Positions 1 to 64,000 of a stretch of DNA of 64,000 nt are shown here, in pieces. This stretch comes from Bolinopsis microptera. Taxonomy: Eukaryota; Ctenophora; Tentaculata; Lobata; Bolinopsidae. Positions within the stretch are counted from its first letter, which is position 1. Every line of letters starts with the position of its first letter. The stretch spans positions 16,018,419 to 16,082,418 of the forward strand of contig NC_087076.1 in assembly GCF_026151205.1 (NCBI RefSeq), given 5' to 3'. The notes under the pieces were generated by a model. It was not told the origin of the DNA and ran no database searches. It was given only the letters and a program-made list of their open reading frames with translations. The position numbers were made by a program, and so were the translations under genes.

Positions 1-276
1 CTCTTACTTGCACTATCAGTGGACTGTCCCAAAATACTCCGATTACATGGATAGGACCTGACAACAACGAAATTTCTGAATCCGACACCAGCGACTATGT
101 GATTAATCAAGAAACATTTGTGTTTTCTAGCAAGGCCTCCACCTTGACTATAACGCCATCGGTTCTTGAATCTCTTCCCTCTACCTCTGTCTACAAATGT
201 AAACTCAAGTCCGCTGCTTATCCTGACTTTTCACCTGAAGTTGTGAACGAGATGACCCTTACTATATTGGAACTCG
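1..276 (+). CDS. Ig exon 1, type B, partial
   Basis: The window opens inside the exon, two codons before the first disulfide Cys (codon 9-11). The core W and the second Cys in YKCKLKS follow. The donor is gtaaaa after a phase 1 G. Confidence 0.85.
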
Positions 277-3200
277 GTAAAAATCATTAAAAGATGTGTT
301 AGATAACCTTACAGTTGATCTCATAGTTATCAGGCAGTCTTTAATTCGTTTTAAAAGAGGGTGTTTCCCATGATTGTATTTTTGCCCAAAAGTCATATCT
401 GCCCTTTTAACAATGATATAACACATCTCCTCTAAAGGTGTTGAGCCTACCAACAAAGAGGTGGAAAGTGGAACAGATACTACAGTTTCATGTTTCATTT
501 CGGGTATCACCCGACAACTTGACGCTGTTGTTTGGAGAAAGGACGGCACCGATGTAACGACTTTGTCAGGAAGCAACTATGTTGTATCTGCAGGGCCTTA
601 TGGTTCCAACTCTCAAACTACAACACTTACTGTAAAAGCTGCTGCTAATACAGCTGATTCCACTTTTACGTGTGCCATCACTTCTAACGAACACCTAGAG
701 ACCAATAAAGAAACCTTTGTTACTTTGAACGTGTTTGGTAAGACATCTTATTGTATCAGATTAGTAGAAGCAATTAATTGTATAATTCTATCGAGTTTAT
801 AACAAATAACACCTTGGCTTAGTTTCGTGCCCAACGATCACTCCGGTGAAGCGTCGGGAATTATTGCGCTTAGCACTCAACAACCAAGGAATTATTTTAT
901 TATATTTACAACAAGCCATGCATGTTTCAGCCTTCCAACTCTTTTTCATAGTAGTGAATATTGTTCGTTATGATTATTATACTATTACTTATCATTTTCA
1001 TGCTATTACAGATGCGTCGTTGGATGACCGAACAGTTGTGCCTGCCACGGATCAGACTATCATATGTTCGGTGTCTGGGTTATCACAGAACACACCTGTA
1101 ACATGGATTGGTCCTGATGATAACGAGATATCAGAGTCTGACTCAAACAACTACTTGATCAGTCAAGGCAGTTTTATTTTCGGAAGCAAAGCTGCCACTC
1201 TGACCATAAAAGCAGCTAAGATGAGTTCCCTGACGTCTGGAGCAGTTTTCAAATGTAAACTGAGGTCGTCTCTTTATCCAACTCATTCGCCTGATGTAGT
1301 AAAAGAAATGGAACTTTCTTTTTATACCCTAGGTATACAGACTTTTTAAATGTACTTCCAATTTGTATGTTGATAAGAATTCGATTACTACCATTTGAAT
1401 ATGATTTTAGGATAATTTTGAATCTTTGATTTGACACGTTTATTCCACTTTTCTCACAACACTCATGATGGTAAATACTTAACCTGTTCTTATCTAAATT
1501 GCTTTTTCAGCGGTTCAAACTGTAAACAAGGAAGTACAATCTGGAGCTGATGCAACCATATCTTGTGTCATCACTGGTATTACCAAAAACCTGGACTCGG
1601 TCATCTGGAGGAAATCTGGTACCGATGTAACAACTTTGTCAGGAAGCAACTACGTTGTATCTGCAGGGACTTACGGTTCCAACTCTCAAACTACAACACT
1701 TACAGTAAAGGCTGCTGCTAATACTGCTGACTCTACCTACACTTGTGCTATCACATCTGATGAGTGGCTGGAAACAAATAAAGAAACCACCTGTGATATT
1801 AAACGTGTTTTGTGAGTCGAACTTTTGATTCAAGACATATATTTTCTAATGGCAAAAATAATTTGTAGCAAAAACAATTAATACTGCTGATACTGATATT
1901 ATTACATTATTTTCAGCCGTTACTTTTGAAGATAAGGTTGTCACCACTACGTCCGATCAAAATCTTATCTGCACGATCAGTGGGTTAGCACAGAACACCC
2001 CTGTAACTGGATTGGACCTGACAACAACGAGATATCTGACTCTGACACCAACAACTATGTTGTTGATCAAGGCACATATATTTTCGGAAGCAAGACATCA
2101 ACACTCACCATCAAAACAGCCAAGTTTGCCTCTCTATCTTCAGGAGATGTGTTCAAATGTAAACTGAAGTCTGCTCTCTATCCTACTGACTCCCCGGAGG
2201 TGGTGAATGAAATGACTCTGACTCTCCTTGAGCTAGGTATGACCTCGATAGCTTCGTCGATCAAATATCCTCCATAAAGCTTTATTTCTCCCTGGCTCAA
2301 TGGTTTCCTCTTTTGAAGTTTTTCCTTAATTTGGTGTGGCTGTATTCTCCGATCTATGTATCAATATCTATGATTTCGGGATTAGAAAGTATCATATGAC
2401 TTCTTATGTGTTTACTAACCCAGCAATGTTTTCTTGTTCTTTGTAGTTTTCTCGATTTCCGAATAACGATACATTTCTAATAGGACTACCTGCTGCATTT
2501 AATATTTTTACTTGTTTTCAGTTGTTCAACCAATCAACAAAGAAATCGAATCTGCGACTGAATCTACCATTTCTTGTGTAATATCTGGTATCACCCGACA
2601 ATTGGACGCTGTTGTTTGGAGAAAGGATGGCACAGATGTAACAACTTTGTCAGGAAGCAACTATGTCGTATCAGCAGGAACTTACGGTTCCAACTCTCAA
2701 ACTACAACACTTACCGTAAAGCTGCTGCTAATACAGCTGACTCTACCTACACTTGTGCTATCACATCTGATGAGTGGCTTGTCACTGATAGGCAGACTGG
2801 TGTTTTCCTGAATGTGTTTGGTGAGTATTTGTATTATATCACTATATCATATAGACCATTTAGCTATGTAGGTTCCATTTGATTCAAACGATTATTATCT
2901 TTTGCGTATCTTAATTGCATACTGATTTTTGCATACTTTTTGCATCTTAAATATCTGTAAGTGGGAAATTATCGGCGTTGCTCAATTATAGTGATTGACA
3001 CTCTAGACTACATGATCACTCGTTTATATTCATAATTATTCTTCAGTTGTTTCATTTGATGACAGATCCGTCTCTACTGGGGTTGATCAAACAATATCTT
3101 GTGTAATTTCGGGGTTATCACAAAACACTCCCGTAACTTGGATAGATCCTGATGGCAATGACATATCCAACACCGACACCGACAATTATGTCATCAACCA

Positions 3201-6200
3201 AGGCAACTTCTTCGCCGGCACAAAGACCGCTTCTCTAACTATCAAGCCAACTGTGTTGCAGACTCTTGAAACAACCTCAGTTTATTTGTGTAAAGTAAAG
3301 TCCGGATTTTATCCCGACTTTTCTCCCGATGTTGTAAACGAAATGACTCTTACTCTGCTGGAACTAGGTAAGTGGAATCAATAAAATTAATTATTAATAA
3401 TTAATTATTAATTAAATCTCTGTTCGACATAATCGTCCAATATTCAGCTCCCTTGCCCCTTTGTGTTTTATATTGTACTGGGTCAGGAGATTTTAGGGAA
3501 CTACTATCCACTGTCATTTGACTGGGCTAAGGTTAAGATAAAACCAATAAACCACGTACAAATTAGTTTGAAGATCAATGTTTGTTCTGGGTAAATGAAA
3601 TGGTTTTTTTTTTCAGCTGTTTCACCCATCAACAAAGAAGTGGAGAAAGGAACTGATGTAACAATATCATGCGTCATCACTGGTATCACTCAACAATTGG
3701 ATGCTGTTGTTTGGAGAAAAGATGGAACCGATGTTACATCTTTGCCAGGAAGCAACTACGTTGTATCTGCAGGAACTTACGGTTCCAACTCTCAAACTAC
3801 AACACTTACTGTAAAAGCTGCTGCTAATACAGCTGATTCAGCATACACTTGTGCTATCACATCTAATGAATATCAAGAAATCAATAAAGAAACCTCGGTG
3901 GTACTAGATGTGTTTGGTAAGACTTTAAGACTTGTTTCCCTCTGAGATAATTTCATGACGTTGTAAAATATTCTGGAACTATAAGTGATATTCAATCAAG
4001 GTCACCTTTATAAAGATTGTTATTCAAGTACTATCGATGTAAAATAACACTTTGTCAAGCTTAGATAGTCGTTAAAAAGTAATCCATTTTCCTTTTCAGT
4101 TATCTTCTTGGACGATAGATCAGTTTCCACGGCAACAGATCAAACCCTCTCCTGTCTGATATCCGAACTATCCCAAAACACTCCCGTTACCTGGATCGAC
4201 CCCAACGGTAACGAGATATCTGAATCTGATACTGTCAACTATGTTGTGGATCAGGGGACTTATATCTTCGGAAGCAAGTCCGCTACATTAACCATTACGA
4301 CAGCAATGATGGCAGGCCTTACATCAGGGGATATGTTTAAGTGTACACTTAGGTCTGCTCGCTATCCGGATAATTCACCTGATGTTGCAAACAGATGGTT
4401 CTTACTATTCTCAGTCTAGGTAATGAGTTTCAGCTTTTACACCCTGTTTAAATGTATTATATGATGCTTTAGAATGGAATTGAGTTGGGCCATAAGTTTG
4501 GGAAATGGAGAACAAAATTGTCACTATACCCGTTACTTAATTTTGGACGTTTTTAAAATGTACTCTACTAATAATATTATCTGTCAGAGGTTCGCCCTGT
4601 TAGCAAAGAAGTCGAATCTGGAACTGATGTCACCATCTCTTGTGTAATTTCTGGTATCACCCAACAACTTGACGCTGTTGTCTGGAGGAAAAGTGGAACC
4701 GATGTTACGACCTTGTCAGGAAGCAACTATGCAGTATCTGCAGGAACTTACGGTTCCAACTCTCAAACTACAACACTTGCAGTAAAAGCTGTTGCTAATA
4801 CCGCTGACACAACCTACACTTGTGCTATTGCATCTGACGAATGGCTTGTGTCAAATCAGCAGACGGACGTTGCACTTGATGTCTTCTGTAAGATTTTAAC
4901 TGAAATTCTTTCGTAGAAGTTTTCATATTATTTAATTCGGATAACCTGAAACCATTTTGCCTGAAATAAAATTTAATACTTCATATAATGCTAGAACACC
5001 AACAATTTGATTAATATTTACCCTCGAATTTCAGCTGTTGTATTGGAGGACAGAGCCGTTTCAACTGCTACAGATCAGCTACTGACCTGCACTATCAGTG
5101 GTTTAGCGCAGAACTCACCTGTAACTTGGATTGGACCTGACGACAACGAAATATCAGACTCTGACACCAACAACTATGTTGTTGATCAAGGCACTTATAT
5201 CTTTGGAAGCAAGGCGTCAACATTGACCATCAAGACAGCAAAGTTTGCTTCTCTACCTTCAGGAGATGTGTTCAAATGTAAACTGAAGTCTGCTCTCTAT
5301 CCTACTGACTCCCCGGAGGTGGTGAATGAGATGACTCTGACTTTACTGACTTTAGGTAAAAATGGGTAGCAGATGAAAATGTTTTCGATTGAATATATGA
5401 AGGCTTTCCTTGAGTCAGGACGGTGTTTATTGGATAGATTACACTTAATTTTGTACATAAATTTAATACGATTGTTAATCGTCAGTATAAATATAATTCT
5501 TTAGATGTAAAACCAACAAACAAGGAGGTTGAAACGAGAACAGACGCAACTATTTCGTGTGTTATCACCGGTATCACTCGACAACTTGATGCTGTTGTTT
5601 GGAGAAAGGATGGAACCGATGTTACATCTTTGTCAGGAAGCAACTATGTTGTATCTGCAGGGACTTACGGTTCCAACTCTCAAACTACAACACTTACTGT
5701 AAAAGCTGCTGCTAATATAGCTGACTCAACCTACACTTGTGCTATCACATCTGATGAGTGGCTACTGGCTAATAAAGACACCACTATATCATTGGAAGTT
5801 TTCTGTAAGTCATATAATCTTCCAATCCAAATCTTATATTACACTATTGATTTATCCCACTTAAAATTGCGCAGGTTTGAATTTAAAAGCAAGAAATGTT
5901 CAGTTTTAAATTTCTAACAGCTCTTAATTAAAACAATTACAGCGGTATCCTTCGAAGAGAACAGGTCCATCACAACTGCCACAGCTCAAACACTCACATG
6001 TGGGATCAGTGGGCTAGCAGCAGTAACTGGTGTCACTTGGATCGGTCCCGACAATAATGAAATATCAGACTCTGACACCAACAACTATGTTATTGATCAG
6101 GGAACATTCGTTTTTGGAAGCAAAGCTTCAACACTCACCATCAAGACTGCAAAGCTTGCTTTCATATCATCTGGAGATGTGTTCAAATGTAAACTAAAAT

Positions 6201-9200
6201 CTTCTTTATATCCAAATGACTCCCCAGATGTTGTGAAAGAAATGGTTCTCACTCTGCTGACTTTAGGTTTGTAACAGTATTTTATTTATAAATTCCGAAA
6301 ATAAGTTACGTGATAATTTTTATTAAATTTTTTATTTGTTGGTTTTTCAAAAGACGCTAAATATAAAGATTATAATTTGGAGAATCGAAATTCGACACCT
6401 TCTATGACGTCCTTTAATGTTACTAAAAACCGCAATTAATTTCAGATGTTCAATCAATTGATAAAGAAGTAGAATCTGGAACTGATGTCACCATCTCTTG
6501 TGTAATTTCCGGTATCACCCAACAACTTGATGCAGTTGTCTGGAGGAAGGATGGCAGCGATGTAACGACTCTGCCAGGAAGCAACTATGTTGTCTCTGCA
6601 GGAACTTACGATTCCACTTCCATCTCGCAGACCACCACACTCACTGTAAAGGCTGCTGCTAATACAGCTGATTCTACCTATACCTGTTTCATTACATCTA
6701 ACGAGTGGCTTCAGACCAACAAGCAGACCAATGTGGTCCTAGGAGTGTTCTGTGAGTAACATTCAATCATTGTGTTAATTTGTACAGAGCATTGAAGAGG
6801 TTCCAATATATTTTGGACGCATCGACTACTAGTACTAGTTCTGATTTTTTATTTTCAGTTGTTTTATTCGACGATGTTGCGGCACCACTGGCTACGGAAC
6901 AAGTTTTGACTTGCACTATTGGTGGGCTATATCAAGATACACCAGTTTCTTGGATAGGACCCGATGACAGTGAAATATTGGTATCTGATACTACACGTTA
7001 CGTTATTGATCAAGGAACCTACGTATTCGGTAGCAAAGCCTCGACATTGACTATTAAACAAAGTGTCATATCCACACTATCTGTAACTTCAGAGTATAAA
7101 TGTAAAATCAAGTCTGCTCGCTATCCTACTTATTCACCCGATGTGATAAAGGAGATGACTCTCACTTTGCTACAACTAGGTAACTTATATTATTTAATTT
7201 GTGGATTTGAATGAAAATTAAGGAAAAATGGAACGAAACATTAACTTGACTCAGGAATTCACATCTATTTATCAACTTATCATTTTAAGGTGTATGATTC
7301 GAATAAACTTCAATGTGACTATGATTGTTTCAGTTATTGAGCCTACGAACAAGGAAGTCGAGACTAGAACAGATGCGACTGTTTCCTGTATAGTTACTGG
7401 AATAACCCAACAACTGGACGCTGTTGTTTGGAGGAAAGATGGAACTGATGTTACGACCTTGCCAGGAAGCAATTATGGTGTATCAGCAGGGTCTTACGGT
7501 TCTAACTCTCAAACTACAACACTTACTGTAAAAGCTGCTGCTAATACCGCTGATTCTTCGTACATTTGCGCTATCACCTCCACAGAATATCTGGTTAATA
7601 ATAGGGAGACAGCAGTGGCATTGGATGTGTTCGGTAAGAAGTGATCCAAATTATTGTACTTACATAGTTTTCAATTTTAAAAATCGTTGAATATCATTAA
7701 GTGGAATGTTTTTTGACCTTCATATTGAAGACAAATAATTTCAGGTGTCGTGTTTGAGGACAAGTTCGTTTCGGCTGCAATCGATCAGACTCTGGACTGC
7801 ACAATTAGTGGTTTATCTCAAGATACTCCTGTTATTTGGGTAGACCCTGACAACAACGATGTTTCGGACTCTGACACAAACAACTATGTGATTGAGCAGG
7901 GAACTTTTGTCTTTGGAAGCAAAGCCTCAACACTAACCATCAAACAAACAAAGTTAGCGACACTCGCTACTGGATCTGTGTACAAATGTACATTGAAGTC
8001 TTCTCTTTATCCAACCTATTCTCCTGATGTGGTGAAGGAGTCGACTCTTACCTTCTTGGGTCTAAGTAAGTCATGTCTGGTATACGTAATCAATTTTGTC
8101 TCTTTACTTTAATCTTTGATTCCTTTCGTATGATATGTTAATTATTGACTTTGTGATATTTTAATGCGTAAATCAGAAAGAAAACAATTTGCTGAATTAT
8201 TGTTATTGATTTTGAGTATAATTTTAACATTTTCAGACATTCAACCAACTAACAAGGAAATCGAAACCGGAACTGAGACAACAATATCTTGTATCGTTAC
8301 CGGAATAACCAGGAAACTTGACGCTGTTGTTTGGAGGAAAGAGGGTACCGATGTTACAACTTTGTCAGGAAGCAACTATGTTGTATCTGCAGGGACTTAT
8401 GGTTCTAACTCTCAGACTACCACTCTAAACGTAAAAGCTGCTGTTAATACAGCTGCCTCTACCTACACTTGTGCCATTACTTCTAACGAACATCAGGAGA
8501 CGGACAAAGAGACGAAAGTTGTGCTTAATGTGTACTGTGAGTGTTATAGTTTTTAGCCAAGTTTCGTTAATAGCAGCTTGGTTGGCAAAATGCCACGATT
8601 ATATTTGTTATGCTACAACCAGGTTTAATGATAATTGATTATTTATCTTATCTAAAACTGTTTAACTTCAACTGTATTCATGAATTTCCTTTTCAGCGGT
8701 TGTATTCGACAACAAATCCATCACAACAGCCACTGATAAGTTCTTAACATGTACTGTCAGCGGACTATCACAGAACACACCCGTCACGTGGATAGATCCT
8801 GAAAACAACGAGATACCAGACTCGGACACAAATGATTATGTCATTGACCAAGGAACTTATGTGTTCGGTAGCAAAGCGTCAACCCTGACCATTAAAACTG
8901 ATAAAATCAACTCTTTGTCATCTGGAGATACGTTCAAATGTAAATTGAGGTCTGCCCAGTTCTCAACATACTCACCAGATGTCGTTAAGGAGATGATCCT
9001 AACCTTGTTGACTTTAGGTAAACAACTTTATACATTTGCTTTATAATTTAGATATGTGTTGTCTAGACTCCCTGCCAATTTGACATTTTGCAATGCTTAC
9101 TTTCACCACGGTGTTCTCCAGGGTGGTATTTTAGAGCCGTACAACTAAACTTTGCTCAGATTGATTGTTATGATGTTTTACTGAAGCCTATAATTTTCAG

Positions 9201-12200
9201 ACGTTGAAGCTACAAACAAGGAGGTGGAAGTGGGTACAGATGAAACTATTTCCTGTGTTATCACTGGCATTACCAAACAACTGGACTCGGTCGTTTGGAG
9301 AAAGGACGGCACCGATGTAACGACTTTGTCAGGAAGCAACTATGTTGTTTCCGCAGGGACGTACGGTTCCAACTCTCAAACTACAGAGCTAACTGTAAAG
9401 GCTGCTGCTAATACAGCTGACTCAACCTACACTTGTGCTTTCACATCCGACGAATGGCTACAGACAAACAAGGAAACTAATGTCATTCTAAACACATACT
9501 GTAAGCTCAATTTTTTCTCATTCGTATGCTATACAATCGATCTCAATAAATTTATTTATCTAAAAAATCTACGATTTTTCAAGATTCAATTTTCTTATTT
9601 AAAAAATGAATTGAGCAGATCATAAATCGGTCAATTGTAAAAGTTGAATATTTTCAGCTGTCATCGTTAAAGACGTAACAGATGGTGTTAAAACAGACCA
9701 GACTCTGACATGCACGGTATCTGGATTATCACAAAACACACCGGTATTCTGGGTAGATCCTGATAATAATCAAGTAGACAACTTTGATACTGAAAACTAC
9801 GTCATCGATCAAGGAACGTACGTGCTCGGAAACAAGGTCGCGACTCTGACCATCAAAGAAGCTAAAGTTGTGACACTAGGCTCCAGCTCTGTGTTCAGAT
9901 GCAGACTAAAGTCGGCTATTTTCCCTACGTACTCACCAGATGTTGTTAAGGAGATCAGCTTCAGCTTTTTGGGCTTAGGTAAGGCACAGATGGTGAAAAT
10001 GATAAAAGAATCACTATATGTGTGGTGACATAATATGTTTCAAATTTATAATAATAGTTGGACATTGTACCATGGGCAGGGCTTGAGGATGAAACATACT
10101 TATCAAGGGAAAAAATCGCTCTCTAAGATAACGTTGAACTCAAATCTTCTTGCAGTTATATTAATCACAATTGTTTTACTAACAACAATCCTTTCCAGTT
10201 ATCCAGCCAACAAACATTGAAGTTGAGCAAGGCACAGATGCTACAATATCTTGTATTGCTTCTGGAATCAGTCAAGGGTTGGATAAGGTTGTTTGGACGA
10301 AATCTGGCACCGACGTAACGACTTTATCAGGAAGCAACTATGTTGTATCAACGGGGACTTACGGATCCAACTCTCAAACTACAACACTTACTGTAAAGGC
10401 TGCTGCTAATACAGCTGACTCAATATTTACATGTGTTATCACTTCAAACGAGCACCAGGAGACTAATAAAGAGACTGCTGTTAGTCTCGATGTCTTTTGT
10501 AAGTTCACTTTGACGATTCCTATAATATAACTATGTCTATCCCATTAGAATTCAGAAAGAATCACACAATTCATTTTCTTACTGTAAATAGTTTAAGTCA
10601 ATTTTAACTAGTTTTCCTACTCTAAAATGAAAGTTTTACCAACTTTTGCAGCTGTTGTGTTCGAGGACAGGACAACGGCTGTTGGGGCTGCAACAACCAT
10701 CACGTGCACCGTTATTGGACTATCTGAAAACACTCCTGTTACTTGGATTGATCCATCTAACAATGAGATATCCGGGACAGACACCAGCAACTATTTTATA
10801 GATCAAGGACATTTATATTCGGTAGCAAAGCATCCACTCTCAAGATATTTGAATCCAAGTTACAGAATCTGCCCTCATCATCGATCTTCAAGTGTAAACT
10901 GAAATCTGCACGTTATCCAACGCACTCACCTGATGTGGTGAAGGAAATGACTCTTACCGCCTTTGGTCTAAGTATGTGTATTTTTCTTTATTCTAGTGAA
11001 AACAAAAATTAAAAACAAATCCATCTACCAATATAATTTGATTCCAATACTGTAGAAGTCCTTCATTCGTGCCTTTAACTAAATTATCATTTCGCTCAGG
11101 TGTACAAGCGGTTAACAAGGAAGTCCTGACTGCAACTGATGCAACCATTTCTTGTGTTATTTCTGGAATTACTCAAAAACTGGACGCTGTTGCTTGGAGA
11201 AAAGATGGAATCGATGTTACAACATTCTCCGGAAGCAACTTTGTTGTATCTGCAGGAACTTACGGTTCCAACTCTCAAACTACAACACTTACTGTAAAAG
11301 CTGCTGCTAATACTGCTGACTCCACCTACACTTGTGCTATCACATCTGATGAGCATCAGGAGACAGACAAGGCAACTTTGGTGACATTGAAAGTGTTCTG
11401 TAAGTAAAGCACAAGTCGGTCAAAATTAATGTATGAACTACTCTCATTGATAAGTATTTTTTGTGTCTCGTTTTTCCCTGAAATTAAAAACTTAATTCAA
11501 TTTTTTGCAGCTGTTGTTTTCGAGGACAAGGCAGTCATTACCGCAACCGACCAAACTCTGGTATGTACAATTAGTGGATTGTCACAGTACACTCCTGTTA
11601 CTTGGATCGGACCAGACAACAACGAGATATCAGACTCTGACACCAACAACTATGTCATTGATCAAGGCAACTATATTTTTGAGAGTGTAGCGACAACCCT
11701 GACCATCAAGACCGCCAAGTTTGCTTCCCTAAAATCAGGAGATGTGTTCAAATGTAAACTGAAGTCTGCTCGTTATCCTTCTGACTCCCCGGAGGTGGTG
11801 AAGGAGATGACTTTGACCTTACTGTCTCTAGGTAAAATATAATGATATTCCACGTATTGAAATTGCATAGTCCTTGTGAAATGTTTTTAGTAAGACTTTG
11901 ATTATCATTCATCTGTTCCACAGAAAATTATAATTGTTGTAAAAGCTTTATACAGTCATCTACTAACCTATTGCAATTTACCAGATATTGAACCTACCAA
12001 CAAAGAAGTGGAAAGTGGTACAGATGCTACAGTTTCATGTGTTATTTCTGGTATCACCCGACAACTTGACGCTGTTATTTGGAGGAAGGATGGTACTGAT
12101 GTTACAACTATTACAACTGGAAGCAACTACTTTGTATCGCCAGGAACTTACGGTTTCAATTCTCAAACTACAACACTTGTTGTAAAGGCTGCTGCTAACA

Positions 12201-15200
12201 CAGCTGACTCAACCTACACTTGTGATATCACATCAGACGAGTGGCTTGTAACCTCTCGGCAGACAAATGTGGTCTTAAATGTTTTCGGTAAGAATTTCCG
12301 TTCACTTCTGTAAACTTAATGAATAAAAGAATAAAGAGATTCGTCAAGGCTCCATCGTTCCTATTGTAACAATTTCTTTAACAACATGATATTTGCAGCT
12401 GTTGAACTTGTAGACAGATCTGTGGCAACTGGAGTTGACCAATCTCTAACATGCACTATTAGTGGATTGTCACAGGACACCCCTGTTACTTGGATAGATC
12501 CTGATAACAATGAAATATCCAATTCTGACACCAACAACTATGTGATTGATCAGGGAACCTATGTATTTGGAAGCAAATCTTCGACTCTTACCATCAAGCA
12601 ATCCCAATTACAAAGTCTGCCATCATCATCAATTTTCAAGTGTAAACTGACATCCGCTCGTTATCCAACGTACTCACCTGATGTGTTGAAGGAAATGACT
12701 CTTACACTCATCGGCCTAAGTATGTTTGTTTTTCGAATTGACTTCTTCTGTTACTTCTATAATAAGTATAACATATTTTTATATTCATTAACATCAACAT
12801 CTCGGCCGTTCTAGTCTAATTTAAAATTTTGCTCAGGTGTGCAACCGGTAAACAAAGAAGTCCTTACTACAACGGATGCAACTATTTCTTGTGTTATTTC
12901 TGGAATCACCCAAAAACTGGATGCAGTTGTCTGGAGGAAGGATGGTACCGATGTTATGACCTTGTCTGGAAGCAACTATGTTGTATCTGCAGGAACTTAC
13001 GGTTCCAACTCTCAAACTACAACACTTAGTGTTAAAGCTGCTGCTAATACAGCTGACTCAACATACACTTGCGTCATAACATCAAATGAGCACCAGGAGA
13101 TAAATAAACCGACTACCGTCAGGCTTAATGTCTTTTGTAAGTTATCTTGTGATTTTAAGCAGGGCAGTTTATTTTGTATGGTTTTAGGAACGTTTTTTGT
13201 TGACTAGCAATTGAGGAATATAAACTTAACTGAATTCAATTCATCAGCTATTACACTTGACGACAAAGTAGCTACGACTGCAACTGATCAAGATCTTTCC
13301 TGTACGATAAGTGGTTTAGCGCAGAACTCCCCTGTAACTTGGATTGGACCTGACAACAACGAAATATCAGACTCTGACACCAACAACTATGTTGTTGATC
13401 AAGGAACATATATTTTCGGAAGCAAGGCATCAACTCTGACCATCAAAACAGCCAAGTTCCCTTCTCTTTCTTCAGGAGATGTGTTCAAATGCAAACTCAA
13501 GTCTGCTCTCTATCCTAATGACTCCCCGGTTGCGATGAAAGAAATGGTTCTTACTCTGCTAACTCTAGGTAACAAAATCATTCCATTGATATTCTTGATA
13601 TTAATGTCCAATAAGAGTTAAATTCGAAGTTTAACAAATCCGTGTCCCTCAATTTGCATGAATTTATTCGCAAAATTTAAAGTTCTATCAAAATAAATCC
13701 AGGGCAAATTACAAATCATTTAAATTGATTAATCATTAAATCGTTTAAATGATCTTTTATTTTTAGTACAAGAAATTTCATTTAAAAAAAATTATTTATC
13801 AGAGATTGAACTTACCAACAAAGAGGTGGAAAGTGGTACAGATACTACAATTTCATGTGTTATTTCTGGTATCACCCGACAACTTGACGCTGTTGTTTGG
13901 AGAAAGGACGGAACAGATGTAACGACTTTGTCAGGAAGCAACTATGTTGTATCTGCAGGGACTTACGGTTCCAACTCTCAAACTACAACACTTACTGTAA
14001 AGGCTGCTGCTGTTACTTCTGACTCAACATACGCCTGTGCTATCACATCTGATGAGTGGCTTGAGACCAACAAGCAGACTAATTTGATCTTGAATGTATT
14101 CGGTAAGGATTTGTCAGTTTTTTGATAAGTTTAATGTTGCAAATGTTTATATTTTATTGATTCGAATTTAAATAATCAATGATTTCTCCTTCATTCTCCT
14201 CGTTAACAGCCATTTGACGTCAACATATTTTCAGCTGTTGAATTTGTAGACAGAACTGTGGCTACTGGAGTTGACCAATCTCTGACATGCACTATTAGTG
14301 GATTGTCACAGGACACCCCTGTTACCTGGATAGATCCTGATAACAATGAAATATCCAATACTGACACCAACAACTATGATATTGACCAAGGAAATTTTAT
14401 ATTTGGAAGCAAAGCATCAACACTAACCATCAAGCAATCCAAATTACAAAATTTACCCTCATCATCAATCTTCAAGTGTACATTGAAATCCTCTCGTTAT
14501 CCAACGTATTCACCTGAAGTGGAAAAGGAAATGACTCTTACATTCATCAGCCTAAGTATACATATTTTTATTCCGCCTTCTTTCGTTAATTGTCTTTCGT
14601 TTCTAAAATAATTTGATTTTATGAGCATCAACTTTTATGTAAAATGTTAAAAAGAATTTATGACCTTCACGTTTTAATTCATTTTTCCCCAGACGTACAA
14701 CCGGTTAACAAGGAAGTCCTTACTGCCACTGATGCCACTATCTCTTGTGTGATTACCGGCATCACCCAGCAACTTGACGCTGTTGTTTGGAGAAAGGATG
14801 GAACCGATGTAACATCTTTGTCAGGAAGCAACTATGTTGTATCCGCAGGGACTTATGGTTCCATCTCTCAAACTACAACACTTAGTGTTAAAGCAGCTGC
14901 TAATACAGCTGACTCAACTTATACATGTGTTATTACATCAAATGAGCACCAGGAGATAAATAAAGCGACTTCTGTGAAACTGAATGTGTTCTGTAAGTTT
15001 TATAAATTGTAATTAAGTCATCATACTGTGGATTAACTTTTTTACTTCTTTCTGAGTTTCTGTTCCTAATTCTCGTTATCTTGCAGTACAAGAATAGTAA
15101 CTATACTACAATTTTTCAGCTGTTGCTCTTGAAGACAAAGTAGCCACGACCGCAACCGATCAAAATATTATCTGCACGATCAGTGGGATATCACAAAACA

Positions 15201-18200
15201 CCCCTGTTACTTGGATAGGACCTGATAACAACGAAATATCAGGAACTGACATCAACAACTATGTCATTGATCAAGGCACTTATATATTTGGAAGCAAGGC
15301 GTCAACTTTGACTATCAAGACAGCCAAGTTCGCTTCTCTATCTTCAGGAGATGTGTTCAAATGTAAACTGAAGTCTTCTTTCTATCCAAATGACTCTCCA
15401 GATGTTGTGAAAGAAATGGTTCTCACTCTGCTTACTCTTGGTATAGTTATTCAATATACAGATTATTAAGGAGCTTTTAATATTAAATGTAATGATGCCA
15501 TGAAAATACGCCAAGTGTGATTGTTCAGAAGCAATAACAAAAACATTTTGAACCTTTTGGGTTCTTGTTCTTGTACATTTACATTCGAAACTCAAAGAGC
15601 TTTGAAACCGTTATTTTTCATTTAGCTTATTGGCTTAGTGTTATGTTATAGAATCATATTGTTCTGCTTCATTCTTTTAACATTAATTGATAAAGAGAAA
15701 ATCGTTAATTAGTTAATACTAATGACTAAATACACAATATAATAATATCATCATCAACAGATATTGAACCAACAAACAAAGAGGTGGAAAGCGGAACAGA
15801 TGCTACAGTTTCATGTGTTATTTCTGGTATCAACCAACAACTTGATACAGTTGTCTGGAGAAAGGATGGAGCCGATGTAACAACTTTGTCAGGAAGCAAC
15901 TATGTTGTCTCTGCAGGAAGTTACGATTCCACTTCCATCTCGCAGACCACCACACTCACTGTAAAGGCTGCTGCTAATACAGCTGACTCTACCTACACTT
16001 GTCTTATCACTTCCAACGAGTGGCTTGTAACCAATCAGCAGACAAATGTTCTCTTGGACGTATTCGGTATGGATTTACCGTGTACTTTTGTAAATTTTAG
16101 TTTTTACTGTTTATTGTAGCCGATTTAATATTTCAAGGATTTTATTAAAGATCCGGTTTTGAACTACCTTTTAATTTCTTGGTATTTTCAGCTGTTGAAC
16201 TGGTAGACAGAACTGTGGCTTCTGGAATTGACCAATCTCTGACATGCACTATTAGTGGATTGTCACAGGACACCCCTGTTACCTGGATAGATCCTGATAA
16301 CAATGAAATATCCAACACTGACACCAACAACTACGTGATTGACCAGGGAACTTACGTCTTCGAAAGCAAAGCATCGACTCTCGTGATCAAACAGTCTAAA
16401 TTAGAAAATCTGTTCTCACCATCAATCTTCAAGTGTAAACTGAAATCAGCTCGTTATCCAACGTACTCACCTGATGTGGTGAAGGAAATGACTCTAACAC
16501 TGATTGGCCTAAGTATGAATATTACGATATTGTATTCATCTTAATCTATTCTTCTTTTCTATGATAATACAAATTAACTTTTGAATTGAATAATTGAAAA
16601 GATTTTTCATTAATATTATTATAATTGATCATTTCGCTCAGGTATACAACCGGTAAACAAGGAAGTCCTCACTGCAACAGAAGCCACCATCTCTTGTGTC
16701 ATTACTGGAATTACACAAAAACTGGACGCTGTTGCTTGGGGAATAGATGGCACTGATGTTACAACATTCTCCGGAAACAATTATGTTGTATCTGCAGGAA
16801 CTTACGGTTCCAACTCTCAAACTACAACTCTCACCGTGAAAGCAGCTGCTAATACAGCTGACTCAACATATACATGTGTTATTACTTCAAACGAGCATCA
16901 GGAGATAAATAAACCGACTGTCGTGACACTGAATGTATTTTGTAAGTTGTTTTTCTTTATATCGCAATTGCGACATAAGGTTGTGGAATTTCAATATATT
17001 TCTTTTTCTTTCTTCTTTTTTATTCATTTTAATTTCCAAGTCATTGTTGAAGCAATAAAAAGTAATTCAATTCTATTTTCAGCTGTTGTACTTGACGACA
17101 AATCTGTCACTACTGCAACCGACCAAAATTTGGTGTGTACGATCAGTGGATTATCACAGAACTCCCCTGTAAATTGGATTGGACCTGACAACAACGAGAT
17201 ATCAGACTCTGACACCAACAACTATGTCATTGATCAAGGCACTTATATATTTGGAAGCAAAGCGTCAACTTTAACCATCAAGACCGCCAAGTTTGCTTCT
17301 TTATCTTCAGAAGATGTGTTCAAATGTAAACTGAAATCTTCTTTCTATCCAAATGAATCCCCGGAGGTGTTGAAGGAGATGGTTCTCACTCTGCTGACTC
17401 TAGGTAACAAATCATTCCATTGATATGGTACTATGAAAATTGATGTCTTAATTCAAATTCAATATGAATCTCATCTTTAACAAATTAACAAAATGATGTC
17501 ATTGAATCATAACCCCTAGATTTGAAGTTAATTGTTGCCTTGATATATTTTTCGTCAGATATTGAACCTACCAACAAAGAGGTGGAAACTGGAACAGATG
17601 CTACAATTTCATGTGTCATTTCTGGTATCACCCAACAACTTGACACTGTTGTTTGGAGAAAGGATGGAACCGATGTAACATCTTTGTCAGGAAACAGTTA
17701 TGTTGTTTTTGCAGGAACTTATGGTTCCAACTCTCAAACTACAACACTTACTGTAAAGCCTGTTGCTAACAAAGCTGACTCAACCTACACTTGTGCTATC
17801 ACATCCAATGAGTGGCTTGTAACTAATCAGCAGACCAATGTGCTCTTAAATGTATTTGGTAAGGATTTGTCGGTTTACCGATTACTCTTGTAAACGTTCA
17901 TTGTTTAAGATATAGTTGATGTAATGAATTCACATTTTTCTTCTTCGTTACTTTTCAGAACAGTTATCTAACTTAATCGTATTTTCAGCTGTTGACTTTG
18001 TAGACAGAACTGTTGCTACTGGAGTTGACCAATCTCTGACATGCACTATTAGTGGATTGTCGCAGGACACCCCTGTTACCTGGATAGATCCTGACAATAA
18101 CGAAATATCCAATAGTGACACCAATAACTATGCGATTGATCAGGGAACTTTTATATTTGGAAGCAAGGCATCAACACTCACCATCAAGCAATCAAAATTA

Positions 18201-21200
18201 CAGAATCTTCCATCATCATCGATCTTCAAGTGTGAACTAAAATCCACTAGTTATCCAACGTATTCACCAGAAGTGGTGAAGGAAATGACTCTCACACTAA
18301 TCGGCCTAAGTAAGTAATATTGATGATGTCTTTTGTGATAATCAGCTGGTTCTTCTATAATAATTTGTAACTTTTAATCGTATATTAAAATGAAATTTTG
18401 TTTCCCGTTCTTATCAATTATATCGCTCAGGTGTACAACCAGTTAACAAGGAAATCCTTACTGCCACTGATGCAACCATTTCTTGTGTTATTACCGGCAT
18501 CACTCAACAATTAGATGCTGTTGTTTGGAGAAAATCTGGTACCGACGTTACAACATTCTCCGGAAGCAACTATGTTGTATCTGCAGGAACTTATGGTTCC
18601 AACTCTCAAACTACAACAGTCACTGTAAAGGCCGCTGCTAATACAGTGGATTCAACATATACGTGTGCTATCACTTCAAATGAGCATCAAGAAGTCAATA
18701 AAGCGACTGTTGTGACACTGAATGTCTTTTGTAAGTTGTTTTAACCGTGATTACTTCATTAATCTGTTTATATCAATTTAAAAATTTGTTTACTTTTGGT
18801 CTTATTGTAAGCTCTCGGTATCCAAAATAAAAGGAACAATAAGCTTAATAGAATTCGTTCCCCCAGCTGTTGCATTTGACGATAAAGCTATCTCGACTGC
18901 AACCGACCAAAATTTGGTGTGTACGATCAGTGGACTATCACAAAACTCCCCTGTAACTTGGATTGGTCCTGATAACAACGAAATATCAGACTCTGACACC
19001 AACAACTATGTTGTTGATCAAGGCACATATATTTTCGGGAGCAAGGCATCAACTCTGACCATAAAAACAGCCAAGTTTGCTTCTCTATCTTCAGGAGATG
19101 TGTTCAAATGTAAACTGAAATCTTCTTTCTATCCTACTGACTCCCCGGAGGTGGTGAATGAGATGGTTCTAACTCTGCTGACTCTAGGTAACAAATCATT
19201 CCATTAAAATGCCATTTATAATTCATATGCTATATTTATAATTCATATGCTATATTTATTTAATTCATTAATTCCGGTTATATTGTTATTTTAAGCGAAT
19301 ATATATGTGCCATGAATCAGTATCCCTGCAGCTTTCAAGTTAAAATAATGATACAATTCAACAGATATTGAGCCTACCAACAAAGAAGTGGAAAGTGGTA
19401 CAGATGCTACAGTTTCATGTTTCATTTCCGGTATCACCCAACAACTTGACGCTGTTGTTTGGAGAAAGGATGGAACCGATGTAACATCTTTGTCAGGAAG
19501 CAACTATGTTGTATCTGCAGGGACTTACGGTTCCAACTCTCAAACTACAATACTCACTGTAAAGGCTGCTGTTAATACAGCTGACTCAACATACACTTGT
19601 TTCATCGCTTCCAGCGAGTGGCTTGTTACCAACAGGCAGACAAATGTGCTCGTAAATGTGTTCGGTAAGGATTTCTCCGTTTAATACTGTAGATGATTAT
19701 TATTTAATGTTAATGTTGATTCATGGATTCCTCCTTCATTTTTCTATTTCACGGAAACTTACATGATCATATTTTCAGCTGTTGACTTTGTAGACAGAAC
19801 TGTGGCAACTGGAGTTGATCAATCTCTAACATGCACTATTAGTGGATTGTCGCAGGACACCCCTGTTACCTGGATAGATCCTGACAATAACGAAATATCC
19901 AATAGTGACACCAATAACTATGCGATTGATCAGGGAACTTTTATATTTGGAAGCAAAGCCTCAACCCTGACTATCAAGCAATCTAAATTGGAGAATCTGC
20001 CCTCATCATCGATCTTCACGTGTAAACTGAAATCTGCTCTTTATCCAACGTATTCCCCAGAAGTGGTGAAGGAAATGACTCTAACACTCATCGGACTAAG
20101 TATAAATATATTGATACTTAGTTTCTTACAACTGGCTGATATTTCTAAGATAATTTGATGTTCATAAGCAATTTTAAAAAGAAGTTTAATTTGCATTGTG
20201 TTCTAATCAGTTATTCTGCTCAGGTGTACAACCGGTTAACAAGGAAGTCCTCACTGCAACTGATGCAACCATTTCTTGTGTTATTTCTGGAATTACCCAA
20301 CAACTGGATGATGTTGTTTGGAGGAAAGATGGTACCGATGTTACATCTTTGTCAGGAAGCAACTATGTTGTATCTGCAGGGACTTACGGTTCCAACTCTC
20401 AAACTACAACACTTAGTGTTAAAGCTGTTGCTAATACAGCTGACTCTACCTACACTTGCGTCATAACATCTAATGAGCACCAGGAGATCAATAAACCGAC
20501 TTCTGTGAAACTGAATGTCTTCTGTAAGTTTTTTAGATCGTTATTACGTCATACGGCTGCAAAATTCAATTTTATTTCGTTTTTCTTCCTTCTCTCTTTC
20601 GATCATTTTTATGTCCCATTCTTATAATGTTAGAAAGAATAACAAGCTTAATTCATTCGAATTCTTAAGCTGTTGTTATTCAGAAGTGAAGTAATAAGAC
20701 ATCTAATTTGATTCAATTTCTCAGCTATTTTACTTGACGACAAATCTGTTTCAACTGCAACTGAACAAAATTTGGTGTGTACGATCAGTGGATTAGCACA
20801 GAACACCCCTGTTACTTGGATTGGACCTGAAAACAATGAATTATCAGACTCTGACATCAACAACTATGTTATTGATCAAGGCACTTATATCTTTGGAAGC
20901 AAGGCGTCAACATTGACCATCAAGACATCAAAGTTTGCTTCTCTATCTTCTGGAGATGTGTTCAAATGTAAACTCAAGTCTGCCCTCTATCCAAATGATT
21001 CTCCAGATGTTGTGAAAGAAATGGTTCTCACTCTGCTGACTCTAGGTAACAAATCATTGCATTCATACGCTAACATCATACTTGAAATTCGATTTGATTT
21101 TTATAGCTATGACTTAAATCTGTGGCCCTTCCGATTTGGATTTTTAATGGTTCTCTAAAATAATGATTTTCTTCAACAGATATTGAACCTACCAACAAAG

Positions 21201-24200
21201 AAGTGGAAAGCGGAACAGATACTACAGTTTCATGTGTTATTTCTGGTATCACCCGACAACTTGACGCTGTTGTTTGGAGAAAGGATGGAGCCGATGTAAC
21301 ATCTTTGTCAGGAAGCAACTATGTTGTATCTGCAGGAACTTACGGTTCCAACTCTCAAACTACAACACTTACTGTAAAAGCAGCTGTTAATACAGTAGAT
21401 TCAACATACACTTGTTTCATCGCTTCCAGCGAGTGGCTTGTTACCAACAGGCAGACAAATGTGCTCGTAAATGTGTTCGGTAAGGATTTCTCCGTTTACT
21501 ACTGTAGATAATTATTATTTAATGTAAATGTTGATTCATGGATTTCTCTTTCATTTTTCTATTTCGCGGAAACTTACATGATCATATTTTCAGCTGTTGA
21601 CTTTGTAGACAGAACTGTGGCAACTGGAATTGACCAATCTCTGACATGCACTATTAGTGGATTGTCGCAGAACACCCCTGTTACCTGGATAGATCCTGAC
21701 AATAACGAAATATCCAATAGTGACACCAATAACTACGCGATTGATCAGAGAACTTTTATATTTGGGAGCAAAGCCTCAACCCTGACTATCAAACAATCTA
21801 AATTGGAGAATCTGCCCTCATCATCGATCTTCACGTGTAAACTGAAATCTGCTCTTTATCCAACGTATTCCCCAGAAGTGGTAAAGGAAATGACCCTAAC
21901 ACTCATCGGTCTAAGTAAGCATATTTTCATGTAACCTTGTTAGTTGTTATGTTAATTGGCTTTTGTTTCAAAAATAATTTGATTTTTATGAGCAATAAGT
22001 TTCACCTTTTAATCTAATATTTTCTCCAGGTGTACAACCTATAAATAAGGAAGTCCTTACTGCCACTGATGCCACCATCTCTTGTGTTATTACCGGCATC
22101 ACCAAACAATTGGATGCTGTTGTTTGGAGAAAGGATGGAACCGATGTAACGTCTTTGTCTGGAAGCAACTATGTTGTGTCAGCAGGGACATACGGTTCCA
22201 ATTCTCAAACTACAACACTGACTGTAAAAGCTGCTGCTAATACAGTTGATTCAACTTATACATGTGTTATTACTTCAAATGAGAGTCAGGAGAAAAATAA
22301 ACCGACTGTCGTGAAACTAAATGTCTTTGGTAAGTTTTTCAGGTTTTGTTTCATTTTCCTCTTTGTTACAATTTTATTGGTCCCAGACCCTGCAGTCATC
22401 AATGAATAATAAGTTTAATCCAATTCTATTTCCAGCTGTTGCTCTTGACGATGAAGTTGTCACAACTGCAACCGACCAAAATTTGGTGTGCACGATCAGT
22501 GGATTGTCACAGGACACACCTGTTACTTGGATAGATCCTGATAACAACGAGATATCAGACTCTGACACCAACAACTATGTTGTTGATCAAGGCACTTATA
22601 TCTTTGGAAGCAAGGCGTCAACATTAACCATCAAGACAGCCAAGTTTGCTTCTCTATCTTCAGAAGATGTGTTCAAATGTAAACTGAAGTCTTCTTTCTA
22701 TCCAAATGACTCCCCAGATGTTGTGAAAGAAATGGTTCTCACTCTGCTTACTCTAGGTAGATATTTTCAATACATGTGTTTTAGATCGCTTTTTACAGAC
22801 AATCCGTTTCGCTTTTAATTTTATGTTTGATAAATTTGTACCCTTAAAAAATTGTCGAGGAAAAATTGCTCCTTAGTTTTGACGTTCACTCAATAACCGT
22901 AGCTTTTAATCTGAAGTAGAAGAATACCGTGCCAATACTATAAGTATTGACATCTCTTTAATCATAATCTAACAAATATACCACCGTCAGAGATTGAGCC
23001 TACCAACAAAGAAGTGGAGGGTGGAAAAGATACTACAGTTTCGTGTGTTATTTCTGGCATCACCCAACAGCTGGATGCAGTTGTCTGGAGGAAGGATGGT
23101 ACTGATGTTATGACCTTGTCAGGAAGCAACTATGTTGTCTCTGCAGGAACTTACGGTTCCAACTCTCAGACCACCACACTCACTGTAAAGGCTGCTGCTA
23201 ATACAGCTGACTCTACCTACACCTGTGCTATTACATCCAACGAGTGGCTTGTAACCAATCAGCAGACAAATGTTGTCTTGAATATATTCGGTAAGAATTT
23301 GTCGGTTTAATCTTGCAAATGTTTATTGTTCACTGTAGCTTGATTCATCCTTCGCTTACTATATTTTTTTGAAGCTAATTTGAGCTAATTTAACTTCCTC
23401 TCCTCCTCCCCTAATAACTTCACTCCCTACAATTCCATTCTACAAAGGGATGATGTTAAATCTTATCTCGACAGTCTTTCTTCTTCTTTTATTATTTGCT
23501 CCGTAGATAAAGCTTCAAATAATTATGTTTTTGTCTGCAAGAAGTTTTATCTTTTAACCCTTCTCAACGAACTTGGCTACGATCTCACTTCTCTAGAGTG
23601 TCGTGGCAATTCTACTTATCATCCGGTTAACTCTGTAGAGGATGATATTATTCAGGAACATGTGAACTTCATTAAAGATAACTTTAATATTCGTGTTTCT
23701 GAGGACAACCTTTGTCTACCGAGAATCTTTTGGATTCCTAAACTTCACAAGAATCCTTATAAGTCTAGATTTATAGCTGGGGCCAGTAAATGTACCACTA
23801 AGCAGATATCAGTTGTAGTCAACAAAGCTTTAAAAGTTTTAAAAGAATACTTTTCCAAATACTGCAACTCTATCTACAACAATACTGGAATTAACTGCGA
23901 CTGGAGCATTAACAGCTCTAAACAGTTCCTGGAAAGGCTGCCTAGACTAGAGATTTTTAATATGCAGGTATACGACTTTACCACTCTGTATACCAATCTA
24001 GACCTTCAGGTTGTACAGTCACTGCTTTTCGAGCTAATAGATCTCCTCTTTAGTAATACGAATAAATTTATTTGTGTTTCTCTGTATAAGAACAACAATT
24101 TTTTCTCTAAAAAGGAATATAACGGATACTTATGTTTTTCTGCTGATAAACTCAAAACAGCTATTACATTTATTCTGTTTAACACTTTTGTTTGTTTTGG

Positions 24201-27200
24201 GGATCAGATTTTAAGACAAACGAAAGGCATTCCCATGGGAGGGAATTCTAGTAGCCAGTTCGCTGATCTTTCGCTAGGGAAGTGTGAATTCAACTACATG
24301 ACACGCCTAATCAAAGAAAAGAAGTTCGGTCTCGCTAAGCTCCTCTCAAGAAACTGCAGATATGTCGACGACCTCAACACCATGAACTATTTGCATTTCT
24401 CTAACCTAATCAGGTCCATTTATCCACCTGACCTGCTTATGGAGAGGAGTGGTGACGACAATAAGTCCGTAAACTATCTCGACATCAACATCTCGATGAA
24501 TAACTCCGGACACGTCGCCACCAAGCTTTACAACAAACTTGATGACTTCAACTTTCCTGTGGTCATGTACACCTTTCCTAACAGTAATATTTCCTCTTCT
24601 GTTGGTTATAATGTTTTTTACGGTCAGGTCCTTCGTTACTCTTCCATTATCTCTGACCTTGATTCTTTTCTGTGTTCTACCAACACCCTTTATAGGACAC
24701 TTCTTTCAAGATGTTATAATGACAGACTCCTGAAGAGTAAATTCAGAAAGCTTCTGAAAGACCGACCTAGTATTCTGTACAAATACAGTATACTTGATGT
24801 CAGCGACATCCTTGACATCACATTTAACGTGAACAGGTGATCACTGACGAGTGATTGCTAGGGGGTCTTGGCACATTAAACCGGTACAGGTATTAAACCC
24901 CCGAAACCGGTGTGCCAAGTCATCTGCTGATGATGTTCACATAACATTATTTCCTCTCTCCTTTATTCCTTCCGTCTTTTCTTAAACTTACAGTTCAGTT
25001 ACTTTATTTCACCAGGTCTACCTAAGGATCAATTATTCTTTGGTGGGGTTTCACTTCTGGTATTGGCTTCATTCCCGCTCCTTTTCCTTATTCTTTATAC
25101 TTATTTTTTATATAGTTTAATGAGATTGATGAATTCATCGATTTCTCCCTGTGAACAGTCATTTGACGTCAATATATTTTCAGCTGTTGAACTTGTTGAT
25201 AGAACTGTGGCTACTGGAATTGATCAATCTCTGACATGCACTATTAGTGGATTGTCACAGGACACCCCTGTTACTTGGATAGATCCTGACAATAACGAAA
25301 TATCCAATAGTGACACCAACAACTATGTGATTGATCAGGGAACTTTTATATTCGGAAGCAAAGCATCGACTTTAAGCATCAAGAAATCTAAATTACAAAG
25401 TCTGCCCTCATCATCGATCTTCAAGTGTAAACTGAAATCAGCTCGTTATCCAACGTACTCACCTGATGTGGTGAAGGAAATGACTCTTACACTCATCGGC
25501 CTAAGTATGTATTTTGATGCTTGAATTTCTTTTAGCAATTGCTTCTGTCTCGAAAACTATTTGATGTTTATTATTCATTTGACAATGTGTTTCTGCCTTC
25601 ACATTCTAATTACTTATATCGTTCAGGTGTACAACCGGTTAACAAGGAAGTCCTCACTGCAACTGATGCAACTATTTCTTGTGTTATTTCTGGAATTACT
25701 CGACAACTGGATGATGTTGTTTGGAGGAAAGATGGTACTGATGTTACATCTTTGCCAGGAAGCAACTATGTTGTTTCTGCAGGGACTTACGGTTCCAACT
25801 CTCAGACTACAACACTTGGTGTTAAAGCAGCTGCTAATACAGCTGACTCAACTTATACATGTGTCATTACTTCAAATGAGAGTCAGGAGACAAATAAACC
25901 CACTATCGTCACACTGAATGTCTTTTGTAAGTTTGTCATGGTGAAATTACATTAATAATAGAGCAATATGGTTTGATATTATTTCTCCCCTGGCTTACCT
26001 TTTTGTTGCAAATTATTTTCCAGCAGTAACGAAATGATAGAATAGTCTAATTTGATTTCTCAGCTGTTTCACTTGACGATAAAGCTATCACAACTGCAAC
26101 CGATCAAGATCTTATCTGCACGATTAGTGGATTGTCAAAGAGCTCCCCTGTAACTTGGATAGATCCTGATAACAACGAAATATCAGACTCTGACAATAAC
26201 AACTATGTCATTGATCAAGGCACTTATATCTTTGGAAGCAAGGCGTCAACATTAACCATCAAGACAGCCAAGTTTGCTTCTCTATCTTCAGGAGATGTGT
26301 TCAAATGTAAACTCAAGTCTTCGTTCTATCCAAATGACTCCCCAGATGTTGTGAAAGAAATGGTTCTCACTCTGCTAACTCTAGGTTTGTACTTATTCGG
26401 TGTTCTATCATCGTTTTTGACAAACACAGAATCTGATTCGCTCTTATTCTTTACAAATTTGTACCCTTAAACTCTGTTCAAAGAACAATAGCCCCTTAAA
26501 TTTTAAGTTCATTCTGTAAAATTTTTGACGGTGTCAATTATAAATATTTAGATCTCTTTAATCTTAAAATTATTTCATCATCAGATATTGATCCTACCAA
26601 CAAAGAGGTGGAAAGTGGAACAGATACTACAATTTCATGCGTTATTTCTGGTATCACCCGACAATTGGATGCTGTTGTTTGGAGAAAGGATGGAACCGAT
26701 GTAACGTCTTTGTCAGGAAGCAACTATGTTGTTTCTGCAGGGAATTATGGTTCCAACTCTCAAACTACAACGCTTACTGTAAAGGCTGCTGCTAATACAG
26801 CTGACTCTACCTACACCTGTGCTATCACATCTGATGAGTGGCTTGTAACCAATCAGCCGACGAGTGTGGTCTCGAATGTGTTAGGTATGAGTTTTTTCCT
26901 GCACCCTGTCTATTTAAATGACAATTTCTTAAACAGTACAACTTTTACTCAGTTGGTGACATTTTCCCTTTATTGCACTTTCAAAAATTAAGAAAAGTTG
27001 TTAACCGCATGATAATTTCAGATGTTGAATTTGTTGATAGATCGGTGCCAACTGCAGCTGACCAATCTCTGACATGCACTATTAGTGGATTGTCACAGGA
27101 CACCCCTGTTACTTGGATAGATCCTGACAATAACGAAATATCCAATTCCGACACCAACAACTATGTGATTGACCAGGGAACCTATGTTTTCGGAAGCAAA

Positions 27201-30200
27201 TCATCGACTCTCGTGATCAAGCAATCTAAATTGGAGAATCTGCCATCATCATCGATCTTCAAGTGTAAACTGAAATCAGCTCGTTATCCAACATACTCAC
27301 CTGATGTGGTGAAGGAAATGACTCTTACTCTTGTTGGTCTAGGTACGTCCATTTTATTGTTGCCTTTTGTTCAGCAGGGACACCGTTTTTGAGAGCATAA
27401 GCGGTTGGGGATCTTACCTTGTTCACCGTTTTTGTTTCCTTCATAAGCTTTCCATAATTCAAGTCAGTCTTGTTTGGTTATTTATGTTTCGTTTCAACTA
27501 TTCATTATTTTGCTCAGGTGTACAACCAGTAAAGAAGGAAGTCCTCATTGCAACTGATGCAACCATCTCTTGCATCGTTACTGGCATCACCCGACAATTG
27601 GATGCTGTTGTTTGGAGGAAAGATGGAACTGATGTAACAACTTTGTCCGGAAGCAACTATGTTGTATCTGCAGGAACTTGGGGTTCCAACACTCAAACTA
27701 CAACACTCACTGTAAAGGCTGCTGCTAATACAGCTGACTCAACCTACACTTGTGCTATCACATGGCAGGAAGTCGGCAAAGAAACCATTGTGAACCTGAA
27801 CGTATTCTGTAAGAACAACTTTGCCCTTCCTAATGAATTTACCTTATTGGACGTTATTTGATCAGACACTAAAATGAACGCTAGCGTCCATTTAATGTCC
27901 GTTCAAATAAATTCCGATAAGGTATAATGGTATAGATTATAGAAACATCCGATCTAAAAAGTTGATTGATTGGTAATTTGATTGATTTATTTAACCTTAT
28001 AAAATGCTTTCTCTTCAGCGGTACTATTTGAAGACACGTCTGTTACTACAGCCACTGATCAAACTATAACCTGCTCTTTGAGTGGACTATCACAAAACAC
28101 TCCTGTAACTTGGATTGGACCTGACAACAACGAGATATCAAACACTGACACCAACAACTATGTCATTGATCAAGGATTTTATGTTTTTGGCTCCAAAGCA
28201 GCGACTCTTCTCATCAAGACAGCTAAACTAGCCACACTCTCATCTGATTCTGTGTACAAATGTAAAGTAAAGTCCTCCCAGTATCCTGAAAATTCTCCTA
28301 ATGTTGTTACACAAATCAGCCTGACGCTGCTTCAGTTCGGTAAGTAGTTGATTGCTGTAACCACAGTAACCACAGTAACCACAGTAACCACAATAACCAC
28401 AGTAACCACAGTAACCACAGTAACCACAGTAACCACAGTAACCACAGTAACCACAGTAATAAAGCCTTTTGGTTAGTTACTAATAATTCGTTATCCGAAA
28501 CTAAGAAAACATGGACTGACTTCGTTAATTCTTAACAGATATTGAAGCGAAAAACCAGGAGGTCGAAAAGGCAACCAACGCTATTCTGTCTTGCATTATC
28601 ACTGGAATAAGCCAACAACTAGACGCTGTTGTATGGAGAAAGGATGGCACCGATGTTACATCTTTGTCTGGAAGCAACTATGTTGTATCTACAGGAACTT
28701 ACAGTACTAACTCTCAAACTACAACACTCACAGTACCAGCTGCTGTTAATGCTGGTGACTCGACATACGCTTGTGTTATCACTTCTAACGAGTGGCTTGT
28801 CACCAATCAGCAGACATCTGTGTCTGCAACTGTATTCGGTAAGGGTGATTTCTTATGAATTGTCTCTAACTTTCAGCATACCTCAGTAAATTGTGCAGTG
28901 TACAGAGTGTTGGTTTATTCGCATGACTATAGTAGGTGCTTTGAAAGATAAAACCGGCGACTTTTAATATATTTCAAGCAGATTTCAAACAAAATCATCT
29001 CTCTCAGAGTTTACCGTGAACCCGACAGCGCAAGACTTGGTTGGCGGAGACAGTCTCTCCCTGTCCTGCAAGATATCTGGCAGCGCACAAGTGACAGTTA
29101 CCTGGCAGAAGGATGGAGTTGATATCAGCTCTGAGAACAGTATTTACAGCCAACAAGATATCTTCTCAGGGGGTGTCACTACCTCTATCCTCACCAGTGC
29201 TAATGCAGGCACCAGTTAGTTCCTTGCTTGTTAGGCTTAAACTTTGAGTATTACCGGCTACTTGCTAACTTGGTACTGCATGATGATATAAAATGAACCG
29301 GAAACTTTAGAACATTATCAAAGAATATTGTTAAAATTGTTAAATACTAAATCCTCCAGGTGTGATTGGTAGTTACCAATGTGTTGCCACGAAAGGAACA
29401 CTTTCTTTGACTTCGTCACCTGCTTCTGTCTCTGTGAAAGGTTATATATTGATATAACTCCATTAGTGCTGGGGCTTGGGGGTGTGCTCATCATTCAGTG
29501 ATTCTTATAAATTATCTTGTCCTCGGATTAATTCAATCGGATGCTGTCTTCGAATCTTTCACATCATTGAATATTAAATTTATTTCAGCTCTCGATTTCG
29601 TGAGTTCAGTGGCAGAGAGAGGAGAGGAGGTGACTTTGGAGTGCTTGTACACCGGACCTGACACCGTTACCAGTATGGTACTAGAGGTTCAGTCACAGGG
29701 TACATGGGTTCCTGTTCAGACCAACTCATTTGTCACCGCAGTTAATCAGTAAGTTTCTTATATTTTCTATTTTCTATTCAAATTGTTTTGACAAATTTTT
29801 GACTCGAGAAGTCCCACTTCATTCGGATTCATTCTTATTTCTTTATTCGAGAATGTGGCTTAAATTCAAAACAAAATTATAACCCATTGCTGCTAATTTG
29901 TGAGTCCTGCCTCATGTTAACAAAACTGCTAAACCTGCAACCAACCCCAGGTTGAGTACGTCCGGAGAAAAGCAATTTAGCTCTATCGTACTCACAGCTG
30001 ACAGAGCGGTGGAATACAAATGTACCGCGGAGTATGGTGGAAACACTTACGTGAAGACCGCTACTCTTACTGTTGTTGAAGGTAGCATACACTGACTCCA
30101 TAGTAATTAAGAGTTTGCGCTTTATTTTTCAAACTGTAAATTCAACATATTTTAATAATTCATACTCAATAATCGCCTCGTCCCAGTTGAGCCCGCTACC

Positions 30201-33200
30201 GCACAAGAGGAGTTCTTTATCCGAACTGGACAAACTGCCACCTTCAGCATCACCATCAAGTCATCACCTCCACTGGAACCAACCGTGTCCTGGACTAACA
30301 ACAACTCTCCTGCTGTCAGCGGAACAGGTAACTGGGTGACAATAACTAACCAAGATAAATGTTTGACTGTAGCTCCAAATGTTTAATTGCTATGTTGGTT
30401 TATATGTGATGCTCGTTTTTTGGTGCTAATTTTTATTTTTCCACACTTATAATTTACAACATATTTAGATACAAAACAACGTCTATTTTTCCAATTTTAG
30501 TTATTTCTGGTCACGAATCATACTTCAATTCAGATGATATGGTGTTCTCAAAAGTCTTCAACCCGTCTACGGGCGATACCGCGGTGGTGTTTACATACTC
30601 CGGAACAGAGGATCAAAACACCCTGTCCGGAAGAATGAGCTTCAGCGTGGGTGACCAGTTTACTGACTTCAACTACAACCTCCGTATTGATGTGTTCGGT
30701 ATGTACCTTGTAAAGTATAACACGCATCAGGATTTTCATCATATTATTATCAGTTTAAAGTTCGTCAGTCCTCACTCAAAATGCCTAGGAATTAGGATCA
30801 CTGTTTTAATAATTTAGTATATATTTATAGAATTAAAGAAGTGATGGACCAAAATTTTAAATTTCCTGTCACAATACGAATTGATCTCATTTCAATGAAC
30901 ACATCTCTTCACCCATCAGATGTAACGTTTGCACCCTCAATCGGGGAACAATACCAAGCAGTTGACAAGGAAATGACGCTCTCCTGCACCGTAAGGAACC
31001 TTGACCACGGTCAAGTTACCTCATACTCCTATACCTACCCTGCTAGCTGCTCTAACTGCCAACCCTCCACAACCTCAACTTACACTCTAGTGGTACGTTT
31101 ATTTAGTATAAGTTGTAGTTTTGCTAATATGCTAAATGCTAATTTGCTAATATGCTAATTGCTAATTACTAATTACTAATTGCTAATGACTAATTAATAA
31201 TTGCTAATGACTAATTGCTAATTGCTAATTACTAATTGATAATGAGTAGTTTTCTGCTGTTATTCCCGTTCAATATGGGTAATGAGCTAGTCCCCTTCCC
31301 TTTATTGGGCATTTCTTCAATATTGCAATGCCACTGCTGGTTTGTTGGCCATCCCTATGTAGATTTTATTTTCTGGTCATGATTTTATTTTAAAGGAAAT
31401 CTAATAAACTTGCTGCAGAAAATAATGCGCATTTTATCTGAATACATAATATAAAAGTCACACAATAATTATAGTATAGATTATTATTAACGCTTGATTC
31501 TCATCTATAAAAAGTAAATGAATTTTCAAATTAAAAGAATTATGCAAATTAAAGTTGTAATATTAGATATTTGTCTCAGTTGCAAGACTGATAAACTCTT
31601 ACTATGGAAGAGTTACATTACAGTGGTATGTATATTGTATAAGTGTATAGTAGTCAAAAACAATAGTTAGAAAAGCTATGTCAACTGAATCAACCTAAAG
31701 ATGACAAGAAAACAATTATAAACTACGAATGTTTCAGTCACTTTCTTTACCTGATTTCCACAGCGCATCCACAACTTTTTCGGTGGACAGTAGAGAACCT
31801 TCAACCCACCCCTGAAACCCGCTCCAAGATTCATTGCAGAAGTAGATATTCTTTCCTTTCATCGGCTGTGTCGCCTTTTTCATTATCTTTCTATCATCAA
31901 CCCCTACACCCCACATATGAATAGCATATCCATACTCACATGTAGGTGATGTAGCATGATTGTCTCCGTCGTCCCAGCTTCTTTCTTCACCATTCCATCT
32001 TCTGTCTCCACCGTCCCAGCTTCTGTAGCTTGTCAGTATCGGATGAGGGATGTCCTTGATGTTGAAAACTTTAGAAAACTGCTTGATGGCTTCGTCGACT
32101 ACTGATTCTGACGCAGGGCGGAGCTTCTTTTTTTCCATCTGAAGTGGGGACTGGAAGTTATTGCCAAGTTTCTGGAGTGAGCTCCAGTATTGAGCGTTGT
32201 TGACGTCACAGTAGATTGTTAGGGCAGCTGGACAGGGGTCATCATCACACTTATCACAGCCTTTGCATCCTATTGACTTGCAATCTCCGTAGAAAGGGTA
32301 TACGAACCCGCAGGGTAAACTTGTGATGTTAGGTCCATACATGAGAGTGCCTTCCGTTTGGTTCCACCAATCGTTGTCGAAGTAGAGGTTTATCTTTGTG
32401 CAGTGAATTCCCTCGACTGGCCGGCATATGGTATCTAGACTTTTATTTTCGCTTTCGAAAGAGAAAGTTATGTCTTCAACTGATTTCGGTGGCACAGCCA
32501 TAACCACATGCTTTGCCGATATTTCGCCGACACTTTCAAGACTCAACTTAAAGCCTTTTTTTTCTTCACAAATCGTTGAAACACCGCAGCTGTTCCACAT
32601 TTCTACTTCCACTCCATCGCTTCTGTTGGTTTTCTTTAAGTGTTTCTTTATAATATTGTTGACCAGGGATGACCACCCTTTCTTGAATTGGTAGAGTTTG
32701 TTCCAGATGAGGTTGAAGGTTATAAGATCTTGCAGGATGGACCCCACATTCCCTTCAGAAAGACTAACACATAAGAAACCTTGCGTTTGGACCATCATCA
32801 TGATACATCCATGAGAATATTACATTGTTGTCAGTAGAGCTTGCATCGAGAATTTGTTCAGAGGAATCTCTTGCATTCCCACAGGCCATGTGAACTCGTT
32901 CCTAAAAAAGGCCCAGTACTTTTGGTCTTCATATTCTTGCAGAAGGTTGGTGTCCTTTTGTTCTAAAATAACTTCTGCTGTCTTTGAGAAATTGAACAAA
33001 AGCTTAGATTTGTTGTGATCCAGGAGTTTTCTGTAAATATCTTTAACAATTTCACCCGCAGACTTGAACTCCTCATCCCCCTCCAGATTGAACAGGTTCT
33101 TCCACAGATTGGGGTTTTGTGTGGTGTACCAGTCAGTAAAGTGCCTCCCGTTGAAATAGCGAGAGTTACAATTAGGCACAGAATCTGCGTCTCCTGGCTG

Positions 33201-36200
33201 ATTTTGGGGTTCCTTTTTAATTTTTCGGGGTTCCATGTAGAAGGGGAGTACGTCGTCTTCCATCTGGAGGAATTTAATCAGTTCTGCTAGAAGGGGCATG
33301 TTTGACTTACTCTTTGGATCGCTCTTGTCCGGATAAGTGAAGCGCATGGCACCTTCTTCTTCTTTCACAAATTCTCTTCTGTCTTCAGTTTTCTTTATTT
33401 TGATGATGTCTGTACACAGTCGACCGCCCCACCTGACAGACTTCTCCAAGATGATGATTTTCTTGATAGCTAGCTCTTCAAGATTGTCGGGCTTTTCCAG
33501 TAATTTCAGGGCGCAATACAGTCCAGATATGCCGCCTCCAACTATTGCCACGTCGTATTTGTCGTTATTTGGGCTCTGAGAAAAAATATTTGTTGAGTAA
33601 TAATTACGGTTGTTTTTTGACAGTTTATGGGCGAATTTATAAAGATTATTAATCTGATTAATTACCTTTTGAAATTTACAAAAAAAATAACGCGGAAGTG
33701 TCTAACTTAAAAAGAAATCATATTTGTTCATTGAACTAACCTTTCCTTCCATGATAGTGAGCGTCTTGAATTTTGGTTGATTTCCTTCTATGAACTAACA
33801 AATGAAAAATAGGTGTTAATATGTATATAATATAAAATTCACTACCGCAGTAAAATTTATTTCATAACTAACTTTACCAGTGTACATAATGAAAAAATTA
33901 TCCGATAAACTAAAAAATCCAGAGACTAGCCATGGCCAAGAATGGAACGAGAATAAATTGTGTTCGAGCTACAATAACCCAACAATCATAATGGGTTTCT
34001 TTTTAAAATGAGCTGCTTAAATATCGAATTGTCGGGCGACGGCTTCTCAAAGTCAAAACCAGAACTTCACTGTTTATCGTGATTATTTGACTCGTGCTCT
34101 TTATCTATTTATCTTCATTTACTTATCTTAGTATCCTGCTATCACTGGTTGCCAGATTTTGTGGGTTGGTTGAATATTTAACACACCCACGCTGTGCTCT
34201 TCAAATGCAAGTATACTGCTCACGTGAGTAGGACAATAGACACGTGACCAGCAAAATTCTGTTCATTCGCTATTGAAACTTACAAATTAGATTATAAGTT
34301 ATAACAATCTCGTTTTAAAAGAAACGTTTTAGATAATGTTCTAGAATCTTAAATGACTCGCCCATTCTTCGAATGTTATGGCAAAATATCATTTTAATTT
34401 TGAATTTACATTACGATGCATAGTCTTAGACAGCTAAACTTAAATTTCACAATCCATAAAATATAAATATCGTTCAACTTTTGATATCTATAAGAGGCAG
34501 CGAACGTTATAATGCGGGTATGATTTGAAAATCAGACGATCAGGCCACGAAACAAAAGCAAAACTTTCACGGGTCAAACTGTAGGTACTGGTCGGACGTG
34601 TTATCTAATAAATTCCTGCATCGAATGTTGCTTGCAACTCGTATCAAATTTACGTACTTGGCAATTGGCATTCTCTCAATTTGGTGAGCGCTTAAATAAA
34701 GTACGGAAAATGCCTGCAAAGCGTTTTTACGAGTATTCCTAAATAAAGGAAGCAAATAGTGATACAGAATTTATTCCTTCTAACAAAGTCCTGCTTGTAT
34801 GAAAAAATATGAACTACACGAGCCAATAAACTACTAGCCAGCTACTAAATATCAGATTTTGCACCTTCATAAACGGCTTAGATCCTCGCTTATTCTCCAG
34901 AAAAGTGACAGGATTTTGTCCACAAAATGATCTTTTTTTGTTCCCTAATGTCTTCTGAATAATTATTATTTTTCCGACTTCACCAAAAAAAAGGAAGACA
35001 ATTTAGTGAGATAACACTTCCACGGAGCGATATTTGCCATCTAGAATTTCTAAATATTGCGGTAGCATCGAGTTACACATCGTACGTGACAATAACAATA
35101 AACCTCACAATTCTCTCATTTCAGAGTGCTTCCCTGGATGATACAGGAACGTACACTTGTCAAGCTACTCTTCAGTCCTCTACTACATCAGCTCAGTTCC
35201 TTACTGATCAGCTAAACCTCTTTATTACAACATACGGTAAGACAGAGGCTTTTCAAACAGTCCTAACTCCTATATCTATTTTCAAGCAGTTCTATATCTA
35301 TATTTTTCAAACAGTCCTGTATCTATTTTCAACCAGTCCTAACTCCTATATCTATTTTCAAACAGTCCTAGATCTATTTTCAATCAGTCCTTACTCCTAT
35401 ATCTATTTTCAAACAGTTCTATAATGTATATCTATTTTCAAACAGTCGTGTTTCAAAATTTTTCTCTCGCGCATGGTTTTTTGGGACAGTACTTTTTAAT
35501 AAAAATTTAAAAGTACGTATGGCTTGGCACCGTCGAATTGAAAAGTACGACTAGTTCGTACTTCTCATTTTAATTTTTAGGGTGTAATGCCATACCAACA
35601 TTCTAAAAATCATCTTTATAGAAAAAATATTTTAGAGAAATGAATTATCTTGCACCGTTTAGAAATGATTTAGAAAGTTAGAAAGTAATTTCATAAACAA
35701 ATTTGCCCACAGAATTGGAGTTTGGAGATGGCACGGTATACCGAGCAGTGGGAGGAAGTGTTGAGTTGTTTTGCTCCTTCACCAGCACTGCCACTGTTAC
35801 TAGCACAGAGATCGTTAAAACTGGCGGCTCCGTCCTCCAAACATCTACTTCTGGTTAGTTGAACACAGTTGTAACAGCTATTGCTAACACGTATAACTGT
35901 TGCTCAGGTCAACAATACGATTCAGGGACATGTGCAATTATTCTAACCGGGTTCTTTGCTTACTCTGAGTTATTAGCTAATACTTGTTTACAAAACGTTA
36001 ATGACTGTGTTTCAGGAACAGTGACCACGACAGTAAGTAGTCTAACAACCACCGATGGGACGACCTTCGCCTGTAGAGTTGTTCTGGACGATTCTGCGGA
36101 TACAGTTCTTACAGCCACAAAACAGTTGGAAATATTAGGTGAGATTGATCGTTAAGTTGTGTAAGCTTGTAAGCTTGTAAGGTGTATTTGCTCTACTCTG

Positions 36201-39200
36201 TGAGATAACTGGAATAACTTAACGTAAACGACTAAACACCTAAAGTTGATATCATTATTTACATAGTTTGTACTGAAATATTCCGTGATTTCGATGGATT
36301 TGTCATGATATTCTAATACTTTATCGGATGATAGCTTCTTATACCGTCATGTAATTCAGATGCACGAGTAAGGAGCAGTGATTCCAGCAACACCATCCCC
36401 GCTGGAACACCCGTCACTCTAACATGTGATTACACCTCTTCTCCCCTCACCCCTACTCTCCAGTGGCTCTTCAAATCTTCTCCCCTCTCTTCTGAAACCA
36501 ACCCCACTCTTCCAATAGTGAATCCTGCCGGTCCTGATTCAGGTATTTGGAAAAGTACTTTTGTGTTCAAACTTTATGTTAAGTATGTATTTATTAGCGA
36601 CCAGTTACCATCACCGTTGTTATTTTATATGAAGTGTATAGTGTATACTGTATAGCAAGTATACTGTATATTAGTGTTCATATCATACCGAAAGAACGCA
36701 TCATCCACTACTTTTATTGCTGCAAATAATGCTGACTACTGCTGACTACTGCTGACTACTGCTGAATATTGCTGAATATTCAATGACCTCAGGCCAGTAC
36801 AAGTGCCAAGTAACCTGGCCAGATGACGTGGGCTCCTTCACAACACCGGACTATATTCTGTACATTCGGGACGTTACCATCTCCTCTGACGCGTGGTTCA
36901 TCGGGGCTAGCAATCTCCAGGTTTCTAGATCGTCTTTATTTTATAGTTTACAATTAGTTGCAATTGCGTGTTACTTTGATGTACATGCGTACATTAATAT
37001 TTATCAACAGATCGATGGAGAAGGTTCGTATTTCAATCCAAAATGTCCTATGAAAGTCAACAAATTGTATGTAATCCCTGACCAAAAACCACTCAGGTAA
37101 CCTTGACCTGTACTGTGTACGGGGACGAAGCCAGCTCATCAGTCCAGTGGACCAGTGAAACCGGGGGTAGTCTGTCAGACAGTCAGATCACCAACACAGA
37201 CTACACAGATTTCAGGACGGAGTCTGTGTTTTCAGCAGTCAGATCTGCAGCTGATGACAAGATAAGCTGCTCATTCCGTTACATTGCTGATAATCAGAGA
37301 GTGGAGGTGTCAGCTGACGTGAAGTACATTGCTGGTAAGTGCTCCTTTGTTACAACGCACGTGTTATCGTCGTAATGGGATCAAATATAGTATCCATTTT
37401 AAATTGGATTGATTGTTCAAAATTTCTGATTTTCCCTCTTCTGTAACAAGGTGAGCGATATGACTGATGATTTTATTGCTGAGTGGATTTCTTAATTGAA
37501 TCACCCTTTTAGATTCAACCAGCATTGCTACTTTGAGCGGCGAAAACGCCGTTAAGATCGGAGGAGATGAACAGTTTACTTGCTCATTCACGTACATCGC
37601 TGGGGTGACCATAACTCCTGAAATCTCATTCGGGAATACCCCAGTCACTTCTCTCATTTCCAACGCTCAAATAGGTTACTATTTCTACTCATGATTGGAT
37701 CTTTTTTAAATTGTATAGTTGCGATCAGATCTACAGATTCTGTAAATAAACTGAAAAATCTAGCTTGATTAACTTTTAATAAACTTAAGGCTAACCTGAA
37801 AATATAGTCTTGACCCTACCTCCTTCTCCAGACGACAGTCAGACAGGTAAGTTGGTGTGGATAGGATCCTCTCTCTCCTCCAGTCTCAACACCCAGGATG
37901 CCCTGGTCTGCAAGGTTTCCTACTCTTTCCCTCAGCAGAACAACTTCCTCCTTAACTATCTATCAGGTGACTGTCGACTTCTGTTCTGTATTCTGAACTT
38001 ACTGTTAAATTTCGAACTATACTCCCTAAATTGAGTGAATCTGCTTCAACGCCCGATGAAAATATGAATAACGCGGTATAATTTATGAAAATAATCTTCC
38101 CCAGACCCGCTAAAGTACTACGTTCTGGATCTCGAAGTGGAACCCACATCAGTGACAGTCTTCATAGACTCCGCAAGCAACCCAATAGTCTGTACTGCTA
38201 AAGGAACCGAACCAGGCTCATTTGACTGGTTCTACAGTAATGGTGAGAAGGTGGGAGGTGTTGGGAACATCAACACCAACTCAGAGTCTGTTGTCAAGGG
38301 CAGCTTCAGCACCAGTTCTTACTCTCAGACTCTCACTTTGACTCTGGGTGCTACTAAAGAGGATAAGAGTTACACTTGTAAAGCAGCGTGGGGGGACGAG
38401 GAGTTGACTAGAATCACTACTGTCACAGTCCTCGGTAAGATTGACCAGAATATTTCCCAATTCACTAGCTTTTCCAGATATAACTCAAGATAGCATATAT
38501 ATCAGGGTATCTATCATCCAATACTTGCTAGTTAGAGACTTTATCCTCCAAATTTAGGACCCGTTCTTAACTAACTTCCCTTGCAGCCACATGTCCTGTG
38601 GGACAGTTCCGAGGGGATGGTGGTTGTGAAGACTGTCCTGTTGGTTCTTACTCCCCCGGAGGTGTTGTTATCAAATGTACACCGTGTCCGGACGACTTTA
38701 CCACCGCTAACCCTGGTTCTTCTGATCCTTCTCAATGTTTCGGTAGGTTTTTAATTTCCAACTCATGCTATTGTTATCTGCATAAAGATCTATGATAAAG
38801 TTCACTTTTTTTCTTAGCGCACATCAAAAAATCCTCACTATAACCTTTCTAGGTCTGAAACCCCGACAAGGAGCGTTCGTAGCGCAGCAGGGTGAAGAAT
38901 TGACAATACCCTGTATCTACGAGGGAAGCCCGGCTGCCAGCTCCATTACCTGGAAACAAGATGCCACCCAACTGTCCACCACCACCACCTCCCAGCAGTT
39001 GGACCTGGTTCTGGGTAGTGTAACCAAGACCCAGAACGGGGAGTACACGTGTGTTGTGGTGTTCGGAGGAAACTCCTTGGAGCGGGTCGTGGAACTCAAT
39101 GTTCTGAGTAAGTCAACTATAAAGCCTTCTTTTCTTCCCATCTTAATACTGCTACTTTGGGATTTCGTTCATTATGAAGCTAGTATGTGACCCGATGTTG

Positions 39201-42200
39201 GATGAGTTTCTGCTATAAAATTGTAAGCAACCATGTCTGATCTCATCCTCACACTCAAAGATAAATTCTGTCTCCTTTCAGCTACTTTGGCTCAGCCCAC
39301 TCCCAGCAGCTCAATACAGATTGGAGATTCTCTGACACTGTCCTGCAAGATAGAACCTGGGCCACCAGGTGTTCCCCCCACCAACTACTGGCAGATGGAC
39401 GGTGGAGGTCTCCCCACCGGCACTTACACCTATATCAGGGAGGATGAGGACGGTATCACCAGTTTCCTGGTCTTCTTCAGTGTTACTGGCGATATGGATG
39501 GTTCCTACATCTCCTTCATCAGTTTCTACGACGACCAGGTTATTAAGTCTGCTCCTGCGATTTTGTCGGTTGAGGGAATCAAGTCATTCCCAACAGCCGC
39601 ACGTGGGGTGGTAAACGACAAGGTTGTGATCACGTGTGTTGCTAGTGGAGACAGCTATGCATCTAATATTATCTGGTATGAAGATGGAACGGACGTAACT
39701 ACAATCGGTCTAGGATCTATCTCGGCACCAGGTGAACTAATAAAACGAGTAAAACTTGCATTGTATAATGATTAATGACAGCTTTGACTTTTTAAGTGAA
39801 TTGCATTGATCAGTTTTATAGGCCAAACGATTTATGAATATTAATAAAAATTGTACATGGTTCATTTTTAGTTAAAACTCAATCGGGAGGAAAGTTTATG
39901 ACAACATCAGTCCTGACTATCGACTCGCTCAAACCCGAAAATGCTGGAAACCTGGAGTGTGCTATGGATCTAGGATCAAAGACAGTGCGATCTAAACCTT
40001 GTGCTCTGGTGGTAATCGGAATAGAGCAGCCTCCAACTAGTAGTGATTTCTTAATCGGAGAGACTGGCAAACTCTTCTGTATTGCTACAGGTTGGTGGTT
40101 TAAAGCGGGGGTTTCTGGTTTAAATTTTAATGTTTCTAACTTTTTCCTTAGGAAATCTGATTGAAATAGATATTTCTTTGATGATACTGTTGATAGCGGA
40201 TTTTTGTCGTTTCTTAAATTTGATTATTCCTAGCTAATCTTCTCCGTACACAGGTCCCCCACAACCTAGTTTCACCTGGCTGAGAGACGGAGTGGAATAC
40301 ACTGGTGGTGACGATTTCGTGTCCGCCAGCGGTAACCGTTATACCTCTTACCTCAGAATCAGGGACATCGGCAGGGTGAGCATTTGCGGCACCACTAATC
40401 ACTATTGCGGTTACGCTTATTTTTAGGATAAAGTGCATACCATAAGAAATCAATTGCCAGGATTATGATTTTTTCATGCATTGGAACCTTATCTTCCTCT
40501 TATCCTTTTATTCCATCCAGGAAGCAGCAGGAAAGTTCATTTGTAAAGTTTCTTACGCTCCTCTCGGAGACGTCTTCCTCGGGGGAGAAATCCAGTCTGA
40601 AGAAGTAAACCTGAACGTCTACGGTATAATTTCTCTAAAGCTTACCAAGACAACGGTTAACATAGGCGATGACGTCACGATAACTTGTACAGCGGATAAC
40701 CAAGCGAATCCTAAGTTCCTGTGGTACAAGAACGGGTTCGAAATCTCAGACGGTGACAGTGATGCCAGTGCTGCTGAACAGATATCATTGACTGCCGTGA
40801 GTTTATTATGTCTTCTATTGGAAGAAGCATGTCCGGGTTTCCTTACTGATTTCACCCCCAGTTCCATGGTCTAATAATTTGGCATAATATCCGGCCATGG
40901 AACTGGGGGGTAAGGCTTAGGAAGACCTTTGTAAATAAAGTTGTGCTTTTATCAATATTAACATTGTTGTTGAAAGCATAATTAGTCATGCTGTCAATAT
41001 ACAATCACTGATAGTCACCATCACTGCTCGGACTCTACCTAAACTACCCTCAGATTCGAGGTAAAAAAGTGCTGACAGACTTGCAAGTTGCTGACACCGC
41101 TTCGTACGGCTGTGCGGTCCAATATGACACCCGAACCTCGGCGGAGGAGTCCACCTTTGTCACCGTGCTGGCTTCGTGCCCTGTGCTCGAGGTTCCGGAT
41201 AATGGTCGACTGGAGTGCAGCGGCCCCGATACTGAAAAAACTTGTGTGGTGAGAGCAGCATCGCGGGACAGTCAAAATTCATAATATTCAATTTACATTG
41301 AGCTCATGATTTTCCGCGTATTTTAAACGTTGATCACAAGTAGAACTTGCAATCTATGGAGATGATCTTTTATACACGAATCGATTGTAAACGACACCGA
41401 CATAAGCTATCAGCTGAAATCACGATCCGTCTAACATTATGTATTACATGTTGCATTTGGACACGAAGGAAAACACACAATATTAGGCTTGAATCCTTCG
41501 TAAATAAAATATATCTTTAGAGCTTGTAAAACATTTAAGATCAAGCAAAATTCATATAATCATCATAATTTATTTATTATGTATATAACAGGTGGTTTGT
41601 AATGACGGCTACGTCGGTCCTGGTATAACTTACACCTGTAATGACGGAGTGTGGGACCACGTGTCAGCTGACAACCCCACGGGAAAAGTCGGCTCTTGCA
41701 ACTGTAAGTTTACTCATGACACTCTGTGATATTTCGTTTCTCTCTTACAAAGAGAGAGCATAGCTCGAAAAAAATCAACCAACTTATGTCCAAGAGTTTT
41801 AGATTTACTGTTCCCGATAATATATCATCACCGGACTTTTGTCCCACAGTGAAAGTGCTACCCTCAAGAAGGATAGGACGAGTTGTGGTATCGTACACTG
41901 GTCTCAGTGGTAAAGACTACTGTTCTATTGGAATAGGTCCCAAGTTTATTGCTGCCTACCCGATACATTTGGCGAACGGCCAATTCGCCGAAGTTTTGGT
42001 AAGTTAAGACTGTTCACCCAATTTGGTATTAATTGTATAAATTTTGATAACTCGACACACATAAAGTGAATGTATTAATGTTTTGGCTCCTCTTGTACAT
42101 CCTAATCGACGATAAAATATTAACTTTTTCATGCTCAGGCGGGAAAAGCGTACCTGTACGATCAAATAACATGTTCGGGCACATCACAAGTCATGAGGAT

Positions 42201-42858
42201 TACCTTCCGGTACATTCAGGTTAGTCCCAATTGTCAAGATACTGATCACATGATAGCTAGTTACTTCCTTTTGCTCTTTTGGGGAAATACGTGATGATAT
42301 TCTTAATATTGTAATAATCGATTTTAATTTAGCATATATTTCTTTGACGATTCGTGTTAAAGTTAGTGTGGTTTTTATCTCCAGAAATAAGCTTTGCATC
42401 AACTGGTCCGAAGAAGTTTTGGAGTTATTCATGCTTTAGATTTTTAAGAAGTAAATTTGAATCTAGAGGCATGCATCTAAAGTTTTTCAACAAGATCAAA
42501 ATTACTTGTTATGAAACTAACAACCGAGAAAGTGACAAGCATGCAATTTAGAAATTCTTGGAAGCAAACAAATCACGCTCGAAAAATCTCTACAATATTG
42601 ATATAATGAACAAAACTGAATCGTCAAATTCAACGATAAAATATTTTCAGGACACAAACTTAGAAGATGCAAACGTTCTTGTGGACCTGCTCAACGAAGT
42701 CGCACCGTATCTTAGAACAACAACACTCGATCTTGATGAATTGGTAAGCTATCTAATTTTTTGAAAACTCATTATTTTTCTGAATTTTTGTAACTCTTGG
42801 CAATTGGTATTCACTGAAACTGGTCTTAATTCAGTACTTCGTTGATTTCCGAGTGTGA
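1..42858 (+). CDS. Giant multi-Ig extracellular protein gene, 5' end outside window
   Basis: About 86 exons can be followed on this strand by splice acceptors, donors and matching phase. Order of domains: 58 single-exon Ig domains alternating type B and type A (1-28838), about eight mostly split Ig domains (29008-38434), one GCC2/GCC3 cysteine module (38587-38742), about five Ig domains (38853-41150), one sushi domain (41180-41703) and an unrecognised tail (41850-42858). All array exons start and end in phase 1, so any whole exon can be lost or gained without breaking frame. The visible coding sequence sums to about 22.8 kb. No transmembrane segment was seen, and the 5' end with the presumed signal peptide is outside. 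Ig repeats joined to GCC2/GCC3 and sushi modules are typical of secreted matrix, adhesion or recognition proteins; the actual ligand and role are unknown. Whether all exons belong to one transcript is inference from phase and spacing. Confidence 0.75.
438..737 (+). CDS. Ig exon 2, type A
   Basis: Intact, 300 nt. It has CFISGITRQ, VVWRKDG and FTCAIT, giving both Cys and the core Trp. The C-terminal strand reads NEHLETNKET. Acceptor aaag, donor gtaaga. Confidence 0.88.
1012..1332 (+). CDS. Ig exon 3, type B
   Basis: Intact, 321 nt. It begins DASLDDRTVVPATDQ and has CSVSGLSQNTPVTW and FKCKLRS. It diverges from the later homogenised B exons in its last strands (ELSFYTLG). Confidence 0.88.
1511..1811 (+). 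pseudogene. Ig exon 4, type A, +1 frameshift
   Basis: It measures 301 nt instead of 300. One extra base in the ACC-ACC-TGT stretch near 1788 shifts the frame after NKET. The old frame (a V-I-L-N-V-F ending) resumes if one base is ignored. Read as is, a stop falls early in the next exon. This is either a real lesion or a sequence error. Confidence 0.8.
1917..2236 (+). pseudogene. Ig exon 5, type B, -1 frameshift
   Basis: It measures 320 nt instead of 321. One T is missing from the core-Trp codon context (ACT-TGG in all sister exons, ACTGG here) near 2010. Both splice sites look normal. Confidence 0.8.
2522..2820 (+). pseudogene. Ig exon 6, type A, -1 frameshift
   Basis: It measures 299 nt. 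The run GTAAAAGCTG of sister exons is GTAAAGCTG near 2720, so one A is missing. The domain continues in the next frame to DEWLVTDRQT and a normal donor. Confidence 0.8.
3047..3367 (+). CDS. Ig exon 7, type B
   Basis: Intact, 321 nt, and quite diverged. It has NFFAGTKTAS where other B exons have YIFGSKAS, and its second Cys is in YLCKVKS. The phase 1 donor is gtaagt. Confidence 0.87.
3617..3916 (+). CDS. Ig exon 8, type A
   Basis: Intact, 300 nt, after a run of eleven T ending in cag. It carries the near-invariant NYVVSAGTYGSNSQ core and ends NEYQEINKET. Confidence 0.88.
4100..4419 (+). pseudogene. Ig exon 9, type B, -1 frameshift
   Basis: It measures 320 nt. One G is missing near 4392, where sister exons read N-E-M before the last strand. 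The shift affects only the last ten or so codons before a good donor (gtaatg). Confidence 0.78.
4588..4887 (+). CDS. Ig exon 10, type A
   Basis: Intact, 300 nt. It has VVWRKSG in place of VVWRKDG and ends DEWLVSNQQT. Confidence 0.87.
5035..5355 (+). CDS. Ig exon 11, type B
   Basis: Intact, 321 nt. Its sequence is close to the beta class of the later array (TAKFASLPSGDVFKC). Confidence 0.88.
5505..5804 (+). CDS. Ig exon 12, type A
   Basis: Intact, 300 nt. It reads KPTNKEVETRTDATISC and ends DEWLLANKDT. Confidence 0.87.
5943..6266 (+). CDS. Ig exon 13, type B, one extra codon
   Basis: 324 nt, in frame. There is one extra residue in the first strand (FEENRSI). GLAAVTGVTW replaces GLSQNTPVTW. 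The donor is the less usual gtttgt. Confidence 0.82.
6446..6751 (+). CDS. Ig exon 14, type A, +6 nt variant
   Basis: 306 nt, in frame. The loop YGSNSQ is replaced by YDSTSISQ, adding two residues. The same rare variant recurs at 15761-16066. Confidence 0.87.
6859..7179 (+). CDS. Ig exon 15, type B
   Basis: Intact, 321 nt, diverged. It has CTIGGLYQDTPVSW, a Thr-Arg change in the DTNNY motif, and YKCKIKS. Confidence 0.87.
7334..7633 (+). CDS. Ig exon 16, type A
   Basis: Intact, 300 nt. Its second Cys sits in YICAIT and it ends TEYLVNNRET. Confidence 0.87.
7745..8065 (+). CDS. Ig exon 17, type B
   Basis: Intact, 321 nt. It is the first exon in the window to end CTA-A before gtaag (GLS), the hallmark of the later B-alpha class. 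Confidence 0.87.
8237..8536 (+). CDS. Ig exon 18, type A
   Basis: Intact, 300 nt. It reads ITRKLDAVVWRKEG and ends NEHQETDKET. The donor is gtgagt. Confidence 0.87.
8697..9017 (+). CDS. Ig exon 19, type B
   Basis: Intact, 321 nt. It has CTVSGLSQNTPVTW and PENNEIPDSDTNDY. Confidence 0.87.
9201..9500 (+). CDS. Ig exon 20, type A
   Basis: Intact, 300 nt. It has YTCAFTSDEWLQTNKET and ends in TYC before gtaagc. Confidence 0.87.
9658..9978 (+). CDS. Ig exon 21, type B, divergent
   Basis: Intact, 321 nt. It is one of the most divergent B exons (VFWVDPDNNQVDNFDT, YVLGNKVATL, FRCRLKS). Confidence 0.86.
10199..10498 (+). CDS. Ig exon 22, type A, divergent
   Basis: Intact, 300 nt. It has ASGISQGLDKVVWTKSG, yet it keeps the almost unchanged core GSNYVVSTGTYGSNSQ. 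Confidence 0.87.
10652..10971 (+). pseudogene. Ig exon 23, type B, -1 frameshift
   Basis: It measures 320 nt. GGAACATTT of sister exons is GGACATTT near 10806, so one A is missing. The remaining domain is recognisable in the next frame, ending GLS before gtatg. Confidence 0.8.
11100..11399 (+). CDS. Ig exon 24, A-beta
   Basis: Intact, 300 nt. It is the first exon of the higher-order array. It has VAWRKDGIDVTTFSG. Confidence 0.9.
11511..11831 (+). CDS. Ig exon 25, B-beta
   Basis: Intact, 321 nt. It has NYIFESVATTL in place of YIFGSKASTL. Confidence 0.9.
11985..12287 (+). CDS. Ig exon 26, A-alpha, +3 nt
   Basis: 303 nt, in frame. One Thr is added before GSNY (TTITTGSNYFVSPGTYGF), and the core is changed more than in any other A-alpha exon. 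Confidence 0.9.
12399..12719 (+). CDS. Ig exon 27, B-alpha
   Basis: Intact, 321 nt. It has LQSLPSSSIFKCKLTS and ends GLS before gtatg. Confidence 0.9.
12837..13136 (+). CDS. Ig exon 28, A-beta
   Basis: Intact, 300 nt. It has DGTDVMTLSG, a Met shared with exon 50. Confidence 0.9.
13248..13568 (+). CDS. Ig exon 29, B-beta
   Basis: Intact, 321 nt. It has SPVAMKEMVLTLLTLG near its end. Confidence 0.9.
13803..14102 (+). CDS. Ig exon 30, A-alpha
   Basis: Intact, 300 nt. It has AAAVTSDSTYACAIT. The codon split over the upstream intron gives Glu rather than Asp. Confidence 0.9.
14235..14555 (+). CDS. Ig exon 31, B-alpha
   Basis: Intact, 321 nt. It has NYDIDQGNFIFGSK and ISLS at the end. Confidence 0.9.
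14693..14992 (+). CDS. Ig exon 32, A-beta
   Basis: Intact, 300 nt. YGSISQ replaces YGSNSQ. The acceptor is ccccag. Confidence 0.9.
15120..15440 (+). CDS. Ig exon 33, B-beta
   Basis: Intact, 321 nt. It has NEISGTDINNYVI. The donor is gtatag. Confidence 0.9.
15761..16066 (+). CDS. Ig exon 34, A-alpha, +6 nt variant
   Basis: 306 nt, in frame. It carries the YDSTSISQ loop also seen in exon 14, about 9.3 kb upstream. Confidence 0.9.
16192..16512 (+). CDS. Ig exon 35, B-alpha
   Basis: Intact, 321 nt. It has YVFESKASTL and LENLFSPSIFKC. Confidence 0.9.
16642..16941 (+). CDS. Ig exon 36, A-beta
   Basis: Intact, 300 nt. VAWGIDG replaces the VVWRKDG found in nearly all A exons. Confidence 0.9.
17083..17403 (+). 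CDS. Ig exon 37, B-beta
   Basis: Intact, 321 nt. It has SPVNWIGPDNN and SSEDVFKCKLKS. Confidence 0.9.
17559..17858 (+). CDS. Ig exon 38, A-alpha
   Basis: Intact, 300 nt. It has SGNSYVVFAG and VKPVANKADS, changes within the usually fixed core. Confidence 0.9.
17989..18309 (+). CDS. Ig exon 39, B-alpha
   Basis: Intact, 321 nt. It has NYAIDQGTFIFGSK, a form shared with exons 43 and 47. Confidence 0.9.
18431..18730 (+). CDS. Ig exon 40, A-beta
   Basis: Intact, 300 nt. It has WRKSGTDVTTFSG and TTTVTVKAAANTVDS. Confidence 0.9.
18867..19187 (+). CDS. Ig exon 41, B-beta
   Basis: Intact, 321 nt, with the standard B-beta sequence. The acceptor is ccccag. Confidence 0.9.
19213..19260 (+). repeat. 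20-bp tandem duplication
   Basis: ATTTATAATTCATATGCTAT is repeated twice in the intron before exon 42. Confidence 0.85.
19365..19664 (+). CDS. Ig exon 42, A-alpha
   Basis: Intact, 300 nt. It has CFIASSEWLVTNRQT, shared only with exon 46 one unit downstream, which points to a recent duplication. Confidence 0.9.
19779..20099 (+). CDS. Ig exon 43, B-alpha
   Basis: Intact, 321 nt. It has SIFTCKLKSALYPTYS, identical in exon 47. Confidence 0.9.
20224..20523 (+). CDS. Ig exon 44, A-beta
   Basis: Intact, 300 nt. It has QLDDVVWRKDG, with an Asp shared with exon 52. Confidence 0.9.
20725..21045 (+). CDS. Ig exon 45, B-beta
   Basis: Intact, 321 nt. It has ATEQNLVC and ENNELSDSDINNY. Confidence 0.9.
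21180..21479 (+). CDS. Ig exon 46, A-alpha
   Basis: Intact, 300 nt. It pairs with exon 42 as the youngest visible duplicate; the following intron is also nearly the same. Confidence 0.9.
21594..21914 (+). CDS. Ig exon 47, B-alpha
   Basis: Intact, 321 nt. It is a near copy of exon 43, with AIDQRTF in place of AIDQGTF. Confidence 0.9.
22030..22329 (+). CDS. Ig exon 48, A-beta
   Basis: Intact, 300 nt. It has NESQEKNKPT and ends in VFG rather than the VFC usual for A-beta. Confidence 0.9.
22436..22756 (+). CDS. Ig exon 49, B-beta
   Basis: Intact, 321 nt. It is mosaic: its front (SQDTPVTWIDPDNN) is like B-alpha and its back (TAKFASLSSEDVFKC) is B-beta. This is consistent with conversion between classes. 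Confidence 0.9.
22991..23290 (+). CDS. Ig exon 50, A-alpha
   Basis: Intact, 300 nt. It has EVEGGKDTTVSC and VMTLSG. It is the last exon before the retroelement-bearing intron. Confidence 0.9.
23389..24840 (+). mobile_element. Penelope-like reverse transcriptase element in array intron
   Basis: One open frame of 484 codons (no ATG at its 5' end; the frame opens after a stop at 23386) encodes a reverse transcriptase. Visible motifs in order are SVDKASNNYVFVCKK, FWIPKLHKNPYKSRFI, YDFTTLYTNL, GIPMGGNSSSQFADL, the catalytic RYVDDL and a downstream YLDINI. The KLHK and GIPMG types are known from Penelope-like elements and relatives. The GIY-YIG endonuclease often found after the RT in that group was not seen, so the clade is tentative. 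The element lies on the sense strand of the host gene inside the intron between exons 50 and 51, adding about 1.75 kb to it. The insertion edges are not resolved, roughly 23,380 and 25,100. The frame looks intact, suggesting recent arrival, but 5' truncation is likely. Confidence 0.8.
24829..24940 (+). other. Structured inverted-repeat segment just after the RT frame
   Basis: Outer arms GTGAACA (24829-24835) and TGTTCAC (24934-24940) enclose G5 (24861-24865) matched by C5 (24898-24902). Inside, CTTGGCACA (24867-24875) is matched by TGTGCCAAG (24911-24919), with ACCGGT next to each. CTGACGAG (24844) and GAAA (24903) occur in hammerhead-core order, but the stems of a canonical hammerhead do not form cleanly. 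It may be a regulatory or self-cleaving RNA of the element; this is unproven. Confidence 0.45.
25184..25504 (+). CDS. Ig exon 51, B-alpha
   Basis: Intact, 321 nt. It follows the retroelement insertion; its upstream intron end (atttgacgtca ... ttttcag) matches the intron before exon 31, so splicing signals were kept. Confidence 0.9.
25627..25926 (+). CDS. Ig exon 52, A-beta
   Basis: Intact, 300 nt. It has NESQETNKPT and TTTLGVKAAAN. Confidence 0.9.
26064..26384 (+). CDS. Ig exon 53, B-beta
   Basis: Intact, 321 nt. It has GLSKSSPVTWIDPDNN and SDSDNNNY. The donor is gtttgt, as in exon 13. Confidence 0.9.
26585..26884 (+). CDS. Ig exon 54, A-alpha
   Basis: Intact, 300 nt. The end is changed to NQPTSVVSNVLG. 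Confidence 0.9.
27022..27342 (+). CDS. Ig exon 55, B-alpha
   Basis: Intact, 321 nt. It has RSVPTAADQSLTC and ends VGLG before gtacg, unlike the GLS of its class. Confidence 0.9.
27518..27808 (+). CDS. Ig exon 56, A-beta, 9 nt shorter
   Basis: 291 nt, in frame. Three codons are missing in the loop after the second Cys (YTCAITWQEVGKET). It has TWGSNTQ in the core. Confidence 0.9.
28019..28339 (+). CDS. Ig exon 57, type B, divergent
   Basis: Intact, 321 nt. The C-terminal half is diverged (YKCKVKSSQYPENSPN, LTLLQFG). It marks the decay of homogeneity at the 3' edge of the array. Confidence 0.88.
28357..28460 (+). repeat. 9-bp microsatellite (CCACAGTAA)
   Basis: About 11.5 near-perfect copies (one CAATAA variant) in the intron between exons 57 and 58. 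Confidence 0.95.
28539..28838 (+). CDS. Ig exon 58, type A, last of the array
   Basis: Intact, 300 nt, diverged (NQEVEKATNAILSC, YSTNSQTTTLTVPAA). The next domain has an internal intron and no longer belongs to the A/B series. Confidence 0.88.
29008..29440 (+). CDS. Split Ig domain 59
   Basis: Two exons, 29008-29214 and 29360-29440, joined in phase 1 inside the domain. The first has LSLSCKISG and VTWQKDGVDI; the second has the GSYQCVAT strand. It is the first domain of the region with the classic Y-x-C motif and an internal intron. The second exon donor is gttata, somewhat weak. Confidence 0.82.
29589..30081 (+). CDS. Split Ig domain 60
   Basis: Exons 29589-29748 and 29951-30081 join in phase 2. 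It has VTLECLYTG for the first Cys and AVEYKCTAEYG for the second. No Trp lies at the usual core place (SMVLEVQ). Confidence 0.8.
30187..30698 (+). CDS. Split Ig-like domain 61, both core cysteines absent
   Basis: Exons 30187-30327 and 30501-30698 join in phase 1. The core Trp is kept (TVSWTNNN), but ATFSITIKS has Phe where the first Cys is expected and AVVFTYSG has Phe at the second. An Ig fold without the disulfide is inferred from length and strand pattern. Confidence 0.7.
30920..35236 (+). CDS. Split Ig domain 62 carrying a 4-kb intron with a nested gene
   Basis: The front exon is 30920-31092 (MTLSCTVRN; two extra Cys in SCSNCQPS) and the back exon is 35125-35236 (SLDDTGTYTCQAT). They join in phase 0 to give a complete domain. 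The intron 31093-35124 (4,032 bp) holds the antisense amine oxidase. There is no clear core Trp (SYSYTYP). Confidence 0.8.
31118..31248 (+). repeat. Imperfect 7-bp tandem repeat (GCTAATT)
   Basis: Many copies of gctaatt/actaatt/gctaatga in the intron right after the front half of Ig domain 62. Confidence 0.85.
31734..33752 (-). CDS. FAD-dependent amine oxidase / L-amino-acid oxidase-like, with one in-frame stop
   Basis: The coding parts are a start exon at 33752-33741 (ATG plus three codons, donor gttagt) and a long exon 33575-31734, joined in phase 0: about 616 residues. The N-terminus holds the dinucleotide-binding motif VAIVGGGISGLY and a second flavin contact WGGRL, then GAMRF typical of this family. 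The C-terminal G-x-x-x-S ... EKVVDAL helix closes the FAD domain. An unusual cysteine-rich insert (IGCKGCDKCDDDPCP) lies in the substrate half. Such enzymes oxidise amines or amino acids to imine with release of H2O2; the substrate cannot be told. The frame is broken by a single TAA at 32822-32820, with clear homologous reading on both sides in the same frame. It is therefore a young pseudogene or an error. The gene lies wholly inside an intron of the Ig gene on the opposite strand. Confidence 0.82.
33753..35124. other. Intron remainder upstream of the oxidase
   Basis: AT-rich sequence between the oxidase start and the back half of Ig domain 62. It probably contains the oxidase promoter and 5' UTR. 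No convincing exon or repeat family was recognised. Confidence 0.5.
35245..35447 (+). repeat. Tandem repeat of TATCTATTTTCAAACAGTCC type
   Basis: Seven or so degenerate copies of a 20-35 bp unit directly behind the donor of the 35125-35236 exon. Confidence 0.85.
35713..36138 (+). CDS. Split Ig domain 63
   Basis: Exons 35713-35853 (SVELFCSFTS) and 36016-36138 (TTFACRVVLDD) join in phase 1. It has both Cys and no obvious core Trp. Confidence 0.78.
36360..37334 (+). CDS. Two consecutive Ig domains (64, 65) over three exons
   Basis: Exon 36360-36542 has VTLTCDYTS and LQWLFKS. Exon 36793-36920 finishes that domain (GQYKCQVTW) and starts the next. Exon 37097-37334 completes the second (VTLTCTVYG, VQWTSET, KISCSFRY). 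Joins are phase 1 and phase 0. Confidence 0.8.
36727..36780 (+). repeat. 10-bp tandem repeat (CTGCTGACTA)
   Basis: About five copies (later ones tgctgaatat) just before the 36793 acceptor. Confidence 0.8.
37513..37966 (+). CDS. Split Ig-like domain 66
   Basis: Exons 37513-37674 (DEQFTCSFTYIAG) and 37808-37966 (DALVCKVSYSFP) join in phase 1. It is weakly Ig-like, with both Cys and no clear core Trp. Confidence 0.72.
38105..38434 (+). CDS. Single-exon Ig domain 67
   Basis: It has PIVCTAKG, FDWFYSNG and KSYTCKAAW. This is a complete phase 1-1 exon outside the A/B series. Confidence 0.87.
38587..38742 (+). CDS. GCC2/GCC3 (ephrin-receptor-like) cysteine module
   Basis: Phase 1-1 exon of 156 nt. 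The pattern CPVGQF ... CEDCPVGSYSPGG ... CTPCPDDFTT ... SQCF fits the TNFR-like GCC2/GCC3 family found in secreted multi-domain animal proteins. An equivalent module opens the second gene at 46484. Confidence 0.85.
38853..39107 (+). CDS. Single-exon Ig domain 68
   Basis: It has LTIPCIYEG, ITWKQDA and GEYTCVVVFGG. Phase 1-1. Confidence 0.87.
39282..41248 (+). CDS. Run of about four Ig domains and the front of a sushi domain
   Basis: Exons are 39282-39731, 39872-40090, 40254-40375, 40521-40796 and 41054-41248, with phases 1, 1, 0 and 0 at the joins. Cys-Trp-Cys sets include LTLSCKIE/NYWQMDG, VITCVAS/IIWYEDG with NLECAMD, LFCIAT/FTWLRDG with KFICKVS, and VTITCTAD/FLWYKNG with SYGCAVQ. Several exons contain the end of one domain and the start of the next. 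In the first domain the second Cys is not visible (GSYISFISF). The last exon runs on into CPVLEVPDNGRLEC, the start of a sushi domain. Confidence 0.8.
40855..40909. repeat. Inverted repeat with 15-bp perfect arms
   Basis: CCCCCAGTTCCATGG (40855-40869) and its exact reverse complement (40895-40909) flank a 25-bp loop, with weaker matching outside (CCTTAC/GTAAGG). It lies just inside an intron. Confidence 0.85.
41592..41703 (+). CDS. Second half of sushi/CCP domain
   Basis: It reads VVCNDGYVGPGITYTC ... GVWD ... GSCN. Together with C-P-V-L and LECSG of the previous exon it gives the Cys pattern and Trp of a sushi domain. The two halves join in phase 0. Confidence 0.8.
41850..42858 (+). CDS. 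Unrecognised C-terminal tail and likely gene end
   Basis: Exons 41850-41998 (VVVSYTGLSGKDYC), 42139-42219 (YLYDQITCSG), 42651-42743 (LVDLLNEVAPYL) and probably 42835-42858 (Y-F-V-D-F-R-V then TGA, good acceptor ttaattcag) connect in phases 1, 0, 0 and 0. I do not recognise the domain. It has two Cys and a hydrophobic helix-like end but no membrane segment. An AATAAA lies at 43168-43173. The last tiny exon is the least certain part. Confidence 0.6.
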
Positions 42859-45415
42859 CATCTACGCAATTGTGGAAATTTGAGTGATCAACTCTGTTTA
42901 CTGTCACCACGATGATTGACGAAGAATTTGTTTTGTTGTTTTTCTGAGTTTAAAACGAATAGTCAATAGACTCATAATTTTAATTCGTGAACGACAATGC
43001 TCATTCATCCTAGTAAAACTCTGATCCAATCCCTAAAGAACGATTCCTATAAATCACCTGAGCGTAACATTTCTAAGTTTTATGAGACGTAAAGATTATT
43101 TAGTATTTCACAATCCAGACTGAAACTTCACGGATCAAGTGGCTTGAAACGACAATGATCTTTCATAAATAAAGTCTCACTGACAAATGATTAGAATCTA
43201 CAATCTTCACAGTTTAATTCAATATCTGTCGAATCGAGATATATTTTGAATAAGTGACTTGTGACTTGTATCTAACATCATCTGACAAAGACAATCGAAA
43301 ATAATTATTCATCAATTAATTTCTTCGCAACAACAACATCATCATCATCAGAACTGTACTATATTAGTATATCATTAGTTCGAATGAGGACGTCAATGCA
43401 GTCATGATGCTTGAGAGTTAACCTTACAAATTTATTTTCTACACATCATGGGCGTGAACACACATCACACTATGTGATGAATGCGAAAGCAGTTTAGTAG
43501 ACCATCTACCTCATAATATTATTTCCCGCGTCTAGCTTGGTCTGTGTTATATCTTAACTCTATCAGGCGTCACAACGTCTATTGTCTCTTCTGAGCAACA
43601 TATTATTACGGTATATTGTTCACGCTTAGCTCGGTTAATTACACACGTAGCTACATGTGTTTTTAGTTTGACCGCAAATGTTTCTCAGTTTTAACTGCCT
43701 TATCGTTTTGATATTTTTGTCGCACTGCTTCTTTATTCATACTCTGGCGTATATTTCTATGAATATGATCTCACCACAAGAAAGGCTATGATACTGTATT
43801 GTGCAATGACTGATATACAAATAGTACCCATTCAGTGTTATAAATATATGAATAGAACATGAGCAGTTATCAGCACCTGTAACACACCTGATTATCTGTG
43901 CTTCTCAGAATCCAGTTTGAACAGTACATTCGGTATCACTATCTAGACATCTATAAGTATAACCAAGGTTTTCTATCTTTACACAATAAGCTGTGATGGC
44001 AACCTACGGCCTACCACTGGTAAAACATTAGTATTCTCTGTTTTATTGCCGTTGTCATTTGTCGTTGGACTTGCTTGATTCTTTGATAGGTAATAACCAA
44101 CGAAAACTTTGTAGAACCAAATGACAGACATTCTGAAATACCAAAGAATTGCCCGAGCCAGGAGCCTATAAGCTTTACCAGAGCAATGCAGTTACATATT
44201 TGATAAACACAGGCCTCTCAGTTCCAAAGAGTTGTAAACAAGCTGCATAATGTCAAAACAACAAGAGGATACTCGACTGTAATTTCCTAGCATTTTGTAA
44301 CCGTTATTGGGATGCTCCACATTATCAGTGATAATGGAGTAGTGTGGAGCATGCCTAATTTATCACCTATTTGTTTAAACCTGTGGTCTGCATATTTTAA
44401 TATATGTAAGAATACTCGAACATGAAGCTATGAAATATGGCCACCATAATTTCACTCCCAATATGAAGTTAAAGCAGTTATGATGAAGCTAATATTATTG
44501 ATTCGATGTAATATATTTTCCAGAATCCTTTTCTTGTTCTAACTTCTTAAAGGATGAGGAGAGCTTAGAATCGATTTACAAATATTCGCTTTTATATCCG
44601 ATGAAGGTTTACAGAAAGCACGGTTTTTTTCCGCAAAACACATATTAATGTTCAGTATAGGAAGCATTACATTGAATTTATGCACCGTCACTCAGCTGAT
44701 CGTTATGATACTTTGATGTCTGTTCAGTCGTATCCTCGTCTGTTGTTGTTCGTGAGAAAACATTATAGGTTTACTTACCGAATGCAATGAAAAAACAACA
44801 AAAAGCCTTGTATTGGTTACTTTCACATTTTATCGCGAAAATATGCATGTCCCCACCATGAGACTGAATATTATACAATACTTTATCATATTTTATTGAA
44901 CTAAGGTGTAGTATTGCCAGATCCCAGTTCAATTTGTAACGGAGGTTTATATTAACAGGAAACGATGTAACAGAGTCGATATATTTTAATGTTGCCATGG
45001 GGTGGCAACTGGCAAGTCCCCAGACATCGTGGTCCGGTAGTTTCATTGCGTCTTAATAGTTAATATGTAGACTGTAATCGATGCTTTCTGAAGGCACTTT
45101 GTCAGAACGCGCACCATTTGTTTCATGTCATTGTTTCTTGATCACCTTCAGAGTTTAAATTAGCTGAGTACACAATTTCTCGTAAGTTATCCACGACATA
45201 GCCAAACCAGAACGAGATCTTTTATTCGAAGTGTTGGCAAGCAATTGCTTCACAAGCAACTTCGTCTCTGTTACATAAGAGCTGCTCTGTTCGATTCTCA
45301 TAATTTTTCAGTTTGATCCGGCTTCCGTTTGCTTTTGTTAACTTCCACAGCCTTTAAAACATTTTAAGTATTTTCTTAGTTTACTGAAGGTCAAGAAGTT
45401 CGGATAACTACCTTT
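42859..45415. other. Intergenic region
   Basis: 2.6 kb between the likely end of the first gene and the start codon of the second. It holds the AATAAA at 43168 and a nested hairpin at 44312-44352. An antisense 91-codon ORF at 44771-45046 has no recognisable similarity and is probably chance. No further exon could be supported. Confidence 0.6.
44312..44352. repeat. Short hairpin with inner palindrome
   Basis: ATGCTCCACA (44312-44321) is the reverse complement of TGTGGAGCAT (44343-44352). The loop contains the palindrome TTATCAGTGATAA (44323-44335). Possibly a mobile-element remnant. Confidence 0.75.
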
Positions 45416-45469
45416 ATGAAGTGTTATTTTACCCTGTTGGTGGTATTTGTACTCATTGGATTCTGTCAG
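45416..45469 (+). CDS. Signal peptide exon of second gene
   Basis: ATG followed by a hydrophobic stretch (YFTLLVVFVLIGFCQ), 18 codons, ending in phase 0 at gtgggt. This is a typical first coding exon of a secreted protein. Confidence 0.82.
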
Positions 45470-48400
45470 GTGGGTACAACATGGCCCTAACTATCTTACA
45501 TCATTTTGAATTTATCTTAACTTTTTCATTATGGAGGGTAAAACGTCTGGTAACCTTGACTTATATCAATTTACAAATGGTTATTTCAGCTCGCTGAGGG
45601 GGGTTCCAACAGAAAGAAGAGAGATCTACCATATCGTTTTAGACGATCTGTATTGAGAAATAAGAGGTACAACGCCGGCCTCCCAGAAGATGTAGATATC
45701 GGTATAGACGGTATAGTCGGTCTACAACGATCTACCTCTAAGTTGAGAAGGAACTCAGAGTCTACAATTAGCCAAGAATGCTCTGAAGGATCAGTCGGTA
45801 TTGACGGCCAGTGCAGTAAGTATATCTCTATTTGTTACTTTGTCACTACTCAAGCTTCTTCGCTTCTTGTTGGATACAATCTTTAAACTTCATACAACAA
45901 TTAGTGTTTTAACAATTTCTAGGACTTTTTGCTGTCAAATTTTTAAAACGCCTCCAGTGCTTGGATCGATAATGTATAAACACTAGCTCTGAGGGCTCGT
46001 GTTTATACTGGGTATATCCACAACCGGACCAAAAACTGTCGGTGTTCTTTGTGTTGTAAATCTTTATTTTCTTTTGAAACGTTTTCCGCTCATACAAACT
46101 ATTTTATTTCATGCGTCAACACCGACACAGACTCTTTGCTAGGCACCCACAAAGACAACCAACAAACATTAACGGACACTTACACGATACACAAATATGT
46201 TCTTATAAATGACCATGACAAAATACTGATCCCAGATTACGACAAAACGTCAGGTACTTGACAAAACCCTGACAAATTACTAACATTGAATTTATAATTC
46301 AAAACATCCACGCTTATTTCGACTTTTGATGAGCACTTCTTTAGGCAAATACCCAAACCAACCTATTCATTTAAATGTTCATTTATTCATTGAAGAGTTG
46401 TATTTACTGCAACAACAAAAAAACTGTGTAGTGTGTAACGACCGACCCCTCAGTTTCACATTTTAAAACTATAACCCCACCAGGTCAATGTGGAGCCGGA
46501 ACCTTTGCCTCAGGCGGAGTCTGTGTGCAGTGTCCCAAGGGCACCTATCAGAGCAGCTCAGGGCAGACTTTCTGTAACAGTTGTAACGCAGGAAAATCTA
46601 CCATCTCTGTTGGTAGCGCATCTGAGGACAGCTGCATAGGTTCGTGATTTTACAGGATAATGGTAGCTGTTATACAATGTTGTATTTTATTTCTCTGTCT
46701 TCCAATCTTTTTATTGAAATTTTGATTATTATCGCCTAACAAAATTTCCATATAAAACATTAAAAACGCTCCCAAATTTGATGTATGTTGACACCAAACA
46801 TTTCCCCACAGTCGTTTGTAAGATCCCTGAAGTGCCCTACGGAACACCAGACCCACCCGCCGGCTACCAAATTGCAGACGGGTCTCAAGTTACCATAACC
46901 TGTGATTCCACCTATAAGATCAACAACAACAACGTGTTTACCACCACCTGCGCATCTGATTTACCTTCCTGTAGCTGTGAGTTTGTGGATTAATTTCTTA
47001 TCATTGTCAGTAGATTTAGTTGCTGGCTTGTATTGTCAGGGTCCCCTTGAAGACCCCCTCAGATAAGGTGTATCTCTTAAAACGAATCTAAACCCCTTAA
47101 CACACCCTCCCCTCAGACGTAACAACAAGAGCAGAAAACAGTCAAGTAATCGGAGGAACAAACGGTGTTCTGACGTGTCAGGTGACATCAGGAGATGCCC
47201 CCTCTACCTGTACTTGGTGGAAAGACAGTCAACAGGTTCGTAATTTGATAAATAAACTGATTCGCAATCCTACTTCGAGAATCTTCCTGAGCTGCTTCAA
47301 GATTCCTCTCTTGTCATAAATCTAGGGACTGTTACAATAAAATATCTGACCCTGTTCCTGTGTTCCAGGTGTCCTCTGGGATCAGTAGTATCTCCTCCGA
47401 CGGGGACACCCACCAGTGCACGCTGACCCTACCCTCCTTCTCCTCCAACGATGTTGCCAAGTACCAATGTAGAGCCGTCATCAATGGGAACACTGAGTTA
47501 GCTGCTCGTAATGTAGAGGTTGGATTACTAGGTGAGGAATCAATACTGAATCTCTCTCGCTTAACTTTTATTAAGTGCTTTGATATTATTGTAGTTTTAG
47601 TGATTAAAAGATTAACAATCTTTCTAATTTCACAATTAATCCCAGAGATCACGTATGATACCTCATCCCTGGCGATAGAGGTAGGTCAGTCTGCAACTTT
47701 AACCTGCACAGTGACCAACCCTGACGATCTAGACCTCCCTGCGGAGGTTCAGTGGATGAAGGTATGCTGATATTATGTGGATATTGTTTGAATACTTAAT
47801 TGTATGTGGATGAAGGTATGTGATTCGTCATTTTAATGCATACTTAATAAATTGTAGTTTTTCTTGAATATAGCTTTGTTTTTTATTAAAGAGAACAGCT
47901 CCAATCTCTGACAGTACTTTATTCTTTTCTCATGCAGATCGCAGAAAATGTTTTTATTCTAATTATTAAACTACTCTATCCTGAACACTTTTCGAATGTT
48001 CATAAACACATGCTTAAATATCCGCATACAATGTTGTTAAACAAAACTATTTTAGTCTCATTCAATAGTTTATTGTAGAAATCATTATTTCTTCATCTAA
48101 GAGTACTAATTCTGAGGAAGAGAACTAAAAAGAGTGCGGATAACATCTCTCATCATAATAATTCAAAAAACAGATTTAAATGAAAACGCGAATTCATAAT
48201 TTGATCAGATTCTTAACCAATCTCCCCTCAGGACGGTGATCTACTAGGCTCCCCCAGCTCCATGATATTTGAACCGGGAGTTGCAACTCTGGATCTGAAC
48301 TCTGTGACAGTATCTGATGCTGCCGACTACAAGTGCGTCGCCTCCTACCAGGGGATTGGAGTCATCACAAGCAATCCTAAACCTGTATATGTCAGAGGTA

Positions 48401-50248
48401 AACATTAAAACTTAAAGTTCCTATAAAGTCTCTTGGGAGTATTGGAACAGGCGAAAGCCAGTTTTCAAAATTTTAGGTTCAAGAATTAAAATTGAGAATG
48501 TCTGGGACTGATTTTGAGTTTGGTCGCAGTAGTCTTTCGAGTCGCTAGCTATAGTCGGCAGTCGCTAAGCGATCGCAGTCTAGTTCATGACAATTTCGCA
48601 TGCTATACCACAGATGAATGTTTTTACTTAACCATGAAGTTTGGTTGCTTGGGAGATGCAAAGTTTGCCATCACCATGATGTTATCCGGGTGCAAATATA
48701 GCGCGTTACATCACTCAAACCGCACTACAGACGTCACCCATAGTGTCGCATGACAACAAACACAGTGAAGCTCGCTATCACAATGAACGGCTATCTTTGC
48801 CAAGCTAGTGCTGTTAAACAGCTATTTCACTGGCACTGCAGCGTAACACATGTAGATTTCAACGAGCAACGACAGAGCCTGGTCGGGAGTTTAAAGTTTC
48901 CAAGACATGCATTTGCTTACCACAAGCATGAGCGTCATCATGGAAAGACTCTGAAGGGTTCACCTTCGTGGAATAATCAGGAGAATGTGTGGTTTATAAT
49001 TATAATGTGGTTTATACTCATTCGTAGTTCCGACCCCTAACCATGAGCTAACCTCTCGTACCCGTACAATTATTAGGATCAAATTCGTTCGTTGACCTTT
49101 ACGAAAATAAAGAATTAATAATTTAGATCGTCATGATATGAGTATAAGAGTGATGATGTCACCAAACTGGTGAGGCCACCAGCAGAGAATTTGTCAATTG
49201 TCGATTCACAAAATTGAGGTTTATCTAGTGAATTGATCAGATCTTGATCTTTAAAATTATCGCTGTCAGGAGCATATTCACCTGCAAATTTCTTTAAAAA
49301 TGTAAGCTCTAGCTTTTTGTAGCTTGATTGTTAAACCACCATATTTCAGCAATAAAGAAGGGATTAGTAAACAAATACGCCCGTGTCGGTGAAAACGTAG
49401 AACTGACATGTGTTTATGTTGGAGACGCACAGGCTTCAGTCTCTTGGACTGAAAACTACATTGCTTACTCCAGTGAGGATATTTCATTTTATAATTCCAT
49501 CTTTATTATTTGTATTATCTAAGACTTTAAGGTTATAACAATATTCTGACACTATATTTGTTAAATAAACCTTTTAATACCCATCTATGTATATCTACAA
49601 AGTATATAATATATATACGTACGATTCACATCATGAATCATACCTAAACAATGATCACAATGATTACAATGATTACAATGATCACAATGAGACAATAATT
49701 AAAATAATTACAATGATTACAATGATTACAATGATTACAATGATTGCAATGATTACAATGATCACAATGAGACAATAATTACAATAATTACAATGATTAC
49801 TGGTATGATTATAATATCTGCAAATGTTAACGCCACTCCCCTCAGACGCAGAAAGCATCTCCACCTCGTACAGTCCCACCAGTAAGGAGACCACCTCGGT
49901 GCTCTCTCTGTCCTCTGTCTCCACTGCTAAGAACGGTGTCAACTACAAGTGCACCATGGTCACATCTGACACAACCCTCGTCTCCAGTGCTCTGCTTTTC
50001 GTTAATACCAGTAAGTTTCAGTTCGTTGTAATTGCATCAATAATATTTGTATGCATTATTCGATAGCATAATATCCTGTGTTTGCTAAAAACCGCGAGCT
50101 GGTCGATTTTACTTTTCTAACATTTATTTTTGTGGCCCACTCGACTCTTGGGAAATTTATAATCTTTTCGCTAAAAGCTTATACAGTAAATTTTAGCTCA
50201 GGTTCTGAGAATGTTTGGTAAGTTCGTTTTTTCTGATTTGCAGCGTGA
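45416..50248 (+). CDS. Second secreted gene: signal peptide, GCC2/GCC3, sushi, Ig domains
   Basis: Exons are 45416-45469, 45590-45815, 46484-46639, 46812-46976, 47117-47235, 47369-47531, 47646-47761, 48232-48397, 49350-49472 and 49846-50010. All phases are consistent. The product starts with a signal peptide and a basic segment, then one cysteine-rich module, one sushi domain and three Ig domains, each split by an intron after its Trp region. A possible terminal exon follows cag at 50241-50243 (CG then TGA, 50244-50248), with AATAAA at 50547. Alternatively the last exon splices into the 52573 exon of the third unit. Function is unknown; the architecture suggests a secreted recognition or matrix protein related to the first gene. 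Confidence 0.72.
45590..45815 (+). CDS. Basic linker with furin-like sites
   Basis: 75 codons without a domain. NRKKRD and RFRRS match R-x-[KR]-R processing sites shortly after the signal peptide, and a second basic cluster (LRNKR) follows. Proteolytic maturation is inferred. Two Cys near the end lead into the next module. Confidence 0.75.
46484..46639 (+). CDS. GCC2/GCC3 cysteine module of second gene
   Basis: 156 nt, the same length as the 38587 exon. Pattern: QCGAGTFASGG ... CVQCPKGTYQSS ... FCNSCNAGKST ... DSCI. Phase 1-1. Confidence 0.87.
   Translation, partial: VNVEPEPLPQAESVCSVPRAPIRAAQGRLSVTVVTQENLPSLLVAHLRTAA
46812..46976 (+). CDS. Sushi/CCP-like domain of second gene
   Basis: It has VVCKIPEVPYGTPD, VTITCDSTYKI and TTTCAS ... 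SCS, so four Cys in sushi order. The usual Trp is missing, so it is a degenerate member. Phase 1-1. Confidence 0.75.
47117..47531 (+). CDS. Split Ig domain 1 of second gene
   Basis: Exons 47117-47235 (GVLTCQVTS, CTWWKDSQQ) and 47369-47531 (AKYQCRAVIN) join in phase 0 right after the Trp strand. Confidence 0.85.
47646..48397 (+). CDS. Split Ig domain 2 of second gene
   Basis: Exons 47646-47761 (ATLTCTVTN, VQWMK) and 48232-48397 (ADYKCVASY) join in phase 0. Confidence 0.84.
48398..49349. other. Intron with a CpG-richer block
   Basis: The part at about 48510-49045 is clearly richer in G+C and CpG than its surroundings. It contains two short ORFs (48514-48753 and 48750-49040) that overlap at an ATGA. 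They have no recognisable similarity and may be remnants of one decayed, inserted sequence. Confidence 0.45.
49350..50010 (+). CDS. Split Ig domain 3 of second gene
   Basis: Exons 49350-49472 (VELTCVYVG, VSWTEN) and 49846-50010 (VNYKCTMVTS) join in phase 1. The donor after 50010 is gtaagt, so at least one more exon must follow. Confidence 0.8.
49648..49796 (+). repeat. 9-bp microsatellite (ACAATGATT)
   Basis: About 15 copies, with a partly duplicated block containing GAGACAATAATTA, inside the intron of Ig domain 3. Confidence 0.9.
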
Positions 50249-51732
50249 TGATTACCCATTGAACATTATTGATTAGATTTGATTCAAAATTGAACCTGTT
50301 TGAACTTGAAGAATCAAATATTTTATGAAATAAGTATACTCAACTTGGATTGATCTCAAAGCTGTCTGATCATGGTGCAAATATAACAAAAAACAGGATT
50401 ATGCTATGATTATAATTTTATAATAATGACCATTGCCTCTGGAGCGTTGGAGTCGCGACACATTGTCAATAATATAAACGTACAATTGGGACATATAATG
50501 GCTAAGTGGATGGCATATTGGATAGCTAGAGTGTAGTGCACTGTCAAATAAAGTGCACGCCAGAAAACAGCAGCAGGTTATTAAAATTGCTTGCGATCTA
50601 GTTCCAACAATGGCATTTACCCCTTAATTTATGTTACCGAGACACCACCGCGGTATTCATGACATTCCTTTGTTTTTTTTGTGTGGCGGTCTTTACCTAC
50701 TGGCTACTACTAATATTATTTTGTGGTGGCGGAATCTGATTTCTCACGCAAACAAAACTTGATTTGCCGATGACGAGTTGACAAATTGCCAGCTGCCTAG
50801 CCTGGACAATCACTGCACATTCCCCAATCAGAATAACTCAATCGTAGCGTCATTGAGCGTCCTCATTGGCACATTACACGTACAACTATGAAGAGTACAC
50901 CTTTGTTATTGTACATTATTCTCCACACTTCTCACTCTCTTGTCTGTATCATGTCTTGGGAACAATTATAGGAATTCCGTGACGTAACTGTAATCGTATC
51001 ATGTAAACATGTAGTATACCTTAGTGTTTCCAATGTTCATAATTAATTTTGTTTGACTGATATCTGTCGAGTTTTGGTAGTTGAAGTTCACAACAATTCT
51101 AGGCCTATGATGTAGCCGCATCGCAATGTTCATAATTAACAGGGTCGTAATTCCGTTTTCGATCTTTTGTATTGTAACCTACCACGCACAGTGCATAGTG
51201 AACTAACGTTGAGTCCTTGAACAGCACGTAAGCCCAGCCCTAGCTATTCACCTGCGGTTGATGGAGCTGTCAAAACATCCCCTTTCGTACTCATAGGAAG
51301 TAATCTGGTTGTATACTCTGGTACTAATCTAACCAGGCTCCCAATAACTATGCATTGTAGTTCCTACAGTCCATACCATTATTCAAATACTACACCAATG
51401 CTCCTATACTATGTATTATGTCATCCTACCTCGACTTGTATTGTTATCATTACGCTGCTCCGAACTTTGACCTGCAGACTATAACAAGCACGCACCACTC
51501 CACTGACGTCACGTGTCCAACTTTTGCAATGCATATTAAACTCGATCAATTTTAAAAGCTCGTTTCAGAACTAGATTTTGCTTAGTTGTTTCGTTTCTCG
51601 CTGCGGGTTTTTTCAGCTGGACTGTGCCTGCTATAGTTTGTTATTTTACTGATCGAATCTTCGTGACTTTATTACTTCAAGAAAAGGAGAAAGAGGGGCT
51701 AATATTTAGTCCGATCATCTCGCTCTCTCACC
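50249..51732. other. Region between second and third units
   Basis: AT-rich with an AATAAA at 50547 and no recognisable coding sequence. It presumably contains the promoter for the signal-peptide exon at 51733, but no core element was identified with confidence. Confidence 0.5.
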
Positions 51733-51829
51733 ATGATAATTGTTATACTGCTCTGTTTTCTGTCATTAACAGAACAACAGTGGCTGCCTGATGCGGTTGA
51801 TACTCAGATATGCGATGGAAATTGCCTAG
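51733..51829 (+). CDS. Signal peptide exon of third unit
   Basis: ATG in good context (cacc before it), then a hydrophobic core (IIVILLCFLSL), then DTQICDGNCLG with two Cys, phase 1 donor gtaagg. It is either the first exon of a separate gene or an alternative first exon of the second gene. Confidence 0.75.
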
Positions 51830-54800
51830 GTAAGGGGTTTTTTAGGAAGTCGATTTTTTGCTGTTTAATTGTTTGGCCCAGACTCGTGACTCAGTCTCTT
51901 GTGCAATTTATTATCCAAACAACAAGCATCTATCATGCTGTGATTTTATCAAAATTCCTGACACATGAAAGTGAGGGTAGAATTCATTGTAAAGTCACTT
52001 GTGTTTGTACATGATGATTTCATGATCAAAATGGGGACTCTGAAAAGTTAGATCAATCAGATAGATCACTAGAAGATCACACTTATAGAAGTAGAATGTA
52101 TATCAGTATATCACACTGATTGTTGGTCACACTCACAGATCACAGTAGATTTATAACCGTTCTCTAAAATCATCTCTTGAAGTTAAGATAACGTCATAAC
52201 GATCTACACCGTGTTTTCTATTAACGCCGTGTTTTCTATTAACACGGTCGTGTTTTTTATTAACACCGTGTTTTCTATTAACACCATGTTTCCTATTAAC
52301 ACCGTGTTTCCTATTAACACCGTGTTTTCTATTAACACCGTGTTTTCTATTAACACCGTGTTTTCTATTAACACCGTGTTTTCTATTAACACCGTGTTTT
52401 CTATTAACACCGTGTTTTCTATTAACACCGTGTTTTCTATTAACACCGTGTTTTCTATTAACACCGTGTTTTCTATTAACACCGTGTTTTCTATTAACAC
52501 CGTGTTTTCTATTAACACCGTATTTTTTATTAACACCGTGTTTTATATTAACACCGTGTTTTCTCTCTCCAGATGAGGGAGTAGTGATCCCACCTGAAGA
52601 CATAAGTGCAGCGGAGGGTGAAAGTGTTCAGTTTACCTGCACTTTGGGCAACCCTGTAATCAACCCTGTAACCAACGTACAATGGTACGTGTTTTCTCTC
52701 TGTTCAGAAGATTATCAGCTTATTACCAAACTATAAAGTCGTTCCTCTTCTACGTCTTAATAAGATTGTTGTTGTGAATACAGCTTGTGTTTTGCTATTC
52801 TTCACCCTCTCGTCTGACTCACTTGTAACTCAGGTACAAAGTAAACTCTGCTGGGTCAGACATCCAGCAAATGAGCGTTATAAACCAGGATTTGGGGAAC
52901 ACCCAGTATGAGTCTAAACTTATTTTGGGTAACCTGGTCCTGGGGAGCAAGGGAGAGTACTACTGCAAGGCTACTTATACTGACAACAAAGTTGTTGAAA
53001 GTGACCAAGTTACTCTCTTTGTTCAAGGTGGGTGTATTGCGACTCCATTTCAAATTTTACATCCTTCACACTGAATCAAGATAATGAATGCAGCTCTGTT
53101 TTTTCTACTGTAATGAATATCACTTGAATAATTCGATAATTCTAAAATCATGTTTGTCTGATCTATTCCCCTGAGCTTGCTTGCCAAGCCCGTTATCACA
53201 AAACTGTTCATGACACAAGATCTCTTTCCCAGGGTTTGCAATTTCACCGCAGATTCAGAATCCCAAGGTTGGCGAGTCAGCTACCTTTACCTGTGTCTCT
53301 AGTGGAGGTCCGGCAACTATAACTTGGAACTTCAACGATAATCAGATACCGTCCAGCTCTCTCAGTGAAGCTTGTGAGTTCTCCTTGACAAGATAAGCAC
53401 GTTCGACTTAAAAATACGGCAATATATTTTTATTTTTGCGCTTTGTTGATAAGCAGCATTGGCTGAAAGTTGGCTGAAATAACAAGTTAACAAAACAATT
53501 TAATATACGAATGAATTATTCCTGGAAATTCGTGGGAATGAAACTTCAATAGACCTTATGAATATTTCTTTCTAGACCAAAGTCAGACCGCAAACCAAGA
53601 TGTGCTATTAAAAAACGACCGCGATGATTACTTACCTCATTAACAAGTCCTCCACCCTCAGCTGTGTCCTCTGGCGTGTACCAAGACAGAGACCAGACCC
53701 TGAAATCTGTGCTGACAATCAACTCGGCTAGCACTCAGTACGAGGGCGTGTATCGGTGTGTGGCTGATTTTGGAAACTCTGCAACTGCTGAATCTGGAGC
53801 CACCTCTCTTGTCATCTACAGTAAGTTTTGTTATATTATCTACAATTATTATTATAAGATTTTGTGTTTAGTACTTTTTTAGTGTTTTAGAAGAGAAGAA
53901 CTTCAATTCAAAACTTATCTTACATTTTTTAACTGACATCACCTTCTACAGACATCGAGGTGAAGCCAGAGTTCGGTATTCTAGGATCATCAGTAACCCT
54001 GACCTGTACCGTCAAATCTGACAGACCAGAACGAGTCGACTGGACCAAGGAACAGAACGTTATTGTAGATGCTAATGCTATCAGTGATTTCAGGTTGGAG
54101 AATTGTTTCTGTTTTTTTCTTCATTCTTATCGTCTATCCATGATTTTAATCTAGGTAAACTATAGGTAAAAATATAATATTAATCATAAGCTAAAATGTA
54201 CTAATCTTTGTATTCTAAATGGGGAAAAAGAAGAAACATTGTCAGTCAGTCGAGAAAATTGTCAGTCAGGCTATATGGCAGCTTTGTAGATGTTGTGACT
54301 ATGCTAGTAGTGGTCCCAGGCTTGCGACTGGAATTGCGGTGTTAAATCGAATTAATGGTACCAACGATCCACCTCCCACTTGTTGTTTGGTACTTAGCAT
54401 TAATAGTGTTAGCTGTAGCCATTTATAGCAAGAATCTTAAAACTAAAGGGGATGACAAGGAAAAGAGGAAGGAAAAAGAATAACGGGACAAACAATTAAT
54501 TAAAGTATTTATAGGAGTATTAGATATTGTAATTACAAGCTTCAATAATAAATCACTGACTAAAACTTCTAATTAAAATGACACTTGGTACGCTCGCCCA
54601 TTTTCACTGGTCAGTCTGAACTTCGGTTTAGCACGTTGTACACTTATTCACCTAAGTTTCAGAATTTGTTCAGTTTAGCAGAGTTAGTAGTAACTTAGAT
54701 AGACCATTTGTCGCAGCAATAATTAAACAGTTTTGAATTGACGTGTACAATGAACTACGCAGTAAAGATTTAAAATAATGTCTCGTCAAAACAAAAAGGA

Positions 54801-57800
54801 ACCACTCGAGTTTGAAAATTACAATAAAATCTTTGTTCCCATGCTCGAAGTTTCTAAAATTACATTTGCGCCGTCACGCAACAAGTTTTAGAACAGCTTC
54901 TTCCGAATTAGCTTTAAAAGTTCTAAATCTATTATAATGCCCTCGTGGATAAAAGTTAAGTCTAAAACATTACATGCAATGGCGTAAATTGTGCCGAACA
55001 ACTAATCTACGATACACAATAATGCAAATCATCAAAAACCTCAACACTACACTCAGCAAAAACAGACAAGATTACAGAACTGCAGTTCACCTCATCACGG
55101 GTCACTGCGGCTTAAACAAACACCTTCACACCATTTGCAAATCAAACACCAGTGCTTGTCCTATGTGCGGCGACGGAGAGGAAACTGTCTCACACTTCCT
55201 TGGACAGTGTCCAGCTATTGCCCAAATTAGAGGTCAATATTTCCAGGACTACTACCTCTCTGTCAATGACATATTCGACAACCAACACATCACCACAATT
55301 GTCAATTTCGCAAACCGCACCAAACGCTTAATTGTGCCGGAAGAGCTGGATCAGACCGGGGTGACTTAAAGTATTATCTCATATGCTGTCTCGTCTCGTT
55401 TTACTTTTCCAAACCCAGCTGGCATTTAAGCGTATCATTTTGACTCATATATCATCTTACACCATCCTCCACCAATCACTCTGATTTCACCGGCAACCTT
55501 CCCCAAGGTTGCCACACCCCAGAGGTAGGCAGAGCATCTCAATGCTATCCTCTCGTGGGCTATCTTGGCCCAGCCTCTCTAAAAAAAAAAATAATAATAA
55601 TGCAAATGGATAGTCTAAGAGCCAAAATTTTACCGTCCTTGCCAAATTAATGTGTGACTAAAATGCCACTTAAAATGATATCTATTCAATCAAAGATGTA
55701 AACCACGGGTCGTATCTTGACATTACTGCCATAGAACAAGAACTGCTCATAAATGCCACCAGCAGGAGCTGCTCCTTCCCCCTTCTTGTAGAACTGGTAG
55801 GGACCCCAGCACCAGTATTTGTTGGTTCCATCCCGACATGGTTTACCGTACCACGTGACCGGACGGTTAGCATTTCCGTTGTGATTGGTAACATCAAGAG
55901 CCAGGTGAAGTTTACAAACTAGGGAATCTTCTTTGTGTAAGTGGATGTCTGTGGAGTAAAGGGTGGGGTCTGTAACCAGCTGTATATTGAAAGGAGCATC
56001 TCCTGATTCTGCTGTAACACGGAGAATAAACCCACAATCTCCTGCTTCGCTGCATTTTCTGTCGGATTTATCTTGAGTTTAAAGTTCATGTGGTGGTCTC
56101 TGGAAAACAGTTCATCTGGTGTGTATTTAGAGACAGATCGGGTGATGTAGTAATGCTTCTCAGTCACAAGTTTCGGGTTTTGCTGTATATTTTCAGTTAG
56201 ACCACCCGCCCATGACTTAGCTTTGTGTTCGATGTATTCACGAGCCAAAGGTCTCCATCCACTCTTTGATAGCTTTTTCCAGAGTGTTCTAAGAAATGTG
56301 TGATTAACAGAGAGGCACGGAGATCCATCTAATTGGTTTTCTAGCAGCCAGCAATATACTGCATCGAAGGTTATGAAACTGGTTTTTGTCGAAGTAGACT
56401 CAACTACGAAAGCAGTAAGGGCCTCGGGGTCATTTAAATCTTTAAGTTGTTGAAAGTCGTGAAACAGATTTGGTAAGCTGGTGTAAGAGGTGGAATCTCT
56501 CATTCGTTTAAGTGCATTGTTAGACTGTCTCAGAATCTTTACTATCAGCCGATAGTCTTCAGTTGATGGATTATCAATGTTCTCCAGCTTCTCCAACAGA
56601 CGTCTATAAGACAACTCGTAGGTAGGCTGATAGATAGTGACGTCCAGTCTTTCCAATATGTACCTACTGTTCTTACTCAGCGAGGAGTTGGTTTTTTCAA
56701 AGTCTCTGACAAGAAAATCTACAAGAATGTGTTCTTGTTTTGCTGTCATTTTGATGATCACATCGAGACTTTTTACGGAGCGAGGTAAAGTGTCGGCGAG
56801 GTAGTTAGTAACAAAATGCTGGGTGCAGGTTCTCTGGGACGAGAACCTTTTGATAACAGTTTCCATGAAATGTCTCTTCTCATGAGTATCCAAAACGAAC
56901 ATCGCTTCTTCGTAGACATAGAGCTGATCGCCATATTGGTCATCCTTAACAGCATCCACCTGTGACTGGAAGAAGCTGAAGCACTTTTCAGCGAGCCATG
57001 TCACTTGGAATGCGTGACACATACTGTTGACATCTCGAAACGTGGACTTTGAAATGGTTTTTATGTTTCCAGAGTAGGATGCATCAAGGAAGCATTGCAC
57101 AGCATCTTTGGAGAAGGCTGAGGCGTCAACAAATACTGTACTTGTTTGACCGTTTTCAGTTGTCAGTTTCTTGATCATGGGACTATTGAAGGACATGACA
57201 GTTGAGTTGGCAAGGAGTTCCTCTCCACCTTTTAGCAGAAACTTGAGGTTGCCGTGGGACGGGGATCCGAGATATTCAATCCCGAAATCCGTAGGAACTT
57301 GAACTTTAGCTATGCTAGCCATAGCTGTTGTAAAACACAAGTTCTACTACGAGTAACTTACACCAATATTTCGTAAGGGAGAGCACAGCTCTGAATTTAG
57401 GAAGAATGTTCTGAAATTTACTGACTATGGTTAATCGATTATTGATCGTTACGCTAAGGTTAAAGTTTCAAAATGGATGTTCTAAATCAGTAAAGTGTGT
57501 TTTAAGTTTGTTGATATATTTAACTGTATAAATTAACTATTCAATTTATGAAGTCTTTGTTGTTGGCGGCTCATTTGTGATTTATAAAACAGTTTATGAT
57601 GCCCATTGGTTTCAAAAAACCTTTAGATTAAACAATTTATCAAAGCATCATAGCAACTTTCCTTTCCATATGACACTATAATTGATTAATCTTGAACAGA
57701 AATGCATTTAACTTAACTTTGACTTCCTTATTGGTTACTGTAAATCAAAAATCAAAACTAAGCCTTTAACTAGAACAACTTTCCCCGCCACAAGAGGTAA

Positions 57801-60800
57801 TTCCCCGTTATGATAAGATATTAAGTGTAAACCGTAACTGCTATTTCCTACAGACAAACCTTAAATCGAACCCTCAAAGTCCCATCGAACTAAATGTATT
57901 ATTCCCTTGGACTGCTTGTTAGCCTAACCGATACACTTTCAGCACCAATTCAAAGACGACGGTGAACAAGATAACGATAAGCAACCTGAAAGAATCAGAT
58001 TTCGGGAAATACGCATGCATTGCGTACTACAACAGCTTGACAAGCTCACTGTTATCCCCTGGTGTTGACCTTACACAGCTCAGTGAGTCTTTTAACAGTA
58101 AACTTTTAACTTATAAAGTTCTATACAACTCACCAGATAGATTAACATTAAGATAAGAACGTATCTATCTTAAATGAACCCTGTGGAGCGGGTTATATCT
58201 GATAGACAGCTCCGAGTGCGCATATCTAAAATAACATACAAATTGACCTTGGAAACGGTAACTTAACATTTCACTTATCTCCACAGAAGTATTGTCGGTG
58301 TCAGAATCTATCGCAAAGACTGCTGGAGAGTCCACCGCTCTGACATGCTCCGTCAGTCAGCCTACAGGTCTGTCTGTAGATGCTGTTCTTCAGTGGACCA
58401 AGGACAGTGTACCACAAACAGGTGAGCCCTCTACCTCTCCATTTCTCTGTAAAATTTGATTCGATAACTTTTTATTGCTTTGTAAAAATGAAACGTTTCG
58501 TCTCCAAACGGGCAGGTTTCATGGTAAAACTATAACAACAGGTGTCTAACAGCCGCTTTCCCAGGTGCAACCGCTACTACACAAGGAACAACCCGGACTC
58601 TGTCTCTCCCCCTGAACTCCCTAACCCTCTCTCAAACCGGGGACTACAAGTGCTCTGCCACTTACCCTGGAGTGGCTGGATCTCTGGAGACTGATAATGT
58701 CAATTTGTTTGTCCGAGGCTGGGTTACCACTCTGGGAAGTGATTATATTGTGGATGGTACTGGGAGACAATTTGTTTGTGTTGCTCAGACTGAAGCTGAA
58801 CCTGTTGTTACTTGGTGGGTTCAGACAGACTTTTAACTCATGAAGTCATTTACACTTTTAACTCATTAAAAAATATTAACTGGATAATGGATATTGAAAT
58901 AATTGATGTTATGTGGGGCGCTCCTCATGCCCAAAAATGAGCTTTATATGGCTTGAGCACGATTTCAGTCTTAATACCACAAAAGTTTTGTAGGTAGCAG
59001 TGACACTTTAAGAACACAATACCTTCTTGCTGGGTTCATTTGCAAAATTTATCAGGCTTCCAGTTCCAATCGCAATTTTTCTGCTTTTTGGTTGTGTTTC
59101 CTTTAAGCATGCCATTATATGCACTATATGTGCAATAATCTACGGACAGTGGCCGTATGTAATGTACAATAAGCAATAAGCATGTACCGGGTAGCCGCTT
59201 ATCAAATATTTAAAAAGATAAGAGAGCTCGCTAATTGCTAACCTCGTGTACCAGGTATGTCGGAGGTCGAGCAAAGTCTGCAAGTAAGAACACCTACGAA
59301 AACAACCAGGTCACCAGTGTTTACGATATCGGTCTAACTAGATCAGATACCAGTATCGAGTGTCGCGCCACCGTTAACGGGTTAACAATCAAAACTTCCG
59401 GGACTATCGGAGTACTCAGTAAGTAAACTTATCATTCTTATTGAATAATATACAGAATGTGTATATATATAACTTACAGATATTTAATCAACCTTTTTAC
59501 CAGGTCTGTTGAGTCATGTCAAGTATTATTTATTTGGTTCATTTTGTTTTTATTTCACTTTTATCCTGCCATTGGAATGAATCTATAATGACCTTATTTC
59601 AGAAATGAAAAGCTACTCGGCAGAGGATGTGACCATTTTAGCTGGCGCCACCAAAGCCTTCACTTGCGCATTTTCAAATGCAATGAATCCATCAGCTACT
59701 TGGTGAGCAATGAGCATTTATATTAATCATAATGAAATTTAAACTGATACCCTAGGTATACCTACGCTAGAAAGAATAGAAGCTTAAGAAGTCATGTTTA
59801 ACTCTAATCTCACTTCAAATTTATCAACTACTAATAATAGTAGTCCTTTCTCCGGCATAAACTCACAAAACCCACCCAGGTATAAAAACGGAGCAGCTTT
59901 CGCCTCTGACAAGGATATAGAAGCGGACTACTTTAATACGAGAACCTCAACTCTTACTATCACCACCGCAAATGTGGACGATAGAGGCACTTATTCTTGT
60001 TCGGTCGATTACCCTGCCGATGGAAACGGCTTCGATGCAGGAGTACTGAAAACTCCAGGATTCCTAATCTCCGTTACATGTGAGTTTTATTGAAGCTGTA
60101 ATTATAGTGCGAATTATATAGGTTGTTAAGTGACAAGAAGCGATTTTCTATAAATATCACTTCGTATAATTTTATGGACTTTTAGAACTGCATGTATAAG
60201 AGTAAAACAATCAATTATGAAGATAGAAAATACATTGCACTATGAGCAGCAGCAACTAAATAACACAGCAAGGACAACACGAAAATGGGGTTCCATAATT
60301 TCTAACATAATCACACCTAATGTGATATTAAAACTGATCTTAACCATCAAAAACCACACTTTATTATCATCTTGTGTTTTCAGCCTTCTGGGAAGCCCCT
60401 ACTGACATTTCAATAGTGGAGAACTCTGTTGCCAGACTGACCTGCGCTTTCATCAGCAGTGGGGAGGCGACCAGTATCACCTGGAAAACTGGCAGCGGTG
60501 GCTCTTGGTCAGACGTAAGTTCTACTCTGTAAAAACTTTCCTATTCTATGTGCAAGTTAGATGAGGGGTCACTAAACTCTAAAGTTAATAAGATATGGTG
60601 TCACATGCGGGGTGATAAAAACTACTTCAATATTCCATGATGAAGAGCTATTAGCTCGGTTGAGATAGATAAAGTCTTAAATCCTCAAGTCGGCAAAATA
60701 GATTTTCGTTATTTTAGCGTTCACCACATCGCACGAACAAAAAAATCTTATAACTTCTTGAATAACAATCTCTGATCAAGTCGTTTAAATCAATCTCCGT

Positions 60801-63800
60801 TCGTCAAAATCTCTAGAATCAGTCTCTCGTAGTCGTAAAGTCGTATCAATTTGAGTAGAGTTTGTAGTCTTAACTCTCAAGCCTTCATTTGATTCGAGTA
60901 AACTATCAAACATCTGTGACGGGTTTATCAACCGAATGTGCAGAGGCACTGTTTGTCGCAGCTAATAGACCGTTCTTTTTGGTTAGCTGATTATAAGGGC
61001 GATTATCAGAAGTCAGACAAATAGTACTATTTGGTGGCGGTTCACACAAAGGTTTCAAATGGAAGACTAAAGAAAGAATTGAGTGTCCTTTTCTGATGAG
61101 CGTCTCCTTGGTATACGTCCTGGCCCTTTGGTTGAGGAGGAGTATCGTGAGGGGGTTTAACATGGATGTGAAGCATGCTACAGTGGGGAACGTCAGCAGA
61201 GCAAAGGTCACCCCAGAAATTCCGGTTAGAGTAACGAGGATTAGAACGACCGACACAACGTACGGCAGGTTCATCAACAAGATGGTAACCGAGCTCCTTG
61301 TCCGTTTGTCCGGGCTCTGGGTTAGTCGTGCCTTGAAAATGACATTGAGCACCGTAAACAAGGAGGAACTTATCCCGATCAGACACTGAGAAACGTTGAG
61401 GATCAAACAAATCCTGGATAAATTGGGCCCCAATCCTTTGGGGGCGGGGAATATTTTACAACACATAGTGGAGAGGTTGAGTCCAGCCATGATGACAGAA
61501 TACACCTTGATGTACCCCATCACGATCCTACTGGACACTCCTACAAAGGGATTAACAATACAGATAAACCTGGTTACTGCTAACATGGCAGTGGAGACCT
61601 GAGAGATACAACTGCACGTGCAGATCATCAAGACGCCGATTAGGATGGCGATGCCAGCGGGGTCGGTTACAGGAAGGTTGTAGACATTGTAGACCTTTGG
61701 GAGGCAGATGAAGATGAGGTAATGTATGATGGGGTAACTGTTGGTGAGGGTATCACAAACTGCAATCATGCTAAATAGCTTCCGGGATAGTCTGTCTCTT
61801 CTTCCTCTTCTCCTGAAGATTTAGTGCAGATTTATAACTTAGAATATAAGCTTTAAGTCGAATAATTCTCTAATATAAACAGAATTTTACATACAAATAT
61901 TATTTAATGAACAGTAGTAAGGGGAAAAAGGAAACTTTAAACATTACACAATTAAAAGACTGAGCAGGGCATATTTACCAGTGGTAGTAGAAGATGATGG
62001 GGTTTAAGATGGTGGAGACAAGAAACCCCACTATCATCAACCCCGCCACAGCTAGGTTTATCTTCGCATTGAGATTAAGGAGGGTATCGTCCTGTTTCTT
62101 CAGCCAGATCAACATTGTCACTAAAAGCTGTTAGAGCACACAGGTTTAGATTTGAGGGACAGGTATAATATATGTATAGGTTAAAGTTTCAACTAGACTA
62201 GGAGGCTGGATCAGATAATATCTTAATTGGCATGTGCTGAATGGGCCTAGGTCACCAAATTGCAGCCGCTCGTGGTCGCTCTTCATTATGACCAAGCTAA
62301 TGAGAAGATTGTGATAATTTTCGCGTAATAAACATGCTCGGTTAGGTACGGTTAGGTACGGTTAGGTACAGTTTATCGTTAAGGTGTGATACGAATGGTT
62401 GCAGCCTCAAATTCAGCTCATAGTTTAGAGTAGTATCATGGAAATTTTACCGTCAAGGGAGGAACTTGAAACATATATAAATGATACGAAATGTTTTATT
62501 AGCAGGAGCTTTCAGAATACATGTGTAAATCGTTATCAGTCATAATAACCCAGTTATATTGTGAACAACGTTGTAACTGGGTGAATTTCCTGGTTACAAC
62601 TGCAACAATACCTGTCTGCCCTAAAATTTAATGTTTTGGGCCTATATTATGTTATAGTGGCGGCATAGTATGGCATCGTGGCGTTGGTAATCGGTGGACC
62701 TAGCTCAAAGCCTGAAATTTCTTGCTAATATGATATTTTAGCTCCAACAACATTAATATAAGGTAACAAATCGTTTGAGATAACGTTGATGTTGAAGAAA
62801 ATACTGATGAAAAAGTAAAATGGTTCATTACATTGGAGTTCGTTTCGTTGCTCAAAAACTTGAAATATTCCAAAATAATAATATTTAGAATTTTGATTTA
62901 TATGTTGGTTTACTCCAGTCCTAGAAAATAATCATCAGTCCAATGAAGTCACAAAATCGCAGAAAATTTGCAGATAATCGTCAAATTATGAACAGCTAAG
63001 TATTTTTATGAATTATCTTTCTTCTTCGAAATTAGTTCTCTAGAGACTATACTTTTGTGTCGTAAATGGAGCAGTAAAATGTCGAAAATAGATTAGCCGA
63101 TGCTAAATTATCTAATTTTTGAAGTTGTGCTGTGCTAAGTGGGATTCATTTTACTAAGATGATTCATAAGTATGGACCATCTGGCCATTACAGCATTACG
63201 AACCCAAAGTATTTGCCGGTGTCTCGTAAATTACACTACGAAATAGCTTAAAAGAAATTGAATGATCGCAGACCATTAGTATTGCATTAGTATTGCATAA
63301 TATTGCAATAAGGTGACCACAAGACACTTTATTTCTGGATAAGGCCAGCAAATGACCAGATGCCCATGACGAAAAATTATAAATCATTCTAGAATTATAT
63401 AAGACACAGAAAATAAAGAGCAGAGAAATAGTGAGTCCTCACGTTTTTATATATATGTACATTATATATATATTATGACCATGGTCATGAATGCACGTGA
63501 AATCATGCTGATTGATCGTTCAAACTGGAATACTGAGCACATTAATACTACTCATGTGTACCAAAACAAACTGATAAAATATTCTCCGCCACTCTTAAAG
63601 CAGGGAATTATATGCGTTCTAAAACCACACTGTATATCTCTGCAGGTTTCACAAGATCTATCTACGAAGAAATACAGTAATCTGGCGAAGGTTACGACCA
63701 GTGTCCTCACCTACCCCTCTACAGGCAGTGGACAGTACCAACAGTACAAATGTGCAGCTGTGTACCTTGGCACTACCGTGGAGAGTGGAGTGGCTACCAT

Positions 63801-63811
63801 CACCAAAACAA
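51733..63811 (+). CDS. Third unit: signal peptide and about seven split Ig domains, continues beyond the window
   Basis: Exons are 51733-51829, 52573-52684, 52834-53027, 53233-53373, 53662-53820, 53952-54093, 57943-58082, 58287-58421, 58565-58814, 59255-59418, 59603-59702, 59880-60079, 60384-60514 and 63646-63811. Phases are consistent throughout. Between-domain introns are phase 1 except one domain boundary fused within 58565-58814. Within-domain introns vary (phase 2, 1, 2, 1, 2, 2, 0). Two introns are 3-4 kb and each holds an antisense gene. The last exon ends at a donor, so the gene goes on. It is a secreted or surface Ig protein by its signal peptide; ligand unknown. Confidence 0.75.
52208..52566 (+). 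repeat. 18-bp minisatellite (TTCTATTAACACCGTGTT)
   Basis: About 20 copies, nearly perfect, with one 3-bp insertion near 52247. It abuts the acceptor of the 52573 exon and supplies its pyrimidine-rich tract. Because the unit is six codons long and free of stops in several frames, long false ORFs appear on both strands (KHGVNR on the minus, FSINTV on the plus). Confidence 0.95.
52573..53027 (+). CDS. Split Ig domain 1 of third unit
   Basis: Exons 52573-52684 (VQFTCTLGN ... VQW) and 52834-53027 (GEYYCKATY) join in phase 2 within the core Trp codon. Confidence 0.85.
53233..53820 (+). CDS. Split Ig domain 2 of third unit
   Basis: Exons 53233-53373 (ATFTCVSSG, ITWNFNDN) and 53662-53820 (GVYRCVADFG) join in phase 1. 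Confidence 0.84.
53952..58082 (+). CDS. Split Ig domain 3 of third unit, 3.8-kb intron with nested gene
   Basis: Exons 53952-54093 (VTLTCTVKS, VDWTKEQ) and 57943-58082 (SDFGKYACIAYY) join in phase 2. The intron 54094-57942 (3,849 bp) holds a non-LTR retrotransposon fragment and the antisense BTB gene. Confidence 0.83.
54950..55602 (+). mobile_element. 5'-truncated non-LTR retrotransposon remnant
   Basis: An ORF at 54974-55369 encodes the C-terminal end of a non-LTR polyprotein: LITGHCGLNKHLHTI as at the end of the RNase H region, then a CX2CX8HX4C knuckle (CPMCGDGEETVSHFLGQC). A 3' UTR of about 210 bp and an A-run followed by (TAA)n at 55581-55602 end it. The LTGHCGLNKHL type is common at the end of I/Jockey-like elements. 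The rest of the element is missing, as usual for incomplete reverse transcription. Confidence 0.8.
55686..57322 (-). CDS. BTB/POZ-domain protein, frameshifted near its C-terminal third
   Basis: The first ATG in frame is at 57322-57320. An acceptor-like ttacaacag just upstream suggests a 5' non-coding exon. Residues of about 10-125 resemble a BTB/POZ domain (LLKGGEELLANS, FNSPMIKKL, AVQCFLDASYSGNI, AFQVTWLAEKCFSFF), followed by a helical BACK-like region. The open frame then runs to a stop at 55919, but the natural sequence leaves that frame near 56060 and continues one frame back (CSEAGDCGFILRVTAESG ... TWYGKPCRDG ... YIFD) to TGA at 55686. The total length is one base short of a full 545-codon frame, so a single base is missing. 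BTB proteins often act as adaptors or in ubiquitin ligase complexes; the C-terminal domain is not one I can name. It lies inside an Ig-gene intron, antisense. Confidence 0.78.
58287..58680 (+). CDS. Split Ig domain 4 of third unit
   Basis: Exon 58287-58421 (TALTCSVSQ, LQWTKDS) and the front of 58565-58814 (GDYKCSATYPG) join in phase 1. Confidence 0.84.
58700..59418 (+). CDS. Split Ig domain 5 of third unit
   Basis: It starts in the back of exon 58565-58814 without an intron from the previous domain (RQFVCVAQT, VVTW) and finishes in 59255-59418 (TSIECRATVNG). The join is phase 2 in the core Trp codon. Confidence 0.82.
59603..60079 (+). CDS. Split Ig domain 6 of third unit
   Basis: Exons 59603-59702 (KAFTCAFSN, SATW) and 59880-60079 (DDRGTYSCSVDY) join in phase 2 in the Trp codon. 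Confidence 0.84.
60384..63811 (+). CDS. Split Ig domain 7 of third unit, 3.1-kb intron with nested GPCR
   Basis: Exons 60384-60514 (ARLTCAFIS, ITWKTGS) and 63646-63811 (QQYKCAAVYLG) join in phase 0. The intron 60515-63645 (3,131 bp) holds the antisense 7TM receptor gene. Confidence 0.82.
60906..62115 (-). CDS. Rhodopsin-like (class A) 7TM receptor, two exons
   Basis: Coding exons 62115-61979 and 61812-60906 (intron 166 bp, donor gtaaat, acceptor cttcag) give 347 residues. Exon 1 carries a short N-terminus and TM1 (AVAGLMIVGFLVSTILN). Exon 2 opens with a strongly basic first loop (RRGRRDRLSRK) and holds TM2-TM7. TM3 ends AVTRF where most class A receptors have DRY. TM6 has MNLPYV and TM7 ends in NPLTILL, a variant of NPxxY. 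The C-tail of about 70 residues is Ser/Thr/Asn-rich. The reading frame is intact. The ligand is unknown; orphan receptors of this sort are often expanded in cnidarians and placozoans. It lies wholly inside an intron of the Ig gene on the other strand. An upstream non-coding exon is possible. Confidence 0.83.
62116..63645. other. Intron remainder upstream of the GPCR
   Basis: AT-rich. It probably includes the GPCR promoter. It contains a 10-bp repeat, GGTTAGGTAC, about three times at 62340-62369. No other feature was seen. Confidence 0.55.
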
Positions 63812-64000
63812 GTGAGTTATTAATGAGGGGTTACTAATAAAGTTAGTAACTAATAATTATAAAGGGACGAAAGAAAACGCTCAAGTTTGCTATTTTTCTC
63901 AGATGAATCATTTCATTTCAACGTATTTAAACCAATATAGAGGGTGACAATTCATAGGCTCACGTAATAGCCTGATGAGAGCCTGATAAGTGGTGATAGT

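Follow-up and report, generated by a model that had tools for sequence, protein, structure and literature searches.

A strictly alternating array of 111 single-exon Ig domains in the ctenophore Bolinopsis microptera, probably the central part of a giant extracellular protein

In the ctenophore Bolinopsis microptera, 111 single-exon Ig domains of two classes follow each other in B-A alternation, without a single exception, over 55.2 kb, and we consider that this array probably forms the middle of a single giant extracellular protein, a rod of the titin or hemicentin kind. By the window we mean the whole stretch of 64,000 nucleotides that was analysed (contig NC_087076.1, positions 16,018,419 to 16,082,418); read together with its flanks, the array (55 A and 56 B exons) extends from window position -26386 to 28838. 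A first-pass annotation had described 58 strictly alternating Ig exons up to position 28838, in an array running past the window start. Both statements were borne out: exon typing gives 29 A and 29 B exons at 1..28838 on the forward strand, the first A exon starting 45 bases upstream of the window. Here class A denotes the 321-nt type and class B the 300-nt type, which is the inverse of the labels used in that annotation; the length is 321 nt in 49 of the 55 A exons and 300 nt in 48 of the 56 B exons. The typing is clear, since the best match of each exon within its own type (85-218 bits) far exceeds any match across types (at most 50 bits). The array introns are mostly short, with a median of 148 nt. 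As for the phase 1-1 formerly ascribed to all the exons, AG/GT borders were indeed found, but the search model required exactly such borders.

Both classes belong to the Ig superfamily and are I-set-like, with a beta sandwich, two cysteines and a core tryptophan. C18, W31/32 and C81/78 are invariant in the class alignments, which took 51 of 72 A domains and 52 of 78 B domains, and exactly two cysteines are present in 104 of the 106 modelled domains (a set which includes exons 15 and 57). AlphaFold2 produced confident Ig folds (pLDDT 93.8 for A and 93.5 for B), and the solved structures near these models include NCAM Ig1, MyBP-C C1, titin and an Ig domain of PTP-delta. Pfam Ig_3 matches 47 of the 52 B domains at E<=0.01, while Pfam Ig models match 8 of the 51 A domains. 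This means that class A would largely escape Pfam-based surveys of ctenophore immune genes.

The recent copies in the window array are blocks of four and six exons, not pairs. In exons 78-111 (11511..28838, forward strand), same-type identity is 0.82-0.85 at lags of 4, 8, 12 exons and so on and 0.70-0.71 at lags of 2, 6, 10 exons and so on, which describes a four-exon super-repeat A-B-A'-B'. Outside these exons the prominent lag is 6, and the closest relative lies at lag 2 for only one of the 111 exons. The lag analysis of same-type identity also rules out the single domain as the duplicating unit. Similarity is often confined to the exons themselves: among 25 near-identical exon pairs, 14 have unrelated intron flanks and 11 show flank similarity on one side or both (the 25 include exons 15 and 57, and the flank-less pair 51/57 uses exon 57). 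Exons 14 and 40, for instance, are 94.7% identical, with 96% of 50 four-fold sites identical, and their 90-bp intron flanks are without similarity. Gene conversion within exons would homogenise like with like in this manner; we note that a fast turnover of introns could imitate exon-confined conversion.

The same A/B pair alternates in six other arrays of this genome, read wholly or partly (over 7 kb at C9b and 6 kb at C1a). Altogether, 24 places with A/B matches outside the window array, these six included, were clustered by hand from 150 of 507 and 150 of 943 scored candidates. In the C4 array, a pair of 950 bp is repeated and 25 of 27 copies are identical. At the C1 sister locus, a single open frame encodes A and B with no intron between them, so that they are neighbours in one chain there. 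A tree of 56 of the 150 distinct collected domains separates A and B into two clades (support 100/99), with a warning from the tool that the two long stems meet. The A and B trees largely mirror each other, and so do the distances (Mantel r 0.837, with 51 of 40,320 permutations as high, for eight pairs that we chose). These comparisons indicate that A and B have long formed a unit as a pair, and that this pair has spread to many loci. The proposal of the first-pass annotation that the pair is the duplicating unit is thus upheld for an old unit, by the other loci, the mirrored distances, the C4 repeat and the C1 fusion, but not for the recent copies in the window array, where four-exon blocks and lag 6 are found. 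Neighbours of the same class, which had been named as evidence against the alternation, are absent from the window array, but a B-B neighbour pair with no A found in between occurs where the C7 sister array ends.

The alternation had also been taken to suggest that the pair is the structural unit. Strict alternation alone does not show an A/B interface, because the divergence between A and B would limit homology-directed unequal crossing-over to even shifts. Charge complementarity between the classes was ruled out, both being acidic on average. We propose that A would recombine only with A and B only with B, so that copies would arise in even blocks and the alternation would persist. The order would then be maintained by homology-limited recombination and perhaps also by the avoidance of misfolding between like neighbours. 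Adjacent domains of the array share 18-31% identity (mean 23.8%, n=94). In titin, the neighbours I27 and I28 (24%) are reported to be free of stable misfolding, while I27-I27 neighbours do misfold stably (PMC4660218). Placing dissimilar Ig domains next to each other may prevent the stable misfolding to which identical neighbours are known to be prone, which would explain why the pair was amplified instead of the single domain. Recombination mechanics suffice for the alternation and do not require the misfolding argument. The misfolding-avoidance hypothesis becomes testable here by setting A-A against A-B tandems.

Pairwise whole-domain dN/dS (1891 binned pairs, saturated pairs dropped, exons 15 and 57 excluded) ranges from 0.04 to 0.40 with medians of 0.14-0.23, which indicates that the array domains are under purifying selection. 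Together with the alternation in the six other arrays, these medians rule out a chance or low-complexity repeat. Neither these ratios nor the nearly constant cysteine number nor the mostly short introns support the suggestion made earlier of a pool for alternative exon inclusion or multivalent recognition. A pool of cassettes from which different cells would draw different exon subsets, as in Dscam, would benefit from the phase 1-1 exons, since any subset of intact exons stays in frame, and the exons with indels described below could be skipped; we nevertheless hold it to be very unlikely in view of the purifying selection, the strict order of types and the intronless A-B open frame at the sister locus. 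Dscam has tandem Ig exons of equal phase; the present array differs from it by its alternating classes, its purifying selection and the lack of any sign of exclusive choice. The Ig domains, the many loci and the rapid array turnover could also suggest an array that encodes an immune or allorecognition receptor and whose repeats diversify. This seems to us even less probable, as the ratios do not display the positive selection of a diversified immune receptor, and the copies are homogenised, not diversified.

It had been stated that every exon is frame-neutral. This fails for seven of the 111 exons (five of the 58 in the window), the seven odd-looking ones, which were compared with their closest intact relatives and carry a net one-base indel each; each of the remaining 104 has an open frame and a length that is a multiple of three. 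Those in the window lie near 1.5, 1.9, 2.5, 4.1 and 10.7 kb, all on the forward strand: three successive exons (B, A, B) at 1511..2824, an A exon at 4100..4419 and another at 10652..10971. For the indel exons 15 and 57, other splice sites yield a frame-neutral length, and the comparison with relatives reveals the indels. If real, the indels would require the skipping of these seven exons, which counts against full inclusion. They may be assembly errors, since the published Bolinopsis assembly is reported to have been built from PacBio reads with wtdbg, gap closing and pilon (PMC10232365). This paper also mentions PacBio Iso-Seq libraries for its species, the particular ones not being named. 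One could go further and attribute copy number and identity as such to the assembly, given its method, these indels and the identity of the C4 units. However, the units of the window array have diverged from each other (four-fold identity averages 0.43 for A and 0.58 for B), so a multiplied single repeat cannot account for it, and we regard this as the least probable of the explanations considered.

We return to the extracellular rod. Its domains would be spliced one after another, most probably all included, and the array part, with its 111 domains alternating B-A, would comprise about 11,500 residues. An Ig domain is about 4 nm long, and the array chain would thus measure roughly 0.4 micrometre. 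It would provide length, elasticity or spacing, either at the cell surface or in the extracellular matrix, and would not act in variable recognition. The protein would begin with a signal peptide. Modules that look like Ephrin_rec_like and sushi would come next, then Ig domains split over exons, the array, and more Ig, Ephrin_rec_like and sushi modules. Upstream of the array we saw, by eye, a signal-peptide-like exon and Cys-rich and sushi-looking exons. Downstream, on the forward strand like all the following features of this locus, the gene would continue at 29008..41248 with diverged Ig domains, many of which occupy two exons, and with an Ephrin_rec_like module (38587-38742); in this part the exon borders come from a chaining script and part of the exons were tested against Pfam. 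At 41592..42743, linker-domain exons and an exon that looks like sushi by eye would close the array gene on its 3' side, or lie in the middle if all belongs to one gene. FN3, PEVK, kinase, VWFA, G2F and EGF are not among the Pfam matches for the exons covered.

Beyond this point, a signal-peptide-like first exon with a phase-0 donor (45416..45469) is the probable start of a phosphatase gene, or an internal alternative start. It is followed by an exon with an RKKR segment (furin-like, by eye) and Ephrin_rec_like and sushi exons (45590..46976), then by more Ig-like exons (script and by eye) at 47117..63811, toward an exon that lies past the window end, at 88529-89836 in the same coordinates, with a transmembrane segment, called by hydropathy, and a tyrosine phosphatase domain (PF00102, 1e-75). 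The predicted layout, an ectodomain, one transmembrane segment and a cytoplasmic PTP domain, is that of a receptor-type tyrosine phosphatase, and the single PTP domain found is closest to PTP-sigma/LAR (PTP-sigma D1, 5.7e-66). Its P-loop reads HCSAGAGW instead of HCSAGVGR, with Trp for Arg, and departs from the catalytic HCX5R. A one-base error could produce this Arg to Trp change.

Array and phosphatase might form one gene, which would span about 145 kb, from window -55062 to about 89.8 kb. Its product would be a receptor that crosses the membrane once, has over 111 Ig domains and ends in a cytoplasmic tyrosine (pseudo)phosphatase domain, which would be compatible with a rod function; the exon at 45416 would then serve as an alternative start inside the gene, from which a short form arises. 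We consider this possible without favouring it. Ig, sushi and Ephrin_rec_like exons run on the same strand up to the phosphatase exon; the module sushi-linker-Ephrin_rec_like-sushi-Ig recurs within the downstream part, where no comparable phase-0 signal-peptide exon was seen at the recurrences; exon 42651-42743 (phase 0) is compatible with exon 45590 (phase 0); and PTP matches lie on the same strand about 20 kb downstream of C9:3664-3680k (minus), another place where both A and B match. Against one gene, a scan of both strands over 144.8 kb gave no second phase-0 candidate combining a signal peptide and a donor that equals the 45416 exon in quality. At 36 nt upstream of this exon stands an acceptor-like AG, as trans-splicing would require. 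Moreover, the linker segments gave no alignment score above shuffles, the script's joined chain holds 6 stops (split codons not accounted for), and the other 23 A/B places have, by eye, no PTP match within 60 kb downstream on their own strand. The array gene's own start (hydrophobicity 1.82) falls below the cut used in the signal-peptide scan, and a paralogue search for the gene boundary matched only the locus itself. It is also possible that several separate genes lie downstream of the array. The fullest version, one membrane protein of about 20,000 residues with 111 alternating and dozens of other Ig domains, a pseudophosphatase tail, a titin-like size and a place in a genome-wide family of A/B arrays, appears doubtful to us. 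In that family, conversion restricted to exons would keep each class uniform and the heterotypic order would protect folding, as a general rule for the growth of very long Ig chains.

Most known giant poly-Ig proteins come from the muscle and matrix of bilaterians. In CEACAM5 (carcinoembryonic antigen), a mammalian, GPI-anchored protein, alternating A and B Ig domains lie on separate exons and were amplified as pairs, but there are three pairs, against 55 here. LAR-type receptor tyrosine phosphatases are similar in that the neighbouring or same gene ends in a transmembrane segment and a PTP domain behind an Ig ectodomain; the locus differs by the one PTP domain found, the P-loop change, the sushi and Ephrin_rec_like modules and the far larger number of Ig domains. 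We know of no two-class alternation in hemicentin. Hemicentin-1 is described as giant and extracellular, with over 40 Ig domains in tandem and with VWFA, G2F and EGF modules (PMC11841684); such modules were not seen in the exons tested here. The middle-Ig segment of titin (connectin) has a similar fold, and in both cases many single-exon Ig domains follow one another without a break and form super-repeats of several domains; those of titin are reported as 6 and 10 Ig, one Ig per exon, and duplication of like neighbours is thought to be disfavoured (PMC12241362). Titin is, however, an intracellular muscle protein, whereas the modules of the present gene (signal-peptide-like exon, sushi, Ephrin_rec_like) suggest an extracellular one, with only two, strictly alternating, classes, in a ctenophore, and with the pair at many loci. 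We found no description of ctenophore Ig arrays in the literature, mostly openly accessible papers; PMC11797021 reports hundreds of I-set/V-set genes and, in the part covered, does not describe arrays, and no link to colloblast adhesion emerged from passages of PMC6278862. Ctenophores have been proposed as the sister lineage to other animals (PMC10232365). An extracellular array of 111 domains, with a two-class unit amplified separately at several loci, would constitute a natural experiment in the growth of tandem Ig chains. Finally, one array intron (23291..25183, forward strand) reaches 1.9 kb and holds an open reading frame (23389-24837) which is without a Pfam match, which we take to be retroelement-like and which lies outside the protein.

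When the exons were typed with two queries of each class (A and B being the two Ig-domain classes, one exon each), 58 domains were found up to position 28838 of the window, in strict alternation and with no exception, just as the first-pass annotation had claimed. The window corresponds to C5:16018419-16082418 of the genome assembly and has a G+C content of 38.5% by base counts. The array also runs on past the window start, as had been stated: with 58 kb of upstream sequence included (negative positions), it totals 111 domains, about half of which had been covered. Modelled with AG/GT borders, the array spans -26386 to 28838 as 111 exons in the order B-A-B-...-B, with a summed length of 34,473 nt; A exons measure 321 nt in 49 of 55 cases and B exons 300 nt in 48 of 56. 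The exons had all been described as frame-neutral, which is wrong, as 7 of the 111 (5 of the 58 within the window) carry a net one-base indel. Array exons adjoin directly. Where B is followed by A, the codon split across the joint encodes Ser or Ala in 39 of 55 cases; where A is followed by B, it encodes Asp, Gly, Ser or Glu in 44 of 55. Two ORFs within introns (23389-24837 and -29119 to -28142) are, we presume, reverse-transcriptase-like; the former has no Pfam match.

The two classes are homologous, with a probability of 98% when their profiles are compared. Confident Ig folds are predicted for both, with solved structural neighbours including Ig domains of NCAM, myosin-binding protein C, titin and PTP-delta. 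Pfam recognises B in 47 of 52 members and A in just 8 of 51. Few domains carry a sequon (10/52 A, 3/54 B), and on average the domains of either class are acidic.

Among exons 78-111 (window 11511..28838), the identity between exons of the same type is 0.82-0.85 at distances of 4, 8, 12, 16, 20 and 24 exons and 0.70-0.71 at 2, 6, 10, 14, 18 and 22, which means that this part is built of a four-exon super-repeat. In exons 1-77 the highest identity is found at lag 6 (0.753), followed by lag 12 (0.734). The closest relative lies at lag 2 for only one exon of the 111. We then considered the 25 near-identical exon pairs (identity of at least 0.895), scoring their 90-bp intron flanks against the best of 60 shuffles: neither flank exceeds the shuffles in 14 pairs, while one or both do in 11. 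Exons 14 and 40, for instance, are 96% identical at 50 four-fold sites, with flanks devoid of similarity. As, moreover, a match to a second intron of the array at 1e-8 exists for just 15 of the 110 introns, homogenisation appears limited to the exons; this points to gene conversion limited by homology as the simplest process, the alternative being that the introns turn over faster. Pairwise dN/dS has medians of 0.14-0.23 and ranges from 0.04 to 0.40 (1891 binned pairs).

Nine contigs besides C5 (C1, C2, C3, C4, C6, C7, C9, C10 and C11) also hold A and B matches, at no fewer than about 24 places in all, which were clustered by hand from genome searches with both domains; all counts are lower bounds. 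B/A alternation is present in the six sister arrays read, two of them in part. The apparent breaks on C4 and C7 are frame-broken domains divided by the scan, and the one on C1 is an A concealed by counting one hit per ORF, A and B sharing a single open frame (L028:6658-7425, in the stretch holding that locus). The C7 array ends with two neighbouring B domains, with no A detected between them. Pairs are widely spaced in some sister arrays, e.g. 6.7 kb on C1 and 3.9 kb on C9. In a tree of 56 domains A and B form two groups (support 100/99), to be read with the warning that some forks are weak and that the two long stems meet; within both groups the ordering by array is largely the same. Among eight chosen units the A and B distances correlate (Mantel r 0.837, as high in 51 of 40,320 permutations). 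In the C4 array 25 of 27 units are identical across 950 bp, introns included, to which assembly effects may contribute. A fragment at C2:6859082-6859252 (57 residues, 79% identity to an A domain of C5) has no neighbouring A/B match among the matches listed.

Adjacent domains share 18-31% identity (mean 23.8%, n = 94) and next-neighbours 69%. In titin, stable misfolding is reported for identical neighbours but not for natural ones at 24% identity, transient misfolding occurring in both (PMC4660218); a paper on titin evolution (PMC12241362) makes the case that duplications of like neighbours are disfavoured. Alternation allows a recent, even identical, expansion to escape like neighbours. However, once two diverged classes were present, homology-directed crossing-over would add even numbers only; hence alternation by itself proves neither an A/B interface nor selection. 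Poly-Ig chains of great length and super-repeats are already known; in the literature searched we found no description of a two-class, strictly alternating, extracellular ctenophore Ig array this long with its pair dispersed in the genome.

Upstream of the array, a signal-peptide-like exon opens with an ATG at -55062; after it come exons that are Cys-rich or look like Ephrin_rec_like and sushi modules, and split-exon Ig domains (upstream labels by eye). Downstream of the array, Ig, Ephrin_rec_like and sushi exons extend up to about 88.5-89.8 kb, where an exon encodes a TM and a tyrosine phosphatase; the phosphatase is nearest to PTP-sigma/LAR, and the arginine of its P-loop reads as tryptophan. 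An exon-chaining script recovered 99 of the 111 array exons exactly; its remaining exons are candidates, some plainly false (nested genes, repeats), and its joined translation contains 6 stops. A second gene probably starts at 45416, where an exon resembling a signal peptide ends in a phase-0 donor; on either strand of 144.8 kb no other candidate is of comparable quality, by a cut which the array gene's own start would fail. We lean towards an array gene and a separate phosphatase gene. That one gene comprises both is somewhat less probable, although the module sushi-linker-Ephrin_rec_like-sushi-Ig, seen by the script, recurs further down without such a phase-0 exon, exon phases are compatible across 42743-45590, and C9:3.66-3.68 Mb, a place with A/B matches, has phosphatase matches 20 kb downstream; the other 23 places, however, have no phosphatase match within 60 kb downstream on the same strand (by eye).

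On the minus strand, an amine-oxidase-like ORF (31737-33701, by eye), a BTB ORF (55922-57343, Pfam 9e-7) and a hydrophobic ORF without Pfam match (60909-61820) are probably nested genes. A Cys-rich Ly6-like gene (label by eye), possibly GPI-anchored, is apparently nested amid Ig exons of its own, plus, strand at -33770 to -32291. Beyond the window, three similar ORFs stand in a row between Ig-type exons (77555-82176, minus strand). A simple tandem repeat with KHGVNR-like coding frames occupies 52154-52627. Elsewhere in the assembly, a photoprotein query has 61 matches (C1, C2, C3, C5, C9, C10 and C13), 51 of which align, at 85-90% identity, over 201 or more of its 208 residues, which points to a luminous ctenophore; for Mnemiopsis, 10 full-length genes in two clusters were reported (PMC3570280). 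Many of the matches in the present assembly are near-identical, lying in tandem at intervals of about 0.94 kb, as at C5:17012652-17026413 and C13:11082373-11094352.
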